From contig NZ_CP097384.1 of the NCBI RefSeq assembly GCF_024584705.1, forward strand, positions 3,100,001 through 3,164,000: DNA of 64,000 nucleotides. Reading direction: 5' to 3'. Below are positions 1 to 64,000 of this stretch, piece by piece (positions within the stretch are counted from its first letter, which is position 1; every line of letters starts with the position of its first letter). A program made the position numbers and the translations under genes. Under the pieces are notes generated by a model. It did not search any database, was not told where the DNA came from, and saw only the letters and a program-made list of their open reading frames with translations. Origin of the DNA: Blastopirellula sp. J2-11. Lineage in GTDB: Bacteria; Planctomycetota; Planctomycetia; Pirellulales; Pirellulaceae.

Positions 1-1431
1 TCCTGCTTGTTCCACCACGTTGTTCGGTTCCGCTTCGTCGGCGCTGGGGAGCTTTTCCCAGGCGACTTGTTCGGCGGAACGAATTGCTGGCGGCGAGTGG
101 TACGGAAGGCCGATCGTTTCGGCTGCATCGTTCAATTTGGCGCGAATCGCCGCGAGCGGTTCGACTTGCCAATCTCCGCGCGCCAGGGCGACCAGCGCTT
201 GTTCTTGCGTCACCGCCAGCGATACCGGCCAGTCGGCCTGGTGCGGTGTCGCGCCCAACAATTCCATGTCGGCAAATCGCCAAAATCTTACGGTGCGGTC
301 TTCGGCCGCCGAGACCAACAGTTGGCCGTCGGGAGAAAGAACGAGATCAAGAATCGGCGCATCATGAGCGAACTTCGTAAAGAGAAGCCGATTGGTTCCT
401 TCAGCGGCCGATTTGCTTACCTGCCAGACGCGGATACGATTGTCGGCGCCGGCGGCGGCGACGCGATCTCCAGCGGGAGAAAAACAGACGGCGTTGGTCT
501 CGTCTAGCGCTTCGCCAAAGGTTTCGAGCCGTTCGCCGGTGGCGATGTCCCACAATTTGACGGTCCGGTCAGCGCTGCATGTCGCTAGTACTTTCGAATC
601 GTTGCGGAAAGCGAGATCGTAGATCGCATCGTTGTGCCCGGTCAGAGTCTCCAGCGGCGCGCCGGATTGCCGATCCCAAATAATCGCGTCTTTGTCATAG
701 CTGCCGGTCGCCAGCACGCGAGCATCAGGCGAAAACGCGACGGAATAGATCGCGTCGCGATGTCCACGAATCGTTTGCTGCAACTGGCCCGTCGCGGCGT
801 CCCAAATACGAACTTCGCCGCTCACGCCGACTTGCCCCCCTGCACCGGCAACCAGGGTTCCATCCGCCGAGAAGGCGATCTGGTTCACTTTGCCGGGAAA
901 CTCTAACTGGAAAAGCGTTTTGTTAGCCGGAAACGTGGCGAGTTCTACTTTGCCATAGCGTGCGATCGCCATTTGTTCTCCCTGCGGAGAGAGTGCGATG
1001 CAGCTTGTGCCGGCTTGCAGATCGGCGCGGACCGCGATCTGCGGAATGTTCATCTTGGGAGACGCGTCGTCAGGCTGGGGGCCTTTCGCGCCGGCAAGAA
1101 TCCAACGCCGCAGCAAAGCGAGTTCTCCCGCCGTGGGCTGCGGCTCTTCTTCGGGGGGCATTTTGGGTTCGCCGTCTTTGGCGAGCACCGCCAATAGAAG
1201 GCTCTTGTCGGGGTGATCGGACGAGAGAAGCGGGCCGCTTGCGCCGCCAGCTTGCAGACCGTCATAGGTGGTCAAGATCAGATCTGCGTTCGCGTCGTCC
1301 GGATTGTGGCAACCGGCGCAATATTTGGTCAAAAGCGGGCCGATATCGCGCGTATAGTCGACGGTCGGCTCAGCGGCCGTCGCGGTGCTCGCAGCACAAA
1401 GCAGGACTGTGGTGAGAAGTAATATTCGCAT
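1..1431 (-). CDS. Secreted c-type cytochrome/WD40 repeat protein (partial, C-terminus outside window)
   Basis: The reading frame opens at ATG 1431 and stays open to base 1 (477 codons), so its end lies beyond the window. The first 20 residues are a signal peptide (MRILLLTTVLL...STATAA). A planctomycete-type c-heme domain follows with one CxxCH motif, CAGCH at C38-C41-H42, and a KMPPEEE segment usual before the distal part of this domain. From about residue 130 onward there are repeated WD40 blades ending in motifs such as VRIWD, AIIWD, VKLWD, IRVWQ and VRFWR. The product is probably periplasmic or surface-located; its redox partner is unknown. It starts 21 bases after the PSD1 stop and is last in the DUF1501-PSD1-WD40 operon, a frequent planctomycete arrangement of unproven function. 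Confidence 0.85.
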   Translation of the reverse strand, partial: MRILLLTTVLLCAASTATAAEPTVDYTRDIGPLLTKYCAGCHNPDDANADLILTTYDGLQAGGASGPLLSSDHPDKSLLLAVLAKDGEPKMPPEEEPQPTAGELALLRRWILAGAKGPQPDDASPKMNIPQIAVRADLQAGTSCIALSPQGEQMAIARYGKVELATFPANKTLFQLEFPGKVNQIAFSADGTLVAGAGGQVGVSGEVRIWDAATGQLQQTIRGHRDAIYSVAFSPDARVLATGSYDKDAIIWDRQSGAPLETLTGHNDAIYDLAFRNDSKVLATCSADRTVKLWDIATGERLETFGEALDETNAVCFSPAGDRVAAAGADNRIRVWQVSKSAAEGTNRLLFTKFAHDAPILDLVLSPDGQLLVSAAEDRTVRFWRFADMELLGATPHQADWPVSLAVTQEQALVALARGDWQVEPLAAIRAKLNDAAETIGLPYHSPPAIRSAEQVAWEKLPSADEAEPNNVVEQAG

Positions 1432-1452
1432 CGCACGCCGGGGGAGAATGAT

Positions 1453-3906
1453 TTAGTGATTAAAGAGAAACTCTTTCGACGTGAGCAGGCTCCAGAAAAG
1501 ATCGTCTACTAATTCTTGACGATCCTCGGCTTGGAGTTGCTCAAACTCGGCGGAGATCGCTTCCGTTTCGGCGGTGGTCGGGAAGCGGCAAAGAGTCGCC
1601 AGGTAGGCCTCTTCAATGATTTCTGCTGCGGACTTGTCGCTTGTCGCTAATTGGCGCGAACGGCTATCTTTGGCGCCCAGCTTTTTCAGCAACGTCTCGC
1701 CGTTGTAGAGATGCAGCGCCTGCGTCATCGACGGCTCATCGCTCCGTTCGCACTCGCAGGTGATCAGACGTTCGGGACGACCAAAGGTCGCTAGAAAATC
1801 GGATTGAACGCTCGCATCGGGAAGCTGCATCGCGCGGGTGCCGGCGTCAAAGCCTTGGAAGGTCGACGGCGCCTTGGTTACGGCGGCGTAAGCGTCCAGG
1901 ATCACTTCTGCGGAAAGCCGACGCGGGTAGTAGCGAGAATAAAAGCGTCCGTCGTTTTCGTTTCTGGCGAGCGGTTGACTACTGCGCTGGTAGGCGGCCG
2001 ATTGCATAATGACCCGCATCAGTTCTTTTAGCTGGAAGTCATGCTTGACCAGATACTGTTGCGTTGCGGCGAGCAGTTCTTCGTTGCTGGCCGGATTGGT
2101 GAGACGGACATCATCTACTTTTTCGACCAGGCCAACTCCGAAGTAGTTCGCCCAGACGCGATTGACAATGGCCCGCGAGAAATAGGGATTCTCTTTCGAG
2201 GTAAGCCAGTCGGCCATATGTTCGCGGCGATCGTCTGTCGCATCAAACGGGATCGCTTCGCCGTCCAAAGGACGAGGCAATTGCGGCTTGCCGGTTCTCG
2301 GCTGGACCAATTCTCCGGCGGTGTCGGCAAAGACAGTTCGCTTGCCGTCGCCGCTGCGAAAATCGCCTCCCCAGCCTTTGCCGCGGACGCGCGAAAAGAG
2401 ATTCGCCATGCCGAAGTACTGGTCGTTGGTCCATTTTTCCAGCGGATGGTTATGGCACTTCGCACAACCGATCGAGAGACCGAGAAACGCCTGGGCGACG
2501 GTTTCAGCCATCACGGTTGGATCTTGGTGGAGCGCATAAAAATTGGCGGCGCCATTGTCGTAGGTCCCGCCGCTGGCGGTCACCAGTTCATGCACCATCT
2601 CATCCCACGGTCGGTTTTTTTCGACCTGACCGCGGATCCAACCGTAGTAGCTCTTCACCGCTTCAGGACGCAGGCGATCGCCGCTGACCAACAGCAGATC
2701 GGACCATTGGTAGGACCAATAGTCGACAAACTCAGGACGTTCCAAAAGTGCGTCGATCAACTTGTCGCGTTTGGCCGGATCATCGTCAGCGAGAAAATCG
2801 CGCGTCTCGGCGGTGGTCGGCAAAACGCCGATCGCGTCGAGATAAGCGCGGCGGACAAACTGGGCGTCGTCGGCCGGCGGAGACGGCGGCAGATTCAAGC
2901 TATCGAGTTTCGCCAGGATCATCTCGTCGATGAAATTGCGTCGCGGCGCGGCTGCGATCGCTGCTGAAGCCGGTTCGCCTGGATAAGGAACGCTGACGAA
3001 TGCGAGGACGTTTTGGTTCAAAAACCAGGCCTTCACAGCGCCTTCGCCGGGGCCGACGATCGAGACGTGACCGTCGGCGGCGACTTCGGCGACCGAAGTA
3101 TTGACCGAGTCAAACTTGGCCCAACGCGTGATATCTTCGCGGCGACCGTCATCGTAATGCGCGATCACGACCAACTGTTGCTCGTCGCCGGGAGTTTGAC
3201 GACTTGCCGCCGGCAAGATCTGGAGGTGATCCAACCGCGCGTCGGACTCTTGGGGAGGAGGAGCGCCATCGGCGATCCACTCGGCGATCGCCATGTAGTC
3301 GGGCGAACTCACTTCAAATCGCACGCCTCCTTTATGTGGAAGCGTACCGGTAGGCTTCAACAGCAACAAACTGCGGCCTGGATCGCTGTACGTCACTCGG
3401 CGTCCGCGGGCATGCCGCGTGATCGAGTCATAGTCGGACGCCGGATCGTACCCGAAGAGCGAGAGTTTGAATCCCTTTTTGCCGGCCAATGCGCCATGAC
3501 AAGCGCCGCCGTTGCAGTTCGCTTTCGAGAAGATCGACAAGATTTGATTGCGGAAGTTCCAGTGGAACTCCGCATCTTGCCCCGTGACGCGCACTTGCGC
3601 TGTCGCGGTCTGTTCTCCTGCGGTCGCGGTGATCGTCGCCAGTCCGTTTGCGTGCGGAAAGACCGATCCATTTTTTACAGTAGCGATCGATTCGTCCGAC
3701 GATTTCCAGACCACATCGCGGGCTTCAGCCAACGCCTGGTCACCGTCCAATCGCTGCGCAACGATTCGTTGCGACGATTTGACAGTATCGAGGACGATCT
3801 CGCCGGGGAGCACGCGGAGCGAAGGCTCGGTTGCATGCAAATCGCCGACGACGGCGGCATAAGCCGCGGCCAGTGCGAGTGAAAGGAAAACACGATGGAC
3901 GCGCAT
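1453..3906 (-). CDS. DUF1549/DUF1553 (PSD1/PSCyt2) secreted protein with Ig-like domain
   Basis: An 817-residue secreted protein. A signal peptide (residues 1-25) is followed by a bacterial Ig-like (BIG2) domain at about 27-108, a heme-type region with C131-x4-C136-H137 (CNGGACHG), a second Ig-like stretch near 225-305, then the DUF1549 block (from about 325) and the C-terminal DUF1553 block. A second CxxCH motif (CAKCH) follows SIG near the middle. These proteins are abundant in Planctomycetes and Verrucomicrobia and have been linked to secreted polysaccharide use, but no enzyme activity is established. The first heme motif has four rather than two residues between the cysteines. The gene lies 42 bases downstream of a DUF1501 gene and 21 bases upstream of the heme/WD40 gene, so the three are probably co-transcribed. 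Confidence 0.9.
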   Translation of the reverse strand: MRVHRVFLSLALAAAYAAVVGDLHATEPSLRVLPGEIVLDTVKSSQRIVAQRLDGDQALAEARDVVWKSSDESIATVKNGSVFPHANGLATITATAGEQTATAQVRVTGQDAEFHWNFRNQILSIFSKANCNGGACHGALAGKKGFKLSLFGYDPASDYDSITRHARGRRVTYSDPGRSLLLLKPTGTLPHKGGVRFEVSSPDYMAIAEWIADGAPPPQESDARLDHLQILPAASRQTPGDEQQLVVIAHYDDGRREDITRWAKFDSVNTSVAEVAADGHVSIVGPGEGAVKAWFLNQNVLAFVSVPYPGEPASAAIAAAPRRNFIDEMILAKLDSLNLPPSPPADDAQFVRRAYLDAIGVLPTTAETRDFLADDDPAKRDKLIDALLERPEFVDYWSYQWSDLLLVSGDRLRPEAVKSYYGWIRGQVEKNRPWDEMVHELVTASGGTYDNGAANFYALHQDPTVMAETVAQAFLGLSIGCAKCHNHPLEKWTNDQYFGMANLFSRVRGKGWGGDFRSGDGKRTVFADTAGELVQPRTGKPQLPRPLDGEAIPFDATDDRREHMADWLTSKENPYFSRAIVNRVWANYFGVGLVEKVDDVRLTNPASNEELLAATQQYLVKHDFQLKELMRVIMQSAAYQRSSQPLARNENDGRFYSRYYPRRLSAEVILDAYAAVTKAPSTFQGFDAGTRAMQLPDASVQSDFLATFGRPERLITCECERSDEPSMTQALHLYNGETLLKKLGAKDSRSRQLATSDKSAAEIIEEAYLATLCRFPTTAETEAISAEFEQLQAEDRQELVDDLFWSLLTSKEFLFNH

Positions 3907-3948
3907 GGATCCTCTGTAAGTGGAAGAAAATCAGGGAATAGCGCCGCG

Positions 3949-5325
3949 TTAGAATAATTCATCGATTGCGTGCGCTCCAAAATCAACTAGCGGGAATGGC
4001 CGACCGGCAGGACCGGGCAGCGTTGTTTCTAAATCGAGTCCGAGACTGCGATAGATGGTCGCGACCACCTCGGACGGCGGTGTGGGACGTTCGGCTGGAT
4101 AGGCGCCGTTGGGATCGCTGCGTCCCACGACGCGACCTCCTTGAACTCCGCCGCCGGCGAAATACACGGTAAAGCATTGCGGCCAATGATCGCGACCGCC
4201 GGCAGGATTGACACGCGGCGTTCGACCGAACTCGGCCAGATTGCAGACCAGCGTGTTGTCAAGCAAACCACGATCGACCAAGTCGGTAATCAATGCCGAG
4301 TAGGCCTGATCGTACATCGGTGCGACAATTTCTTTCATCCCTTCGATCGACGTAAACGGCTTCGAGCCATGGATGTCCCACGTGATCTCATTGAAGACGG
4401 TGAGAAACGTATTGACCGTGACAAAGCGAACGCCGGCTTCGATCAAGCGTCGCGCCAACAGGCAACTTTGCCCAAAGCGATTCATGCCGTAACGCTCGCG
4501 CAGCGCCGGCGGCTCTTTCGTGAGATCAAATGCGTCACGAGCAGCCGGGCTGGTGATCATGCGATAGGCGGACTCGAAGTTCGCATCCATCAGCTTGGCG
4601 CTCTCGCTCGCCTCAAAATTGCGCATCGTTCCTTCGACAATCTGCCGCAAGCGGCGACGACGCTCTAAGCGGGCCTGGCCGATTTCTTTGGGCGGCAATA
4701 AGTCGGGAACCTGGAAGTTCGGTGTCGATGGATCGGCCATCAATGCGAACGGATCAAACGCTTTGCCTAAAAATCCGGCGTCTTGTCCATGCGGCAGATT
4801 GCCGCCGGTGTTTCCCATCGGCTCTGGCAAGATCACATGGGCCGGCAAGTCGGTCTTGCGGCCGCGGAGATACTCAAGCACGCAACCGGCATGCGGCGTG
4901 TTGACGCCGCCGGTAAACAGGCGCCCCGTTTGCAACATCTGATGGCCGGTGTCATGAACGGCGGCCGCCGTGTGATAACAGCTGCGAACCAGCGAAAATT
5001 TATCAGCGATTTCCGCATGTTTCGGCAGGATCTCGGTCAGTTGAATGTCGGGGCTTTTGGTGGCGATCGGCTTGAAGGGGCCGCGAACTTCGGCCGGCGC
5101 ATCTGGTTTGGGATCGAACGTATCCATCTGGCTCGGCGCGCCGAGATTGAAGATCATGATGACGCTGCGCTCGTCATGATTATCGGCGACGGCGCCTTGG
5201 GCTTGGGCGGCCAACAAGTGGGGAAGCGACAAACCGAGCGCACCCAGCGCACCAACTTGCAAGAAATCGCGACGGACCATGCCGTCGCAAGTCACCGACT
5301 TGGCGCGAGAAGTTAGTTGAAGCAT
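3949..5325 (-). CDS. DUF1501 family Tat-exported protein (sulfatase-like fold)
   Basis: A 458-residue DUF1501 protein. The N-terminus carries the usual CDG-x-VRRDFLQVG stretch, a twin-arginine export signal followed by a hydrophobic segment (ALGALGLSLPHLLAA). I keep ATG 5325 rather than ATG 5280, because family members normally have the short leader ending in CDG before the twin arginines. The core has NLGAPSQMDTFDPK, RYGMNRFGQSCLLARRLIEAGVRFV and NLAEFGRTPRVN, which are family hallmarks; the fold is related to alkaline phosphatase/sulfatases, but the substrate is unknown. It is the first gene of the DUF1501-PSD1-WD40 operon. Upstream there is no clear Shine-Dalgarno sequence, but there is a CCTACCTACC tract close to the start. 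Confidence 0.9.
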   Translation of the reverse strand: MLQLTSRAKSVTCDGMVRRDFLQVGALGALGLSLPHLLAAQAQGAVADNHDERSVIMIFNLGAPSQMDTFDPKPDAPAEVRGPFKPIATKSPDIQLTEILPKHAEIADKFSLVRSCYHTAAAVHDTGHQMLQTGRLFTGGVNTPHAGCVLEYLRGRKTDLPAHVILPEPMGNTGGNLPHGQDAGFLGKAFDPFALMADPSTPNFQVPDLLPPKEIGQARLERRRRLRQIVEGTMRNFEASESAKLMDANFESAYRMITSPAARDAFDLTKEPPALRERYGMNRFGQSCLLARRLIEAGVRFVTVNTFLTVFNEITWDIHGSKPFTSIEGMKEIVAPMYDQAYSALITDLVDRGLLDNTLVCNLAEFGRTPRVNPAGGRDHWPQCFTVYFAGGGVQGGRVVGRSDPNGAYPAERPTPPSEVVATIYRSLGLDLETTLPGPAGRPFPLVDFGAHAIDELF

Positions 5326-5471
5326 ATCGCCGCGCGGGGTAGGTAGGATGCGACTGGAAGGAGGGACTTTCCTTCAACCTATCGACCCAGCCTAAACGCG
5401 TCAATCTTTTTTGGGAGCGAATATGACGATTTGAGAGGGAATCTATACGATCCCCATATTCGCCCCAAAGC

Positions 5472-7205
5472 TTAGCGAGAACTTGACTTACGTAGCGCCG
5501 CCGTCTTGGCTAGGGGAGAATCTCCGGGCGCTAGAACGACCAAATCATCCTTGCGAAGGAAGTAAGGAACCGACTCGACGACGCTCAGTTGTTGCTGCAT
5601 TTCGGCCGATAGTCGATCGTAGTGCCCGCGCGTGGTGACGATCAACGGAGACCGACTGGTCGCGATGGACTGCCGCAGCAGCGTTTCGTCGCCGTTCACT
5701 TCGCGAATCGCGCGACCGCCATAGAAGATCCAACTTGGCTCCAGCGTGTTATAGGCGAACAGTTCGTCGTCGCTCTCGCGCAGCAGAGAAATAATCGGTT
5801 GATTCAATTGATGATGGTCGACGCGCTGGGCCGCGAAGGCGAACATCAGCAAGATGAACGCGAGACTCGTCCCTCCATAAACCGACAGCGCGACGCCAGG
5901 CTGATTCTTGCGGAAGAAGTAAATCGCGGCGATTCCTCCGACCAATGGAGCGATGCCGACCACCGCCAAAATCGCTTCGCCCGGGATGAATTGATCGATT
6001 GCCAGCGGGACGCCGACCAAAAATCCAATCCCAACCACAATCGAAATCGCAAATCCAGTGATGTACCAGTTCCGGCTGACTGGCGTCTCTCCTGAGACGA
6101 GTCGCGCCAGCGCCGTGCCGACCAGCAGCGCCAAAGCAGGATAACAGGGCGTTACATAACTGGGCAGTTTTGTTTTGGCGATCGTAAACAGCGTGATCCA
6201 AACTCCGCACCAACAGGCCAGAAAGATCAAGCCGGGGGTCTCCTTCACGCGGCGGCCAATTTGCGCACCGACGTCGAGAATAGTCTCGAGGAAGAAAATC
6301 GACCACGGAAAAAAGCCGATGCAGATCGCGACAACATAGAAAATGACAGGCCCTTGATGCCCTTCCATCGCCGACGTCGCGCGGCCGAGATTATGCTCCC
6401 AGAAGAATCCTTGGATCCAAGCGAACTCACGCACGCCGACCCACAGATACCAGGGAAGCGCGACGGCCAGTGCCGCGACGATCGCCAGAGCGGGACGCAT
6501 GAACCAGCATGTTTTTAGAAAATGCAGCGGCGCGAACGGCATCAGCGGCGTGAGCCAACGACGCCAACCGGTCGCTGGGCCAGCCGGCAAGCGCTGGATC
6601 AACAGGAACATTCCGATGATCGCCGTCGGCAGCACCAGGCCGATCGGACCTTTGGCCAACATCGCCAGCCCCATCGATCCGTAGAGCAACGCAACTTTCC
6701 ACCACGTTTCTGGATAATATTGGGAATCGGGCTTCGACCAATCGCCAACTCCCCAGACATAGACCCACATCGACAGGGTTACGGTAAAAACCAATAGCGC
6801 ATCGGGAGTCGCTATCCGAGCCGCCATTGCAAACATCAACGATGTCGCCAGCGCCAAAGCGCCCCAAAAGGCGGCTTCTGGATTGAACAGACGCCGCCCC
6901 ATGTCGTAGGTTAGCAGCACAACTGCAACGCTGAACGCGGCGGACCAAAAGCGGGCGGCGAACTCGTTGACTCCGAACGTCGAGTAGGAAGTCATCATCA
7001 GCCAGTACAGCAGAACCGGCTTGTGAGAGCGAACTTCGTCGTTGAAGCGAGGGGTAATCCAGTCGTTGGCTTGCAGCATTTCGACCGCGCAGCCGGCATT
7101 ACGCGGTTCGTCACGATCCCACAGCCGAGGGCCGCCGAGATTGGTGAAAAACGCCGCTGCAGCTACGCAAGCCAACAGCCAAGGGGCAAGTCGTCCCCCC
7201 TTCAT
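5472..7205 (-). CDS. ArnT/PMT-family membrane glycosyltransferase
   Basis: A roughly 577-residue polytopic membrane protein of the dolichyl-phosphate-mannose/ArnT type (GT39/GT83 superfamily). The first extracytoplasmic loop holds the WDRDEPRNAG motif with the Asp-Glu pair used by this family, followed by ANDWITPRFND and HKPVLLYWL. About twelve hydrophobic segments follow, and a short soluble C-terminus begins near the ELFAYNTLEPSWIFYGG segment. The frame extends upstream to 7406, but ATG 7205 (MKGGRLAPWLLAC) has an AAAGGA ribosome site and begins directly with the first membrane helix. Such enzymes move a sugar from a polyprenyl-phosphate donor to a lipid or protein outside the inner membrane; the acceptor cannot be told. 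It is divergent from a PAP2 phosphatase. Confidence 0.85.
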   Translation of the reverse strand: MKGGRLAPWLLACVAAAAFFTNLGGPRLWDRDEPRNAGCAVEMLQANDWITPRFNDEVRSHKPVLLYWLMMTSYSTFGVNEFAARFWSAAFSVAVVLLTYDMGRRLFNPEAAFWGALALATSLMFAMAARIATPDALLVFTVTLSMWVYVWGVGDWSKPDSQYYPETWWKVALLYGSMGLAMLAKGPIGLVLPTAIIGMFLLIQRLPAGPATGWRRWLTPLMPFAPLHFLKTCWFMRPALAIVAALAVALPWYLWVGVREFAWIQGFFWEHNLGRATSAMEGHQGPVIFYVVAICIGFFPWSIFFLETILDVGAQIGRRVKETPGLIFLACWCGVWITLFTIAKTKLPSYVTPCYPALALLVGTALARLVSGETPVSRNWYITGFAISIVVGIGFLVGVPLAIDQFIPGEAILAVVGIAPLVGGIAAIYFFRKNQPGVALSVYGGTSLAFILLMFAFAAQRVDHHQLNQPIISLLRESDDELFAYNTLEPSWIFYGGRAIREVNGDETLLRQSIATSRSPLIVTTRGHYDRLSAEMQQQLSVVESVPYFLRKDDLVVLAPGDSPLAKTAALRKSSSR

Positions 7206-7382
7206 AAGCAATCCTTTGCTACCGTGTGAAAATAGGCTGCCGAAGCTTACTCGGAGGCGCCAGCAGAAAGCAACGTCAATTCGATGGCTGGAATTTGCTG
7301 TTCGACGCCAGCACGCGCCGCGGTACACTGTTCGGCTTGTATGATACGAAGCATCCTGAACGATTGTTTGGCAGTTTAGAAA

Positions 7383-8168
7383 TTGGCGTCGAAGCCCCAA
7401 AAACATGCGACCTCGGTCGAGTCGCCGTCGCTAGCGGATTATTCTGCGGAACTAGAAAGAACGCCGACATCGATGCGGCGCATCTATTATCTGGCGGCTG
7501 CGCTGTTTCTGCTCGGATTTCTCGCGTTGCCGATTGACCATGCGGTAAGCGCCAATTTTGTGGAGCCCGGCGATCTGGCCTGGAAGATCGAAGGGGATCT
7601 CCGGACCCTCTTTTTGCTGAGCGAAGCGTTCGCCCATGGGACCGGCGTCCTTGTGATCGTGATCGCGATGGCCGTCTTGGATCGGCGGCATCGTAACTTG
7701 TTTTATGTGCCGCTGCTCACTGCGCTGGGGGGCGGCATGATGGCCAACATTCTGAAGGTTTCGCTGCTGGCTCGGATTCGCCCGCACGCGTTCGACTTCA
7801 CAAAATCGAACTGGGAGTCGTTTTACGCGGCGCTCCCCTTGTTCAATTCCGCCGCCTGGCCGCATCTGGGCCAACATGACTACCAAGGCTGTCCGTCGGC
7901 ACACTCGGCGACCGCCGCAGCGCTGGCGGTTGCATTGACGTCGATCTATCCACATGGCCGCTGGCTGTTTGTCGGGCTGTCGCTGCTGGCCGGTTTTCAA
8001 CGCGTGTTGGTGGGTGCGCATTTTCCCAGCGACGTTATCTGGGGCTGGTCGGTCGGAACCGCATTTGCCGCGGTCATCTTGGATCACAATCGTTTGATCC
8101 GCTGGACCAATGCCTGGGTCCGTCGCGTTCGCCGCGTCTGGGGCGTCACGAAGAGCGCAGAAAAATAG
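7383..8168 (+). CDS. PAP2 superfamily membrane phosphatase
   Basis: A PAP2-type acid phosphatase with about six hydrophobic segments. The three signature motifs are present in order: K-x6-RP (KVSLLARIRP), PSAHSA (the usual PSGH with Ala for Gly) and R-x5-H-x3-D (RVLVGAHFPSD). Enzymes of this class remove phosphate from lipid phosphates such as undecaprenyl diphosphate, phosphatidic acid or lipid A. The long frame opens at a TTG (7383), giving 261 residues; ATG 7473 (MRRIYYLAAALFLLGF) begins just before the first membrane helix and is an equally plausible start. The gene is divergent from an ArnT/PMT-like glycosyltransferase, which suggests joint work on envelope lipids. The stop codon lies in the left arm of a hairpin at 8167-8193. 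Confidence 0.85.
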   Translation: MASKPQKHATSVESPSLADYSAELERTPTSMRRIYYLAAALFLLGFLALPIDHAVSANFVEPGDLAWKIEGDLRTLFLLSEAFAHGTGVLVIVIAMAVLDRRHRNLFYVPLLTALGGGMMANILKVSLLARIRPHAFDFTKSNWESFYAALPLFNSAAWPHLGQHDYQGCPSAHSATAAALAVALTSIYPHGRWLFVGLSLLAGFQRVLVGAHFPSDVIWGWSVGTAFAAVILDHNRLIRWTNAWVRRVRRVWGVTKSAEK

Positions 8169-8193
8169 CGGACGTCGCTAGGCGACGCCCGCT
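8167..8193 (+). terminator. Hairpin between convergent genes
   Basis: Arms AGCGGACGTCGC (8167-8178) and GCGACGCCCGCT (8182-8193) pair over 12 positions with one A-C mismatch around a TAG loop. The structure overlaps the stop of the PAP2 gene and lies before the convergent FKBP gene end at 8245. There is no run of T after it, so it could be a terminator that does not need U residues or an RNA-stabilising hairpin. Confidence 0.5.
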
Positions 8194-8244
8194 CTGGGTT
8201 GAACCATCTTGATGTGGCAAGCGGCTCCATTGAGCCAGTTGGCG

Positions 8245-8970
8245 CTACTTTGCACCACCTGGGGCAGCCGCGGCGGCCGGCGGCAGGACTTCGAGCAGTT
8301 CGATGTCAAAGACCAGCACCGAGTTCGGCGGAATGGTCGGATTGCCCTGTTCGCCGTAGGCCAAATCGGACGGAACGAACAGTTTCCATTTGGCGCCGGT
8401 TTTCATCAATTCCAGCGCTTCAGTCCAGCCGGCGATCACGCGGCTGACGGGGAATCGCGCTGGTTCGCCTCGCTCGTACGAGCTATCGAAGACGGTGCCA
8501 TCCAGCAGTTCGCCTTTGTAATGACAGACCACGTCGTTTTCTTTGGTCGGCGAGGGGCCGGTCCCTTCTTTTTCGACGATGTACTGCAGGCCGCTCTTGG
8601 TCGTCTTCACGTTCGGCTTCTTGGCGTTTTCGGCCAGGAATTCAATTCCCTTTTGTTTGGCGGCATCCATTGTTTTCTGCTGTTCGGCGATCAACATTTT
8701 CTGGAATTCGACCATGGTCGCTTGGATCTGTTCTTGGGTCAGTTGCGAATCCTTCCCTTCCAGCGATTCGGTGATGCCCAGCAACAAAGCTTTGACGTCG
8801 ATCGTCGGCAGATCCGATTTGATGTTCGTGCCGAAGTTACGTCCGATGACGTAAGAGGCCTTTTGCATCGTCGAACCAAGTTCCGCTTGCGGCGCGGCCG
8901 GCTCTTGAGCCTGCAGAACGGCTGGACCGAACGAGAGGAGCGCCAGCGTCATACATAGGACGCGTTTCAT
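8245..8970 (-). CDS. Secreted FKBP-type peptidyl-prolyl isomerase with N-terminal dimerisation domain
   Basis: A 241-residue Mip/FkpA-like protein. A signal peptide (MKRVLCMTLALLSFGPAVLQAQ) is followed by an FKBP N-terminal helical domain (about 30-115, ending in a long helix rich in Glu, Gln and Lys) and a complete FKBP domain (about 125-228). That domain has the family stretches GLQYIVEKEGTG, VVCHYKGELLDGTVFDSSYERGEP, VIAGWTEALELMKTGAKWKLFVPSDLAYGE and SVLVFDIELLEV. The predicted role is proline isomerisation and chaperone work in the periplasm. The C-terminus ends in an Ala/Pro/Gly-rich tail. It stands alone, convergent with the PAP2 gene. About 40 bases upstream is a CTACCCACCTAC tract like those before several other exported-protein genes here. 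Confidence 0.92.
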   Translation of the reverse strand: MKRVLCMTLALLSFGPAVLQAQEPAAPQAELGSTMQKASYVIGRNFGTNIKSDLPTIDVKALLLGITESLEGKDSQLTQEQIQATMVEFQKMLIAEQQKTMDAAKQKGIEFLAENAKKPNVKTTKSGLQYIVEKEGTGPSPTKENDVVCHYKGELLDGTVFDSSYERGEPARFPVSRVIAGWTEALELMKTGAKWKLFVPSDLAYGEQGNPTIPPNSVLVFDIELLEVLPPAAAAAPGGAK

Positions 8971-9094
8971 AAATAATCCTTTCCAGGAGAGGCCGCTACC
9001 GGCGGCAAGTAGGTGGGTAGACGCTCGCGGACGCGCCTTGACTGTACGTATTATTGAAGATCTGGCGCGAAATGGAAATCGGGGAAGAGCGAGA

Positions 9095-10504
9095 CTAGCG
9101 GATTGAACGCAGCCATTGTGAGGCGAATCGCTCCGCTTCCCCTCGGTTACGAAACAAGCGAACCTCGACTTGAGCCCCGGCGCGTTGCTCTGGAGTCAGC
9201 TTTTTTAACTGCTGCGTTTGCCACTGGGCGGCAAGGTCCTGAGCATGAAACACATTCGCGGTTCCGTAGGTTTTACCGTCCGAAATGATCTTCACGGTCG
9301 CCGTAAAATGGGCGAATTCTGCGAAGGGATGGTTGTATTGTTGCGATTTGAGGTGAGCGACCATCCCCTTTTCGATCTCGCTGAGGTCAGCGCCAAAATG
9401 TTTCGAGAAATCCTCCTGATTCGAGAGGATCACCCCGCCGCTCGAGACGTCGACCGAGCCTTCCATCGGCTTGATCGCGCTCAACTCTCGCATCAGTTCA
9501 TTGAAATCAGACCGCCGCTGCGAGGCGAGAAAATGGGTTAAACCCCATGCCGAAGCGTAGCCGGTCGAAGTCAGTCGGGCCGCTTTGACCGTTTGTTCGA
9601 CCATGATTCCATCGGCTTGTTCGGCGTCTTTGCCTTTGATGTACGACTCCAATTCAAACATCCGCATGTCGTTAATGACGCCGGCGCCTTTCCATTTCAT
9701 CCGCACGCCGAACTCGGTCGGAGCGTAATACTCGGCGATTCCTTCTGAAATCCACATCGGCCAACGCGAAAGTCGCTGCTGCACGCCGATGTTGTGCAAG
9801 ATCTGGTGGGCGCCTTCGTGGGCGATCGTGGAGATCGCCTGTTTGTAGTAAAGGTCTTGTTTTAGCGGGGGATTCGTGGGGCGTTCATACATCACCACAT
9901 GATTGGCCAGCGTGTCGTAGAACGCGACAATCCCTTCCGGAACCTCGCTGAATTGTTGGTATTCGGCCTCGGTTGCAAACATGATCGCGACCAGCGGAAC
10001 GTCCGGTTCATGGACATCAATCCGCTGCGCCTTGGCATGTTTTTGCATGCCTGGAATCATCGATTCCAAAATGCGCATCGTCGCTTCGGCAAACTCGTTG
10101 GACGTGTTGTAGACGAAAACATAATGCCGACTGGTCCGCGTCTTGAAGCCAGGGAATTTTTCTTCCAGACGCTTGGCCAACGACTTTTTGTCGAGCCCCT
10201 TGAATGGCGCGTCGGTCCGTCGCAGGTCGTTGACTGCTCGGGTCACCAATTGGCCATCGGGAAGCTCGACAATCAGATTGCTGCCGATCATCACATGAAT
10301 TCGACCAATGACCAATTCGCCGGCTTCATCGCGTACTTCGACACTACCGGTGAGATTGTGAGAAATGACTCCCGGCGGCAGATCGATCCCAAAAGCTCTG
10401 GGATTGGGGACTTTCGTCCCCTGAGCAAGTAGATGAGCCTCCCCTGCTAGCAGGGCGAGCGACCAAACGGCGAGGCAAATCGCTAGTTTTCTCATGGCAA
10501 GCAT
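9095..10504 (-). CDS. DUF1570 family secreted putative metallopeptidase
   Basis: A secreted protein of about 469 residues with a DUF1570 / peptidase-MA-like core. The gluzincin zinc motif is visible as ISTIAHEGAHQILHN (HExxH-type HEGAH), followed after about 25 residues by WISEGIAEYYAPTEFG, in which the SEGIAEYY glutamate would be the third ligand. A signal peptide (MRKLAICLAVWSLALLAGEAHLLAQ) follows the likely start. The frame reaches 10630, but the extra N-terminal residues are polar and unlike a signal, so ATG 10504 or ATG 10495 is favoured; neither has a clear ribosome site. The N-terminal part (about 60-110) resembles a small beta domain reading VRDEAGELVIGRIHVM. The substrate is unknown. 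It is divergent from the secretin-N-domain gene. Confidence 0.8.
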   Translation of the reverse strand: MLAMRKLAICLAVWSLALLAGEAHLLAQGTKVPNPRAFGIDLPPGVISHNLTGSVEVRDEAGELVIGRIHVMIGSNLIVELPDGQLVTRAVNDLRRTDAPFKGLDKKSLAKRLEEKFPGFKTRTSRHYVFVYNTSNEFAEATMRILESMIPGMQKHAKAQRIDVHEPDVPLVAIMFATEAEYQQFSEVPEGIVAFYDTLANHVVMYERPTNPPLKQDLYYKQAISTIAHEGAHQILHNIGVQQRLSRWPMWISEGIAEYYAPTEFGVRMKWKGAGVINDMRMFELESYIKGKDAEQADGIMVEQTVKAARLTSTGYASAWGLTHFLASQRRSDFNELMRELSAIKPMEGSVDVSSGGVILSNQEDFSKHFGADLSEIEKGMVAHLKSQQYNHPFAEFAHFTATVKIISDGKTYGTANVFHAQDLAAQWQTQQLKKLTPEQRAGAQVEVRLFRNRGEAERFASQWLRSIR

Positions 10505-10778
10505 ACGGCTGCGATCGAGGATGTTGGAGAAGAGGCTGGGAGGGGTTGATTCTATTTTGCGGCGAAACTCCTTTCTGGCAAGGAATTTCCTACCGGTGAA
10601 ATCCGAGAAAAACGAAGAGTTTGCGGACACAAACGCCGGCTTTCCGGGTTAAACAAACGGGACAGTTTCTTGTTCCGCTCAACTTGCTCTACCGAATCTC
10701 GCCAAACGTGATTCTCTAAACTACTGTTTTAGAAGAGCTTACGGCATTATTTGGCGAAATTTTCACCTTTTCGGGTCA

Positions 10779-13700
10779 ATGCATACCACGATGGTCGCGA
10801 ATCCCCATTTCAAAACCGGCGGGCTCCTTTTGGCGGCGCTTGTCTGCTTCTCCACATTTCTGACGTCGGCTTCAGCGGCTCCCCCAGAATTTGTAGGCGT
10901 GTTGGCGTATGCGCTCGAACCAGAAGCGACGGAAAAGCTGAACATCGACGCCGAGACGCAAGAGAAGCTGAAGCAGCTGATTGCCGACCGCGAAGACAAA
11001 GCCCTCGAGCTCGCCCTCTCGATTCAGGATCTGTCGAAAGCAGAGCAAGCCGCGAAGCTAGCCCCTTTTGTCGCCGAATCGGAAAAGCTCGGTTTCGCGC
11101 TGTTGACCACCGATCAGCAAGCGGGGCTGAAGCAGTTGGGCGTGAAGCAAGCAGGGATGAAGTCGCTGCAGACGACGGAAATCGCCGACGCGTTGCAGCT
11201 AACCGCCGATCAACAAACGCAAATCGGCCAACTTGCCGCCAAGATCGACGCCGCCCAAGCGCTCGGTGCTCCAGCGGTGGAAGCGGCGCGCAAAGAATTT
11301 GAACGCGAATCCCGAAAATTGTTGAGTCCTACGCAACAAGCGGCCTGGGATCAATTGGCCGGTCTGGTTGGTGAGCCTGCCGATCCGCTGCCCGAAGTGA
11401 CTCCGCCTGCAGAAGCGAAGCCCGCGGAGATGAAACCGGCAGTCGCCGCCGCGCCTGTCGATCCAAATGCTGCGTCTCCCAGCGACAAGCCGGCGGCGAA
11501 GCCGGAAGTAGGCCCCAATGGCGAACCGCTATTGCGATTCAGTTTCCGCTACGCTCCCTGGCGTGACGTGCTGGATTGGTTCGCGGAACAATCGGACCTG
11601 TCGATGGTGATGGACGCTCCGCCCTCCGGCACTTTCAACTACACCGATGGCCGCGCCTACACGCCGGCTCAAGCGATTGACCTGCTGAACAGTGTTCTGT
11701 TGACCAAAGGTTATACGCTCGTTCGGCGCGATAAGATGTTGTTGGTGGTGAATCTGGAAGACGGGATTCCGCCCGATTTCGTGACGACAGTTCCGGCCGA
11801 AAAGTTGGACGATCGCGGCGAATACGAACTGGTCAAGACGCTCTTCACGCTCAGCCGCATGACAGCCGAAGAAGCGGAAGCGGAGATCTCGAAACTGATC
11901 GGTCCGCAAGGTCAGATCGTCGTTCTGCCGAAGTCGAAGCAGATTTTTGTGACCGAGACAGCGGGACGATTGCGGACGATTCGCGATGTGATTAACGCTG
12001 TCGAACGGCCCCTGAGCGAAAAAGTCCATATTGTCGCGCTTGAGAATGTTGGCCCCGAAGAGGCACTGACCGTCGTGCGACAATTGCTTGATCTTCCGCC
12101 GGAAGCGAACGGCACCGACGACGGCACATTGCGGATTGCGGTCGACGCTTTGGGGGGACGCTTGTTTGTGAGCGGTGAACCCGAGTTGACCAGCCGCGTG
12201 CAAGAGATTCTCAAGATGGTCGATGAACCGGGCGGCATGGTCGCGATCAGCGAACAGCCGCAGTTGGAAGTTTACGCCGTCGGCTCCTCGCAGCCGCAGA
12301 CCGCGCTGCAAGTGATGCAGACGTTGCTAGCCGGCTTGCCGGAAGTCCGCTTGGCGATTGACGAAAATACCGGCAATTTGGTCGCGTTGGCCAAACCGTC
12401 GCAACATGCGACGATTCGGGCGACCCTTGACCAGATGCAACGCGACTCGAAAAAGATCTCGGTCATTCAGTTGCAGACTGTCGACCCACAGTTGGCCGTT
12501 TTATCGATCAGCAAGTTGTTTGGTGGCGGTGGAGAAACGCCCAACCCCAGCGCTCCGATCGTCGACGCCGACCCAATCAGCGGCATGTTGCTGGTTCGCG
12601 GAACGCAAGATCAAATCTCGCAAATCAATGATCTGCTTAAACAGATGGGAGAAGACCCGGAAGCGGCGCTTGCTTCTTCGTTGGATCGCGGTCGTGTTCG
12701 CACGCTCTCTTTGCCGGGCGCGTCATCGTCGCAGATTCTGGACGAGCTGGAGATGATTTGGCCCACCGTCAGCACCGCGCGGATTCGGGTCGTGCGACCT
12801 TCGGCTCCGCCGATTCGGACGGTCGCACCGCAAGATTCGCCGGTAGAAGCGGAATTCCAAGAAAATCTGCGTCTCCTTTTCCCGCCGGCCCAAACGCCGA
12901 CCACTCCGCGCGAAGATGAATCGGCCAAGGCGACCTCGGCCTCTCCTTTTCGCTTTGTGAGTGAAACGACGGCAGCCGATGCAACCGAAGAGGCGACCAC
13001 CGAACCGGTGCAGACCGACGTCAACGAGCCGAAAAAGCCGGCGAGTCCGAAAAAGCCTGCCGAGATCATCATCATGCCGGGACCCGGCGGCATCGTCATC
13101 GCCTCGGATGATACCGAAGCGCTTGATCAGCTCGAAGAATTGATCCAAATGCTGGGAGACCGAATCGCCAACAGCGGCGCTGACTATACGGTCTTCTATC
13201 TGAAACATGCGCCGGCCGACGTTGCCGCCGATTTGCTCTCGAAAATCATGACCGGCCAAGCCGCTTCGGGCGGCGGAGACGCGGGAGGCGGACTGCTGGG
13301 CGACATGGCTTCCAGCATGCTGGGGGGCGGCGGCGGACTGATGGGGTCGTTATTGGGATTAGGCGGAAGCGACGGCGGCAGCTACACCGCATCCGGCAGC
13401 TTTTCGGTGGTGGCCGATGGACGTCTTAACGCCCTGGTCGTCAAAGGGAGTGCAGCGGATGTCCAAGTCATCGACCAGTTGCTCAAAATCATCGATCAGC
13501 CGCATAGTCCCGAAGATGTGCAGACCAAAGCCAAGCCGCGCATGATTCCGGTTTTGTATCAGCCGGCCAATGATGTGTTGAATGTGGTGAAGCAGGTCTA
13601 TGCCGATCGCATCGCAGAATCAGGCGGCAATGGCCAGCAGCGTCAACCGAGTCCGGAAGATTTCATCCGCGCCTTGGGCGGAGGTCGCGGAGGTCGTGGA

Positions 13701-14183
13701 GGCGGCGGCCAAGGTGGTCAGGGAGGCGCTCCTAGCGAACCGCCCAAGATGACCATCGGCGTCGATGCACGCAGCAACGCGCTAGTCGTATCGGCCCCAG
13801 ATCCGTTGTTTGAAGAAGTGAAGTTGCTCGTCGAACAGCTCGATCAAGCTGGCTCCGATTCGCAAGAAACGATGCAAGTGGTCAATATTCGCAAGTCGAA
13901 TCCAGAGACGGTGCAAAACGCGCTGAGGTCGATCCTGGGCGCCAACGTTACATCCAACACCACGTCGGCCACTTCTAGTACGAGTGGTCAATCGAGCCCC
14001 AATCAACCGCAAGCTCCTAGTCAGGCCGACGCCGATGCAATGCGTCAGCGGATGGAAATGTTCAACCGCATTCGCGGCGCAATGGAACAAGGCGGCGGAC
14101 GCGGCGGTCGTGGAGGCGGCGGTGATCGCGGCGGACGAGGCGGCGGCGCCCCAGGCGGAGGCGGAGGTCGCGGTGGACGCTAG
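10779..14183 (+). CDS. Large secreted protein with repeated secretin N-domains, no pore domain
   Basis: A 1134-residue protein starting MHTTMVANPHFKTGG with a signal peptide ending near SASA. Residues about 40-190 are helical and charged, with LTxDQQ-like repeats (LTTDQQ, LTADQQ, LSPTQQ) recalling Spy/CpxP proteins. An Ala/Pro linker leads to an STN/N0 secretin domain at about 249-325 (FRYAPWRDVLDWFAEQSDLSMV). At least five N1-like secretin repeats follow, recognisable by a strand-helix pattern such as VVALENVGPEEALTVVRQLL, FYLKHAPADVAADLLSKIM and VVNIRKSNPETVQNALRSIL. There is a Gly-rich insert at about 828-864 and a Gly/Arg-rich tail from about 1105. The C-terminal secretin barrel domain of GspD/PilQ is absent, so it cannot form a normal outer-membrane pore. 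A scaffold or assembly role is possible. Confidence 0.8.
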   Translation: MHTTMVANPHFKTGGLLLAALVCFSTFLTSASAAPPEFVGVLAYALEPEATEKLNIDAETQEKLKQLIADREDKALELALSIQDLSKAEQAAKLAPFVAESEKLGFALLTTDQQAGLKQLGVKQAGMKSLQTTEIADALQLTADQQTQIGQLAAKIDAAQALGAPAVEAARKEFERESRKLLSPTQQAAWDQLAGLVGEPADPLPEVTPPAEAKPAEMKPAVAAAPVDPNAASPSDKPAAKPEVGPNGEPLLRFSFRYAPWRDVLDWFAEQSDLSMVMDAPPSGTFNYTDGRAYTPAQAIDLLNSVLLTKGYTLVRRDKMLLVVNLEDGIPPDFVTTVPAEKLDDRGEYELVKTLFTLSRMTAEEAEAEISKLIGPQGQIVVLPKSKQIFVTETAGRLRTIRDVINAVERPLSEKVHIVALENVGPEEALTVVRQLLDLPPEANGTDDGTLRIAVDALGGRLFVSGEPELTSRVQEILKMVDEPGGMVAISEQPQLEVYAVGSSQPQTALQVMQTLLAGLPEVRLAIDENTGNLVALAKPSQHATIRATLDQMQRDSKKISVIQLQTVDPQLAVLSISKLFGGGGETPNPSAPIVDADPISGMLLVRGTQDQISQINDLLKQMGEDPEAALASSLDRGRVRTLSLPGASSSQILDELEMIWPTVSTARIRVVRPSAPPIRTVAPQDSPVEAEFQENLRLLFPPAQTPTTPREDESAKATSASPFRFVSETTAADATEEATTEPVQTDVNEPKKPASPKKPAEIIIMPGPGGIVIASDDTEALDQLEELIQMLGDRIANSGADYTVFYLKHAPADVAADLLSKIMTGQAASGGGDAGGGLLGDMASSMLGGGGGLMGSLLGLGGSDGGSYTASGSFSVVADGRLNALVVKGSAADVQVIDQLLKIIDQPHSPEDVQTKAKPRMIPVLYQPANDVLNVVKQVYADRIAESGGNGQQRQPSPEDFIRALGGGRGGRGGGGQGGQGGAPSEPPKMTIGVDARSNALVVSAPDPLFEEVKLLVEQLDQAGSDSQETMQVVNIRKSNPETVQNALRSILGANVTSNTTSATSSTSGQSSPNQPQAPSQADADAMRQRMEMFNRIRGAMEQGGGRGGRGGGGDRGGRGGGAPGGGGGRGGR

Positions 14184-14313
14184 TAGTCTGGCGCGGTTCA
14201 GATTTCGAGTAAACGGGTAACTCGTAGCGTTACGGTTGGAAGACATGCTCTTCTCGCGAAGACGCGATAGAAGCATGGCGCCTAGCACATGGCATAACGC
14301 CAGACAAGAAATG

Positions 14314-14350
14314 AAAAGAGACCGCACTTAGAACGCGCGGTCTCTTTTTT
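14314..14350. terminator. Bidirectional intrinsic terminator
   Basis: A perfect 12-bp stem, AAAAGAGACCGC (14314-14325) and GCGGTCTCTTTT (14337-14348), closes an 11-base loop and is followed on the plus strand by T residues to 14350. Read on the minus strand it also ends in a TTTT run. It lies between the convergent secretin-N-domain gene (ends 14183) and the Gfo/Idh/MocA gene (ends 14389), so it can serve both. Confidence 0.85.
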
Positions 14351-14388
14351 GGCAAGAATGAGCTTCTTCGCGTCTCGCGAAGGTCCGA

Positions 14389-15720
14389 TTACATCCAGCC
14401 TTTGGGATACTCTTTCGTCAGGAAGGGCTCGGCTTGGCTGAAGCCGGGGATCGTCATGTTCGCCGCGTCCCACTTCAGCTTCTGGCCGGGGAAGCGAATC
14501 GCAACGGTGCCCAACAGTACGGTCTCGGTCAGCGGCGCCGAGTAGTCGAACGTCGATGTCGTTTTGTCTTCACCACGACAAGCGTCAGCCCATTGCACGT
14601 AGTGATCAACCCCTTCAACCGTGTCGTATTTCGCTTCGGTCTCTTCCCCTTTAAGGTAGAGCTTCGGCATCGCGACGTGCGGGATGATCAACGTTCCCTT
14701 TTCCCCGATCAAGATCGAGCCGGCGTTGGGAAGCTCGGCCGATTTCGGCAAGCTTGTCAACGCTTCTGCAGGAGGTCGAACGCCGGCGGCGTCGTACCAG
14801 GTTACGCGAATCGTATCGCCGGCAGTACGTTCGGCGCCGGGGAAGATGTAGCTGACGGTCGCTTTGTCGGTCCAGGTTTCTGGTTTCAACGGCGGCGCGT
14901 CGGCGACCAGTTCAAGCGGCGCGGTGAGCTCGAGCGATTTAAAGACCGGGTCGAGAATGTGGCAACCGAAGTCGCCCAGTTGTCCGGTGCCGTAGTCTTG
15001 CCAACCGCGCCAGTTGAACGGATGGTAAATGCCTGTCTTGTAGGGACGGTGCGGAGCGACTCCTTGCCAAAGATCCCAAGCGACAGTCGTCGGTACGGGA
15101 TCCGATCCAGCAGGACGATCGATATTGCGGGGCCAACTTGGTTGGCCTCCTTGCCAGGAATGGACCTCCAGGACCTTACCGATCTTGCCGGCATGCACCA
15201 GCGCGACCGCGGTGCGATAGGCGCTGTGCGATTGAATCTGATTGCACATCTGGGTGACCAGTTTGTGCTTTTGGGCGGCCAACTGCATCTGCCGAGCTTC
15301 TTTGACCGTGTGTGTCAGCGGCTTTTGGCAGAAGATATGTTTGCCTAACGCCATTGCCGAGAGCGAGATCGGAGCATGCATAAAGTCAGGCGTCGAGACG
15401 ATCACGCCGTCGATGTCGTCCGACTTGTCGAGCATCTTGCGATAGTCGGCGTAAGTGCGAGCCGACGGGTACTTCTCTGCGGCACGACCTAGATGATCGG
15501 CCGAGCTGTCAATATTGCAAAGCGCAACGACTTCGACCGCCGGACTAGCGGCGACCCCCAGCAAGTCGCTCCATCCCTTACCGCCGGTTCCCACACTGGC
15601 GACGCGCAACTTTTCGTTCGCGCCCAAGACGCGCGAATAAGAAGCGGCCGGAAGGGCCAATGCAGCGCCGGCCAAGCCGAGCTGTTTCACAAACTGACGT
15701 CGACTAGTCTTTTGAATCAT
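14389..15720 (-). CDS. Tat-exported Gfo/Idh/MocA family oxidoreductase
   Basis: A 443-residue NAD(P)-dependent oxidoreductase-like protein. The N-terminus has a twin-arginine signal (TSRRQFVKQLGLAGAALALPAAS) and then a Rossmann fold beginning LRVASVGTGGKGWSDL, in which the GTGGKG turn fits the nucleotide site. HIFCQKPLTHTVKEARQM carries the family motif with the conserved lysine (EKP-like, here QKP). The C-terminal alpha/beta domain includes the DFGCHILDPVFKSLEL segment with the conserved Gly-x-His. Many planctomycetes carry dozens of such exported members, thought to act on sugars or their derivatives; the substrate here is not apparent. It has its own promoter region, with a CCTACCTAG and CACCCACCC tract 16-36 bases before the start. 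The coding end faces a strong terminator. Confidence 0.9.
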   Translation of the reverse strand: MIQKTSRRQFVKQLGLAGAALALPAASYSRVLGANEKLRVASVGTGGKGWSDLLGVAASPAVEVVALCNIDSSADHLGRAAEKYPSARTYADYRKMLDKSDDIDGVIVSTPDFMHAPISLSAMALGKHIFCQKPLTHTVKEARQMQLAAQKHKLVTQMCNQIQSHSAYRTAVALVHAGKIGKVLEVHSWQGGQPSWPRNIDRPAGSDPVPTTVAWDLWQGVAPHRPYKTGIYHPFNWRGWQDYGTGQLGDFGCHILDPVFKSLELTAPLELVADAPPLKPETWTDKATVSYIFPGAERTAGDTIRVTWYDAAGVRPPAEALTSLPKSAELPNAGSILIGEKGTLIIPHVAMPKLYLKGEETEAKYDTVEGVDHYVQWADACRGEDKTTSTFDYSAPLTETVLLGTVAIRFPGQKLKWDAANMTIPGFSQAEPFLTKEYPKGWM

Positions 15721-16192
15721 GCGTATTTCTCAAGAGGGTGGGTGCATCTAGGTAGGAATCCCTAGTCTGTCCGACGGGAATAGCGCCCGTCAACCTGATT
15801 TTATAAAATTTTGGGGGCTCACACATGGGAAAAGATATCACCTGAGATCATGCAGGGCGAAAAAGGCTGCCGAAAACACTTCGGCGCCCGGATCTCTATT
15901 GTTACTGGGCCGACTACCGCAATTTCGAAGTCAAACCGGTTCGTCCCTAGAAATCGGGAACGTATCGTCCATCAAGATTAGTGATCAGGCTCGATTTGAC
16001 TCGCCCTTGTTTCTTGCGCAGTCCGAACATCTCGTGCTGTGCTATCCGACGACAGCTCGGAATTTTCGGCGCAGGCTGTCTATGTTACGCCTTTTCCCCA
16101 GGCAGCTATCGCCGTGGTTCTTGCAGGCGAACCGCTTCGGCGGTCGATGTAGGGAGAAGGACGATAGCTTGTGTCTAAGGGAAAGGTCGCCT
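15721..16192. other. 472-base gene-free stretch with hairpins
   Basis: This divergent intergenic region carries GACGGG (15773-15778) and CCCGTC (15786-15791) separated by seven bases, a possible hairpin in the leader of the minus-strand Gfo/Idh/MocA gene. An AT-rich patch follows at 15800-15815 (GATTTTATAAAATTTTG) that could hold a promoter. An open frame runs through the right part from a TTG at 15899 into the next gene, but its composition is unlike a protein and no ribosome site supports it. I see no RNA gene. Confidence 0.4.
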
Positions 16193-16666
16193 GTGCTGAA
16201 CTCGGAGCTCCAAACGCTTCAGACCTATGTCGCCGACTGTGCCGCGCGGAACTTGATTCAGTGGTGGTTTGAGTCGCTGGGGACCCCTGCTCGTCAAAGT
16301 TTGAACCGAGCGTTGTTCGATGGTCAGACCCGCGGTCTGAAGCCGCTCTCCTCACCGGCGGTGCGTCGCGCCGTCTGGCAATGTGCGCTGCGGCACGAAA
16401 GTTTGCATGCGTTGATCGCCCGATCGGCCGGTACGATATCGGCAAGCCAACCCCTGCAACAGGGAGATCGAATCCGCCTGCGGAATTCGTTACCGATCTT
16501 GGACGCCGCGGGCCGTATCATCCGCGTCCACCGGGGAGGCGAAACTTGGCGCGTCGTCGGTCGAGAGGGGCAGCGCTCGATTTGGCTCGAGCAGCCCGAT
16601 GGCTGTCGCCAAGAGTGGGGAGATGATCGGGAGATCTTGTCGCAGTTTGAAAAGATCGCGGGGTAG
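16193..16666 (+). CDS. Hypothetical protein, 157 residues
   Basis: I do not recognise this protein. GTG 16193 is chosen because an AAGGGAAAGG ribosome site sits seven bases upstream; the same frame is open back to 15899. The product would be soluble. A helical N-terminal half (SELQTLQTYVADCAARNLIQWWFESL, then repeated Arg/Ala-rich helices around RRAVWQCALRHESLHALIA) is followed by a beta-rich C-terminal half reading DRIRLRNSLPILDAAGRIIRVHRGGETWRVVG, which could be a small barrel. No signal peptide or metal site is evident. It converges on the isochorismatase-like gene with an 86-base gap. It may be a lineage-specific gene; a chance frame cannot be excluded. Confidence 0.5.
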   Translation: MLNSELQTLQTYVADCAARNLIQWWFESLGTPARQSLNRALFDGQTRGLKPLSSPAVRRAVWQCALRHESLHALIARSAGTISASQPLQQGDRIRLRNSLPILDAAGRIIRVHRGGETWRVVGREGQRSIWLEQPDGCRQEWGDDREILSQFEKIAG

Positions 16667-16752
16667 AAGGAAAGCGGAGCAAGAAATTGGCGTCCTTGGC
16701 AGAGAGGGGCAAATCGGCCCTTCCGCTTTCGGCTTTCCCGTTTCCGCTTTTC

Positions 16753-17346
16753 TTACTCGGCGTGTTTCTTCCGCACCAACCGGCTGACCTGTTTGAAGAG
16801 CTCGTCGCCGGCACGTTCGCACCATTCAAACATCGCTGCTTCGGTCGTCGTTAGCACGGCGCCGGCGCTCTCCATGCGGCGAAGTGCGATCTCTTTTTCA
16901 AGCGGAAATCGTGAGCCGACCGCGTCGACCGCAATATAGACGTCAAAACCGGCCGCCAGCAGGTCAAGCGCCGTTTGTTGCACGCAGACATGGGCTTCGA
17001 CTCCCACGAGCAGCAATTTGTGAATTGCCCGCTGGGGCAACTCTTTTAACAGACCGTCGACGCCGCAGGCGCTGAAGCTGAGCTTCTCTGGCAGGTCGTT
17101 CAACAGCGAATGAAGCGGCTCAACCGTCGGACCCAATCCCTGTGGATATTGTTCGGTCCCCAACACCGGCATGTCGAACAGCTGTGCTGTCAAAATTAGG
17201 CGTTGTACGTTCTCGACGATTAATTCGGACTGGTCAATCACCGGCATCAGCCGCTCTTGCAGGTCGATTAACAACAGCGCCGTATCGCTGCGTGACATCA
17301 ACAGCGGGCTCCGGAAATAGCCGGGAGATTCAGTCGAGACGTTCAT
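16753..17346 (-). CDS. Isochorismatase-family cysteine hydrolase
   Basis: A 197-residue hydrolase of the isochorismatase/YcaC-like superfamily. The catalytic triad can be placed: Asp in TALLLIDLQERL, Lys in LPEKLSFSAC and Cys in VEAHVCVQQTALDLLAAGF, the last being the usual nucleophile followed by the non-proline cis-peptide region. The start gives MNVSTESPGYFRSPLLMSRSDTALLLID; the short N-terminal extension may mean that the internal Met before SRSDTALLLID is the true start. Members cleave amides or vinyl ethers (nicotinamide, ureidoacrylate, isochorismate); this subgroup is usually of unknown substrate. It is divergent from hslV, sharing a 107-base promoter region. Confidence 0.85.
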   Translation of the reverse strand: MNVSTESPGYFRSPLLMSRSDTALLLIDLQERLMPVIDQSELIVENVQRLILTAQLFDMPVLGTEQYPQGLGPTVEPLHSLLNDLPEKLSFSACGVDGLLKELPQRAIHKLLLVGVEAHVCVQQTALDLLAAGFDVYIAVDAVGSRFPLEKEIALRRMESAGAVLTTTEAAMFEWCERAGDELFKQVSRLVRKKHAE

Positions 17347-17453
17347 AGGCGGCGAGCGATCTTACCTGCGAGAAGTTGGCGCTGAGCGGTCCTAGCCGCG
17401 AGAAGGTCGATCCGTCACAATAACCAGAGATCGAAACCCAGGAAATCTTTGCG

Positions 17454-17992
17454 ATGAAAATACGCTCTACCACGATATTGACCGTACGGCACAACGGCCG
17501 CGTCGCTATCGGCGGCGATGGTCAAGTTACCATGAATTCGTCGGTCATGAAATCCGATGCGCACAAGATTCGCCCGCTGCTGGGCGGCAAGGTGATCTGC
17601 GGCTTCGCCGGTTCAACCGCCGATGCGTTTTCTCTGCTAGAGCGATTTGAAGGGAAGCTGAAAGATTATCCCAACAACGTTCCGAAGGCGGCGACCGAGT
17701 TAGCGAAAGAATGGCGAACCGATCGCGCGATGCGCCGTCTGGAAGCGCTCATGACGGTGATTAACGGGGAACATACCTTTTTGATTAGCGGCACCGGTGA
17801 CGTAATCGCGCCGACCGACGGCGTGCTGGGAATTGGATCCGGGGGCGACTACGCGGTCGCCGCAGCGCGGGCGCTCGTCAATCACAGCGTCTTGTCCGCA
17901 GACGAGATCGTCAAGGCTGCGCTGCAGATCGCCGCCGGAATCGACATCTATACGAACGACAATATCATGGTCGAAAGCATGGAGAGCCAATC

Positions 17993-17996
<4 letters not shown>
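17454..17996 (+). CDS. hslV: ATP-dependent protease subunit HslV (ClpQ)
   Basis: This 180-residue N-terminal-nucleophile protease is the proteolytic half of the HslVU (ClpQY) complex. The threonine nucleophile lies in the N-terminal [11 protein letters not shown] stretch, exposed when the short leader is removed, and the family segments [28 protein letters not shown] and [14 protein letters not shown] are intact. Length matches the usual 175-180 residues. An AGGAAA ribosome site lies ten bases before ATG. The stop codon overlaps the start of hslU (GTGA), so the two are translationally coupled, as expected for subunits of one machine. Confidence 0.97.
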
Positions 17997-19335
<1,339 letters not shown>

Positions 19336-19339
<4 letters not shown>

Positions 19340-20142
19340 GTTACCATTCGCGGTCTGCGATTATTGGCGTGCTGGTGCTGACGATTTTCGTCTCATCAGG
19401 GTGTCGCTCATCCCGCGACCTGGCGAAGTCTCGCCAGACGATTACCTTGTTGGCGGCCGCCAGTTTGACCAATGCCATTCAAGAGGCGGCCGACGCCTGG
19501 TCGCACAAGTCAGGCATTCAGGTCCGCATCAGCTTTGGGCCGTCGAACGCGCTGGCGCAACAAATTTTGTCCGGCGCTCCGGCCGATGTTTATCTTTCGG
19601 CCAACGAGCGTTGGGCCGATGCGCTTGCTGCGCAAGATCAAATCGATCAGCGAATCGCGATGCTTTCAAATCGGCTGGTTTGGATCGCGCCGCAGGAGAA
19701 TCGCGCGGGGATTGCCAATCCGAGTGAGATCGTCGAGAAAGCGCGGCGAATCGCCCTGGCCGGCGAGAACGTGCCGGCCGGGATGTATGCCGATCAATCG
19801 CTTCGAAGTAGCGGCATTTATAATAAACTGGCCGATCGCATCGTGCGCGGCGCCGATGTGCGAACGACGCTCGCCTATGTGGAACAAGGGGAAGTCGACG
19901 CCGGGATAGTTTATGCGACCGATGCGGCGATCACCAAGCGAGTGATCGTGTTGGGAGAACTCGATCCAGCCAGCTATGACTCGATCATCTACCCTGCAGT
20001 TTTGCTGAAAGATGCGCCGCCAGAGGCCGCAGGCTTTTTCACCTTTCTGCAATCGTCAGAGGCGCGTGAGATTTTCGCGCGTCATCATTTTGCCGCTCTG
20101 CCAACATCCGCCGGAGAGAAGCATGACGCCGGCCGATCTTAG
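19336..20142 (+). CDS. modA: Molybdate ABC transporter substrate-binding lipoprotein ModA
   Basis: A 268-residue periplasmic oxyanion-binding protein. The N-terminus ends in a lipobox (VSSGC at about residue 23), so it is probably anchored as a lipoprotein. Family motifs are ITLLAAASLTNAIQEAADAW, where the paired serines bind the oxyanion, FGPSNALAQQILSGAPADVYLSAN, and VEQGEVDAGIVYATDA. Tungstate selectivity cannot be judged. ATGA overlap with hslU; the gene also overlaps modB by 20 bases at its 3' end, where the last residues (SAGEKHDAGRS) look like a run-on tail. Confidence 0.95.
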
Positions 20143-20803
20143 CGCCATCGCGGTTAGTCTGCAGGTCGCGTTGGTCGCCGCGCTGGGCAGTCTGCCGCTG
20201 GGAATCGCCGCCGGGTGGTTGTTGGCTCGAAAACGATTTCCAGGCAAGATCGTATTGGAAACGGTGATCAATCTGCCGCTGGTCATGCCGCCGGTGGTGA
20301 CCGGCTATTTGCTTTTGGTTACTTTCGGTAGACGAGGCCCGATCGGCAGTTGGTTGGAAGATTGGTTCGGCGTTCAACTGGTGTTTGACTGGAAAGGTGC
20401 GGCGCTGGCCGCTGCGGTGGTCGCGTTTCCGCTCCTTGTTCGTTCGATCCGTTCCGCGATCGCCGGCGTCGATATTCGTTTAGAAGAAGCGGCGCGCACG
20501 CTCGGCGCTGGCCCGCTCGATCTTTTCTGGAGCGTCACTCTGCCGCTGGCTCGACGCGGCGTGATCGCCGGCGCCGTGTTGGCGTTTGCGCGAGCTTTGG
20601 GTGAATTCGGCGCGACAATTATGATCGCCGGCAACATCGCCGGTGAAACGCGGACGATTCCCTTGATGATCTATAGTGAATTAGAAACACCAGGCGGAGA
20701 TCGTAATATCATGATGTTGATCCTCGCGTCCATCTTGATTTCTACCGTCGCTTTGCTCGTCAGCGAGTACTTGGAACGCCGCGTCGAACCGACTACCCAC
20801 TGA
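20123..20803 (+). CDS. modB: Molybdate ABC transporter permease ModB
   Basis: A 226-residue inner-membrane permease with about five membrane helices. ATG 20123 is taken because a GGAGAG ribosome site lies just before it; the open frame extends further upstream inside modA. The cytoplasmic loop that contacts the ATPase is EEAARTLGAGPLDLFWSVTLPLARRGVIAGAVLAFARALGEFGATIM, the EAA-type signature of molybdate/sulfate permeases. The TGYLLLVTFGRRGPIG segment is typical of ModB. It sits between modA (overlap of 20 bases) and modC (gap of 7 bases). Confidence 0.95.
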   Translation: MTPADLSAIAVSLQVALVAALGSLPLGIAAGWLLARKRFPGKIVLETVINLPLVMPPVVTGYLLLVTFGRRGPIGSWLEDWFGVQLVFDWKGAALAAAVVAFPLLVRSIRSAIAGVDIRLEEAARTLGAGPLDLFWSVTLPLARRGVIAGAVLAFARALGEFGATIMIAGNIAGETRTIPLMIYSELETPGGDRNIMMLILASILISTVALLVSEYLERRVEPTTH

Positions 20804-20810
20804 GCATCGC

Positions 20811-21455
20811 ATGGCTTTGGCGCTAAATTGTACGTTCCGATATTCGCAAGGATTTGCGTTGTACGCGACCTTGGAGTCCGATGCGCATGTGACGGCGTTG
20901 TGCGGCGTATCGGGAAGCGGGAAGACGACTGTGTTGATGTTGATCGCCGGACTGTTGCGGCCGCAGTCAGGCGTAATTCAGTGCGATGACGCGACCTGGG
21001 TCAACATGGAGCAAAAGCTGTTTGTCTTGCCCGAGATGCGACGCGTTGGCGTGATGTTCCAAGAGCCGCGACTCTTTCCGCATCTCAACGTGCAGAAGAA
21101 TTTGGATTATGGCTTTTCACGGCGGAGCGGTGATCCGGTGCAAAGAGCGAAAGCGATTGAGACGCTGGAGATCGGCGATCTGCTGACGCGGCGGATCAGC
21201 AGTTTGAGCGGTGGGCAAAAGCAACGCGTGGCGCTGGCCCGGGCGCTGGTCAGCTCGCCGGAACTCTTACTGCTGGACGAGCCTTTGACGTCGGTTGAAC
21301 CCGCGCTGCAAGAACGGATCGCTGATTACATAAAACGGGTCGCCGAAGAGTTTGCGACCCCGATCGTGTTGGTGAGTCATTCGGCCGAGTTAGTCGAGCA
21401 AATGGCGGAACGGACGTTCCGGTTGCATGAGGGAACGATTTTCCCTGCTGCGTAG
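20811..21455 (+). CDS. modC: Molybdate ABC transporter ATP-binding protein ModC, short form
   Basis: A 214-residue ABC ATPase. Walker A is GVSGSGKTT, the Q-loop lies in GVMFQEPRLFPHLNV, the signature is LSGGQKQRVALARAL, Walker B is LLLLDEPLTSVEP, and the switch histidine is in VLVSHSAEL. The second half of the Walker B region reads LTSVEP where most have LSALDL/LASLDR. ModC is normally about 350 residues with a C-terminal TOBE/Mop molybdate-sensing domain; here the protein ends right after the nucleotide domain, so feedback sensing by this subunit is probably absent. No Mop-like gene follows. Confidence 0.93.
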   Translation: MALALNCTFRYSQGFALYATLESDAHVTALCGVSGSGKTTVLMLIAGLLRPQSGVIQCDDATWVNMEQKLFVLPEMRRVGVMFQEPRLFPHLNVQKNLDYGFSRRSGDPVQRAKAIETLEIGDLLTRRISSLSGGQKQRVALARALVSSPELLLLDEPLTSVEPALQERIADYIKRVAEEFATPIVLVSHSAELVEQMAERTFRLHEGTIFPAA

Positions 21456-21577
21456 ATCGCGGCGCAAACGAGGAATTTTAGTGATGTCTGCGCACGGAAT
21501 CCCATATTCCGTCGAACCGATCCGCCACGAATACCGGGGCTTCCGTTGGTCGCCTCTGTTGGATTGCCAGCGCAGGC

Positions 21578-22453
21578 GTCAATAAGATTGGACCGTTTGA
21601 TCGGGCCGAAATCGAATCTTTGATGTTGCGTGAATTGCATCGAATCATCCGACTTCCTGACTGGACCGTACAACAACGCTGGCATGGCTATTATGCGAAG
21701 AGCTTGAATAAGTCGGTCGTATTTGAACAGCCGAAGCCAGGCGTGACGATCGTCAACGGTGTCGGCGGCGCCGGAATAACGTTGTCGATGGGGCTAGCCA
21801 AGCGGGATCATATCGCCGCTGTATTGGAGATGCCGGCAGTCCAGCAAGCTTGGACCGCCAAGTTTGACCGAGCGCCGAATGACAGCGATATTGATGCGCT
21901 GTACAACGAGTTTTTGCCGCTGCAAAAAGAAGTATTGTCGAATCATTGCGATATCATCCCCGGAGTCGTTGAATTGGTTGAGACGTTGCGCTCGCGCAAG
22001 ATCGCCATCGGCGGCATGACCGGCTATACCCGCGAATTGATGAGCGTGGTGACTCCGGCGGCGGCCGAACAAGGCTATTCGCCGGACGCCGAGATTTGCT
22101 CAGACGAAGTTCGACAAGGTCGTCCTGCGCCCTGGATGTTGTTTGAGATCGCACAGCGAACCAACGTCTATCCGATGTCGTCCGTCGTCAAAGTCGATGA
22201 TACCCCGGTAGGCATCTCGGCCGGGCATGCAGCCGGAGCGTGGACGGTCGCCGTGACCGATACCGGCAATGAAATGGGCCTGGCGCTGGCCGAGTATGAA
22301 GCGACAAGCGAAGCCGAGAAGACCGCTCGCCGCGAGGTTATCACTTCGCGATTTGACGACGTGAAGCCGCACTACTTTGTGCGTCGCGCTGCTGATCTGC
22401 CGGATGTTCTGGCGACGATTGATCGTCAACTGGCGTCTGGTCGGCGCCCGTAA
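21578..22453 (+). pseudogene. phnX: Remnant of a FAD-oxidoreductase/phosphonatase (PhnX) fusion
   Basis: The open frame joins two incomplete proteins. The first 65 or so codons (IGPFDRAEIESLM...QQRWHGYYAKSL...VNGVGGAGITLS) match the C-terminal end of the FAD-dependent oxidoreductases (TIGR03364 type) that accompany phosphonate catabolism; the rest of that enzyme is missing. From MGLAKRDHIAAVLEMP on, the chain matches phosphonoacetaldehyde hydrolase PhnX, including GGMTGYTRELM and GRPAPWM. The N-terminal 45-50 residues of PhnX, with the FDWAGT nucleophile, are absent, although the Schiff-base lysine in MGLAK remains. The HAD motif usually written GDTxxD reads DDTPVG. The product is therefore expected to be inactive. 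The longest frame with a start codon is 21620-22453. It may once have been a working fusion gene. Confidence 0.7.
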
Positions 22454-22519
22454 GCCAACTAAGTACGAATGGAAACTGTCGCCGCGGCTTTTCGCCTATT
22501 GGGGCGGATTCGCGGCTGT

Positions 22520-24799
22520 TTATTGCGCGAGCGTTGTGGACGCTTCGCTTCCCTCGATCTTCTTCTCACGCGAAAAACAGAGCAGTATCGCAGGCAGGAT
22601 GAATAGGTCGCACAGCAATGCGATCAAGAGCAGCGAAAACATCATCCAGGCGAATCGTGAGATCGGCGTAAATGGGCTCAGCGCAAAGACCAACAGGCCG
22701 AACGAGCAGATCAGCGAAGTTTGAACCATTGCGGCTCCGCAATGTTCGTACGCCAGACGCGTCGCTTCGCGACGATTGGCGCCGGAGGCGATCCCCTTGT
22801 TGAACCAACTGATAAAGTGAAGCGAGTCGTCGACGGCGATTCCAAGCGCCGCACTAGCCGTCAACAACGATCCAACTTCGACCGGCATGCCGAGCCAGCC
22901 CATCGTGCCAAAGGCGATCAGCGTTGGCAAAATATTGGGGACCATGCTGAAGAAGCCGGTGAATACGTTGCGAAGCAGGACAATCATGATGCCGGCGATC
23001 ATGATGAACGCTAGGCCGAAGCTTTTGATCAGGTCGTTGAGCATCTCGGTCTGAGCTTTGAAGACCAAGGGGACCGACCCGGAGTAGATCGGCGCGATAT
23101 TAGGATGATCTGCCAAGATGCTATCGACGTTCTTTTTGACTCGATCCATCAAGTCGCCGTAGTGCAAACGATCGCCGGCCGGCACACGGGCGCTGATTCG
23201 CCACAAATGGTCGTCCTCTTCGTTACTGAGGTAGTTCATGTCGACATATTGGTCGAGACGATTTTGCAGGATCTTACGAAAAGAAGTGCGTCGCGTGATG
23301 GCGATAAAACCTCGTTGCGTAGGATCGGGGAATTGGGGTGCGAACGTCGCAGCCGACATCGAAGCTTCGACTCCATCAACATCCGAAACCGCTTTCTGCA
23401 CCTGATCCAGAATATAGAACTGTTCATCCAGCTTCATTCCATCCGGTTGGGTATCGGTGGAAGTAGGCATGCGCAAGACGATCTCGATCGGCACCAAGGG
23501 GCCGACGTGTTCTTCCAGCCAATCGTAGTCATGGATGATTCGCGCTTCGGGCCAAAACAAATCGTGCAGTTGGGCTGACGTCGTGATCCTTGAAACGCCA
23601 ACCAGACAAACGCCGATCAACGCGAGCGACGTGGCGAAGATAACCCAGCGTAGAGAGTCGATACTCTGGGAGAGCTTGTCCCAAAAGGCATGCAGCCAAC
23701 GCGGGCCATGATTGGGATCGTGCCAAAGCTTCGGATTTACCGGAAATTTGTAAAGAGCGGCCGGCGCCAACAGCAACAGGACGATGGAACCGGCGCCAAT
23801 CGATGCGGCGGCATAGAGCCCGAAGTTGGTCACTGGGCGAATCTGGCTGACCGTTAGCGAAAGCATGCCGACAGCTGTCGTGCCTGCCGACAATAGACAG
23901 GGAACCAGCGCCGCACGCAACGCCCAAGCGACGGACTCTTTGGTTGTTCGATCGACGAGCGACTCGCGATAGTAGTTCACCAAATGAACGCCGGAGGAAA
24001 TACTGAGCACATATGTCAAGTTGGCGACCAAGGTCAGGACCGAGTCGATCTCCTGACCGCTGAAATACATGATCGACATGCTGAGCTGTTCGCAGAAGAT
24101 CGCGATCAGAAATACGATCATCGTCGCACGCATGCTGCGAAAACCGATGTACATGATCGTGATGCAGACGACGAACGAACCCAGGTTGAGCAGATCAAGC
24201 GAGTTTTTACTAGCGTTGTCGATTGCGACCCCATCGCTGGTTGGCCCAGCGACGATCAAGTTCTCGCGCGTTAGTTCCTTGACCTGATCCGCACATTGAT
24301 AGGCGTATTCAATTGCAGCGGCTCGATTTTCTTCGCCAGCTTTGGAAACGATCGCGATCAGACAAGTTTGCTGGTGATCTGGTCCGATCAGCCAACCATC
24401 CATGCGAGCGAGCGCATCAGCTTTGGGGAGTTCTAGCGGGTCGGAGGTAAGGGACTCGATTGCGTCGGCGCCGGTGATGATTTCGCCAAACCACTCGACC
24501 GGCTCCTGACCGCTGGTGTCTAGCTTTGATAATTGCGTCTTGTATTGATTCAGTCGAGGGTCATCTAGCGTGCAACCTTCCCAACTGATCATCAGCAATT
24601 CGTCCGTGCCGAACTGTTGATAGAACCAGATGAGCCGCTGCGTCTCTTCAAATGTTTCCGGAAGCCAGTCTTCGACTCGGTTTTTGATACTGTCCCAAGC
24701 GCCTTTAGCGCCGTAAGTCAGAACCGGCGTCACCGCCAGAAAGAAGGCGATGACCAGCCAACCGTATCGATCTTGCCACGAGGAGGAAGATGACGACAT
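22520..24799 (-). CDS. MMPL/RND-superfamily membrane exporter with sterol-sensing-like topology
   Basis: A protein of about 759 residues with the two-fold RND layout: helix 1 (WLVIAFFLAVTPVLTYG), a large periplasmic loop, five helices (about 215-355), helix 7 (VIFATSLALIGVCLVGV), a second loop, and a final five-helix bundle containing ALGIAVDDSLHFISWFN, the MMPL counterpart of the proton-relay region. Its size is that of predicted exporters of the HpnN/MmpL-like group that move lipids or hopanoids, rather than the 1000-residue drug pumps. No membrane-fusion partner is adjacent. The frame begins at TTG 24811, but ATG 24799 (MSSSSSSWQDRYG) is preferred. It is divergent from the metallo-hydrolase gene and convergent with the phnX remnant. 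Confidence 0.85.
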   Translation of the reverse strand: MSSSSSSWQDRYGWLVIAFFLAVTPVLTYGAKGAWDSIKNRVEDWLPETFEETQRLIWFYQQFGTDELLMISWEGCTLDDPRLNQYKTQLSKLDTSGQEPVEWFGEIITGADAIESLTSDPLELPKADALARMDGWLIGPDHQQTCLIAIVSKAGEENRAAAIEYAYQCADQVKELTRENLIVAGPTSDGVAIDNASKNSLDLLNLGSFVVCITIMYIGFRSMRATMIVFLIAIFCEQLSMSIMYFSGQEIDSVLTLVANLTYVLSISSGVHLVNYYRESLVDRTTKESVAWALRAALVPCLLSAGTTAVGMLSLTVSQIRPVTNFGLYAAASIGAGSIVLLLLAPAALYKFPVNPKLWHDPNHGPRWLHAFWDKLSQSIDSLRWVIFATSLALIGVCLVGVSRITTSAQLHDLFWPEARIIHDYDWLEEHVGPLVPIEIVLRMPTSTDTQPDGMKLDEQFYILDQVQKAVSDVDGVEASMSAATFAPQFPDPTQRGFIAITRRTSFRKILQNRLDQYVDMNYLSNEEDDHLWRISARVPAGDRLHYGDLMDRVKKNVDSILADHPNIAPIYSGSVPLVFKAQTEMLNDLIKSFGLAFIMIAGIMIVLLRNVFTGFFSMVPNILPTLIAFGTMGWLGMPVEVGSLLTASAALGIAVDDSLHFISWFNKGIASGANRREATRLAYEHCGAAMVQTSLICSFGLLVFALSPFTPISRFAWMMFSLLLIALLCDLFILPAILLCFSREKKIEGSEASTTLAQ

Positions 24800-24955
24800 A
24801 TCAACTTGCAAAAAAGGTCTACGGCGTCGGAATTACGAAGAAAAGCGGCAATGCTCGCCGAATTTGTCGAATGAGCATAACACATCAATGAGGCTTGAAA
24901 TAGGATGAACTCATCGCGAAGACGAACTTCCCCGCAGCATTGACGGCGACAACTC

Positions 24956-25801
24956 ATGCAGATTGGCGATTGGCGACTTGACCTGGTGTCTGGAGGCAGA
25001 TTCCTGCACGACGGAGGCATATTGTATGGCGTCGTGCCGAAATCGATCTGGCGAACAATTACTCCGGCCGATGAACAAAACCGCGTTCCTTTAGCGATGA
25101 ACTGCGTCTTGGCGCGCAGCGCATCTCACACGGTGCTTATCGACGCTGGGCACGGCGAAAAAATGTCTCCGTTGGATCGCAAGTCGCATAGTCTGGAACC
25201 AGGTTGGCCGCTGCTGACTGATCTGGCGGCGCTCGGCGTCGCTCCGGAAGATATCGATATCGTCATTCTAAGTCATCTGCACTGGGATCATGCTGGAGGA
25301 GCGACGACCCGGCTCGAGGGGAGAATCGCGGCGACCTTTCCCTCAGCGACTTACTATATTCAGCGGCAAGAGTGGGACGACGCGAATTCGAATACGCTCG
25401 AACTTTCTGGCGGGTACGACCTAGATGACTTTCTTCCCTTGGCCAACGAGGGGCGTTTAATGCTGATCGACGGCTCGCAGGAAATCGTGCCTGATGTTCG
25501 AGTCATTCAAACGGGGGGGCATACCCGCGGGCATCAGGCGATCGAAATCGCGTCAAGCGGCGAGGGTCTGATGTTCCTGGGGGACGTCGCTCCGACGGTC
25601 GCTCACATTCGCCGGATGTGGTGCACGTCGTATGACCTTGATTTAGTCCAATCCCGACGCGTGAAGTCTGAACTGTTTGGACATGCGGCGGACCGCGGGT
25701 ATTGGGTTGTCTGGAATCATGACCGTCATAACCCGGTCAGCCGTATCGAAAGACATCCTCATCGCGAGTTCTTGCCAGCGGACATCCGCGAAAATCTTTA
25801 A
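24956..25801 (+). CDS. Metallo-beta-lactamase-fold hydrolase
   Basis: A 281-residue cytoplasmic MBL-fold protein. The zinc motif is SHLHWDHAGG (HxHxDH), preceded by VLIDAGHG; the later metal ligands are the histidines of TGGHTRGHQAIEI and the aspartate of MFLGDVAP, and the last is probably the histidine in WVVWNHDRH. The N-terminal LDLVSGGRFLHDGG is common in the AttM/N-acyl homoserine lactonase-like and related hydrolase group, but the substrate is not clear. No signal peptide. It ends 417 bases before the large synthase gene and lies on the same strand, but the long gap with its own small ORF suggests it is not part of that operon. Confidence 0.85.
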   Translation: MQIGDWRLDLVSGGRFLHDGGILYGVVPKSIWRTITPADEQNRVPLAMNCVLARSASHTVLIDAGHGEKMSPLDRKSHSLEPGWPLLTDLAALGVAPEDIDIVILSHLHWDHAGGATTRLEGRIAATFPSATYYIQRQEWDDANSNTLELSGGYDLDDFLPLANEGRLMLIDGSQEIVPDVRVIQTGGHTRGHQAIEIASSGEGLMFLGDVAPTVAHIRRMWCTSYDLDLVQSRRVKSELFGHAADRGYWVVWNHDRHNPVSRIERHPHREFLPADIRENL

Positions 25802-26218
25802 AGTTCTCCGTAAACCATAGTTTGCATGCTAATCAATAGGTCAATTAAGTGCCTGTTCGAGAGCGCTTTAAACGACCAAATTCTCCTAAACTATGTGGCT
25901 CAACTCGCCCTACTCATTTTCTGCATTCTGCGCTTTCGGGGGGGTCGCATGCGAACGGCCCAAATGGGGAGAAAAATCACCCGTCGTATCCTGTGGGAAT
26001 GTTGCATTTACCCCATCTTGTGTAATCATAGGAGTTTCAATGCTCAAACGCATGAGAAAGCCCCTACTCATTCCCGCCTCCGAATTGACTCTCAACATTG
26101 ATGTTCACCTGAATTAGTGCCCACGAAGGGCAAGCTAGCAGAGGGTGAAGCGCCAAGTAGCGCCAGCAATGCGCAATAAGAAACCATTGTTGGTTGCCAA
26201 TGAATCAGGATAGGAAAC
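25802..26218 (+). promoter_or_regulatory. Leader region of the synthase operon
   Basis: A 417-base non-coding stretch precedes the 10.7-kb synthase gene. The first part is AT-rich (for example around 25815-25855), which would suit a promoter, but I cannot assign boxes with confidence. It contains a 25-codon ORF with a strong ribosome site (26040-26117). The start of the synthase gene has an AGGA-type ribosome site (CAGGATAGGAAAC) directly before ATG 26219. No terminator hairpin was seen after the upstream hydrolase gene. Confidence 0.45.
26040..26117 (+). CDS. Possible leader peptide, 25 residues
   Basis: An ATG at 26040 follows an AGGAG ribosome site by six bases, a better-placed site than that of the synthase itself. 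The peptide begins MLKRMRKPLLIPASELTL, basic at the start and hydrophobic later, and ends at TAG 26117, 101 bases before the synthase start. It has no recognisable regulatory codon run, so an attenuation peptide is only a guess; it could also be a small protein or a chance ORF. Confidence 0.3.
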   Translation: MLKRMRKPLLIPASELTLNIDVHLN

Positions 26219-29200
26219 ATGACAATCTCGACTGATCGAACCGATATCCCGGTGGCGATTGTCGGCATGGCGTGCCGTCTCCCCGGCGCCGCCAACTTGA
26301 ACGAATATTGGCAACTGATCTCCGAGGGGCGATCGGCCGTAGGCGAAGTCCCGGCGGATCGCTTGAATCGTGAGATCTATTACCATCCGGACAAGGGCGT
26401 CCGCGGAAAGACGTACTCGACCAAAGCAGCTGTGCTGGCGGATCGCACGTTCCATCGTGACCGTTGTCCGTTGCCGCAAGAATTGATTGACTCGGTCGAT
26501 AACACGCATCTTTTAATGACCGAAACGGCCGCCGAAGCATTCCGCCATGCCGGCTACGATCCATTCCAACTCAAAGATCGTAATTGTTCTGTTTTTATCG
26601 GCCATGCGCAGGGTAGCTCGCGCCTCGGTGAACTGACGTTTCGCACGTATGTCGATGAAGCGGTCGCTCTACTGGAGGAAACCCCCGAGTTCCAACATTT
26701 GGCTCCCCAAGAGCGCCAAGCCGTTGAGCAGCAGTTGCTGCAAGAGCTCATGGCCGACATTCCGGATGGCGCCGAAGGGTTCCGCTATCTGAACTGCAAC
26801 ATGGTCGCCGGCACCGTCGCCAAAGCGTTCGGTCTGAACGGCTCATGGTTGGCGTTGAACTCAGCATGCGCCTCCTCGTTACACGCGATGTTGATGGGCG
26901 CTAGAGCGCTGCAGCGCGGTCGCGCTGACATGGTCGTGGTCGGGGGAGCGTCGGACTGCAAGTCCGATTCGCTGGTCCTCTTCTCGAACGCCCAAACGCT
27001 TACAAAGGATGATAGTCGCCCCTTCGACTCCGGCGCTGATGGCCTGATCATGTCGGAAGGTTACGTCGCGCTGGTCATGAAAACTCTCGATCGAGCGATC
27101 GCGGACGGCGACCAAATTCAAGCCGTCGTCCGTGGTTTGGGCGTGGCGACCGACGGACGCGGCAAAAGCTTGTGGGCGCCCCGAAAAGAGGGGCAAATGC
27201 GGGCAATGCGCCGCGCGTATCGCAGCGGAGTTGATGTTTCTCGACTGCAGTACTTGGAATGTCACGCGACGGCGACGCAGTTGGGGGACGCTACCGAACT
27301 GGAAACGCTGCGCGAAGTGCTGGAGCCAAACTTCCCTACGGGGAAGAAGATTCCCATCACCAGCGCCAAAGCCAACATCGGGCACGCGCTCGAAGCTGCA
27401 GGCGTCGCTGGGATGATCAAAACGATCCTCTGCATGCAGCATCAGCAATTTCCGGCTGCGATCAATATCAAACAATTGAATACGAAGGTGCCGTGGGACG
27501 AGTCTCCCTTCTTCGTGCCGATGCAGCCAGCCCCGTGGGGTGCGCCCGCCGATGGCGGACCGCGCTGCGCCGCGGTGAATGCCTTTGGCATCGGCGGTCT
27601 AAACATGCATGTGGTGATCGACGAGTATGTCGGTCAAACGGCGGAGCAGATTACCGGCGGACCGCGTCCGGTTGCCGAGACAGCGGACGATCGCGCCATC
27701 GCGATCATCGGCTTAGGCTGCATCGCCCCGGGCGCTGCTGAAATCAACGCCTTCTGGGAATCACTGCAACAAGGGACCGACCCGAAAACGGAACCAACGG
27801 CCGATCGCTGGTCGCCGTTGGCGCGCAAAAAAGCGGCCGATAAGGGAATGCAAGTGCTGGGCGGTTTCATTACGGACTACGCCTACGACTGGCGCAAACA
27901 TAAGGTTCCGCCCAAACAGGTTCTTGAAGCCGATCCGCTGCAGTTCATGTTTCTCGACGCCAGCGAACAAGCGCTTGCTGACGCCGGCTACGATCGCGAA
28001 TCGATCCAGCGCGAACTTTGCGGCGTTGTCATCGGAACCGAATTTGGAGGCGATTTTGGCGATCAACTAGAAATGGGGCTTCGTCTCCCCGAAATGCAGG
28101 CGAAGCTGACCACGCTTCTGCAAACACGTGGACTCGCCGCGGAGAAGATTGAAGCGATCAATCAAGATTTCGCCAAGGTCCTGTTGAAAAAATGGCCTGC
28201 TCTGGTCGACGAAACAGGCAGCTTTACCAGCAGCACGCTGGCTTCGCGAATCAGCAAAACGCTCGACTTGAACGGCGGCGCCGTCGCGATCGATAGCGGC
28301 ACGACTTCCGGCATGTCAGGAATCGCGCTTTGCATCGATTCTCTGCTGTCGGGCGACAACGACATGATGATCTGCGCCGCCGGACAACGTCGCATGGGAA
28401 TCACCATGTTTGACGGGCTGCGAGAGTCGGGCCTGTTGCATTGCGACGCAGCGCCGAAAAACGTCCTCGACGCCGGATACAACGGCGTGGTGCCGAGCGA
28501 AGGCGCCGCGGTTGTCGTCTTAAAACGACTTTCAGATGCGAAACGTGACGACGATCGGATTCGCGCCGTCATTCGTGGGCTGGGCGTCGCAACGCATGAT
28601 TCGCCTGCCGAAGCGATGCGATTGGCGGTCGAGCGCGCCTCGACCATGGCTGACATCGCGCCGAGTGAAATTCAGTTCGTCGATATCGAAACGGACGAAA
28701 ACAACAGCAGCGTCTCGCAATCGCTGTCGACCTTGGCTCACGAGCATACTTCGCCCGATCGCAAACAGCCGCTCCACTTGACTTCAGGCACTGCGCAGTT
28801 TGGGCACATGGGAGGGGGCAGTTCGCTGATCACCGTTCTCAAAGCGGCCCTGGAATCGCAACATCACGAAGTTTCGGCGGCGCGCGAACTTCAACAGCCG
28901 ACCGCAGCATTTAACGGTTCGACCGCCAGCGTACAGACGGCCACCGTCAATGTGAAATTGAACGGCCGCGGACTTGGCGCCGTCGCCACCTGGTCGAAGG
29001 GCCAAGCCTTCTATCTGATCTTGGATGACGGATCCGTTGCGCCGCCCAAGCCGGTTGCTCAAACGGACACGCCGACGACAGCGGAGCAAGTTCAAGCCGC
29101 GCGGATCGTACGTTTTGGCGCCGCGTCGCTGGCCGAATTGAAGAGCATGGTCAACGTTGCGCTGACGGAAGCGGACCAAGCGTTTCACCAAGCCGAGACG

Positions 29201-32200
29201 AAGCAATTTGCCTCCAGCGACAAGGTGCGTCTGGCGATCGTCGCCGACAGTGTTCCGGCGCTGACCAAGAAGCTGACGATGGCGTTGCCGCAACTGGGCA
29301 ATTCCGCTTCGCGTCAGGTGCTGGAACAGCAGGGAATCTTCTGTCGCGAACCGCTCACCACCAAACCGCGCATTGCGTTTTTGTTCCCAGGGCAAGGATC
29401 GCAGTACGAAGGAATGTTGCGTGATCTGGTCAGCCAGTCGCCGGCTGCGGCTCAAATGATGTCGGAAGCGGATGCGGCGATGCGACGGCTTGGTTATCCG
29501 ATCTTTGCAGATCTTGCCTGGAACGCGCCGACGCAGCTAGGAGCCGACGTTTGGAAAACGCAGATCGCCATGTTGTTGGCCGATTTGATCTGTCTGGCGG
29601 CCCTTTCGGAACGGGGCGTAAAACCGGATGTTGTGTTGGGACACAGCTACGGCGAATTCCCTGCTTTGTACGCTGCTGGCGTTTGGAACCTGGACGCGGT
29701 CATTCGTATGACGCGTGCGCGCTGCGATGGAATCAACGCTACTTCACTGAACAACGCCGGACTGTTGGCCACGACCGCTCCGCCAGAAGAGATCAAGAAG
29801 GTCATCGCCGCGAGCGGATGCCAAGCCTATCTGGCCAATTACAACGCTCCTGATCAGACCGTGATCGGAGGCAAATTGGCGGCGCTGGAACAATTGTCCA
29901 AAGCGCTGGCGGCTAAATCATATCCGGCGAGAATCTTGGCGGTTCCGGCTGCATTCCACACGCCGCTGATGGCCGGATCAAGCCGGATGCTGCAACAGGC
30001 GCTCGAAACGGCCGACATGCGAGCGCCGCAAACGCCGTTTATTAGCACCGTTGATAACAACCTGACGGAAGACCCCGTCCGAATCCGTCGCAACTTGGGC
30101 GTGCAACTAACGACTCCTGTCAAATATGCCCCCTTGATTGAACAACTTGCGTTGGAGACGCCGACGATTTTTGTCGAGGTTGGCCCTCAACAAACGCTGA
30201 CGAAGCTAAATCGCCGGATCCTTTCAGGCGATGCAACGGTGATTGCTTCCGACAATCCCAAGCATGGCGGCATCGAGCCCATTTTGTGCGTCGAGGCGCT
30301 GCTGGAATGCCTGGGAGTGAGAGCTCCCGTGGTCAGCACGCCGAAGCCTGTTGTCCCCGCCAAGACAGTAACAGAGACACGTGCGGCGTTTAAGGCCCCG
30401 CAACCGGCAACTGCTCCTGCTGTATCACAACCCATGACTTCTTCGACGGACCGCGCGCCAGTCAAGCCGCAGCCTGTCGCTTCCTCCCGTAGTTCGATTA
30501 GCACCAACGAGAAGAACCAGATGGACGATATTCCGCACTTTGACGCTACTGAGCGTCGTCGCGCGAAGATGCGTGGTTCTGCCCAGGCGTCGCCGCCTGC
30601 GGCATCGCCGCCGACTCCGGCTCCGGCCGCAGTCACGCCTCCCGCGCCGGCGCCGGTCGCAGCGCCAATTGTTCCGAAACCAACGTTTGCCGCCTCGCCA
30701 GCGCCTGCCGCGGTTCAGCCGCCTGCACCACAACCAGCGCCGCCGACTCCGGCCCCTGCCCCGGTTGCGCCGACGCCTGCGGCCGCTGCTGCGAGCGGTC
30801 AAAGCGAAGGGATCGACCTGGAGAAGTTCCTGGTCAACTTTGTGGTCGAGCAGACCGGCTATCCGCCGGAAGTGGTCGATCTCGACGCTGATATGGAAGC
30901 GGATCTCGGCATTGACAGCATTAAGAAGGCCCAGCTGTTTGGCGAGCTGCAGGAATATTTTGACATCAGCACGTCGGCCACCGAATTGTCGCTGGATGAT
31001 TTTCCGACGCTGCGTCACGTGATGGACTTTCTTTCAGCCAGCGGACAAGGAAGCGCCGCTTCGGCGGCTCCTGCCCCCGCGGCGCCTGCTCCGGTGGCCG
31101 CTCCGCCGCAACCGGTTGCTCCGGCAGAGCCGGTCGCTGCTTCGACCGGAACGAGCGCGGCCGAACTCGAATCGTTTCTAGTTAACTTTGTGGTGGAGCA
31201 AACCGGCTATCCGCCGGAAGTGGTCGACCTGGATGCCGATCTCGAAGCCGACTTGGGCATCGACAGCATCAAGAAGGCCCAGTTATTTGGCGAGCTGCAG
31301 GAATACTTTGACATCAGCACGTCGGCCACCGACATGTCGTTGGATGATTTTCCGACGCTGCGTCACGTCTTGAACTTCCTCTCGGCCAGTGGTCAGGCCA
31401 GCGAGAGCACGGCGGCTGCTCCGGTTGTCGCGGCGCCTGTCGCACCGTCGCCTCCGGTTTCGCCTCCTCCGTCGGCCGCGGCGCCTGCTTCGACCGGAAC
31501 GAGCGCGGCCGAACTCGAATCGTTTCTGGTTAACTTTGTGGTGGAGCAAACCGGCTATCCGCCGGAAGTGGTCGACCTGGATGCCGACCTCGAAGCCGAC
31601 TTGGGCATCGACAGCATCAAGAAGGCCCAGTTGTTTGGCGAACTGCAGGAATACTTTGACATCAGCACGTCGGCCACCGACATGTCGTTGGATGACTTCC
31701 CGACGTTGCGTCACGTCTTAAACTTCCTCTCGGGCAACGCTTCCGCCGCGACCGAGGAACCAGCATCTTTTTCCCTGGCCGCTCCGGCGCCGGCTCTGGA
31801 AACTAAAGACAACGCGCCGGCCGTAGCAAACAGCGCTGATGCTGCTGCTGCGGAACTCAATGGTAAGAATTTGGATTTTAGTGCTGCAGCGCCGCTGCCC
31901 CTCGTCGGTACGCCGTACGAAATGGGCTGGCGACACGGCAGCCAATATCGGTCAGAGATTCGTCGCGTACTCCGCACCTATGCGGAGTACGTCGGCGAGT
32001 CGATTGACGAACTCCCTGGCTCAGCTCAATCTGCTCAGGCATTGCAATTGCTGACGCCTGATCAATTGGATGAATTGCAAGGAATCGCCGACGCGATTGA
32101 GACCCCGCTCAGCAACGTCTTGGCTCATCACTTTGCAGTTGCAGAAACGCTGACCGACATGGAGCAAGCGGCCACTACCAGCGACTCTGAAGGCTCATTG

Positions 32201-35200
32201 CTGCACGCCGCACAATTTGAATCGCCAGCGATCAATCCGATGCGCGAGACGATTCAGTTAGCGATGTTTTTGCGAAAGCCGACCAGCGGCTTGTCGCACG
32301 TGGTGGTTGCTCCGATCGGCACGCGTTTGGTGTTAGGGGGAGTCAACTCCGCAGGTTTAACCTGCAGCGGCGAGAACCATTCAGTCCAAGTATTGCAAAA
32401 CGGAGTGAACCTGGAAACTGCGATTGACCTGATGTTGCAATCGTCTGCCGAAGCAGGCGATGTCGTGCTAGGTGATCTCCAGAGTGGCCGTCTGGCCAGC
32501 GTTCAGTCGAATGGGCAGCAACGGCAAGTGATCAGCGATCAGCCAACCGTTTATTGCGGCAAACGTCAAATGGCGCTAGCCGGCGATTCTTCGCTGACAG
32601 AACAAGATGTCGAGTCGTGCGAAGTCGCGAATCTGTTGCTGTCGGCTGACAGTGACGCCCTCGCCTTCTTGTTCGATTTTGGATCGGGACAGTTGTCTCT
32701 AAAGAAATCGACCACATCGCGCTCGATTGAGAATTACTCGCTACACGGACTGTTTGCGGACGCCAGCATTACCACGCCGGCAGTTCCGCAGCGACCAGCA
32801 ACGACTCCACTGACGCAGCCGAACGTTACCGCTCGTTTTGAGCTGGAAATGTGCGATTCGCTGCTCGCTCCAGACGCCGCGACGACGCCTGTTTTCAGTG
32901 GAGCTGCAATCGTGCTCGGCAATGGAGAGACAGCCGCCGCCCTGATCGAACAACTGCAACAAGCGGGCGTTACGACATATCAAATCGCCGACGCAAACGG
33001 TCTAGAGAGCGCCGTCGCCCAGATCGAAGCGATCTGCGCCGCAGGCCCGGCGCCACATCTGTTCATTACAACGGCTCGCGATGATCGCGCGAATATGCGG
33101 TTCGCTGTCGAGTCGACCTGGAACGCTCAACAACAATCGGCTATGGAAACGCCGCTGTTCGTCTGCCAGAAATGGCTGTCGTTGGCGGATGCTGGTGGAT
33201 GGCTGGAGAATACGACCGTAGTTGCAGTGACCGCGCTCGGCGGTGACTTCGGCTTCAGCCGTGGAGCGACGGCGGTTCAGGGAGGCGCTTTGACCGGATT
33301 GATGAAAGCGATTTTCATCGAATACACCGTGATGCGCGGCGGCAAAGGCCCACGCGTGAAAGCGTTCGATACGTCCTCGCAAGAATCACCGCGTCAGATC
33401 GCGAACAACATCTTTGCCGAGCTCGCCTCTGGCAATCAAGATTACGAAGTTTCCTATACCGACGGCGTGCGACGGGTGCCGTTTGCAATGGATCGACCCG
33501 CTGCGACCAAGTCGGCGGCGGAACTGCCGCAAGGCGTTTGGGTTGTTACGGGCGGCGCTCGCGGAATCACGGCCGCATGTGCGTTGGAATTAGGGAAACG
33601 TTACGGCCTGAAGCTCCATTTGATTGGTTCCAGCGAATTGCCGGCGATTGATCCCGCCTGGCGCCAGCTGGATGAAGCGGGTCTGCAAAAGTTGAAGGCC
33701 GAAACGATGATCGCCGCTCGCAAAGCGGGCCAACAAGCGCCGCAAGCGTGGGAACGCGTGCAGAAAAGCTTGGAGATCGACAAGTCGTTACGAGCGTTCG
33801 TCGATAGCGGCGTTTCGGCCACGTACCACGCGTGCGATGTTTCGGATCGCGCCGCGTTGGCGGTCGTGTTGGAAGAAATTCGCCGTGTCGATGGCCCGAT
33901 TTCCGGCATTTTGCATGGCGCCGGCATCGACAAATCGTGCCGGATGGAAAAGAAACGTCGCGAGGTCGTTCAGGCGACAATCGGCGTCAAAGATGGCGGC
34001 ATCGTTCATCTGGCGGCGCTGACCGAGCGGGATCCGATCCGACATTTTATCGGTTTCGGTTCGATCGCTGGTCGACTCGGCAGCTTTGGTCAAGCCGACT
34101 ATTGTCTGGCGAGCGATTTGCTCTGCAAACTGATGAGCGCCTATCGTCGCACGCGTCCGTGGGTTCGAGCAGTCGGCTTCCACTGGCACGGCTGGGATGA
34201 AGTCGGCATGGCGGCTCGCCCCGAAACGAAAAACGTTTTGAACGATAAGAGCGCCTTAAAACTGATGCCGCTAGCGGAAGGCGTGGGGCACTTGATTCGC
34301 GAAATCGAGACCGATGTCCCGCGCGGCGAAATTCTGATCACCGAGCGGCGTCATTGGCAACGTTTTGCGGACGGTTTGGGGATTTTGGCCCAAAGTCGTG
34401 CCGAAGCGAGTCCGACGGCGACTCCAGCAGAGCCGACCGAAACCGCTTCGACCGAGCCGCTTGGCCCGGCGGACGCAGCGGTGGATCTGCGAACCGAGCG
34501 CTGCGAGTTGAAACTGATCGATTCGCCGCTTGCTGCGGGAACTCCGACCGCGCCGACGTTTGACGCGCCGGTTTGGATCTTGGGCGAAAACGCGGATGCG
34601 GTGGAACTAGAGCAACGACTGCAACAAGCGGGCGTCGAGGTCTATCGGTTTGGCGCACGCGCCGACTTGGACGAAACGCTGGCTTGGCTTGACTCGCTGC
34701 ATCCTGAGAAGCCGGCGAAGCGGCTCTTTTTAATGACCAGTCGTGATGTGTTGTCGGCCGACTCGCTGTCAGCCGCCGAGATTGATCGTCGTCGTCACGA
34801 AGGAATCATCGCGCCCTACTTCATCGCCCAAAATTGGTACAAGCGGCTTCTAAAATTTCCCCAAGCAGGAACCGGCGATCTGGTCGCTGCAACTTCACTG
34901 GGGGGAGACTTTGGCTTTGAGTCGACAGTGCAAACCCCTGATGGGGGTGGCGTCGCCGGCTTTATGAAGTCGCTGCACATTGAAGACTCGCGACTTGATC
35001 ATCGTGTTGCCCGCTGCAAAGTGATTGACGCTCCGGTCGAGGAATCGCCTGCAAACCTGTTTGACGCAATGATGCGTGAACTTGCCGCCGCTCAGCCCGA
35101 AGTCGAAGTGAGCTGGAGCCGCGGCGTTCGCCGTGTGATTCGGCCGATTGGAACCCCGCTGGAACTTGGACCGGCCGCGAACATTCCGCGTGGCGGAACT

Positions 35201-36949
35201 TGGGTCGTGACCGGCGGTGCTCGCGGGATTACGGCGATCGCCGCGCGCGAGTTGGCGGCTCGCTACGGTTGGAAGTTACATCTACTGGGCAAGAGTCCGG
35301 CGCCGCTGGTCGACGCCGCCTGGCGCACCTTTGACGAAGAACAGCTTAAAACCTACAAAACGCAGATTGCTCGAGAAGCGGTCGCCGCCGGCGGTTCGCC
35401 GGGGCAGGCATGGGATCGCGTTTTGAAAGACTGCGAGATCTTCAACAACCTGCAGCGGTTTGCGGATGCCGGCGTTCAGGCGACCTATCATCAATGCGAC
35501 GTTACTGATCGCGATGCAGTCGCAACGGTTTTGGAAGAAATTCGTCGCGTCGACGGTCCGATCAACGGACTGATGCATGGCGCCGGTTTAATTGAGCCGG
35601 GGCGTTTTGATCACAAACGTCGCCCATTTGTCGAAAAACTGATTCGCGCTAAGTTTGACGGGCTGCTCCATTTGTTCGCGCTTACGCAGCAGGATCCGTT
35701 GACGCATTGCATCGGGTTCGGCTCGATCAGCGGTCGATTTGGTGGGAACGGACTGAGCGACTACGCGGCCGGCAACGACTCGATGTCGAAGGCGCTCGAC
35801 TGGTTTCGCTCGGCGCGTCCTGATTGCACGACGCTCTGCATCCACTGGGAATCGTGGGAAGGCGCCGGCATCGCGACGCTGTCTCGATTTGCGTGGGGAC
35901 CGCGATCAGTGATGAAGATGAAATATATGCTGCCGGAAGAAGGAGTTCGGCGGATGGAGGAAGAAATGGCCGGCGGCGGATTGAAAGCGGAGACGCTCTA
36001 TACGTTCGGCGACTTCTACCCGATGTTCTATCCGAACGAACAATTCCCGTTGGGCGAGTTCCAGCCCCGATCTGGCGATGCGGTCGATAGTTCGTTTCCA
36101 CTGGTCGCGACTTCGCGCACCGAGGGAGATGAGTTGGTTGGCGACGTGCCGCTCGACCCGGTGAGTGATCCCTTCTTGTCGTTGCATCGACTGCGCGGCA
36201 AACCGTTGATGCCGGTTGTCGTGACGTTGGAAGCGCTGCGAGAAGCGGCCGAGTTGGCTTCCGGCAAAAAGGTAGTCGCCTTCTGTGACGTCGACATGAT
36301 TGACGGCCTGGCGTTTCATACCGACAACGCAGCAACTGCCCAGGCGCGAGCCAAGCTGGTTGGCGACCATGTCGCCGAGTGCCGCTGGACCTGCGATTTC
36401 CGGAATCGAACCGGCGGATTGATTCAAAAAGACCGCCTTTACTTGCAAGCAAACATCGAACTGGCCGATGCGCCAGTTGCGATCACAGCCGAACTGCCGC
36501 CGTTTCCGAGCGAGTGGAGCGCTGTGACGTATCCCGAGGATAGCGCCATCTATCATGGCGCTCCATTCCGCTGCTTGAAGGCGCTCAGTTGCGACGCCGC
36601 GAGCGGTTGGGGACATATCGTCGCGCAGCCTTTGGCCGATTTGACGAAACCCGAACGCGTGGATGGATGGCGCATTCCTTCCTGCGTGCTCGATTCGGCC
36701 CTGTATGCGTGCGGCTGTCAGTTATACCTGCATAGCGAGGGAGCGGTTTCACTGCCCCGGAAGATCGAGCGATTGGAGATTGGTCGGCTGCCGAGCGATG
36801 GCGAAAACTGCTACGTCTATTTTGTATGTCGTGACGTGGCCGAAAAATCGGCGCTCTATGATCTGACTCTGTTTGGTGAAAACGGAGACGTGATCTTCAA
36901 AGCGATTGGCTATCAGAAAGTGATTCTTGGCCGAGGAGGAGTCGCATGA
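26219..36949 (+). CDS. Giant iterative type I polyketide/PUFA-type synthase (KS-CLF-AT-ACP3-C45like-KR-KR-DH)
   Basis: A 3576-residue megasynthase. Domains in order: KS (8-470) with nucleophile C217 in NSACASS, His in ECHATAT and His in ANIGHA; a KS-like domain (490-930) in which the cysteine position is T695 (IDSGTTSG) and the first His is lost, as in a chain-length-factor; AT (1050-1360) with S1143 in GHSYGEF and the HTP histidine; a Pro/Ala linker; three ACPs with phosphopantetheine serines S1567, S1683 and S1799 in GIDSIKKAQ; a degenerate C45-like domain (about 1890-2180); KR1 (2440-2740, VTGGARGIT, Tyr in GQADY); KR2 (2993-3270, Tyr in GLSDY); and a DH (about 3300-3570) with [10 protein letters not shown] and LDSALYAC. 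The tandem ACPs and the IDSIK motif are PUFA-synthase traits. No enoyl reductase or thioesterase domain is present; separate genes downstream supply reduction and release. Confidence 0.93.
31141..31733 (+). repeat. Two near-identical tandem ACP-coding repeats
   Basis: Bases 31141-31385 and 31489-31733 (245 bp each, offset 348 bp) encode ACP2 and ACP3 of the synthase. I count eight differences between the copies, all synonymous, so the encoded ACP segments are identical. ACP1, 348 bp upstream, is clearly more diverged in DNA. The pattern points to recent duplication or ongoing gene conversion with selection on the protein. Confidence 0.9.
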
Positions 36950-37647
36950 TTACCTCGCCGACTTGGATCGTTCGATATGTCGCAGATACGCGTCGATTGC
37001 CAATCGACGCGCAAGACGCTTGGCTAAGCGCCGCAGAGGAAGCCGAACTGGCTTTTTTTGCGCACGAAGATCGCCGTCGACAATGGTTGCGAGCGCGCTG
37101 GATCGCCAAGCGTTTGATTGCTCTGTCGAGTGATTCCACCGATTTACGGCGGGTTGAAATTTTGTCCCGCTCGACCAGCGGCTTGGGGGTAGCGCCGCAA
37201 GTTTTTGTGGATGGAAAACCGACCCAATACCGCATTTCGTTGTCTCATACCGGCAGCGCCGTGTTGGTAGGGATGACGACCGATGCGACGTCGATCGGCG
37301 TTGATTTGGCTTGGGACGTTCCGCAAGACAGGCATTTTTCGAGCGCTTGGTTTAGCGAGCGTGAACAAGCCTGGCTTGCCGAACGCCCGGGGTCGGCTTC
37401 CCTGCTATGGGGATTGAAGGAAGCGATTTTCAAATCACAGGGAGACAGCCAGACCTGGAACCCGCGAGGCGTAGAAATCGAATCGTATGGCGAGCATGAG
37501 GTTCGCTGTTCTTTGTTTGGACGCCGACTAGCGCCCCTTTCGACGTGGATTCGCACGTCTAGCCGGGGAACTGCGACGGCAGTCTGGCAAGCGAAAACTC
37601 AGGATGCTCCAGTCACCGTCCGGCAGGAGTTTTCCTCATGTTTGTAA
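36946..37647 (+). CDS. 4'-phosphopantetheinyl transferase (Sfp-like)
   Basis: A 233-residue PPTase that would attach the phosphopantetheine arm from CoA to the three ACPs of the preceding synthase. The conserved motifs are present: RISLSHTGSAVLVG, IGVDLAWD (the magnesium-binding GVD-x-E/D region, here with Asp) and WGLKEAIFK (W-x2-KEA-x2-K). Length and two-fold pseudo-symmetry fit the Sfp/EntD class rather than the short AcpS class. It starts inside the synthase stop codon (ATGA), so translation is coupled, and its end overlaps the next gene by ten bases. Confidence 0.92.
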   Translation: MITSPTWIVRYVADTRRLPIDAQDAWLSAAEEAELAFFAHEDRRRQWLRARWIAKRLIALSSDSTDLRRVEILSRSTSGLGVAPQVFVDGKPTQYRISLSHTGSAVLVGMTTDATSIGVDLAWDVPQDRHFSSAWFSEREQAWLAERPGSASLLWGLKEAIFKSQGDSQTWNPRGVEIESYGEHEVRCSLFGRRLAPLSTWIRTSSRGTATAVWQAKTQDAPVTVRQEFSSCL

Positions 37648-38801
37648 GCAAAGAACATCATCCGCAGGTTCTGCCGCGCGAGTCTTATTTTGATCCGGCG
37701 ATCTACCAAAAGGAGATCGACACGATCTTGTTGCCGGCATGGCATTGCGTTGCAGTGATGAGCGAATTGCCTCGCAACGGATCGTTTGTGACGCTCGACT
37801 TGTTTCAACGCCCGATTATTCTGTGGCGTAACGAAGATGAAGTCAGCGCTTTCCTGAACGTATGCTCGCATCGCTATGCGAAACTGACTTGCAAATCGTG
37901 TGGGATCGCTGAGCGTTTGCATTGCCAATATCACGGTTGGGAATATGACGAAACAGGCAACGTCCGAAAAATCCCGGACGCGAAAACATTTCGCCCACTC
38001 GCGCAAGGAATGCTAGGACTAAAGCGATTTCGCGTCGAACGCTGCGGCGAACTCGTGTTCATCAACTTGTCGGAAGATGGGCCGAGCTTGCAGGAGTTTT
38101 TAGGAGACAAGTTTCAACTGTATGAATCCTGGTTTTCGCCGGAGATGCATACGGCGATCGTGATGACGCGCAAGATCAACGCGAATTGGAAGTGCCTGGT
38201 CGAAAATGCACTGGAAAGTTATCACACGACTGAGGTTCATCCCAAAACCTTCGGCGAGGCGCCGGACGAGAAAGATTGCACGCATCAGCTGAACGACACC
38301 TGGACATCGCTGTTTGTCGATTACAGCGAGGAACGCTCGTTTCGGGCGACGCTCGATCAGATCGGACATTGGCTGGTGGGACGCCAGCGAGATTCATCCT
38401 ACGAACATATTTTGCATTACCCCAACGTCATGATCGCGCGATTGTCGCTCTATCGTTGGGTCGAATGCGTGATCCCCGTATCGCCGGATCAGTCGTTGTC
38501 GGTGGTCCGTTTGATGTGCCATATCGGCGAAAAAGGACAACTGCGGCGATTGTGGAATCGCAGCTTTATCAGCAAATGGGCCAATGATTTTTTGACCCAG
38601 GTGGGCTCAGAAGACGCTGGAATCTTACCGCACATTCAAGCCGGATTAGCGGCGGCCGATCAGCCGACCGGCGGTTTGATTTCAACACGTGAAGAACGCA
38701 TTTTTCATTTTCAGAACTACATCGAGCGTGCGAGCCAAACGCCAGGTTCGGACGATGCGAACGAAGTACTTCCAATTCGATTTTCAGGAAACGCAACATG
38801 A
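37638..38801 (+). CDS. Rieske-type non-heme iron oxygenase, large subunit
   Basis: A 387-residue aromatic-ring-hydroxylating-oxygenase-like protein. The Rieske [2Fe-2S] ligands are CSH (in VCSHRYAKL) and, 17 residues later, CQYH. The catalytic iron site reads ENALESYHTTEVH, giving two histidines, with Glu where most ring hydroxylases have the bridging Asp; that variant occurs in choline- and carnitine-type monooxygenases. These relatives act on aliphatic substrates, so hydroxylation or desaturation of the lipid chain or head group is more likely than ring attack. No ferredoxin or reductase gene lies in the operon, so electrons must come from elsewhere. It overlaps the PPTase end by ten bases and the next gene by four (ATGA). 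Confidence 0.88.
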   Translation: MFVSKEHHPQVLPRESYFDPAIYQKEIDTILLPAWHCVAVMSELPRNGSFVTLDLFQRPIILWRNEDEVSAFLNVCSHRYAKLTCKSCGIAERLHCQYHGWEYDETGNVRKIPDAKTFRPLAQGMLGLKRFRVERCGELVFINLSEDGPSLQEFLGDKFQLYESWFSPEMHTAIVMTRKINANWKCLVENALESYHTTEVHPKTFGEAPDEKDCTHQLNDTWTSLFVDYSEERSFRATLDQIGHWLVGRQRDSSYEHILHYPNVMIARLSLYRWVECVIPVSPDQSLSVVRLMCHIGEKGQLRRLWNRSFISKWANDFLTQVGSEDAGILPHIQAGLAAADQPTGGLISTREERIFHFQNYIERASQTPGSDDANEVLPIRFSGNAT

Positions 38802-39562
38802 TTAACCTCTCCGGACGTATCGCTTTGGTTACCGGGAGTTCGCGCGGAATGGGGCGCGCTTCCGCATTGCGACTTGCCGAAGCAGGCTGCGACGTCATCG
38901 TCAACTATGTCACGTCACGCACCGCCGCTATGGAAACGGCGAAGGAAATTCGCGCGATGGGACGACGGTCGTTTGTCGTCAAAGCGGATGTGAGCAAAAA
39001 AGATGATGTCGAATCGATGATGGAGTACATCGGCGAACATATTCAACAACTAGACATTATCGTCAGCAATGCGGCGACCGGCGGATTTCGTCCGTTGATG
39101 GCGGCGAACGAAAAACACTTTGAAAACACGTATCACACCAACGTGCTGGCGATGCTGTTCCTCGTGCAGGCCGGTTTGCCGTTGCTCGAAAAAAGCAAGG
39201 GCCGCGCGAAAGTGATCGGCATCAGCAGCCATGGCTCAGACATGGCGTTGCCATGGTACGGGCTGATCGGCAGCTCGAAAGCGGCGCTGGAAAGCTTGGC
39301 GCGCCATCTCACCTTGGAAGTCGGTGACAAAGGGGTGAACGTCAATATCATCAAATCGGGCCTGGTAGAAACCGATTCGACCAAACGCCTGCCAGGCGCC
39401 GGCGAGATGTTCGATCATCGTAAAGACAAAACGATGATGGGCGACCGAATGCTGAGCATCGAAGACATCGCGGATGCGGTCCTGTTTTTGGCCTCACCGT
39501 TGTCGGATCTCGTTCAAGGCGAGACGCTCGTCGTCGACGGCGGCGCTGCGGTACACGTGTAG
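38798..39562 (+). CDS. SDR-family enoyl-ACP reductase, FabL-like
   Basis: A 254-residue short-chain dehydrogenase. The cofactor motif is VTGSSRGMGRASALRLAEAG, followed by VSNAATGGFRP and the catalytic pair Y-x6-K in WYGLIGSSKAALESLARHL; the C-terminus is LVVDGGAAVHV. The SSRG turn, the SNAA(T/S)G stretch and the VDGG ending are closer to the NADPH enoyl reductase FabL than to FabG. The synthase has two ketoreductase domains and a dehydratase but no enoyl reductase, so this protein may fill that gap; a ketoreductase or alcohol dehydrogenase role cannot be excluded. ATGA overlap with the Rieske gene; 36 bases to the next start. Confidence 0.85.
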   Translation: MINLSGRIALVTGSSRGMGRASALRLAEAGCDVIVNYVTSRTAAMETAKEIRAMGRRSFVVKADVSKKDDVESMMEYIGEHIQQLDIIVSNAATGGFRPLMAANEKHFENTYHTNVLAMLFLVQAGLPLLEKSKGRAKVIGISSHGSDMALPWYGLIGSSKAALESLARHLTLEVGDKGVNVNIIKSGLVETDSTKRLPGAGEMFDHRKDKTMMGDRMLSIEDIADAVLFLASPLSDLVQGETLVVDGGAAVHV

Positions 39563-39598
39563 TCGATCAAGACGTAATTGCAAGGCAATATTTTCCGT

Positions 39599-41095
39599 AT
39601 GAAGTATCACTTGTTAACCGGCGCAACAGGATTGCTTGGCCGGTACTTAATTCGAGATCTGACCTTGGCCGACGTGCCGTTGGCGGTTGTCGTGCGCCGA
39701 TCTCGATTTGAATCGGCGGCGCAACGGATTGAGACCGCGATGGCGTATTGGGAAGCGGAGCTCGGTCGAGCGCTCGTTCGCCCTGTCGTCTTGGAAGGAG
39801 ATATCACCCAACCCGGTTTGGGACTTTCGACCGCCGACCAAACATGGGTCGCTGAATATTGCGACACGATGGTCCACTCCGCCGCATCGCTGACGTTTTA
39901 CGCCGATGACGAAGAAGGAGAACCGTGGCGCAGCAATATCTTGGGGACGCGTCATATGCTGGGCTTATGCCGCGACGCCGGGATTCGCAAATTGCATCAT
40001 GTTTCGACCGCCTATGTCTGCGGAAAGCGTCGTGATGTGATCCGCGAAGAGGAAGTCGACGTTGGACAAGAGCCCAGCAACGACTACGAATCAAGCAAAT
40101 TAACGGCTGAGAAAGAAGTTCGCGCCGCGGATTTCCTGGATGTGCTTACCGTGCATCGTCCTTCGATTATCGTGGGAGATGCGGAGACTGGGTTTACGGT
40201 TTCGTATCACGGGTTTTACACGCCGCTGCGATTGATTCACGCTTTGGTGACCTCATTGCCATGGGAAGTGTTCATTCAATGCGATCTGCTGGCTGCGTTG
40301 CAGTTGGATGGATCGGAACGAAAGAACTTAGTTCCTGTGGACTGGGTTTCGACGGCGATGACCGAGGTGATCGCACGTCCCGAACTGCATGGTGAGACGT
40401 ATCACTTCACGAATCCCAATCCTGCAACCGTGGCCGACATGTTGTCGGCGGTTGCATCGATGGTCATTAAGTTGGCACGTCCGGATGAACCGTCCTCCGG
40501 CAATAAAAATATCTCCATTGATGAAATTGGTGATACGTTCCGCGAGCAAATGGGCGTTTACCAATCATACTGGAGCGACGATCCTGCGTTTGATTCGACG
40601 CGCACCGAGCAAGCTTTGCCAAATTTGCCTTGCCCTGCCGTGGATGACGCGATGATGGACCGTTTGATCACCTTCGCACTTGAAAAGAATTTCGGTTGGC
40701 CGCGCGAAGCGTCGGCCAAAATTAAGTTTCCGGTCGCTGAAAACTTGGCTCCTTGGCTGGCTAGCGCCAACGGGCTCACGAATGGATCCAGCGACCGTCG
40801 GTACGTCAGTTTGCAGATTAGCGGCAGCGGCGGCGGACAATGGCACATGATCGTAGATCATGGGCGGTTGGTCGGCGTTGGGTCGGGTTTGCAAAATGGC
40901 GACAGTCCCACCTGCTATTTAAACAGCGACACGTTTACGCGATTAACGCGCGGAGAGCTCTCTTGGGAATCGGCATTGCAATCGGGTCGTCTCGTGACGA
41001 CTGGTCATGCGGCAAGTTCCGAACAGCTCGCTCGTTGTTTTCACGATCTTGCCTCTTTGACCCGCTCCAACACCACTAACAACTGCGCCAATTGA
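39599..41095 (+). CDS. Thioester reductase (male-sterility type) with C-terminal SCP2-like domain
   Basis: A 498-residue protein with an extended-SDR thioester-reductase domain (about 1-330). The nucleotide motif is LLTGATGLLGRYLI, then VHSAASLTFYAD, the catalytic-type STAYVCG and the Y-x3-K of NDYESSKLTAEKEV. Such domains release an acyl chain from an ACP or CoA as an aldehyde (or alcohol) with NAD(P)H. The last 115 residues (GQWHMIVDHGRLVGVGSG...TFTRLTRGELSWESALQSGRLVTTG) look like an SCP2 sterol/lipid-binding domain. ATG 39599 is taken; the frame extends seven codons upstream to TTG 39578. In this operon it is the obvious chain-release enzyme, and the aldehyde would be a substrate for the next gene. 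Confidence 0.85.
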   Translation: MKYHLLTGATGLLGRYLIRDLTLADVPLAVVVRRSRFESAAQRIETAMAYWEAELGRALVRPVVLEGDITQPGLGLSTADQTWVAEYCDTMVHSAASLTFYADDEEGEPWRSNILGTRHMLGLCRDAGIRKLHHVSTAYVCGKRRDVIREEEVDVGQEPSNDYESSKLTAEKEVRAADFLDVLTVHRPSIIVGDAETGFTVSYHGFYTPLRLIHALVTSLPWEVFIQCDLLAALQLDGSERKNLVPVDWVSTAMTEVIARPELHGETYHFTNPNPATVADMLSAVASMVIKLARPDEPSSGNKNISIDEIGDTFREQMGVYQSYWSDDPAFDSTRTEQALPNLPCPAVDDAMMDRLITFALEKNFGWPREASAKIKFPVAENLAPWLASANGLTNGSSDRRYVSLQISGSGGGQWHMIVDHGRLVGVGSGLQNGDSPTCYLNSDTFTRLTRGELSWESALQSGRLVTTGHAASSEQLARCFHDLASLTRSNTTNNCAN

Positions 41096-41108
41096 AAGAC
41101 ACAAAGCA

Positions 41109-42479
41109 ATGAACGGGGGTAACGCCATGACGGGAATGATTTCCAAAACGGATTCAAGCGGAGCGGCTCTTAGTGCGAAAACGCTGGAACGCGGTCGCAA
41201 GAGCATCGCGGGCGGCGACAGCAGTACGATGCGAGTTCTGCCCTATCACATTCCTCTTGTCGCTGACCGCGGCGAAGGGAGCCGACTGTGGGATATCGAC
41301 GGCAATGAGTACATCGACTTAAACATGGCTTATGGGCCGCTGCTGTTGGGCCATCGGCCCAAGCAAGTGATCGAAGCCGTGTATCGTCAGATTTCGGAAC
41401 AGGGGAGTCAGCTTGGTTTTCCGACCGAAGTGACGATTCGGGTCGCCGAAAAGTTGAAACAACTGTTTCCGTGCATTGAACTGCTGCGATTCGCCAATTC
41501 GGGGACCGAAGCCTGCGCTTCAGCGATTCGTTTGGCCCGGACCTACACCGGCAAACGTAAGCTGATTATGTTTGAAGGTCACTATCACGGTTGGAGCGAA
41601 GCGGTCTTCACCAAGTACCACGCTCCGCTGGAGATGTTGCCAGAGTGCGGTTATGGTCCCGCGATCCCAGGCACTACCGGCATGACTGACGCCTTGGATG
41701 ACGTGATCACTTGCCAATGGAACGATCTCGACGCGCTGCAGCGTTGCTTGGAAGAGCATGGCGACGACGCCGCTGCGGTGATCATGGAGCCGATCTCGGG
41801 TAACGCCGGCTTGTTGCTTCCGCGCGATGGTTACTTGGCCACAGCTCGCGAAATGATCCATGATCGCGGTGGTCTGCTAATCTTCGACGAAGTGATCACC
41901 GGCATGCGAGTCGCCGCAGGCGGCGCCCAAGAGCACTATCTCGTTTCGCCCGATATCACCGTCGTTTCGAAAGCGATGGGCGGCGGCTATCCCGTAGGAT
42001 CGTTTGGCGCTTCGGCTGAGATTATGAGCTGCATTACCAATGGCCCGCTCTTCCACGGCGGCGTCTTCTCAGGAAATGCGGTTGTGATGTCGGCCGCCGA
42101 AGCGGTGCTCGACACCGTTCTGGCCGACAAAGAAAACATCTACGCCAACTTGCATGCTCTCGGTGATCAATTGGCCGGCGGTATCGACGATATCTACAAT
42201 CGTCTTGGCGTCCCGCACCATGTTCATCACTTAGGCCCGTTGTTGGCCGGTTTGATCACCAAGACCGATGTCGAAGGGCTGTACAACTACCGCGATGTTC
42301 GACGTCATTGCGACTTCGAACGCTACATCCAGTTCCAACACCAGATGCAGCGCAGTGGAGTTTACTTCCATCCGAATGAATTCGAACCGATGTTCCTGTC
42401 AACCGCTCATACTTCAGCCGACATCGACGAGGTTTTGGAGCGTTGGGAAGATGGAGCCCGACAGTGTCTGGTCCGGTAA
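41109..42479 (+). CDS. Class III PLP aminotransferase, GSA-aminomutase-like
   Basis: A 456-residue fold-type I PLP enzyme closest in pattern to glutamate-1-semialdehyde aminomutases and related aminotransferases. Visible motifs are RLWDIDGNEYIDLNMAYGPLLLGH, RFANSGTEACASAIRLARTYTGK, GHYHGW, the PLP-binding Asp in LLIFDEVITGMR and the Schiff-base lysine in TVVSKAMGGGYPVGSFG. True HemL would not be expected in a lipid operon, so amination of a long-chain aldehyde made by the thioester reductase is the best reading; the amino donor is unknown. The start may instead be ATG 41127, which has a GGGGG tract seven bases upstream. It overlaps the ligase start at 42464 by 16 bases. Confidence 0.88.
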   Translation: MNGGNAMTGMISKTDSSGAALSAKTLERGRKSIAGGDSSTMRVLPYHIPLVADRGEGSRLWDIDGNEYIDLNMAYGPLLLGHRPKQVIEAVYRQISEQGSQLGFPTEVTIRVAEKLKQLFPCIELLRFANSGTEACASAIRLARTYTGKRKLIMFEGHYHGWSEAVFTKYHAPLEMLPECGYGPAIPGTTGMTDALDDVITCQWNDLDALQRCLEEHGDDAAAVIMEPISGNAGLLLPRDGYLATAREMIHDRGGLLIFDEVITGMRVAAGGAQEHYLVSPDITVVSKAMGGGYPVGSFGASAEIMSCITNGPLFHGGVFSGNAVVMSAAEAVLDTVLADKENIYANLHALGDQLAGGIDDIYNRLGVPHHVHHLGPLLAGLITKTDVEGLYNYRDVRRHCDFERYIQFQHQMQRSGVYFHPNEFEPMFLSTAHTSADIDEVLERWEDGARQCLVR

Positions 42480-43945
42480 TTTCCGACACGATTTGGAGTG
42501 CGGCGCCAATCCTGGATGCTGTCGAGAACTATCGCGGCAGCATTATCGATCTTGATGCGCAGCGCGTCATTTCGGCGGACGAATTTGCACGCGCTCGCGT
42601 GGCCTTGATCGGCGAGTTTCGCCGACAAGGCTTGGCTTCCGGCGATCGCGTCCTGGTGACGATCGGCAATGGTCCTCTCTTTCCGGCGGCGCTGGCGGCG
42701 CTGTTGGCTTGCGAGGCTTCTCCGTTGCTTGTGCATGTCATGACGCCGCCAGCCGAGTTGGCTCGCTATTCCAAACGGTTCGGCGTGAAGTGGCTCGCCA
42801 GTTATGGCGGCGATTCGCAAGCGGCTACGGTCCTTTCGCACCAACAACAACTGCAACCGCTTGACGGTTGGAATCTGTTGTGGGGCGCGTTTTCCGAACC
42901 GACGAGCGTCCCCGGTCCAGAACTGCGTGGAGTTCCGCTTCATCCGACCTCGGGTTCGACTGGCCTGCCAAAGATCGCACTTCGACCCGGTTTTGCGGCG
43001 ATGGAAGAAGCTCGGCACTACGCCGAAACGATGGCGATTTGCGAAGATGATTGCCTCTTCGCAATTCCGCCGATGAGCCACGCGTATGGCTATGGTTTGA
43101 CCGTGATGACGCCGCTGCTCTCTGGCGCCAGCATCGTGACGACCGCCAATTTCAGCATGAAAAAGCTGGCCGACGTCCTGCGCGACTATCCGGTGACCCT
43201 GCTGCCGATGGTCCCGGCGCATATTGATATGTTGCTGTTTGGCGGTTCGATTGATTTTGGTCGGTTACGTTGGCTGTTGACCGCCGGATCGATGATGCCG
43301 CGTCGCTCGGCAGTCCAGTTTCGCAAGAAGACCGGCGTCACCGTCTGTCCGCTTTATGGAACGACCGAAACCGGCGGAATATCGGTGGCGACCACGGCCG
43401 ATGGACAAGATGTCGATGGTCGGGTCGGCCCTCCCATGAACGGCGTCAAAGTTTGCGTTCGCGCTCCTACGGACGCCGAAGATCTGGGAATGGAGCTCGG
43501 CGTTGGCAAGCTGCACATTCAAAGCAGCTCGATGATGGCCGGCTATCTTGATGAGCATGGCGCGATCATTCACCCGTGGGACGCTGACGGTTGGTTTGAG
43601 ACAGGCGACCTAGCGAGAATCGCCGGCGACGGCGTGATTCATTTGCGTGGGCGTACCGGCGAGATGATTAACGTCTTGGGACTAAAAGTGGTTCCCTGCG
43701 AAGTCGAAGAAACGATCGCCGCGATGCCAGGCGTCCGCGAAGTCAAAGTTTACGGCAGTCGCTTGGCCTCTCAAGCCGAGATCGTCAAAGCGGCGATCGC
43801 GGTCGAACCCGGCGTAGATGAGTTAGCCATCCGCGCCTATTGCGAAGAGCATTTGGTTTACTACAAACGTCCGCAGGCGATCGCATTGGTGGATGCGTTG
43901 CCGCGTTCGCCCGCCGGCAAGATCGTTCGCGATCGACTTCCTTAG
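42464..43945 (+). CDS. AMP-forming acyl-CoA/acyl-ACP ligase
   Basis: A 493-residue member of the ANL adenylating family. The ATP motif is HPTSGSTGLPKIA (A3), with YGTTETGG (A5), WFETGDLARI (A7) and the terminal catalytic Lys in PRSPAGKIVRDRLP (A10). GTG 42464 is chosen as start because a GGAG site precedes it; it overlaps the aminotransferase end by 16 bases. It could load a starter acid onto the synthase ACPs, or activate the acyl group that the downstream condensation-type protein joins to an amine. No carrier-protein domain is fused to it. The N-terminal region is short for the family. Confidence 0.88.
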   Translation: MSGPVISDTIWSAAPILDAVENYRGSIIDLDAQRVISADEFARARVALIGEFRRQGLASGDRVLVTIGNGPLFPAALAALLACEASPLLVHVMTPPAELARYSKRFGVKWLASYGGDSQAATVLSHQQQLQPLDGWNLLWGAFSEPTSVPGPELRGVPLHPTSGSTGLPKIALRPGFAAMEEARHYAETMAICEDDCLFAIPPMSHAYGYGLTVMTPLLSGASIVTTANFSMKKLADVLRDYPVTLLPMVPAHIDMLLFGGSIDFGRLRWLLTAGSMMPRRSAVQFRKKTGVTVCPLYGTTETGGISVATTADGQDVDGRVGPPMNGVKVCVRAPTDAEDLGMELGVGKLHIQSSSMMAGYLDEHGAIIHPWDADGWFETGDLARIAGDGVIHLRGRTGEMINVLGLKVVPCEVEETIAAMPGVREVKVYGSRLASQAEIVKAAIAVEPGVDELAIRAYCEEHLVYYKRPQAIALVDALPRSPAGKIVRDRLP

Positions 43946-43974
43946 TGATAGGCCTAACAGCCGGGAGCTTGCCG

Positions 43975-45366
43975 ATGTCGCAAGTCGCTGACGTTCCGCA
44001 AACGGAATTCAACACATCGTTGAACAAACTCTTCCCTCTGCCTCTCTCACCGGTAGAGAAGTTCATGTTCGCCGATGGTCGGCCGCAATACCCCATGATG
44101 TGCGACGCCGAGGCGCGCTTCCAAGGGACCATTGAGCGCGCCCCCTTTGAAGAAGCGTTTGAGTTCGCTCTGAGCCGCGCCCCGATCTTTCGCAGCGTCA
44201 TTGAACACGACAAAAAGCGGGGCGATCTCTGGCGTCTGACCGATCTTCGTCCTGAAGTCGATTGGGGCGAATATGGCGACGCGCATGAAACTTGTTACGA
44301 CGACCTGATTGACCTTCGCCAGAATGTAGGACTTCGCATCTACGTTCGCAGCGGCAGTGAACGATCGTCGATCATGTTTCACTTTCATCATGCTTGCGCC
44401 GATGGAGTTGGCGCGTTTGCTTTTATCGAAGATTTTTTGGCTGGCTACAACAACGCGACGCCTGGGGCCAAGCCGGTAACGCCGCGCAAACTGGAACCGG
44501 AACGCTTATTGGATCGATGCAATTCGGCTCTTGAGAATCCAACTTGGACGCAAGGACTGCGAGATGTAGCGAGCGGCGTCGCCAGCGCATTTCGATTTTT
44601 TGCGGAACGACCGCTGCCGCTCACAAGCGGATTACCATCGATTGCGACGGATGCGCAACGCCAACAAAACGGATTTGTCACGCAATCGTTGTCGCACGAG
44701 ACGACGGTCGCGCTGCGACGATTCTCGTCAGAGTCGAAAGTAACCCTGAACGATCTGCTCTTGCGTGATCTATTCATGACGCTGCATGAGCAAATCGAGG
44801 CGCAGGGTTTTCCCATCCGCCGTCGACAGCTGCGCGTCTTGATGCCGCAAAATTTGCGTGGCCGCGGCGATAACGCAATGCCGACGACCAACGATGTGGG
44901 GTTCGCCTTTTTGACGCGTCGCGGCGAACTGTGCAAAATGCCCGACGAGCTGCGAAAGTCGTTGGCCTGGGAGACCGGCGTGATTCGCTCGGATCGCTTG
45001 TCGCGGTATTTTATTGGTGGACTGGCTGGAATCCAATCAGTCGGAGCGCAACCCTGGATCGTGAACGGCAAGTTTTGTTTCGCGACCGCCGTGTTGACCA
45101 ACTTCGGCAATTCTTGGCGCCGTTTCGCCACCAAGCTGCCGATGGCCAACGGTGGATTGGTCGCTGGCAACGTTGTCTACGATTGCTTGATCGGCGTGCC
45201 TCCGGTGCGTCCCCGCACTGCCGGCGCTTTTAGCGTGACGACGACTGCGGACAAACTATTTTTGACGCTCAAGCAAGATCCGTTCTTTTTCACACGGGAA
45301 GAATCGGAGCATCTACTGGCGCTGTTCGCTCAAAAAGTAACGCAGACGGCCGAATTGGCCCGGTAA
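43975..45366 (+). CDS. Free-standing condensation-type acyltransferase (HHxxxDG)
   Basis: A 463-residue protein of the condensation/WS-DGAT/PapA acyltransferase superfamily. The catalytic motif is FHFHHACADGVGAFAF (HHxxxDG), about 135 residues from the start, and the second-half segment LRVLMPQNLRGRGDNAMPTTNDVGF corresponds to the structural DFGWG-like region. Such enzymes make amide or ester bonds between an activated acyl group and an amine or alcohol. ATG 43975 is set by a GGGAG ribosome site seven bases upstream. As the last gene of the operon it is placed to join the amine made by the aminotransferase to an acyl group, though ester formation is equally possible. Confidence 0.82.
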   Translation: MSQVADVPQTEFNTSLNKLFPLPLSPVEKFMFADGRPQYPMMCDAEARFQGTIERAPFEEAFEFALSRAPIFRSVIEHDKKRGDLWRLTDLRPEVDWGEYGDAHETCYDDLIDLRQNVGLRIYVRSGSERSSIMFHFHHACADGVGAFAFIEDFLAGYNNATPGAKPVTPRKLEPERLLDRCNSALENPTWTQGLRDVASGVASAFRFFAERPLPLTSGLPSIATDAQRQQNGFVTQSLSHETTVALRRFSSESKVTLNDLLLRDLFMTLHEQIEAQGFPIRRRQLRVLMPQNLRGRGDNAMPTTNDVGFAFLTRRGELCKMPDELRKSLAWETGVIRSDRLSRYFIGGLAGIQSVGAQPWIVNGKFCFATAVLTNFGNSWRRFATKLPMANGGLVAGNVVYDCLIGVPPVRPRTAGAFSVTTTADKLFLTLKQDPFFFTREESEHLLALFAQKVTQTAELAR

Positions 45367-45382
45367 ACAGCCATCTTTTAGG

Positions 45383-45413
45383 TTGGTGATGCAGCGCAAT
45401 GTTCCGCTATAAT
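45383..45413 (+). promoter_or_regulatory. Possible sigma-70 promoter before the second PSD1 gene
   Basis: TTGGTG (45383-45388) and a perfect TATAAT (45408-45413) are 19 bases apart, slightly longer than ideal. The TATAAT overlaps the ATG at 45412, which supports the later ATG (45460) as the real start of the PSD1 gene and implies a separate transcript from the synthase operon. Confidence 0.4.
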
Positions 45414-45459
45414 GGAGCCGATTGCGAGCCACTTTCCCCCGCCTAAAATTGCCCTCCGT

Positions 45460-47913
45460 ATGAACAAGCCGTGCGTTCCACTTGTCTATCTGCGTGTGCT
45501 GATTGCGTTCGGCGCGCTCTCGATTTTCGTCGGCGCTCTGGATGCAGCGGAGAAGAGTGAAGCGATCGACTTTGCTCATCAGATTGTGCCGATTCTCCGC
45601 AAGAATTGCTCGACTTGCCATGCCGCCGGCAAGGCGGAAGGGGGATTTTCGATCAATGATCGGACGTCGTTTTTGGACGACGGCATGGCGATCCCTGGCG
45701 ATATCGACGGATCTTACTTTCTGGAACTGATCGTGTCAGACGATCCAGAGATGCAAATGCCTCCGAAGGATCGCCCGCGCGTCTCCCCAGAAGAGATAGC
45801 CTTGCTGCGCCAGTGGGTAGCGGCCGACATGCCGTGGGAAGCAGGTTTTACTTTCGGCGACAAATTCTATGAACCGCCGCTGCTTCCTCGTCGTCCCGAA
45901 CTTCCCCCGGTGGTCGCCGGACGTGATAACCCGATCGATCGAATTATCGACGCCTATCTGACCAGCAACCAGATTCCACAGCCAGAACCGCTGGCAGACG
46001 CAGCGTTCCTGCGACGGATTTCTCTCGACCTGATCGGGTTGCCGCCGACCATCGAAGAACTGCAAGCATTTCTTGCTGATAACTCGGCCGACAAACGAAC
46101 CCGCGCGATCGACGCTTTGTTGGCTCGTGACATCGACTATGCCGATCATTGGCTGAGCTTTTGGAATGACTTGCTTCGCAATGACTACGACGGGACTGGA
46201 TTCATCACCGGTGGTCGTACGCAGATTACCGGCTGGCTCTACGATTCGCTCCGTGAGAACAAACCGTTTGACCAGTTCACGCGCGAGTTGATCGCGCCTC
46301 CCACGGCGGCAAGTCGCGGCTTTATTGACGGCATCCAATGGCGCGGCGAAGTCAGCGCCGGACAAACGACAGCGATCCAATTTTCGCAAAACGTGTCGCA
46401 GTCGTTGTTGGGCATTAATATGAAGTGTGCATCGTGTCACAACAGTTTTGTTGATCACTGGAAACTGTCGAATGCGTATGGACTAGCGGCGATCTATGCG
46501 GATCAACCGCTAGAACTTCACCGCTGCGACAAACCGACCGGAGAGATGGCGAAGGCCGCCTGGTTGTTTCCTGAACTGGGCGAAATTGACGCCGCCGCCG
46601 ATCAGCCGGAGCGATTGCGTCAACTCGCAAAGCTAATGACGGCCCCCGAAAATGGACGATTCTCGCGAACGATCGTCAATCGACTCTGGCAACGACTGAT
46701 GGGACGCGGCGTCGTGCATCCGCTCGATTCGATGCAGTCGCGTCCATGGAACGAAGATTTGCTCGACTATCTGGCGGTCTCTCTGGTTGATCAAAATTAT
46801 GATTTGAAACAAGTGCTGCGGTTGATTGCGACCAGTCACGCCTATCAGTCGCAGACCGAAGTCATCACGGACGAGAACGGCGACGGCGAGTACGTCTATC
46901 GCGGTCCGCAGGCCAAACGAATGACCGCGGAGCAATTTGTCGACACCGTCTGGCGCTTGTCCAACGCCGCGCCGATCACGATGGACGCGAAAGTCAGCCG
47001 GATGGAAAACGACAATCCGGAGTCGGCCGTTGTGGAACTCCAGGCGCACTGGATCTGGGGAGATTCCGCCGCTGCAGGAAAGATCCCCCCAGCAGGCGAA
47101 ACGATCGCTTTGATGCGTCAGTTTCAGCTGAACGATTCCATTGAATCGGCGGTTGCTGCGATCACTTGCGACAACGAGTTTCAATTGTTCGTCAACCGAC
47201 GCGAAGTCGCCGCAGGCGATGTTTGGACCGAGGTCAAATCGGTTGCATTGACTCCCTATCTGAAAAAGGGGCCAAACGAATTGGTGGTGATCGCGAAAAA
47301 CGCCGGCGCTGGAGCCAATCCGGCAGGTCTCTTCTTTCAAGCGAAGATCGATCTGATCAACGGCGAGTCGACGACCATCGCTTCCGACGAGTCGTGGAAT
47401 TGGACGCCGGCTCCCAAAAAAGCAGAGGTCATGAAGCAGTCGCTGTCCGCCTGGGCTAAGCAGCCGCAACCAGTTGTGATCGTGCCGACGCTAGCGGTTT
47501 GGACATCCAACGTAGAAGACACAGCGAAAATTTCGCTGACCGGCCGCACTCCCATGGTGCGAGCCGCGCTGCTAAAAGGAGACTTCTTAATGCGGGCGCT
47601 AGGAAGACCGAATCGGGACCAGGTTGTCTCGACCCGTCCGAATGAATTAACGACGTTAGAAGCGATCAGTCTGGCCAATGGGCCAGCATTCGATGACGCT
47701 TTGTCGCGTGGAGCGAAAAAACTGCTCAGCCACGATTGGGAAAATCCCCAAGAGCTGGTCAATCACGTCTTCCTTTCGCTGTTGTCGCGACCAGCGACGG
47801 ATCAGGAGCAAGCGATCTTCGCCGAGGCTATCGCCGAGAAGCCGGACGCTCAGAGCGTACAGGACATGCTTTGGACGGTGCTAATGCTTCCCGAATTTAT
47901 GATCATCCGTTAA
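45460..47913 (+). CDS. PSCyt1-DUF1549-DUF1553 secreted protein
   Basis: A protein of about 817 residues. A signal peptide (LVYLRVLIAFGALSIFVGALDAA) is followed by a c-heme domain with CSTCH, the DUF1549 region (residues about 165-370, with the family stretch RRISLDLIGLPPT and a second motif CASCH), and the DUF1553 region to the end (RPNRDQVVSTRPNELTTLEAISLANGP). A beta-rich insert around residues 540-650 (DNEFQLFVNRREVAAGDVW...NELVVIAKNAGAGANPAG) looks like a carbohydrate-binding-type beta-sandwich. ATG 45460 (MNKPCVPLVY) is preferred to ATG 45412 because only the former is followed closely by the signal peptide and the latter overlaps a TATAAT box. It pairs with the DUF1501 gene 16 bases downstream. 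Confidence 0.88.
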   Translation: MNKPCVPLVYLRVLIAFGALSIFVGALDAAEKSEAIDFAHQIVPILRKNCSTCHAAGKAEGGFSINDRTSFLDDGMAIPGDIDGSYFLELIVSDDPEMQMPPKDRPRVSPEEIALLRQWVAADMPWEAGFTFGDKFYEPPLLPRRPELPPVVAGRDNPIDRIIDAYLTSNQIPQPEPLADAAFLRRISLDLIGLPPTIEELQAFLADNSADKRTRAIDALLARDIDYADHWLSFWNDLLRNDYDGTGFITGGRTQITGWLYDSLRENKPFDQFTRELIAPPTAASRGFIDGIQWRGEVSAGQTTAIQFSQNVSQSLLGINMKCASCHNSFVDHWKLSNAYGLAAIYADQPLELHRCDKPTGEMAKAAWLFPELGEIDAAADQPERLRQLAKLMTAPENGRFSRTIVNRLWQRLMGRGVVHPLDSMQSRPWNEDLLDYLAVSLVDQNYDLKQVLRLIATSHAYQSQTEVITDENGDGEYVYRGPQAKRMTAEQFVDTVWRLSNAAPITMDAKVSRMENDNPESAVVELQAHWIWGDSAAAGKIPPAGETIALMRQFQLNDSIESAVAAITCDNEFQLFVNRREVAAGDVWTEVKSVALTPYLKKGPNELVVIAKNAGAGANPAGLFFQAKIDLINGESTTIASDESWNWTPAPKKAEVMKQSLSAWAKQPQPVVIVPTLAVWTSNVEDTAKISLTGRTPMVRAALLKGDFLMRALGRPNRDQVVSTRPNELTTLEAISLANGPAFDDALSRGAKKLLSHDWENPQELVNHVFLSLLSRPATDQEQAIFAEAIAEKPDAQSVQDMLWTVLMLPEFMIIR

Positions 47914-47928
47914 CTGCCAACGAAAATC

Positions 47929-49392
47929 ATGTCTGAGATGAACAACGATTCCACGCGTCAAGATCGCGCAACCATCCGCCGCGATTTTCTCCAACAGCTT
48001 TCAGCGGCAAGCGCTGCGGCTTGGATGAGCGGCGTACCGCAGTTGGTCTCCGCTTCAGAAGAGGCCGCGATCCAACAACCAAAACCTAAGGCGGATGCCT
48101 GCATCTTGCTTTGGCTGGCCGGCGGGATGGCGGCGCCCGAAACGTTTGATCCGAAGAAGTACGCGCCGTTCGAAAAAGGAATCTCGGTCGACAGCATGCT
48201 TAGCACATTTCCGGCGATCGACACCAACGTGGATGGGCTAAAGATCTGCAAAGGACTCGAGAATATTGCGCAGGTGATGGACCGGGCCACGTTGATTCGC
48301 TCAGCCGTACAACCTGACTTGGGCAGCATTTTACACTCGCGGCATCAGTATCATTGGCATACCGGATATGTCCCGCCGCAAACGGTCGCTTGTCCCCATA
48401 TTGGCGCTTGGATGGCGAAGGTTTTGGGCCCCAACAATCCGGTGATGCCCCCGTTCATTAACATTGGCCAGCGGCTGGAAGGAGTCGGCGAAAAGGAAGA
48501 GCTGAAAGCGTTCACCACCGCCGGGTTCTTTGGCAGCGAATTCGGCCCGATGAATTTGCCGTTCCCAGAAGAAGCGGCCGCTGCGGTGCGTCCGCCGCAG
48601 GGAATGAACGCCGAGCGTTTCGCCAATCGCGATCGCCTGTTTCGCAAACTCGTCGATCAAACGCCGCAACGCGACTATATGAGCGACTACCAACAAGAGT
48701 CGATGCTTCGATCGCTCGATAACGCCTATCGCTTGCTCAGCTCCAAAGATCGCAATGCGTTTGATCTCTCGTTGGAGCCGCAAAAAGTACGCGAGCAGTA
48801 TGATACCGGCCGCTTCGGACGCGGATGTTTGCTGGCCCGACGACTGGTCGAGTCTGGCGCCCGATTTGTGGAGGTGACTACCGAGTATGTACCGTTTTTG
48901 CATTGGGATACGCATGCCAACGGACACGAGACGGTCGCGCGCATGCAGCAAGAGATCGATCGTCCAATCGCTCAATTAGTGCTTGATCTGGAGCAGCGCG
49001 GATTGCTCGATCGGACGCTAGTGGTTGTCGCTTCCGAGTTTAGCCGGGACGCGATCATGGAAGGAAAACCAGGGTCGAACGCCAACGATCAGACGACTTT
49101 CAAAGTCGACAACGTAACCGAAATGAAGCACTATGGGCTCCACCGCCATTTTACCGGCGGCACGAGCGTGGTGATGTTTGGCGGCGGCGTGAAGCGTGGT
49201 TTTGTCTATGGTGAAACCGCCGACGAACGTCCTCTGATCGCGACCAAGAACCCGGTGAGCGTGATGGACTTGCATGCGACCATCATGACCGCGATGGGGA
49301 TCAGCCCGCGCACCGGATTTCATGTCGAAGGACGCCCTTTCTATGTCACGCAAGATGGCAAAGGGAAACCGGTGACGGACCTTTTCACCTAG
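47929..49392 (+). CDS. DUF1501 family Tat-exported protein
   Basis: A 487-residue DUF1501 protein. The leader has a twin arginine followed by a hydrophobic stretch (TIRRDFLQQLSAASAAAWMSG). Core family segments include LLWLAGGMAAPETFDPKKY, QYDTGRFGRGCLLARRLVESGARFVEVTTE and DLEQRGLLDRTLVVVASEFSRD. Compared with the DUF1501 protein at 3949-5325, the leader is longer and lacks the CDG before the arginines, so the two belong to different subgroups. It follows its PSD1 partner in the opposite order to the first set, and its stop is only ten bases from the convergent lyase gene. Confidence 0.88.
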   Translation: MSEMNNDSTRQDRATIRRDFLQQLSAASAAAWMSGVPQLVSASEEAAIQQPKPKADACILLWLAGGMAAPETFDPKKYAPFEKGISVDSMLSTFPAIDTNVDGLKICKGLENIAQVMDRATLIRSAVQPDLGSILHSRHQYHWHTGYVPPQTVACPHIGAWMAKVLGPNNPVMPPFINIGQRLEGVGEKEELKAFTTAGFFGSEFGPMNLPFPEEAAAAVRPPQGMNAERFANRDRLFRKLVDQTPQRDYMSDYQQESMLRSLDNAYRLLSSKDRNAFDLSLEPQKVREQYDTGRFGRGCLLARRLVESGARFVEVTTEYVPFLHWDTHANGHETVARMQQEIDRPIAQLVLDLEQRGLLDRTLVVVASEFSRDAIMEGKPGSNANDQTTFKVDNVTEMKHYGLHRHFTGGTSVVMFGGGVKRGFVYGETADERPLIATKNPVSVMDLHATIMTAMGISPRTGFHVEGRPFYVTQDGKGKPVTDLFT

Positions 49393-49401
49393 TCGAGAGA
49401 T

Positions 49402-50373
49402 CTACACCGAAGCGGAATCGGCGGCGATTGACTCTTCCGGCGGAAGCGTCGGTAAGCCTGACCATTGGAAGAAGCCGATTTCTTCCAACTCGTGACGTAG
49501 CTGGGCGTACGCTTCGGAGGTGAGTGAGCGAATCGGCAAGCGGCTCGGGCCGCAGTCTTGTCCGATCATCGCCATGATCGCTTTTTGCGCGGCGCGAGGA
49601 CCAAATGGAATGAATGTCCGCACCAACTGTTGCGAGCGCGATTGCCACATCCGAGCTTCTTCTAGATTGCGGTCATCGAACGCTTTTAAGATGTTGTGAT
49701 ACACGGCCGGCGCAAAATTGTAGGTGCTGCCGACTGCGGCATTTCCTCCAGCGGCCAGGCCAGACAGCAACATCTCATCGAGACCCCACAGAACTTCGTA
49801 GTCATCGCCGGCATATTCGATGCAGGACTGATACTCCTGGACGGCCGCCGACGTAAACTTGATCCCGCGTAGATTGGGAATGGTTTCGATCGCGCGTTGC
49901 AGAAAATCCAGTGGTGAGAATGTAAGTCCGGTCGTTGTCGGAATGTGATAGTAATAGAACGGCAAATCAGGAGCGCCAGCTGCGATTTGCGCCATTGAAT
50001 CGACCAATGTTTCTATCGAATCGGGCTTAAAGTAAACCGGACTGACTGCCGAGACGGCGTCGGCCCCAATTTGTTGGGCGTGCCGTGCAAGTTCTTTTGC
50101 AGCGACTAGGCTCTCGTTACCAACCTGAACGATCACCGGGATCCGACCGCTTGCCGCCGTAACGAACGCTTCGGCGACGGTCTGCCGCTCAGGATTGGAC
50201 AGCGAAATTCCTTCACCGGTGCTACCCAGAACGTAGAGCCCGTGAATTTGCTGGTCGATCAGATAGTCAACCATCGGCGCTACACTGGCGTCGTCAATTT
50301 TGCCGTCGGCATGAAACGGGGTAAATGTAGCAGCGATAAGGCCGCGTAGATGACCATAGGAAGGCTGAATCAC
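49402..50373 (-). CDS. nanA: N-acetylneuraminate lyase-like aldolase (DapA/NanA superfamily)
   Basis: A 323-residue class I aldolase of the DHDPS/NAL superfamily. The pyruvate-binding motif is GSTGEGISLSN, the catalytic tyrosine lies in YYYHIPTTTG and the Schiff-base lysine in RGIKFTSA. The YHIP stretch resembles mammalian-type N-acetylneuraminate lyase more than DapA. It would split sialic acid to N-acetylmannosamine and pyruvate. The neighbour, 58 bases upstream on the same strand, is a sialidase, which supports this reading. No epimerase or kinase gene follows, so the later steps must be encoded elsewhere. An acid-sugar aldolase of related specificity remains possible. Confidence 0.82.
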   Translation of the reverse strand: MIQPSYGHLRGLIAATFTPFHADGKIDDASVAPMVDYLIDQQIHGLYVLGSTGEGISLSNPERQTVAEAFVTAASGRIPVIVQVGNESLVAAKELARHAQQIGADAVSAVSPVYFKPDSIETLVDSMAQIAAGAPDLPFYYYHIPTTTGLTFSPLDFLQRAIETIPNLRGIKFTSAAVQEYQSCIEYAGDDYEVLWGLDEMLLSGLAAGGNAAVGSTYNFAPAVYHNILKAFDDRNLEEARMWQSRSQQLVRTFIPFGPRAAQKAIMAMIGQDCGPSRLPIRSLTSEAYAQLRHELEEIGFFQWSGLPTLPPEESIAADSASV

Positions 50374-50431
50374 GAGTTTTCACGCAATAAGTTGGAGGTA
50401 AGGAATCCGTGAAGAACGACGAAGCTAGACG

Positions 50432-51583
50432 TTACTGATTGGCGATCTTGCTGTTGGTCAGCCAATCCAAATCGAAACGAGCAAACACGACCTGCTTGTA
50501 ATTTTCTCGCTCATACAAACAACCGATCTCTCCGTTGGGAAGTACGGTCAGCGAAGAATAGGCGCTGCTGCCGTCAAATAACCGTCGCTCGACTGGCCAG
50601 GTTTCGCAGTCATCGAAACTAGCGCGAACCGTCATTTTTGTCCGACCTTTGGCGTTGCTTGGATTGGAGAAGAGCACCACTCCCGACTTGTCGGCGCTCG
50701 GCCAACGATAGCGGCGTATGCTCGCCTGGCAAATCGGTTCGATTAGCGCCGGGTCGAACTTTTGATCGGTCCAGGTTTCGCCGCCATCTTTACTGACGCA
50801 TACCTGACGCGTTGTCTGCTTGCGATCGTAGTTTCGCATGTTCAACAACAGATTGCCGTTCGCTAGTTCAACCACTTCGCATTCGTTGACCTTATAGCCT
50901 GGCGCTGATCCACCCCGTTTCCAGGTTTTACCATGATCGTCGGAGTAAATCACGTGCGATCCAAATTTTACCTGGCCGCCGGTGGGCCACTTGTGATCGC
51001 ATGGAATTACCAGTCGACCTGCGTGCGGGCCATGTTGCATTTGAATTCCGGCGCCGGGACCGGTCGCATACCAGGTCCACTCTTTGTTTTTCACGTCGGT
51101 GGTGATTTCGGCAGGCTTGGTCCAAGTTTGACCATGGTCATCTGACGAAGCGACGAAGACGCGGCGCGAGTCTTGGCCCCAACCAGGTTGAATCTTCCCT
51201 TCAGGCGTTTTGCCAGAGTTCCACGTCAGCAGCAACCAAATCTTACCGGTCGACTGATCGACCACCGGACAAGGATTGCCGCAGACGTTCTCTTCGTCAT
51301 CCCAGATTACTTCGGCGTCGCTCCAGGTCGCGCCATTATCTTTCGAGCGACGGAGCATCAGGTCAATGTCTCCGGTATCTGCCCCATTGTTCTTGCGAGC
51401 TTCGATAAAGGCCAACACCGTTCTATCTTGGGCGACGATCACCGATGGAATTCGATAGGTATGATAGCCGCCAGCGCCAGACTGGTAGACCACGCTTTCG
51501 TGCAACTCGCCAGCAGAGAGAATTCCGCTGCTGGTCACGATGGTTAACAGCACGAAAAGTAGGATTTCGAGAGAACGTTTCAT
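50432..51583 (-). CDS. nanH: Secreted exo-sialidase, GH33-type BNR-repeat protein
   Basis: A 383-residue secreted protein with a signal peptide (MKRSLEILLFVLLTIVTSSGILSAG). The sialidase YRIP motif (HTYRIPSVIV), with the first catalytic-site Arg, is near the start. Asp-box repeats are visible as SKDNGATWS, SSDDHGQTWT, SDDHGKTWK and SKDGGETWT. LAFIEARKNNGADTGDIDLMLRRS supplies an Arg-containing strand, and EVVELANGNLLLNMRNYDRK carries further candidate active-site residues. It would release terminal sialic acid from glycoconjugates outside the cell. It heads the operon with the lyase and is divergent from a regulator gene. Confidence 0.88.
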   Translation of the reverse strand: MKRSLEILLFVLLTIVTSSGILSAGELHESVVYQSGAGGYHTYRIPSVIVAQDRTVLAFIEARKNNGADTGDIDLMLRRSKDNGATWSDAEVIWDDEENVCGNPCPVVDQSTGKIWLLLTWNSGKTPEGKIQPGWGQDSRRVFVASSDDHGQTWTKPAEITTDVKNKEWTWYATGPGAGIQMQHGPHAGRLVIPCDHKWPTGGQVKFGSHVIYSDDHGKTWKRGGSAPGYKVNECEVVELANGNLLLNMRNYDRKQTTRQVCVSKDGGETWTDQKFDPALIEPICQASIRRYRWPSADKSGVVLFSNPSNAKGRTKMTVRASFDDCETWPVERRLFDGSSAYSSLTVLPNGEIGCLYERENYKQVVFARFDLDWLTNSKIANQ

Positions 51584-51746
51584 CGGATGATCTTACTTTT
51601 AAATCGGAATGAAATTGGCTGGCGGGAGCAGTGAGCCGAACGCTGTGATTGAACGTGGAAATGGAGAGTCCGTGAACGATAGGACCGACGTTATTTGGCG
51701 AACGCCTCCCTAATTAAAGATCAATGGTAGTGGATTTTTCTTAGTG

Positions 51747-51760
51747 AACATGCAAATGTT
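51747..51760. promoter_or_regulatory. Possible operator between sialidase and regulator genes
   Basis: AACAT (51747-51751) and ATGTT (51756-51760) form an inverted repeat with a four-base spacer, in an AT-rich patch (51721-51800) midway in the 257-base divergent region. XylR-type regulators bind similar short palindromes or direct repeats in such places, but the match is short. Confidence 0.3.
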
Positions 51761-51840
51761 GCTGAAAAAAGTTATCGTTTTCACTACTTTTTCCGGTAGG
51801 ATAGATAGGCACACCCCTAAAAAATCTGGAAACGCCCCGT

Positions 51841-53010
51841 ATGCCCACTCCAACTGCCGGTGATTGGAGTCGTCCTCGAACAACAGCGACCCACGTCTTG
51901 CTGGCGCTCGGCTGGTACTATTCCGAGATCCATCGGGGCGTAGCGCGGTTTGCCCGCGATCACCATTGGCATGTCACGTTCGATTTTGACGATCTCGTTC
52001 CGCGCGATTGGCAAGGAGACGGGGTCATCACGCTGCTAGGCGCCCAGCAAGAAATCTGGCGATCGCTACGGCGGTTTGACGTACCAATGGTCGATCTATC
52101 CGAAAGTCGGACCGAAATTCCCCTGGCTCGCGTCACGATGGACAATGTCGCGATCGGCAAAATGGCGGCGCTCCATTTTCTTGAACGCGGGTTTCGCCAT
52201 TTCGCATTTGTGCATCGTTGGGAACTGGGAGTCAGTCAACGCCGGCGCGATGCTTTTGCGGCCGAACTGGCGCAATACGATCGCCGTTGCGAGATCTTGT
52301 CTTGGCAAATGCAACGTGGCCGCCGATCTGATACGCGACAACAACGGCATCGTTGGCTCGTGCAATGTCTGGCTGAGCTACCCAAGCCGCTAGCGGTTTT
52401 CGCGCCACGGGATATCGAAGCGGTGGAGATCATCGAAGCGGCGATGGCGATCGGCGCGCTGGTGCCAGACGAGATTTCGGTCCTCGGCGTGGACAATACC
52501 GAGACAATTTGCGACTGCCTGCAAACGCCGTTGTCGAGCATTGACAACAATCTAGAGCAAGTCGGCTACGAAGGCGCCGCCCTGCTCTCTCGTCTGATGG
52601 CCGGAGAAAAGGGACCGAGCGAGACGATTTATATCGCACCTAGCCGCGTCGTCGAACGTCGCAGCACCGATAGCATGGCGGTCCCACATCCGCAGGTCGC
52701 CGCCGCGCTCCGTTTTATGCAAGAAAACGCCCATCTGCCGATCAACATGGTCGACGTTTTTCGAGCGGTCGCGATGAGCCGTAGCGGTCTAGAGAAAGCG
52801 TTTCGTGAGAACTACATTCGCCCACCGATGGAAGAACTCCGCCACATCCGACTGCTGCACGCCAAAAAGATGCTGCTGCAAACGCACGAGAAGATCGTCA
52901 ACATTGCGAAGGCGACCGGTTTTGAAACGTCGCAAAACCTTTGCCGTGTCTTTCGCCAAAGCGTCGGGATGACGCCGAAGCAGTTTCGTACGCAAGGAAC
53001 GGTGACTTAA
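51841..53010 (+). CDS. XylR-type transcription regulator (periplasmic-binding-like domain + AraC HTH)
   Basis: A 389-residue regulator. The N-terminal two-thirds (about 15-275) form a LacI/XylR-type sugar-binding fold, with DIEAVEIIEAAMAIGALVPDEISVLGVDNTETICD as its hinge-side hallmark. The last 105 residues are a double helix-turn-helix AraC domain reading NMVDVFRAVAMSRSGLEKAFR and NIAKATGFETSQNLCRVFRQSVGMTPKQFR. It starts with ATG 51841. It is divergent from the sialidase-lyase pair, and a ligand-dependent control of these genes by a sialic-acid-related sugar is inferred. It converges on the ogt gene with an 18-base gap. Confidence 0.9.
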   Translation: MPTPTAGDWSRPRTTATHVLLALGWYYSEIHRGVARFARDHHWHVTFDFDDLVPRDWQGDGVITLLGAQQEIWRSLRRFDVPMVDLSESRTEIPLARVTMDNVAIGKMAALHFLERGFRHFAFVHRWELGVSQRRRDAFAAELAQYDRRCEILSWQMQRGRRSDTRQQRHRWLVQCLAELPKPLAVFAPRDIEAVEIIEAAMAIGALVPDEISVLGVDNTETICDCLQTPLSSIDNNLEQVGYEGAALLSRLMAGEKGPSETIYIAPSRVVERRSTDSMAVPHPQVAAALRFMQENAHLPINMVDVFRAVAMSRSGLEKAFRENYIRPPMEELRHIRLLHAKKMLLQTHEKIVNIAKATGFETSQNLCRVFRQSVGMTPKQFRTQGTVT

Positions 53011-53028
53011 TCAGATCAAGCGACGGTT

Positions 53029-53547
53029 CTAGGTGGTGCAAATCGCCGCATGTTTTTGCTCATGATCCAGCAGCCAACGTTTGCGCGGTAATCCGCCGCC
53101 GTATCCGGTTAATGCTCCGGAGGCGCCGATAATGCGATGGCATGGAACGACAATCGCGATTGGATTCGCCCCATTGGCCAGGCCGACAGCTCGTGATGCG
53201 TTAGGTTTGCCAACTTGACGAGCAAGTTCGCCGTAGCTCATTGTCACGCTAGCGGGAATCGATCGAAGCGCCTGCCAAATGGCGCATTGAAACGGCGTGC
53301 CTCCGGTGCAGATCGATAGATCTTCTATCGCCAACAAGTCGCCGGCAAAGTAATGGGTCAATGCATTCCTGATTTTCGCGGGAGTTGACGCTTCCTTCAA
53401 TTCGTACGCGCCATAGTGGCGTGTCAGCAGCGTATGCAGGCGTGATTCGTAGTCATGAAAATCGAGGGCACGCAGATTTTCTTGCTCATCAGTAACGATT
53501 CGCAGCGATCCGAGCGGCGAATCTTGATGACTAATTGAGAACGGCAT
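53029..53547 (-). CDS. ogt: Methylated-DNA-[protein]-cysteine S-methyltransferase
   Basis: A 172-residue O6-methylguanine-DNA methyltransferase. The acceptor cysteine is in VVPCHRIIGASGALTGYGGGLPRKRWLLDHE, and the DNA-binding HTH stretch is TMSYGELARQVGKPNASRAVGLANGANP. ATG 53547 follows an AAGGA ribosome site by eight bases; the frame runs back to 53580. The start overlaps the end of the Ada-AlkA gene by about 17 bases. It repairs O6-alkylguanine and O4-alkylthymine by suicide transfer to its own cysteine. Confidence 0.93.
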   Translation of the reverse strand: MPFSISHQDSPLGSLRIVTDEQENLRALDFHDYESRLHTLLTRHYGAYELKEASTPAKIRNALTHYFAGDLLAIEDLSICTGGTPFQCAIWQALRSIPASVTMSYGELARQVGKPNASRAVGLANGANPIAIVVPCHRIIGASGALTGYGGGLPRKRWLLDHEQKHAAICTT

Positions 53548-55033
53548 GCGAGATTTCCTTTTCCTTCTTGGCTTTTGCATTCGTCGAATCGCTGGTCCAA
53601 AGATGCATCACGGCATAAGCGCGCCAGGGGCGCCAATTTTCGGCATGTGATAGTAACTGTTTGGCGGTTGGGCGCACCCCATCAATCGCCATGACGCGTT
53701 GCAGCGCGACATCCGCGGCTAGAAACGCGTCGCTTTCACGCAGCACTCGCATCGCGATGTACTGGGCGGTCCATTTGCCGATGCCGGGCAACGCACACAG
53801 TTCTTCGGCAGCGTTCTCCAACTCGCCGATAGACTCAAAAAAACGGGGATCAGCGTGATACTTTGCGGCCAAATGTGCGATTGCCGCCGCTCGGGCACGC
53901 GGCATTCCCAACTTTTCTACTTCGTCCTGCTGAAAGCGTTCAGCCGCAGGAAATCGGTGCGTTAATTCCAGCGGCAATGCAGCGTCATCCAGCGGAGATC
54001 CGAGTTGAGCGACCAACTTGCTAGCCAATTTGCGGGCGGCTTGCACCGTGATCTGCTGTCCCAGGATAGCGCGGACGGCGATCTCGAAACCGTCCCATGC
54101 GCCAGGAATGCGCAATCCTGGTCTCGCTTGAACCAACGGCGCGAGTACCCGATCTTGGGCGAGCGCCCCCGAGATGGCGCCGATATCGGCGTTCAGATCA
54201 AACATCCGACGTACCCGTGAGATGATTTGCGGCAAGCTTTTTAGCAGGGGAAATTGAATTACCGCCAACAACGACGAATGCTCGGGCGAATCGCGAACTT
54301 GCAATGCGCCGACGGCTCCGTCGATTTCAATGGTGCGTGAGTAAGCATGTTCCGTAACATGCTCCAGACCCGGAATTGCGCGGACCGCGAAGAAATTCAG
54401 AATACTGGGCCAATCATACGGTTTGCGATAGGGAAGAAGCAGCGACAGTTGTGAGGTTGGCGCCGCCGATTGACGACGCAAGCGGCGCAACTGCACCGGC
54501 GGGCGATCATACAGTTTTTGAAATGTCTCGTTAAATCGACGCACGCTTTGAAACCCGCTGGCCAGCGCTACTTCGACCATCGACAGATCGGTTTGTTGGA
54601 TTAGTTGCAGTGCGAGCAAAACGCGGCGCGTCTGTGCGACCGCGATCGGTGATGCGCCAAGGTGTTGCTGAAACAGGCGGCGCAGTTGGCGCTCGCCGAT
54701 CCCCAAACGTTCCGCCACAGAAGCGACATTTTCATCGTCCAAAGCGCCGTCATCAATCCAACGCAGTGCGCGCGATACGATCGACGAGGTGCTGCCGCTG
54801 CCCCCTAAGCTGGGTGATCTCTCTGGGTGACAGCGAAGACAAGGGCGAAACCCTGCTTCTTGAGCCGCCGCCGCCGAGGGAACAAATTCACAGTTCTCTA
54901 ATTTGGGGGGACGTGCCGGACAAACGGGGCGACAATAGATGCGAGTTGTTTTCACGCACGTGAAAAAACGCCCATCATGGCGATCGTCGCGTGCGAGCAA
55001 GGCTCGGTAACAAGCTTGGCGGTTGAGTTCCAT
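53531..55033 (-). CDS. alkA: Ada-AlkA fusion: methyl-phosphotriester sensor/regulator and 3-methyladenine DNA glycosylase
   Basis: A 500-residue protein. The N-terminal Ada zinc domain has the four cysteines C34 and C38 (CRPVC) and C65 and C68 (CLRC), the first being the expected methylphosphotriester acceptor. An AraC-type HTH follows (residues about 100-180, VASVAERLGIGERQLRRLFQQHLG). The C-terminal half is AlkA: an AlkA_N beta domain (about 205-310) and the HhH-GPD core reading LPGIGKWTAQYIAMRVLRESDAFLAADVALQ, with the catalytic Asp in AADVAL. ATG 55033 is preferred to the frame limit 55087. Coupled by overlap to ogt, it forms an adaptive-response pair in which the same protein can sense damage, regulate and repair. 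Confidence 0.93.
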   Translation of the reverse strand: MELNRQACYRALLARDDRHDGRFFTCVKTTRIYCRPVCPARPPKLENCEFVPSAAAAQEAGFRPCLRCHPERSPSLGGSGSTSSIVSRALRWIDDGALDDENVASVAERLGIGERQLRRLFQQHLGASPIAVAQTRRVLLALQLIQQTDLSMVEVALASGFQSVRRFNETFQKLYDRPPVQLRRLRRQSAAPTSQLSLLLPYRKPYDWPSILNFFAVRAIPGLEHVTEHAYSRTIEIDGAVGALQVRDSPEHSSLLAVIQFPLLKSLPQIISRVRRMFDLNADIGAISGALAQDRVLAPLVQARPGLRIPGAWDGFEIAVRAILGQQITVQAARKLASKLVAQLGSPLDDAALPLELTHRFPAAERFQQDEVEKLGMPRARAAAIAHLAAKYHADPRFFESIGELENAAEELCALPGIGKWTAQYIAMRVLRESDAFLAADVALQRVMAIDGVRPTAKQLLSHAENWRPWRAYAVMHLWTSDSTNAKAKKEKEISHAVLN

Positions 55034-55333
55034 GTCTCTCAATATAGAAAATGCCGTAAGAAGCGTCTCGCGGTTTTCGGACATCATGGTCGTGATCGAC
55101 GTCGCTTGAGTATTGCGGGGAGAATTCTTTTACCAAGAAGAAGGGAAAACAGGACATTTCAACGTGTTCGCAGAGAAAAAATCGAACGCGAAAAGGAACT
55201 ATTGGCAATTATCCATGGAACGAGATATCATGTAGACGATCGGAGAAGAATATAAAATCTCAGCAGACACCCACCTACCCTCAATCACGCCTCACATTCC
55301 CCGCCCGAGGCCAGTCCTACCGGAATCAATCTA
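55034..55333. promoter_or_regulatory. 300-base divergent region with a promoter-like element
   Basis: Between the alkA start and the large secreted fusion gene. TTGGCA (55202-55207) and TATCAT (55226-55231) are 18 bases apart, a good sigma-70-like match reading toward the fusion gene. A CCCACCTACCC tract (55269-55279) lies about 55 bases before that gene's ATG. A hypothetical plus-strand ORF at 54977-55255 is not supported. Confidence 0.4.
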
Positions 55334-58300
55334 ATGCAGCCGCTGCGCAGTCTCCTAATCGCGTTTGTCGCCGTTATTTCACTTGTCTTCGTTTCCAATG
55401 CGATGGCCCAGTTTCAAGTTGGCGCGGCCGCGATCGATGTGACGCCGGAGCAATTTCCGGTGTTGATTAACGGCAGCTTCTATAGCCGTACCGGCTCACC
55501 CAAAAATATCTTCGCCCGTGCGATTGTCGTGAGCGACGGAAAAGAGCAACTTGCGATCGTCGTGACCGACAGTTGCATGTTGCCCAAGGATTTGATCGAC
55601 GGCGCCAAACAGCTTGCGTCGGAGCGGACGAAGATTCCGGTGGATCGGATCTTGATGTCGGCGACGCATACCCATTCCGCGCCTTCATCAATGGGCGCAC
55701 TCGGGACCGATGCGGACGAGACTTACACCCCTTACTTGCGAATCAAGTTGGCCGAAGCGATCATTACCGCGCAGCGCAATTTGGCCCCAGCCAAGGTTGG
55801 GTATGGTACGGCTGATGCGAACGAGTTTACGGCGCTGCGGCGCTGGATTTTGGGTCCCGATCAAATGCGGGATGATCCGTTCGGCAACAAGTCGGTTCGT
55901 GCCAGCATGCACACGGCCAAGAACAACCTTCTTAACGTCACGGGCGAATCGGGCCCCGAAGATCCAGAGCTGGCGATCATCTCGTTTCAGTCGCTGGAAG
56001 GTCGCCCAATTGCGATGTTGGCGAACTTCTCGATGCACTATTTCGGCGGCGGGGGCGCTTCCGACTACTTTGGCGACTATTGCCGCGCACTTGAAGCGAA
56101 GCTAGATCAAAAGAGTGACGATAAACCGCCATTTGTGGCGGTGATGTCGCATGGCTGCAGCGGCGATATCTGGCGCGTCGATTATCGCGCCGGCACCAAT
56201 CAAACGTTTGAAGGGTTCGTCGAAGGAATGGTCGATCGGACCGATCGTGCTTTGGCCGACATTGAATATCAAAGCGACGCAACGATTGCGATGGCCGAAA
56301 CGCGGATGCGTCTCAACTATCGCGTCCCCAGTCAAGAACGTTTGACCTGGGCCAACGGCGTGATCGAAGCGATGGGAGATCGAGGACCGAAAACTCCTGC
56401 AGAAGTTTACGCTCGCGAGCAACCAATTTTGCACGAGAGACAGTCGACCGAAATCGTGCTCCAGGCCATCCGAATCGGTGATATCGCGATCACGACGACC
56501 CCCAACGAAACCTATGCGTTGACCGGTCTGAAACTGAAAGCGCGCAGCCCGTTTGAGAAAACGTTTGTCATCGAACTGGCCAACGGCGGCGACGGCTATA
56601 TTCCGCCGCCAGAACAGCATGTGCTCGGCGGATACAATACTTGGGCGGCCCGCTCGGCCGGCTTGGAGGTAACGGCCGAACCAAAAATCGTCGCGGCTGA
56701 CCTGAAAATGCTGGAAGAAGTCACCGGCAAACCGCGCCGCGAAGCGACTCCTCCGCATAGCAAGATGGCGAAGGTGATCGCCGAACTGAAACCGGCGCGT
56801 CACTATCCGTTGGATGAGATGGAAGGGCCGACCGCGGTAGACGCTTCTCCTCACTTCCGCGACGCGACCTTTGAGGAGGGAGTTGTCTTTTACCTGAATG
56901 GAGCGGATGGTCCCGCCTTTTCGACCGCGACCGAAATCAATCGAGCCGCTCACTTTGCCGACGGACGCATTGTGACACGCACGCCGGAATTGAAGGAAGA
57001 CTACAGCGTCAGCATCTGGTGCTGGAACGGACTGAATTTGGAAGCCCGACCGATCGCCGGTTGGATGTTTTCTCGTGACCAAGCCGATAGCGTCACCGCC
57101 GACGGCGTTCATTTGGGAATCGCCGGCAAAGGAGACCATGTCGGACGATTGGTGCTGCAACTGGGCGACAAGCAGCTGTTCGGCAAGACGCCGATCGAGC
57201 GTTGGATCTGGAATAACGTCACGTTGGTTCGCACCGACGGAGAAATGCAGGTCTACCTGGATGGCAAGTTGGAGATTACGGCCGACGCGGCGAAGATTGG
57301 CTCAATCGACGACACCTTCCTAGGCGGACGCAGCGATAATCAGTCGAACTGGGAAGGCCGTTTAGACGAGATCGCTTTGTTCGACCGGGCGCTAAACGCG
57401 ACAGAGATCGCGTCGCTTGCCGCTGATGGAACCGCGAAAGCTTCCGATTCGGCGCAAGCAGCGCCGCTGAGCGAAGAGGATAAGTCCAAAGGAGGGAGAC
57501 ATTGGATCGACGAAAAGACGCCGGGTCCGAAATCGCCCGAGGAGCAACTCGCCGCATTCAAGATAGAGCCCGGCTACAAAATCGAATTGGTCGCAGCCGA
57601 ACCGGTAGTGATGGATCCGGTGGCGATTGCATTTGACGCCCGCGGTCGGATGTTTGTCGCCGAGTATAGCGACTACCCGATTGGACCGGCCGACGAAAAG
57701 GCGCCGCCGCTATCGCGGATCGTACTGTTGGAAGATACCAACGGCGATGGCCAGATGGACAAGCGAACCCTCTTTGCGGATCACTTGACCTTTTGTCACA
57801 GTTTGATGCCGTATGCCGGCGGAGTTTTGGCCTGTGCCCAGACCCAAGTCTTGCTGCTCACAGACGCCGATGACGACGGCGTGGCCGAGTCGCGAGAAGT
57901 GCTGTTCGACGGATTTCTGCCGGCGCACCCGCAAATGCAGATCGGTAATCCGCGCTGGGGACTCGACAACAAAATCTATCTGAACTACGGCGTTGGTAAG
58001 ATCACGCAAGGAACCAGCGATGCTGAACCTTTCGCGATGCCGCGCACCGAGTTTTGGTTTGATCCGCTGACCCGCGAGTTTGGTCCGGCGGCAGGAACCG
58101 GTCAGTTTGGCAATACGATCACCGCTTGGGGCGATCGCCTGTTCAGCACCAACCGCAATCCGATCATCGCCGCGCCGATGACTTACGAAGAAGCGCGTCG
58201 AAATCGCTTCTCGCCGATTTACACCCAGCAATATGACGTTGCGCCGTCTGGCGGTGATTCGAAGGTCTTTCCGCTGGTTGCGATGAAGAGCAATTGGCTC

Positions 58301-60301
58301 TCGCACGCAGGTACGCACACGTCGGCATGCGGTACGACCGCCTATGTGGGCGATGCGCTGGGCGCCGCGATGGAAAACAGCGTCTTCGCTTGCGAGCCGA
58401 TCGGGCACTTGGTGACGCGTGCGATTGTCAAACGCGATGGTGCTCGCTTGACCTCGACGCGAGCACGGGAAGACGCCGACTTTCTAGCGTCGACCGATAC
58501 CTGGTTTCGTCCGGCCAGTTTGGCGAATGCTCCCGACGGAGCGCTTTATCTAGCTGACATGTATCGCTTGTGGGTCGAACACCCAAAATTTCTGCCGCCG
58601 GAGATCGCTGCGCAGCTCGATTGGCGCGCCGGTGATGATCGCGGCCGTATCTGGCGCATCGTCGCTGACGGCACACCGTCGCTTCGCACTTATTCGCCCC
58701 CTAAATCGAACGAAGATCTGGTCGCCATGTTGGCCGACACCAATGGTTGGAGACGTCGAGAGGCGCAACAGTTGTTAGTGGAAGGCCAAGTTGCTGACGC
58801 AGCGCCGGAGATCGAAAAAATGTTTCACGACAGCAAATTTCCACTGGCCCGACTGCACGCGATCTGGACCTTGGCCGGCATTGGTCAATTGAAGGCGCCG
58901 TTAATCACGGCGGCGCTGACCGACGAGAACCCGCACGTTCGCGCCGCCGCGGTTGAATTGGCGAGTCGCCAATGGGGCGACCAACCGCAATTGTTGGCCG
59001 CTGCGCTGCCGCTGGCGAGCGACAAAGATCCGTACGTCCGTTATCAATTGGCGCTGGCGTTGGGAACGACCGCCGATCCGCGCCGTGTCGATGCGTTGGC
59101 GAAACTGACAGCCAGCGATGGCGCTGACGCCAACTTTGCGGATGCAATCATGACGGCGACCGAAACTTGCAGCGGCGAAATTTTGGCGAAACTGGCCGAT
59201 AGCGCCGCCGCTGACGCGATGCAAAAGCGGTTGGCGAAAGTGGTCGGCGCTCGCAAAGACGAACAAGAAACGGCCGCCCTGGTGCAACTGGCGCTGACCG
59301 GCGCTGCGTCGCATCGACAGATCGTCTTGTTGGCTGGCCTGGCCGAAGGAATCAACAACAACCGAAAGTTGGAAGCGCTGTTGAAGCAAAGCGGCGCCAA
59401 GTGGGAAGGATTGACCGATCAGTTAGCTGACGTCGCCCTGGATGACGCGGCGCCGCTGCAGGATCGACGAGAAGCGATCTTGCTGGTCGCGCGATTCTCG
59501 ACCGCCAAAGATGAATTCTTCGCCGACTTGCTCCATCCTCGGTTTCCCCCGCAAGTGCAGTTGGCTGCGATCGATGCGATGGGAAGCGCATTGAACGAGA
59601 AGCGCGCCCAGGTGCTGCTTTCGGCCTGGGCTGAGATGGAGCCACAGTCGCACGCCGCCGCTCTGGCTCACTTGCTAAAAAGCCAATTGGGCGCCGAAAG
59701 CCTGTTGAGCGCCATCAAATCGGGAACAATTGCTGCGTCGGCAGTGAGCTTGGATCAACAACGCGCATTGCATGAACATCGAATCGAATCGATTCGAGCG
59801 TCGGCTGCACAACTGTTCGGAAAAGCGGCGTCGACCGATCGCGATGCGGTATTAGCGCAATACAGTGAAGCTCCCCGCACCATCGGCAGCGCGGTCGCTG
59901 GTCGCGAAGTCTTTTTGAAGAACTGCGCGAAGTGCCATGTACCGACCGAAGAGTCTGGTCGCAGCGTTGGCCCGGATCTGGCCGACTCGCTAAATCGGTC
60001 TCGGGAAGCGATCATGTACGATATTCTGAATCCAAGCGGTAAGGTTGAGCCGCGCTACGCCGCGAGTCAGATTTTGACCCTCGGCGGGCAATCTTATATC
60101 GGGGTAGTCGCTAGCCAATCCTCGGAATCGATCGTATTGCAGTTGGCCGATGGGAAGTTGCAGGAAGCGCCCCGCAGCGAAATTGATCTCTTTCAAACCA
60201 GCGACAAGTCGTTGATGCCAGAGGGTTTGGAGAAAGAGATCAATGTGACGCAAATGGCCAATCTGCTCGAATTCTTAAAGTCTCCCCTTCCAAAGAAGTA
60301 G
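55334..60301 (+). CDS. Giant secreted fusion: ceramidase-like, LamG-like, membrane-bound-dehydrogenase, HEAT and cytochrome c domains
   Basis: A 1655-residue secreted protein. A signal peptide (AFVAVISLVFVSNAMA) leads into a neutral-ceramidase-like domain at about 26-470, with VGAAAIDVTP, SATHTHSAP and SMHYFGGGG as the metal-site motifs. Residues about 488-690 are a LamG/concanavalin-like beta-sandwich (YSVSIWCWNGL...VYLDGKLEI). From about 737 to 1125 is a planctomycete membrane-bound-dehydrogenase module of TIGR02604 type (EPGYKIELVAAEPVVMDPVAIAFD). HEAT-like helical repeats fill about 1130-1490. The tail (1515-1655) is a TIGR02603 heme domain with CAKCH near 1530. The ceramidase fold suggests lipid amide hydrolysis, but no part has been tested here. 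The gene has no close neighbours on its strand. Confidence 0.88.
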   Translation: MQPLRSLLIAFVAVISLVFVSNAMAQFQVGAAAIDVTPEQFPVLINGSFYSRTGSPKNIFARAIVVSDGKEQLAIVVTDSCMLPKDLIDGAKQLASERTKIPVDRILMSATHTHSAPSSMGALGTDADETYTPYLRIKLAEAIITAQRNLAPAKVGYGTADANEFTALRRWILGPDQMRDDPFGNKSVRASMHTAKNNLLNVTGESGPEDPELAIISFQSLEGRPIAMLANFSMHYFGGGGASDYFGDYCRALEAKLDQKSDDKPPFVAVMSHGCSGDIWRVDYRAGTNQTFEGFVEGMVDRTDRALADIEYQSDATIAMAETRMRLNYRVPSQERLTWANGVIEAMGDRGPKTPAEVYAREQPILHERQSTEIVLQAIRIGDIAITTTPNETYALTGLKLKARSPFEKTFVIELANGGDGYIPPPEQHVLGGYNTWAARSAGLEVTAEPKIVAADLKMLEEVTGKPRREATPPHSKMAKVIAELKPARHYPLDEMEGPTAVDASPHFRDATFEEGVVFYLNGADGPAFSTATEINRAAHFADGRIVTRTPELKEDYSVSIWCWNGLNLEARPIAGWMFSRDQADSVTADGVHLGIAGKGDHVGRLVLQLGDKQLFGKTPIERWIWNNVTLVRTDGEMQVYLDGKLEITADAAKIGSIDDTFLGGRSDNQSNWEGRLDEIALFDRALNATEIASLAADGTAKASDSAQAAPLSEEDKSKGGRHWIDEKTPGPKSPEEQLAAFKIEPGYKIELVAAEPVVMDPVAIAFDARGRMFVAEYSDYPIGPADEKAPPLSRIVLLEDTNGDGQMDKRTLFADHLTFCHSLMPYAGGVLACAQTQVLLLTDADDDGVAESREVLFDGFLPAHPQMQIGNPRWGLDNKIYLNYGVGKITQGTSDAEPFAMPRTEFWFDPLTREFGPAAGTGQFGNTITAWGDRLFSTNRNPIIAAPMTYEEARRNRFSPIYTQQYDVAPSGGDSKVFPLVAMKSNWLSHAGTHTSACGTTAYVGDALGAAMENSVFACEPIGHLVTRAIVKRDGARLTSTRAREDADFLASTDTWFRPASLANAPDGALYLADMYRLWVEHPKFLPPEIAAQLDWRAGDDRGRIWRIVADGTPSLRTYSPPKSNEDLVAMLADTNGWRRREAQQLLVEGQVADAAPEIEKMFHDSKFPLARLHAIWTLAGIGQLKAPLITAALTDENPHVRAAAVELASRQWGDQPQLLAAALPLASDKDPYVRYQLALALGTTADPRRVDALAKLTASDGADANFADAIMTATETCSGEILAKLADSAAADAMQKRLAKVVGARKDEQETAALVQLALTGAASHRQIVLLAGLAEGINNNRKLEALLKQSGAKWEGLTDQLADVALDDAAPLQDRREAILLVARFSTAKDEFFADLLHPRFPPQVQLAAIDAMGSALNEKRAQVLLSAWAEMEPQSHAAALAHLLKSQLGAESLLSAIKSGTIAASAVSLDQQRALHEHRIESIRASAAQLFGKAASTDRDAVLAQYSEAPRTIGSAVAGREVFLKNCAKCHVPTEESGRSVGPDLADSLNRSREAIMYDILNPSGKVEPRYAASQILTLGGQSYIGVVASQSSESIVLQLADGKLQEAPRSEIDLFQTSDKSLMPEGLEKEINVTQMANLLEFLKSPLPKK

Positions 60302-60346
60302 TCGGTCGCCGCGACAAACTGTGCGGATATTACCAATTGCCCACTA

Positions 60347-60371
60347 GAGACGACTGGTCTACTATGTAGAC
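60347..60371. promoter_or_regulatory. TetR-type operator before the regulator gene
   Basis: The 17 bases at 60347-60363 (GAGACGACTGGTCTACT) recur exactly at 61020-61036 before the adaptor gene. At this copy the arm GTCTAC (60357-60362) is also paired perfectly with GTAGAC (60366-60371) around TAT. TTGCCC (60336-60341) and TACTAT (60360-60365), 18 bases apart, could be the promoter, so bound repressor would cover it. The AGAC/GTCT arms resemble the NemR-type TAGACC/GGTCTA box. Confidence 0.6.
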
Positions 60372-60402
60372 GCTCACCTAGTCGGGAGAGAAAGGGTACA
60401 CG

Positions 60403-60990
60403 ATGTCTTCGGAAACGAAACAAAACATCATCGAAGCCGGCTGCGAGGCGATGGTCGCCAAAAGCTATAACGGCGCCGGATTAAATGAGATTCTCAAAGA
60501 GGCTGGCGTGCCGAAAGGCTCCTTCTATCACTTTTTTAAGTCGAAGGAGGAGTTGGGGATCGCCATCATCGAGAAGTCGGTCGACGAAAACATCCAAGCA
60601 CTGCGCCAGCGGTTGTCGGATCGAACGAAGACGCCCGTTCAGCGACTACGCGCCTATTACGAATGGGCGCGTGAGCATCTGCTATCAGTCGGTTTTCGAC
60701 GAGAATGTTTGATTTCTAAGTTGGCGCTGGAGATCGGCACCCTGAGTGGTCCCATGCAATCGGCCGTCCGCTGCGGATGGGATCAATGGCGCTCGATCAT
60801 TGCCCAATGTATCCGTGAAGGACAATCATCCGGCGAAATCGATCCGAACCAAGACGCCGAAGCGCTGTCTGACTTCATGATCTCGTCGTTCGAGGGCGTT
60901 TTGATCCGCGTGCAGGTCAATAACGACATCGCACCGATCGACGAATTCCTCCATTTCGTGTTTGAAGTATTAATTCCGCCGCGAACGTGA
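60403..60990 (+). CDS. TetR/AcrR family transcription regulator
   Basis: A 195-residue one-domain repressor. The N-terminal HTH reads LNEILKEAGVPKGSFYHFFKSKEELGIAII, the recognition helix being GVPKGSFYHFFKSKE, as in the AcuR/NemR-like group of TetR proteins. The C-terminal ligand domain has a single cysteine, in RRECLISKLALEIG, a position that in NemR-like proteins reacts with electrophiles, so a redox or electrophile signal is possible. It lies 66 bases before the RND adaptor gene on the same strand. A putative operator precedes it and is repeated before the adaptor gene, so it probably represses itself and the pump. Confidence 0.88.
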   Translation: MSSETKQNIIEAGCEAMVAKSYNGAGLNEILKEAGVPKGSFYHFFKSKEELGIAIIEKSVDENIQALRQRLSDRTKTPVQRLRAYYEWAREHLLSVGFRRECLISKLALEIGTLSGPMQSAVRCGWDQWRSIIAQCIREGQSSGEIDPNQDAEALSDFMISSFEGVLIRVQVNNDIAPIDEFLHFVFEVLIPPRT

Positions 60991-61019
60991 AACCTCTCAC
61001 TTTTTGCTGCATCCAAACT

Positions 61020-61036
61020 GAGACGACTGGTCTACT
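61020..61036. promoter_or_regulatory. TetR-type operator before the RND adaptor gene
   Basis: Exact 17-base repeat of the element at 60347-60363, ending 20 bases before ATG 61057. The shared core is AGAC-GACTG-GTCT. The position between the regulator and the adaptor suggests that adaptor transcription can be controlled separately from that of the regulator. Confidence 0.6.
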
Positions 61037-61056
61037 GGACAACTGGAGATAACGCA

Positions 61057-62214
61057 ATGTATCGCTTTACGATCCTCCTACTCGCCGCAATCGCTTCGAG
61101 CGCGACGCCGGTTGGGGCGCAAATGCCGCCGGTTTCGGTACGCGCCGTCCCGGTCGAGCTACGTAAAGTTCAACCCCACCATCGCTTTACCGGCAGTCTG
61201 CGGGCGATCTCGCGCGGCAAAGTCGCCGCGCTGGAAGATGGTCGCGTTTTAGAAGTGACGGTACGCGAAGGCGCCGCCGTCAAACGAGGGGACGTCATCG
61301 CCGTGGTCGACTCGCGCCGACTCGAAGCGCAGCATGGCGAGCTGCAAGCCGGTCTAATGACCGCTCAAGCGCTGGTCACCCAGCGCGAAGCGGAACTACG
61401 GCAGACGAAGCTCGACCTGGAGCGTTCGCATAGCCTGGTCGGACGCAACGCGATTTCGCAGCAGCAACACGAACATAACGAGACCGAAGTCGCGGTCGCC
61501 GAAGCTCGTCTGGCGACCGATCAACGTCGCATCGACGAAATCAAAAGTCAGCTCGAACTGTTTCAGGTTCGGTTAGACGACACCACCGTCCGAGCGCCCT
61601 ATGACGCGCAAGTGATCGAACGTCTTGCCCAGCCGGGCGAATGGATCAAAGCGGGCGAACCGTTCGTCACGTTAGTCTCGACCGGTCAAATCGAAGCCTG
61701 GCTCGAAATTCCAGAGCGCTACGCCGGCGTGCTCAGTCAATATGCGAATCAATCGGCGGTGAAGATTGTCGGCAGCGACAAGCAATTTATCGCCGCCTCG
61801 GCCAAGCGGGTCAACGAAGTTCATCCCCGTACGCGCACGTTCCAGTTCGTGCTGACGCTCGCCGATCCAGAGTCAGAACTTTCGCCTGGAATGTCGGTCG
61901 ACGCGTGGCTGCCGATCGGTCCAGAACAAGACGACCTGACCATTCCCAAAGACGCCGTCGTCCGCTCAGGCGGCTCCACGTTTATCTACAAAGCGGTGGC
62001 CGGCGACGAAGGAACGACCGCCGTTCGTCAGCCGATTCAGGTGAAGTTTGAAACCGGTCATTGGGTTGTGATTGACGCGCCCGGTTTAACACCCGGCGAT
62101 ATGGTCATCATTGAAGGGAACGAACGTCTGTTGCCGGGAACGCCGCTCGCCGTAACCAAAGTGTCGGCCCCAGCACTGCAAGCCGAAGTGCAATTGGATC
62201 GACAACCGCGCTAG
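61057..62214 (+). CDS. RND efflux periplasmic adaptor (membrane fusion protein)
   Basis: A 385-residue HlyD/AcrA-type adaptor. A signal peptide (MYRFTILLLAAIASSATPVGAQ) is followed by the first lipoyl half (GKVAALEDGRVLEVTVREGAAVKRGDVIAVVD), a coiled-coil hairpin (about 90-165, rich in Gln, Glu and Arg), the second lipoyl half (VRAPYDAQVIERLAQPGEWIKAGEPFVTLV), a beta-barrel (EAWLEIPERYAGVL) and a membrane-proximal domain (DLTIPKDAVVRSG). No lipobox is visible, so it is probably held by the pump rather than by a lipid anchor. An outer-membrane TolC-type protein is not encoded in the visible part. It would link the RND pump, 49 bases downstream, to an outer-membrane channel. Confidence 0.92.
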   Translation: MYRFTILLLAAIASSATPVGAQMPPVSVRAVPVELRKVQPHHRFTGSLRAISRGKVAALEDGRVLEVTVREGAAVKRGDVIAVVDSRRLEAQHGELQAGLMTAQALVTQREAELRQTKLDLERSHSLVGRNAISQQQHEHNETEVAVAEARLATDQRRIDEIKSQLELFQVRLDDTTVRAPYDAQVIERLAQPGEWIKAGEPFVTLVSTGQIEAWLEIPERYAGVLSQYANQSAVKIVGSDKQFIAASAKRVNEVHPRTRTFQFVLTLADPESELSPGMSVDAWLPIGPEQDDLTIPKDAVVRSGGSTFIYKAVAGDEGTTAVRQPIQVKFETGHWVVIDAPGLTPGDMVIIEGNERLLPGTPLAVTKVSAPALQAEVQLDRQPR

Positions 62215-62263
62215 TCGGCGATTGTTGCGACAAATTGAGAATACTTGAACCAGGACGCTACCG

Positions 62264-64000
62264 ATGAACTTTATTCAGATGTCGGTCAAACAGCCGATTA
62301 CCGTTGCGGTCGGCGTCATCTTGTCGGTCTTGGCTGGCGTGATCGCTTTTTCACGCGTGCCGATTCAAATGACGCCGGAAGTCCAGTCGGTCGTCATCTC
62401 GGTCAGCACCTATTGGGAAAACGCTTCGGCTCAAGAGATCGAAAGCGACGTCATTCAAGAGCAAGAGCAACGGCTCGGCGATCTGGCGGGATTGGTCGCG
62501 ATGACCAGCATGAGCCAGCCGGGGAGCGGGCAGATTCGCTTAGAGTTTCAAACCGGCACGAACATCGACGAGGCGATGTCGGAAGTCGACCAGAAACTCT
62601 CCGAAGTTCCCGGCTACCCCATCGGCGTCGATCAGCCGCAGATTGAAGACTTTGACCCAGAGTCGGTCGACTATATCGCCTGGATCGGGCTTTCTTCGAC
62701 CGATCCGAATTTTGACGCAACGACACTGTATGACTTTATGGAACGTCGGCTGCGTCCCCGCTTTGAGCGCATCAACGGCGTGTCGCAAGTCGGCATTCGC
62801 GGTGCTCGCGAGCGAGAAGTTCAGATTCGCGTCAATCCAACCGCACTGGCGCAGCGCGGCATTACGTATGCCGAGTTAGTCGCCGCATTGCAGATGAACA
62901 ACGGCAACTACTCTGGCGGTAAGTTGGCCGATGGCAAAAGCGATATTCGCGTCCGCATGGTCGGGCGTTTCCGCGAAGCCGACTGGGTCGAAGGATTGGT
63001 CATTCGTCGCGAGGCGAGCGGTCCGATCTATTTGCGCGACGTCGCCGAAGTGGTCGAAACGCATAAAGAGATGACCGAGTGGGTTCGTGCTCGCGGCCAG
63101 CGAATGCCGTTTTTCAACTTTATGCTCGAGAGCGGCGGCAACCTACTGGAAACGATGGACTCGATCAACGCCGAGGTCGCCCGTTTGAACGAGCCCGGCG
63201 GCGTGTTGGAGCAAGAAGCGAAGGCGCTAGGCGTCAACGGTACGTTTGAGCTGGTGCAAACGTACGATGCGACCACTTACGTCGTCGACGCGATCGATCT
63301 GGTGCAAAGCAATATTTTGGTCGGCGGTTTGCTGGCGATCATGACTTTGCTGCTGTTTCTGCGCTCGTTCCGCACGATCGGAATCATTGGGATTGCGATT
63401 CCGATTTCGACCGTTGTCGCCGTGGTGGTGATGGTGATGCTGGGGCGGACGATGAACATCATTTCGCTCGCCGGGATGGCGTTTGCAGTCGGCATGGTGG
63501 TCGACAACGCGATCGTCGTGATCGAAAACATCTTCCGCCATTTGGAAATGGGGAAATCTTCGCAACAAGCGGCGATTGAGGGAACGCAAGAGGTCGCATC
63601 GGCGGTGCTGGCGTCGACCTTGACGACGCTGGTCGTGTTCTTTCCGATCCTATTGATTGAAGAACAAGCGGGCCAATTGTTCCGCGATATCGCCCTGTCG
63701 ATCATGGCGGCGGTCGGCGTTAGCTACATCGTCTCGACCACGGTTATTCCGGCAGCGGCGGGACAATGGCTCTCGATCAAAACAAAGCCGAAAACCGAGA
63801 AGCAGCTTGCCGGAAAAACGCCGGCAAAACGCCCAAGTTGGATCGGGCGCGGCTTAGCGCTATTGCAAGCGGCGACAAACTTGCCGGCGATCGTCGGCGG
63901 TCTGGTCTATCGCCTGACGGGGACCTGGATGTCGCGTTTGGCGGTGATAGGCGTATTCGCCGCGGTGACTGCAGTCGGCACTTGGATGTTGATCCCGCCG
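62264..64000 (+). CDS. RND efflux pump inner-membrane subunit, HAE1-type (partial, 3' end outside window)
   Basis: The frame opens at ATG 62264 (MNFIQMSVKQPITVAVGVIL) and is still open at base 64000 (579 codons), so roughly half of a pump of about 1000-1050 residues is visible. Helix 1 is followed by the porter region (PNFDATTLYDFMERRLRPRFERINGVSQVGIRGAREREVQIRVNP), then helices 2-6, including the relay helix AGMAFAVGMVVDNAIVVIENIFRH with the paired acidic residues of proton-driven RND pumps. An AGGA ribosome site lies about ten bases upstream. Together with the adaptor and the TetR gene it forms a drug- or toxic-compound-efflux unit; the substrate cannot be told. Confidence 0.92.
   Translation, partial: MNFIQMSVKQPITVAVGVILSVLAGVIAFSRVPIQMTPEVQSVVISVSTYWENASAQEIESDVIQEQEQRLGDLAGLVAMTSMSQPGSGQIRLEFQTGTNIDEAMSEVDQKLSEVPGYPIGVDQPQIEDFDPESVDYIAWIGLSSTDPNFDATTLYDFMERRLRPRFERINGVSQVGIRGAREREVQIRVNPTALAQRGITYAELVAALQMNNGNYSGGKLADGKSDIRVRMVGRFREADWVEGLVIRREASGPIYLRDVAEVVETHKEMTEWVRARGQRMPFFNFMLESGGNLLETMDSINAEVARLNEPGGVLEQEAKALGVNGTFELVQTYDATTYVVDAIDLVQSNILVGGLLAIMTLLLFLRSFRTIGIIGIAIPISTVVAVVVMVMLGRTMNIISLAGMAFAVGMVVDNAIVVIENIFRHLEMGKSSQQAAIEGTQEVASAVLASTLTTLVVFFPILLIEEQAGQLFRDIALSIMAAVGVSYIVSTTVIPAAAGQWLSIKTKPKTEKQLAGKTPAKRPSWIGRGLALLQAATNLPAIVGGLVYRLTGTWMSRLAVIGVFAAVTAVGTWMLIPP

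Follow-up and report, generated by a model that had tools for sequence, protein, structure and literature searches.

Which product does the gene cluster around the PUFA-type synthase of Blastopirellula sp. J2-11 make, and how would nitrogen enter it? In the window (the whole stretch of 64,000 nucleotides that was analysed) a preliminary description had read positions 26219-45366 as eight near-contiguous genes that might make a long-chain amine or N-acyl amide. All eight genes were found on the + strand and the operon is real, but two upstream genes, encoding an MBL-fold hydrolase and an MMPL exporter, had been overlooked. The ten genes are as follows.

22520..24811, − strand (divergent): MMPL / HAE3-type RND exporter, 763 aa; Pfam MMPL 90.5 bits
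24956..25801, + strand: MBL-fold hydrolase, YtnP-lactonase-like, 281 aa; Pfam Lactamase_B 68 bits
26219..36949, + strand: single-chain PUFA-type synthase, KS-CLF-AT-ACP3-[IAT-like]-KR-KR-DH, 3576 aa; profile matches and motifs
36946..37647, + strand: 4'-phosphopantetheinyl transferase (PPTase); Pfam ACPS 36 bits, WGLKEAIFK motif
37638..38801, + strand: Rieske oxygenase alpha subunit, GbcA / carnitine-monooxygenase-like; CxH...CxxH and ExYHxxxxH motifs
38798..39562, + strand: FabL-like enoyl reductase; FabL 265 bits (cut-off 328), Yx6K motif
39578..41095, + strand: thioester reductase; NAD_binding_4 141 bits, TIGR01746 129 bits (cut-off 213)
41109..42479, + strand: class III (GSAM-like) aminotransferase; PLP lysine in VSKAMGGG
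42443..43945, + strand: AMP-dependent acyl/aryl ligase; AMP-binding 129 bits
43975..45366, + strand: free-standing condensation-fold acyltransferase; Condensation (PF00668) 44.6 bits (cut-off 30.6)

From the synthase the operon proceeds to the PPTase (4-bp overlap), the Rieske oxygenase (10-bp overlap), the FabL-like SDR (4-bp overlap), the thioester reductase (gap of 15-36 bp, set by the choice of reductase start, probably ATG 39599), the class III aminotransferase (13-bp gap), the AMP-ligase (37-bp overlap) and the condensation-fold protein. The last gap is 29 bp if the condensation gene begins at ATG 43975, the start common to several relatives, an upstream GTG at 43945 being an alternative; the long overlap that the mechanical ORF list gives these two genes probably results from a wrongly placed start codon. 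No promoter-like site was found between exporter and synthase (1.2 expected), and positions 36500-46000 hold eight (4.8 expected, sd 1.8). Terminator-like sites showed no excess over shuffles in either the exporter-synthase gap or 36500-46000.

A gene-order search across planctomycete genomes, as proposed earlier, found every gene of the operon again in eight further genomes, one of them Blastopirellula marina DSM 3645. All ten components stand in the same order in these eight, which belong to two related genera, and the arrangement is therefore not due to chance. Identity across the eight is 91-99% for the FabL-like enoyl reductase, 66-93% for the exporter and 62-92% for the hydrolase, and the exporter adjoins the operon in all nine genomes. 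Its NCBIfam matches (HAE3 at 130 bits, ActII and HpnN) are all below their cut-offs; judged by its sequence the MMPL / HAE3-type protein is a probable lipid exporter. The hydrolase carries the HxHxDH motif and scores 182 bits with the YtnP model (cut-off 425). In the class sample the aminotransferase is present in all four genomes of the window's genus and in five genomes of the second genus, of which at least two more (G449, G589) are without it, so that the enzyme is not essential there. No description of the cluster, its product or the embedded domain treated below was found in the titles and abstract openings of the literature searched.

The domain order given earlier for the synthase, KS-CLF-AT-ACP3-KR-KR-DH, was confirmed except that it missed an additional domain, located between ACP3 and KR1.

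26249..27646, + strand: KS domain, catalytic triad C217, H349, H389
27701..29053 (approximate limits), + strand: chain-length factor, SGTTSG, no cysteine at the KS site
29369..30250, + strand: AT domain, GHSYG
30776..31828 (approximate limits), + strand: three tandem ACPs, each LGIDSIKK, Ser 1567, 1683 and 1799
31871..32788 (approximate limits), + strand: embedded Ntn-hydrolase-type domain (isopenicillin-N acyltransferase / acid ceramidase / NAAA fold, predicted)
33536..34198, + strand: KR1, catalytic part
35195..35860, + strand: KR2, catalytic part
36113..36916, + strand: PKS-type dehydratase, HxxxGxxxxP and second-half Asp

The expected motifs are kept in the KS, the AT, the three ACPs, both KRs and the DH, and the structural half of KR1 probably lies just upstream of its catalytic part. 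Identity as a canonical PfaA/EPA-DHA synthase was rejected, TIGR02813 (PfaA) giving 929.5 bits against a cut-off of 1010, and no PfaD model was among the NCBIfam matches listed for the ten genes (the best 25 of longer lists). KS, CLF, AT, tandem ACPs, KR, DH and an adjacent PPTase are shared with the secondary lipid synthases, types A-T, of Shulse and Allen, but no domain order written out in the section 7 text of that paper equals KS-CLF-AT-ACP3-IAT-KR-KR-DH, and its main text does not name Blastopirellula (PMC3098273). A synthase homologue occurs in 17 of the 18 genomes that carry the aminotransferase; in the exception, G703/G393 (90% complete), the aminotransferase was found with ligase and condensation genes but no synthase. 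In the KS tree the 17 rows from aminotransferase genomes fall within one set of 20 (92/92), which also holds three rows without the enzyme (G392 twice, G395), and its starred branches require two or more gains or losses.

The embedded domain of the window copy has no match to PF03417 (AAT) at the gathering score of 23.2, nor have L085 and L072; the relatives L063 (35 bits), the synthase of Pirellula sp. PB1.007 with the Cys in place, and L057 (33.5 bits) exceed it. Its predicted structure, modelled at a mean pLDDT of only 60.7, matched 2x1c in Foldseek (E 7e-10, prob 1.0, TM 0.42-0.47) and aligned with Z 13.8 and rmsd 5.8 over 266 positions, so that in the model the domain takes the isopenicillin-N acyltransferase / acid ceramidase / NAAA fold. 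The fold is the same as in those enzymes, but here it lies inside a megasynthase and lacks the catalytic Cys, the aligned position in the window copy being Met. Among 19 aligned copies the Cys is present only in G365 and G291b, and a live embedded acyltransferase in the window is not supported, since the Cys is absent in all nine operon genomes. To our knowledge no other synthase of fatty acids or polyketides has an Ntn-hydrolase-type acyltransferase domain. We regard it as conceivable, if rather unlikely, that single-chain PUFA-type synthases with this domain form a planctomycete family, in which Cys-bearing members would hand the chain in cis to an amine or hydroxyl. In the Blastopirellula branch the copy would then have died and its role would have been taken over by the thioester reductase together with the aminotransferase, the ligase and the condensation enzyme, so that nitrogenous surface lipids of a new class are made and exported.

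The comparison with zeamine and fabclavine biosynthesis drawn earlier proved even closer than claimed. In the available text of PMC3547906, zmn10-14 and zmn19 of the zeamine cluster combine a PUFA-type synthase with an SDR, a thioester reductase, an aminotransferase domain of the GSAM-like kind and a condensation protein that stands free, and the window has a counterpart of each. As far as the available text goes, the known clusters have split PfaA/PfaC/PfaD-like genes and an aminotransferase fused to a PfaD-type ER, whereas the window has one 3576-aa synthase, a free-standing aminotransferase and a FabL-like SDR as ER. The ligase, the Rieske enzyme, the lactonase-like hydrolase and the MMPL exporter also set the window apart, and no NRPS/PKS assembly line, a trait of zeamine and fabclavine, was found among the ten genes or the scanned flanking genes.

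The FabL-like protein shows the Yx6K motif. The thioester reductase has MxaA as its closest solved structure, and its C-terminal part is perhaps SCP2-like, matching SCP2-type families at E 0.03-0.1 only. Relatives of the reductase were found in 33 of 392 genomes, mostly not adjoining a synthase in the examined stretches. The Rieske gene is present in all nine operon genomes and in none of the examined stretches of the other nine aminotransferase genomes, and the enzyme therefore looks accessory.

The terminal protein belongs to the Condensation-domain superfamily by its PF00668 score, its fold (best Foldseek E 7.8e-19) and an intact HHxxxDG motif (HHACADG), whose two His and Asp do not vary among the 17 sequences aligned. 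Among 63 loci with relatives, counted by eye, nine have the domains of this synthase type in the examined DNA and four more a weaker KS-bearing PKS; since most relatives are not beside a synthase, the protein alone is no marker. True wax ester synthase / DGAT identity was rejected (TIGR02946 37.6 bits, cut-off 310). The same weak similarity would nevertheless suit a surface lipid that lacks nitrogen and resembles a wax ester or glycolipid, with aminotransferase and ligase serving a separate neighbouring step, as would the wider core without that pair in several planctomycetes and the second-genus genomes without the aminotransferase. Gene order and overlaps are however kept in the nine genomes with the set, and the pair accompanies the synthase in 14 of 18 examined stretches; a nitrogen-free product appears improbable.

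From the enzymes, their motifs and their linkage we infer the substrates, the order of steps, an amide rather than an ester, and export. The PPTase-activated synthase would build a long acyl chain on its own ACPs, the FabL-like reductase would saturate it in trans and the thioester reductase would free it as an aldehyde, which the GSAM-like aminotransferase would convert to an amine. The ligase would activate a second acid for coupling to this amine by the condensation-fold enzyme, the Rieske enzyme may oxidise the product, the lactonase-like hydrolase may edit or trim, and the MMPL exporter would carry the lipid out of the cell. A nitrogenous exported alkyl lipid is a likely product of the ten-gene set; the full pathway with its steps in this order, aldehyde amination included, is advanced more tentatively, with somewhat less than an even chance. 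It is favoured because of the domain content and motifs, the ten-gene order in the eight further genomes, the synthase homologues accompanying the aminotransferase, an aminotransferase below the HemL cut-off in a genome with a full HemL elsewhere, the zeamine and MxcL precedents and the exporter in nine genomes. For MxcL, a GSAM-like enzyme, amination of a reductively released aldehyde has been proposed (available text of PMC3547906, PMC3870968).

By the curated cut-off the aminotransferase is not a true HemL, as had been a concern earlier: HemL identity was rejected at 361 bits with TIGR00713 (cut-off 527), and the same genome has a separate HemL gene at 609 bits and a further match at 400. 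With the looser GSAM model NF000818 it scores 387 bits, just below the cut-off of 398, and judged by this model it might still have aminomutase-like chemistry. Among solved structures 4zm3 comes closest to it, at 42% identity (E 4e-98), against 37-39% for three HemLs (HemL E 5e-88). We take 4zm3 to be PctV, a 3-aminobenzoate synthase presumably acting on a small keto acid (aminobenzoate from 3-dehydroshikimate), and the window enzyme shares the active-site motifs NMxYGP, GHYHGWSE and HPN with it. It also keeps the Ser/Arg positions that we assume form the HemL carboxylate site, which the amino donor could use. In the aminotransferase tree a branch (82/98) sets the 18 family members off from 4zm3 and HemL.

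Aminotransferase and ligase are adjacent in all 18 planctomycete genomes that carry the aminotransferase, and the enzyme's tracking of the ligase counts against aldehyde amination, as it does not track the reductase, which occurs with the synthase in five genomes without it (G152, G365, G291, G392, G395). Also counted on that side were the small-keto-acid relative, the narrow NF000818 miss, the kept Ser/Arg, G703/G393 and the second-genus genomes without the enzyme. Together with 4zm3 as closest relative, the adjacency means that the aminotransferase may rather supply the ligase with the acid to be activated. The nitrogen would then enter through the head group: a small amino acid such as aminobenzoate would be activated by the ligase, edited by the hydrolase and esterified by the condensation enzyme to a fatty alcohol from the thioester reductase, with or without the SDR. 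The hydrolase adjoins the ligase in eight of the nine other aminotransferase genomes, outside the two operon genera, where it appears as a partner of the pair. At ten synthase loci of nine genomes without the aminotransferase no ligase at 40% or above was found in the examined stretches (G395 has one at 28%), and the genes for reductase, synthase and condensation protein are also seen where the pair is missing. Against such a route stand the zeamine and myxochelin precedents, in which GSAM-like enzymes act on released chains; moreover, an identity of 42% is too low to settle the substrate, GHYHGWSE is not conserved in all 18 members, and the tree, in which several outgroups have long branches, does not resolve how 4zm3, HemL and the 18-member family are related. 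We consider it a possible route, somewhat less probable than the full pathway above. As a separate observation, the pair appears to be added onto a more widespread core, made up of the synthase and the thioester and enoyl reductases, a relation overlooked earlier.

Amination of a synthase-bound beta-keto intermediate, giving a mid-chain amine while the reductase leaves a terminal alcohol, has a precedent in MycA-type GSAM domains (available text of PMC3870968, PMC3547906). An iterative synthase could omit ketoreduction in selected cycles, a mechanism put forward for zeamine (available text of PMC3547906). The aminotransferase here is however free-standing and paired with a ligase, and MycA is a weaker PDB match (E 1.6e-49) than 4zm3 or HemL, which makes this reading distinctly unlikely. 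What stands of the earlier amine-lipid interpretation is the PUFA-type synthase, the thioester reductase, an aminotransferase that is not HemL by cut-off and a condensation enzyme with HHxxxDG; the aminotransferase may act on a released aldehyde, as inferred earlier, or may make an amino acid for the ligase.

The lipids and natural products of planctomycetes are little explored, and a ten-gene set common to two genera, one of which includes B. marina DSM 3645 as a named type strain, opens a way, amenable to test, towards a lipid class not yet known. With the embedded acyltransferase-fold domain, megasynthases would gain a further kind of domain, and the cassette logic of a synthase-reductase core with an aminotransferase-ligase-hydrolase unit may serve as a handle for genome mining.

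Profile matches bore out the gene content proposed for the operon in the preliminary description, and its eight genes stand as given; the account lacked two upstream genes, found by profile searches, and an acyltransferase-fold domain embedded in the synthase. The features are as follows.

22520–24811, minus strand: MMPL/HAE3 exporter, divergent from the operon
24956–25801, plus strand: YtnP-lactonase-like MBL-fold hydrolase
26219–45366, plus strand: operon of synthase, PPTase, Rieske oxygenase, FabL-like SDR, thioester reductase, aminotransferase, ligase and condensation-fold protein
31871–32788, within the synthase: embedded domain, between ACP3 and KR1

The hydrolase and exporter occur at the same position, together with all eight operon genes, in 8 further genomes, where the SDR of G121 and G443 (97% and 95% identity, respectively) and the PPTase of G443 (71%) were located by tblastn. 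The window's own genome is a single contig of 6.43 Mb, and its genus also includes Blastopirellula marina DSM 3645. Downstream of the operon, 45412–49392 holds a PSCyt1/PSCyt2/PSD1 protein and a DUF1501 protein; in the window's genus the operon is followed by genes of similar size, whereas in the second genus all five genomes instead have a gene of about 1270–1290 aa at that place, with a short ORF intervening in G205.

Catalytic residues of the synthase were taken from an alignment of 21 synthases, and all nine operon genomes have Cys-His-His in the KS, a CLF without Cys, the AT motif GHSYG, three ACPs each with LGIDSIKK, Ser/Tyr in both KRs, and HxxxGxxxxP with Asp in the DH. KR or ACP columns are gapped in several relatives, reflecting either fewer such domains there or misalignment. 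PfaA was rejected as an identity for the synthase, the score being under the PfaA cut-off. In the window the PLP lysine of the aminotransferase, the Rieske and iron-binding motifs of the oxygenase, the core motifs of the ligase, YxxxK of the thioester reductase and HHxxxDG of the condensation-fold protein were all found. The SDR has Tyr-x6-Lys, the enoyl-reductase pattern, and its top NCBIfam model is FabL (265 bits, under the cut-off of 328). The end of the thioester reductase (40700–41092) shows a weak sterol-carrier (SCP2) likeness to four SCP-type families (E 0.03–0.1).

Pfam gave no match to the embedded domain in the window copy, and AAT (PF03417) scored above cut-off in the relatives L057 and L063 (Pirellula sp. 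PB1.007; L063:5462–6838). With a weak AlphaFold2 model of the window's domain (mean pLDDT 60.7), Foldseek matched isopenicillin-N acyltransferase 2x1c (E 7e-10, probability 1.0, TM <0.5) as well as acid ceramidase and NAAA, and VIA-align against 2x1c gave Z 13.8 and rmsd 5.8 over 266 aligned residues, bile salt hydrolases reaching similar Z. Of 19 aligned copies, 2 retain the nucleophile Cys (G365, the genome of L063, and G291b), and the other 17 have it substituted, among them those of all nine operon genomes; by sequence, the window's domain is not a working C45 enzyme.

The aminotransferase was detected in 7/392 genomes sampled across the phylum (E at most 1e-120), 15/387 across the class (E at most 1e-140) and 5/10 chosen genomes (E at most 1e-90), in total 18 distinct genomes with G393 = G703 and G401 = G389 each counted once. 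Within the class sample, all four genomes from the window's genus have it, as do five from the second genus, in which at least two others (G449, G589) gave no match. The ligase adjoins it in 18/18 genomes (in G740 the aminotransferase was placed by tblastn). In eight of the nine aminotransferase genomes from other genera, the MBL hydrolase adjoins the ligase, L058 being the exception. A window-type exporter lies nearby in three of these nine (G722, G574, G581) and a relative at 25% in L058; tblastn of the stretches fetched for G740 and G397 detected none. The Rieske gene is present in 9/9 operon genomes and was not found in the fetched stretches of the nine other aminotransferase genomes; relatives at 31–33% adjoin synthases in loci L103 and L109.

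The synthase lies inside the fetched stretch in 14 of the 18 genomes, on the same contig beyond it in G619, and on a different contig from the aminotransferase in G394 and G396; it was not found in G703/G393, a 90% complete genome. Synthase and thioester reductase occur without the aminotransferase in G152, G365, G291, G392 and G395, whole-genome searches of which did not find it. No ligase of at least 40% identity was found in the ten fetched synthase loci (nine genomes) without aminotransferase (G152, G365, G291b, G339, G392 and its second synthase G392b, G395, L087, L103, L109), several of which end at contig ends; in G395 a 28% ligase adjoins an MBL hydrolase and exporter. In the KS tree all 17 aminotransferase rows fall inside one 20-row set (92/92, or 97/99 when one long row was omitted), and since the other three rows come from two genomes without aminotransferase, gain or loss happened more than once. 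Elsewhere in the window's genome there is a second large PKS-like gene of 2561 aa (G000:C1 ~6035400–6043000; L195, L196), its KS 33% like the operon's, and a group of KS-, CLF- and KR-like matches (G000:C1 ~922588–926095; L013), one spanning an in-frame TAG, which is possibly a separate type II cluster. Five loci of other planctomycetes (L071, L074, L079, L083, L091) carry condensation-fold genes in tandem pairs, with no synthase in the fetched DNA.

Secondary-lipid synthases occur in many phyla, planctomycetes included (types I and J; PMC3098273). Among the open-licence papers listed by literature searches there was no account of this gene set, nor of a synthase of this kind that contains an acyltransferase-fold domain. 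The likeness to zeamine drawn in the preliminary description holds for the helper genes, which are the same (PMC3547906), but does not extend to membership, the zeamine type having split Pfa genes, a PfaD-fused aminotransferase and an NRPS line; the window's set works like part of that type.

The aminotransferase scores under the curated HemL cut-off, and HemL was rejected on that ground. A third HemL-like gene of the genome (G000:C1:1389457–1390710; L002; 400 bits, under cut-off) is 32% like it. The aminotransferase also matches the model of GntE (358 bits, cut-off 525), a transaminase of the guanitoxin pathway (PMC10367076). Nitrogen may enter by amination of the released aldehyde, the tentatively preferred of two reasonable readings and the one favoured by precedent, as the zeamine helpers are alike and the GSAM-like MxcL is proposed to aminate a released aldehyde in myxochelin B (PMC3547906, PMC3870968). 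Entry with a head group, the part that the ligase would activate, appears somewhat less probable, and is favoured by linkage, as the aminotransferase tracks the ligase and not the thioester reductase across genomes. Its closest solved relative likewise points this way, being 4zm3 (42% identity; three HemLs 37–39%), which we take to be PctV. PctV is reported to convert dehydroshikimate into 3-aminobenzoate (PMC5879953).

The core of synthase, PPTase, enoyl reductase and thioester reductase would produce an aldehyde or alcohol with a long and mostly saturated chain. Nitrogen and a further acyl group would come from the cassette of aminotransferase, ligase and hydrolase together with the condensation enzyme, and the exporter would move the product out of the cell.
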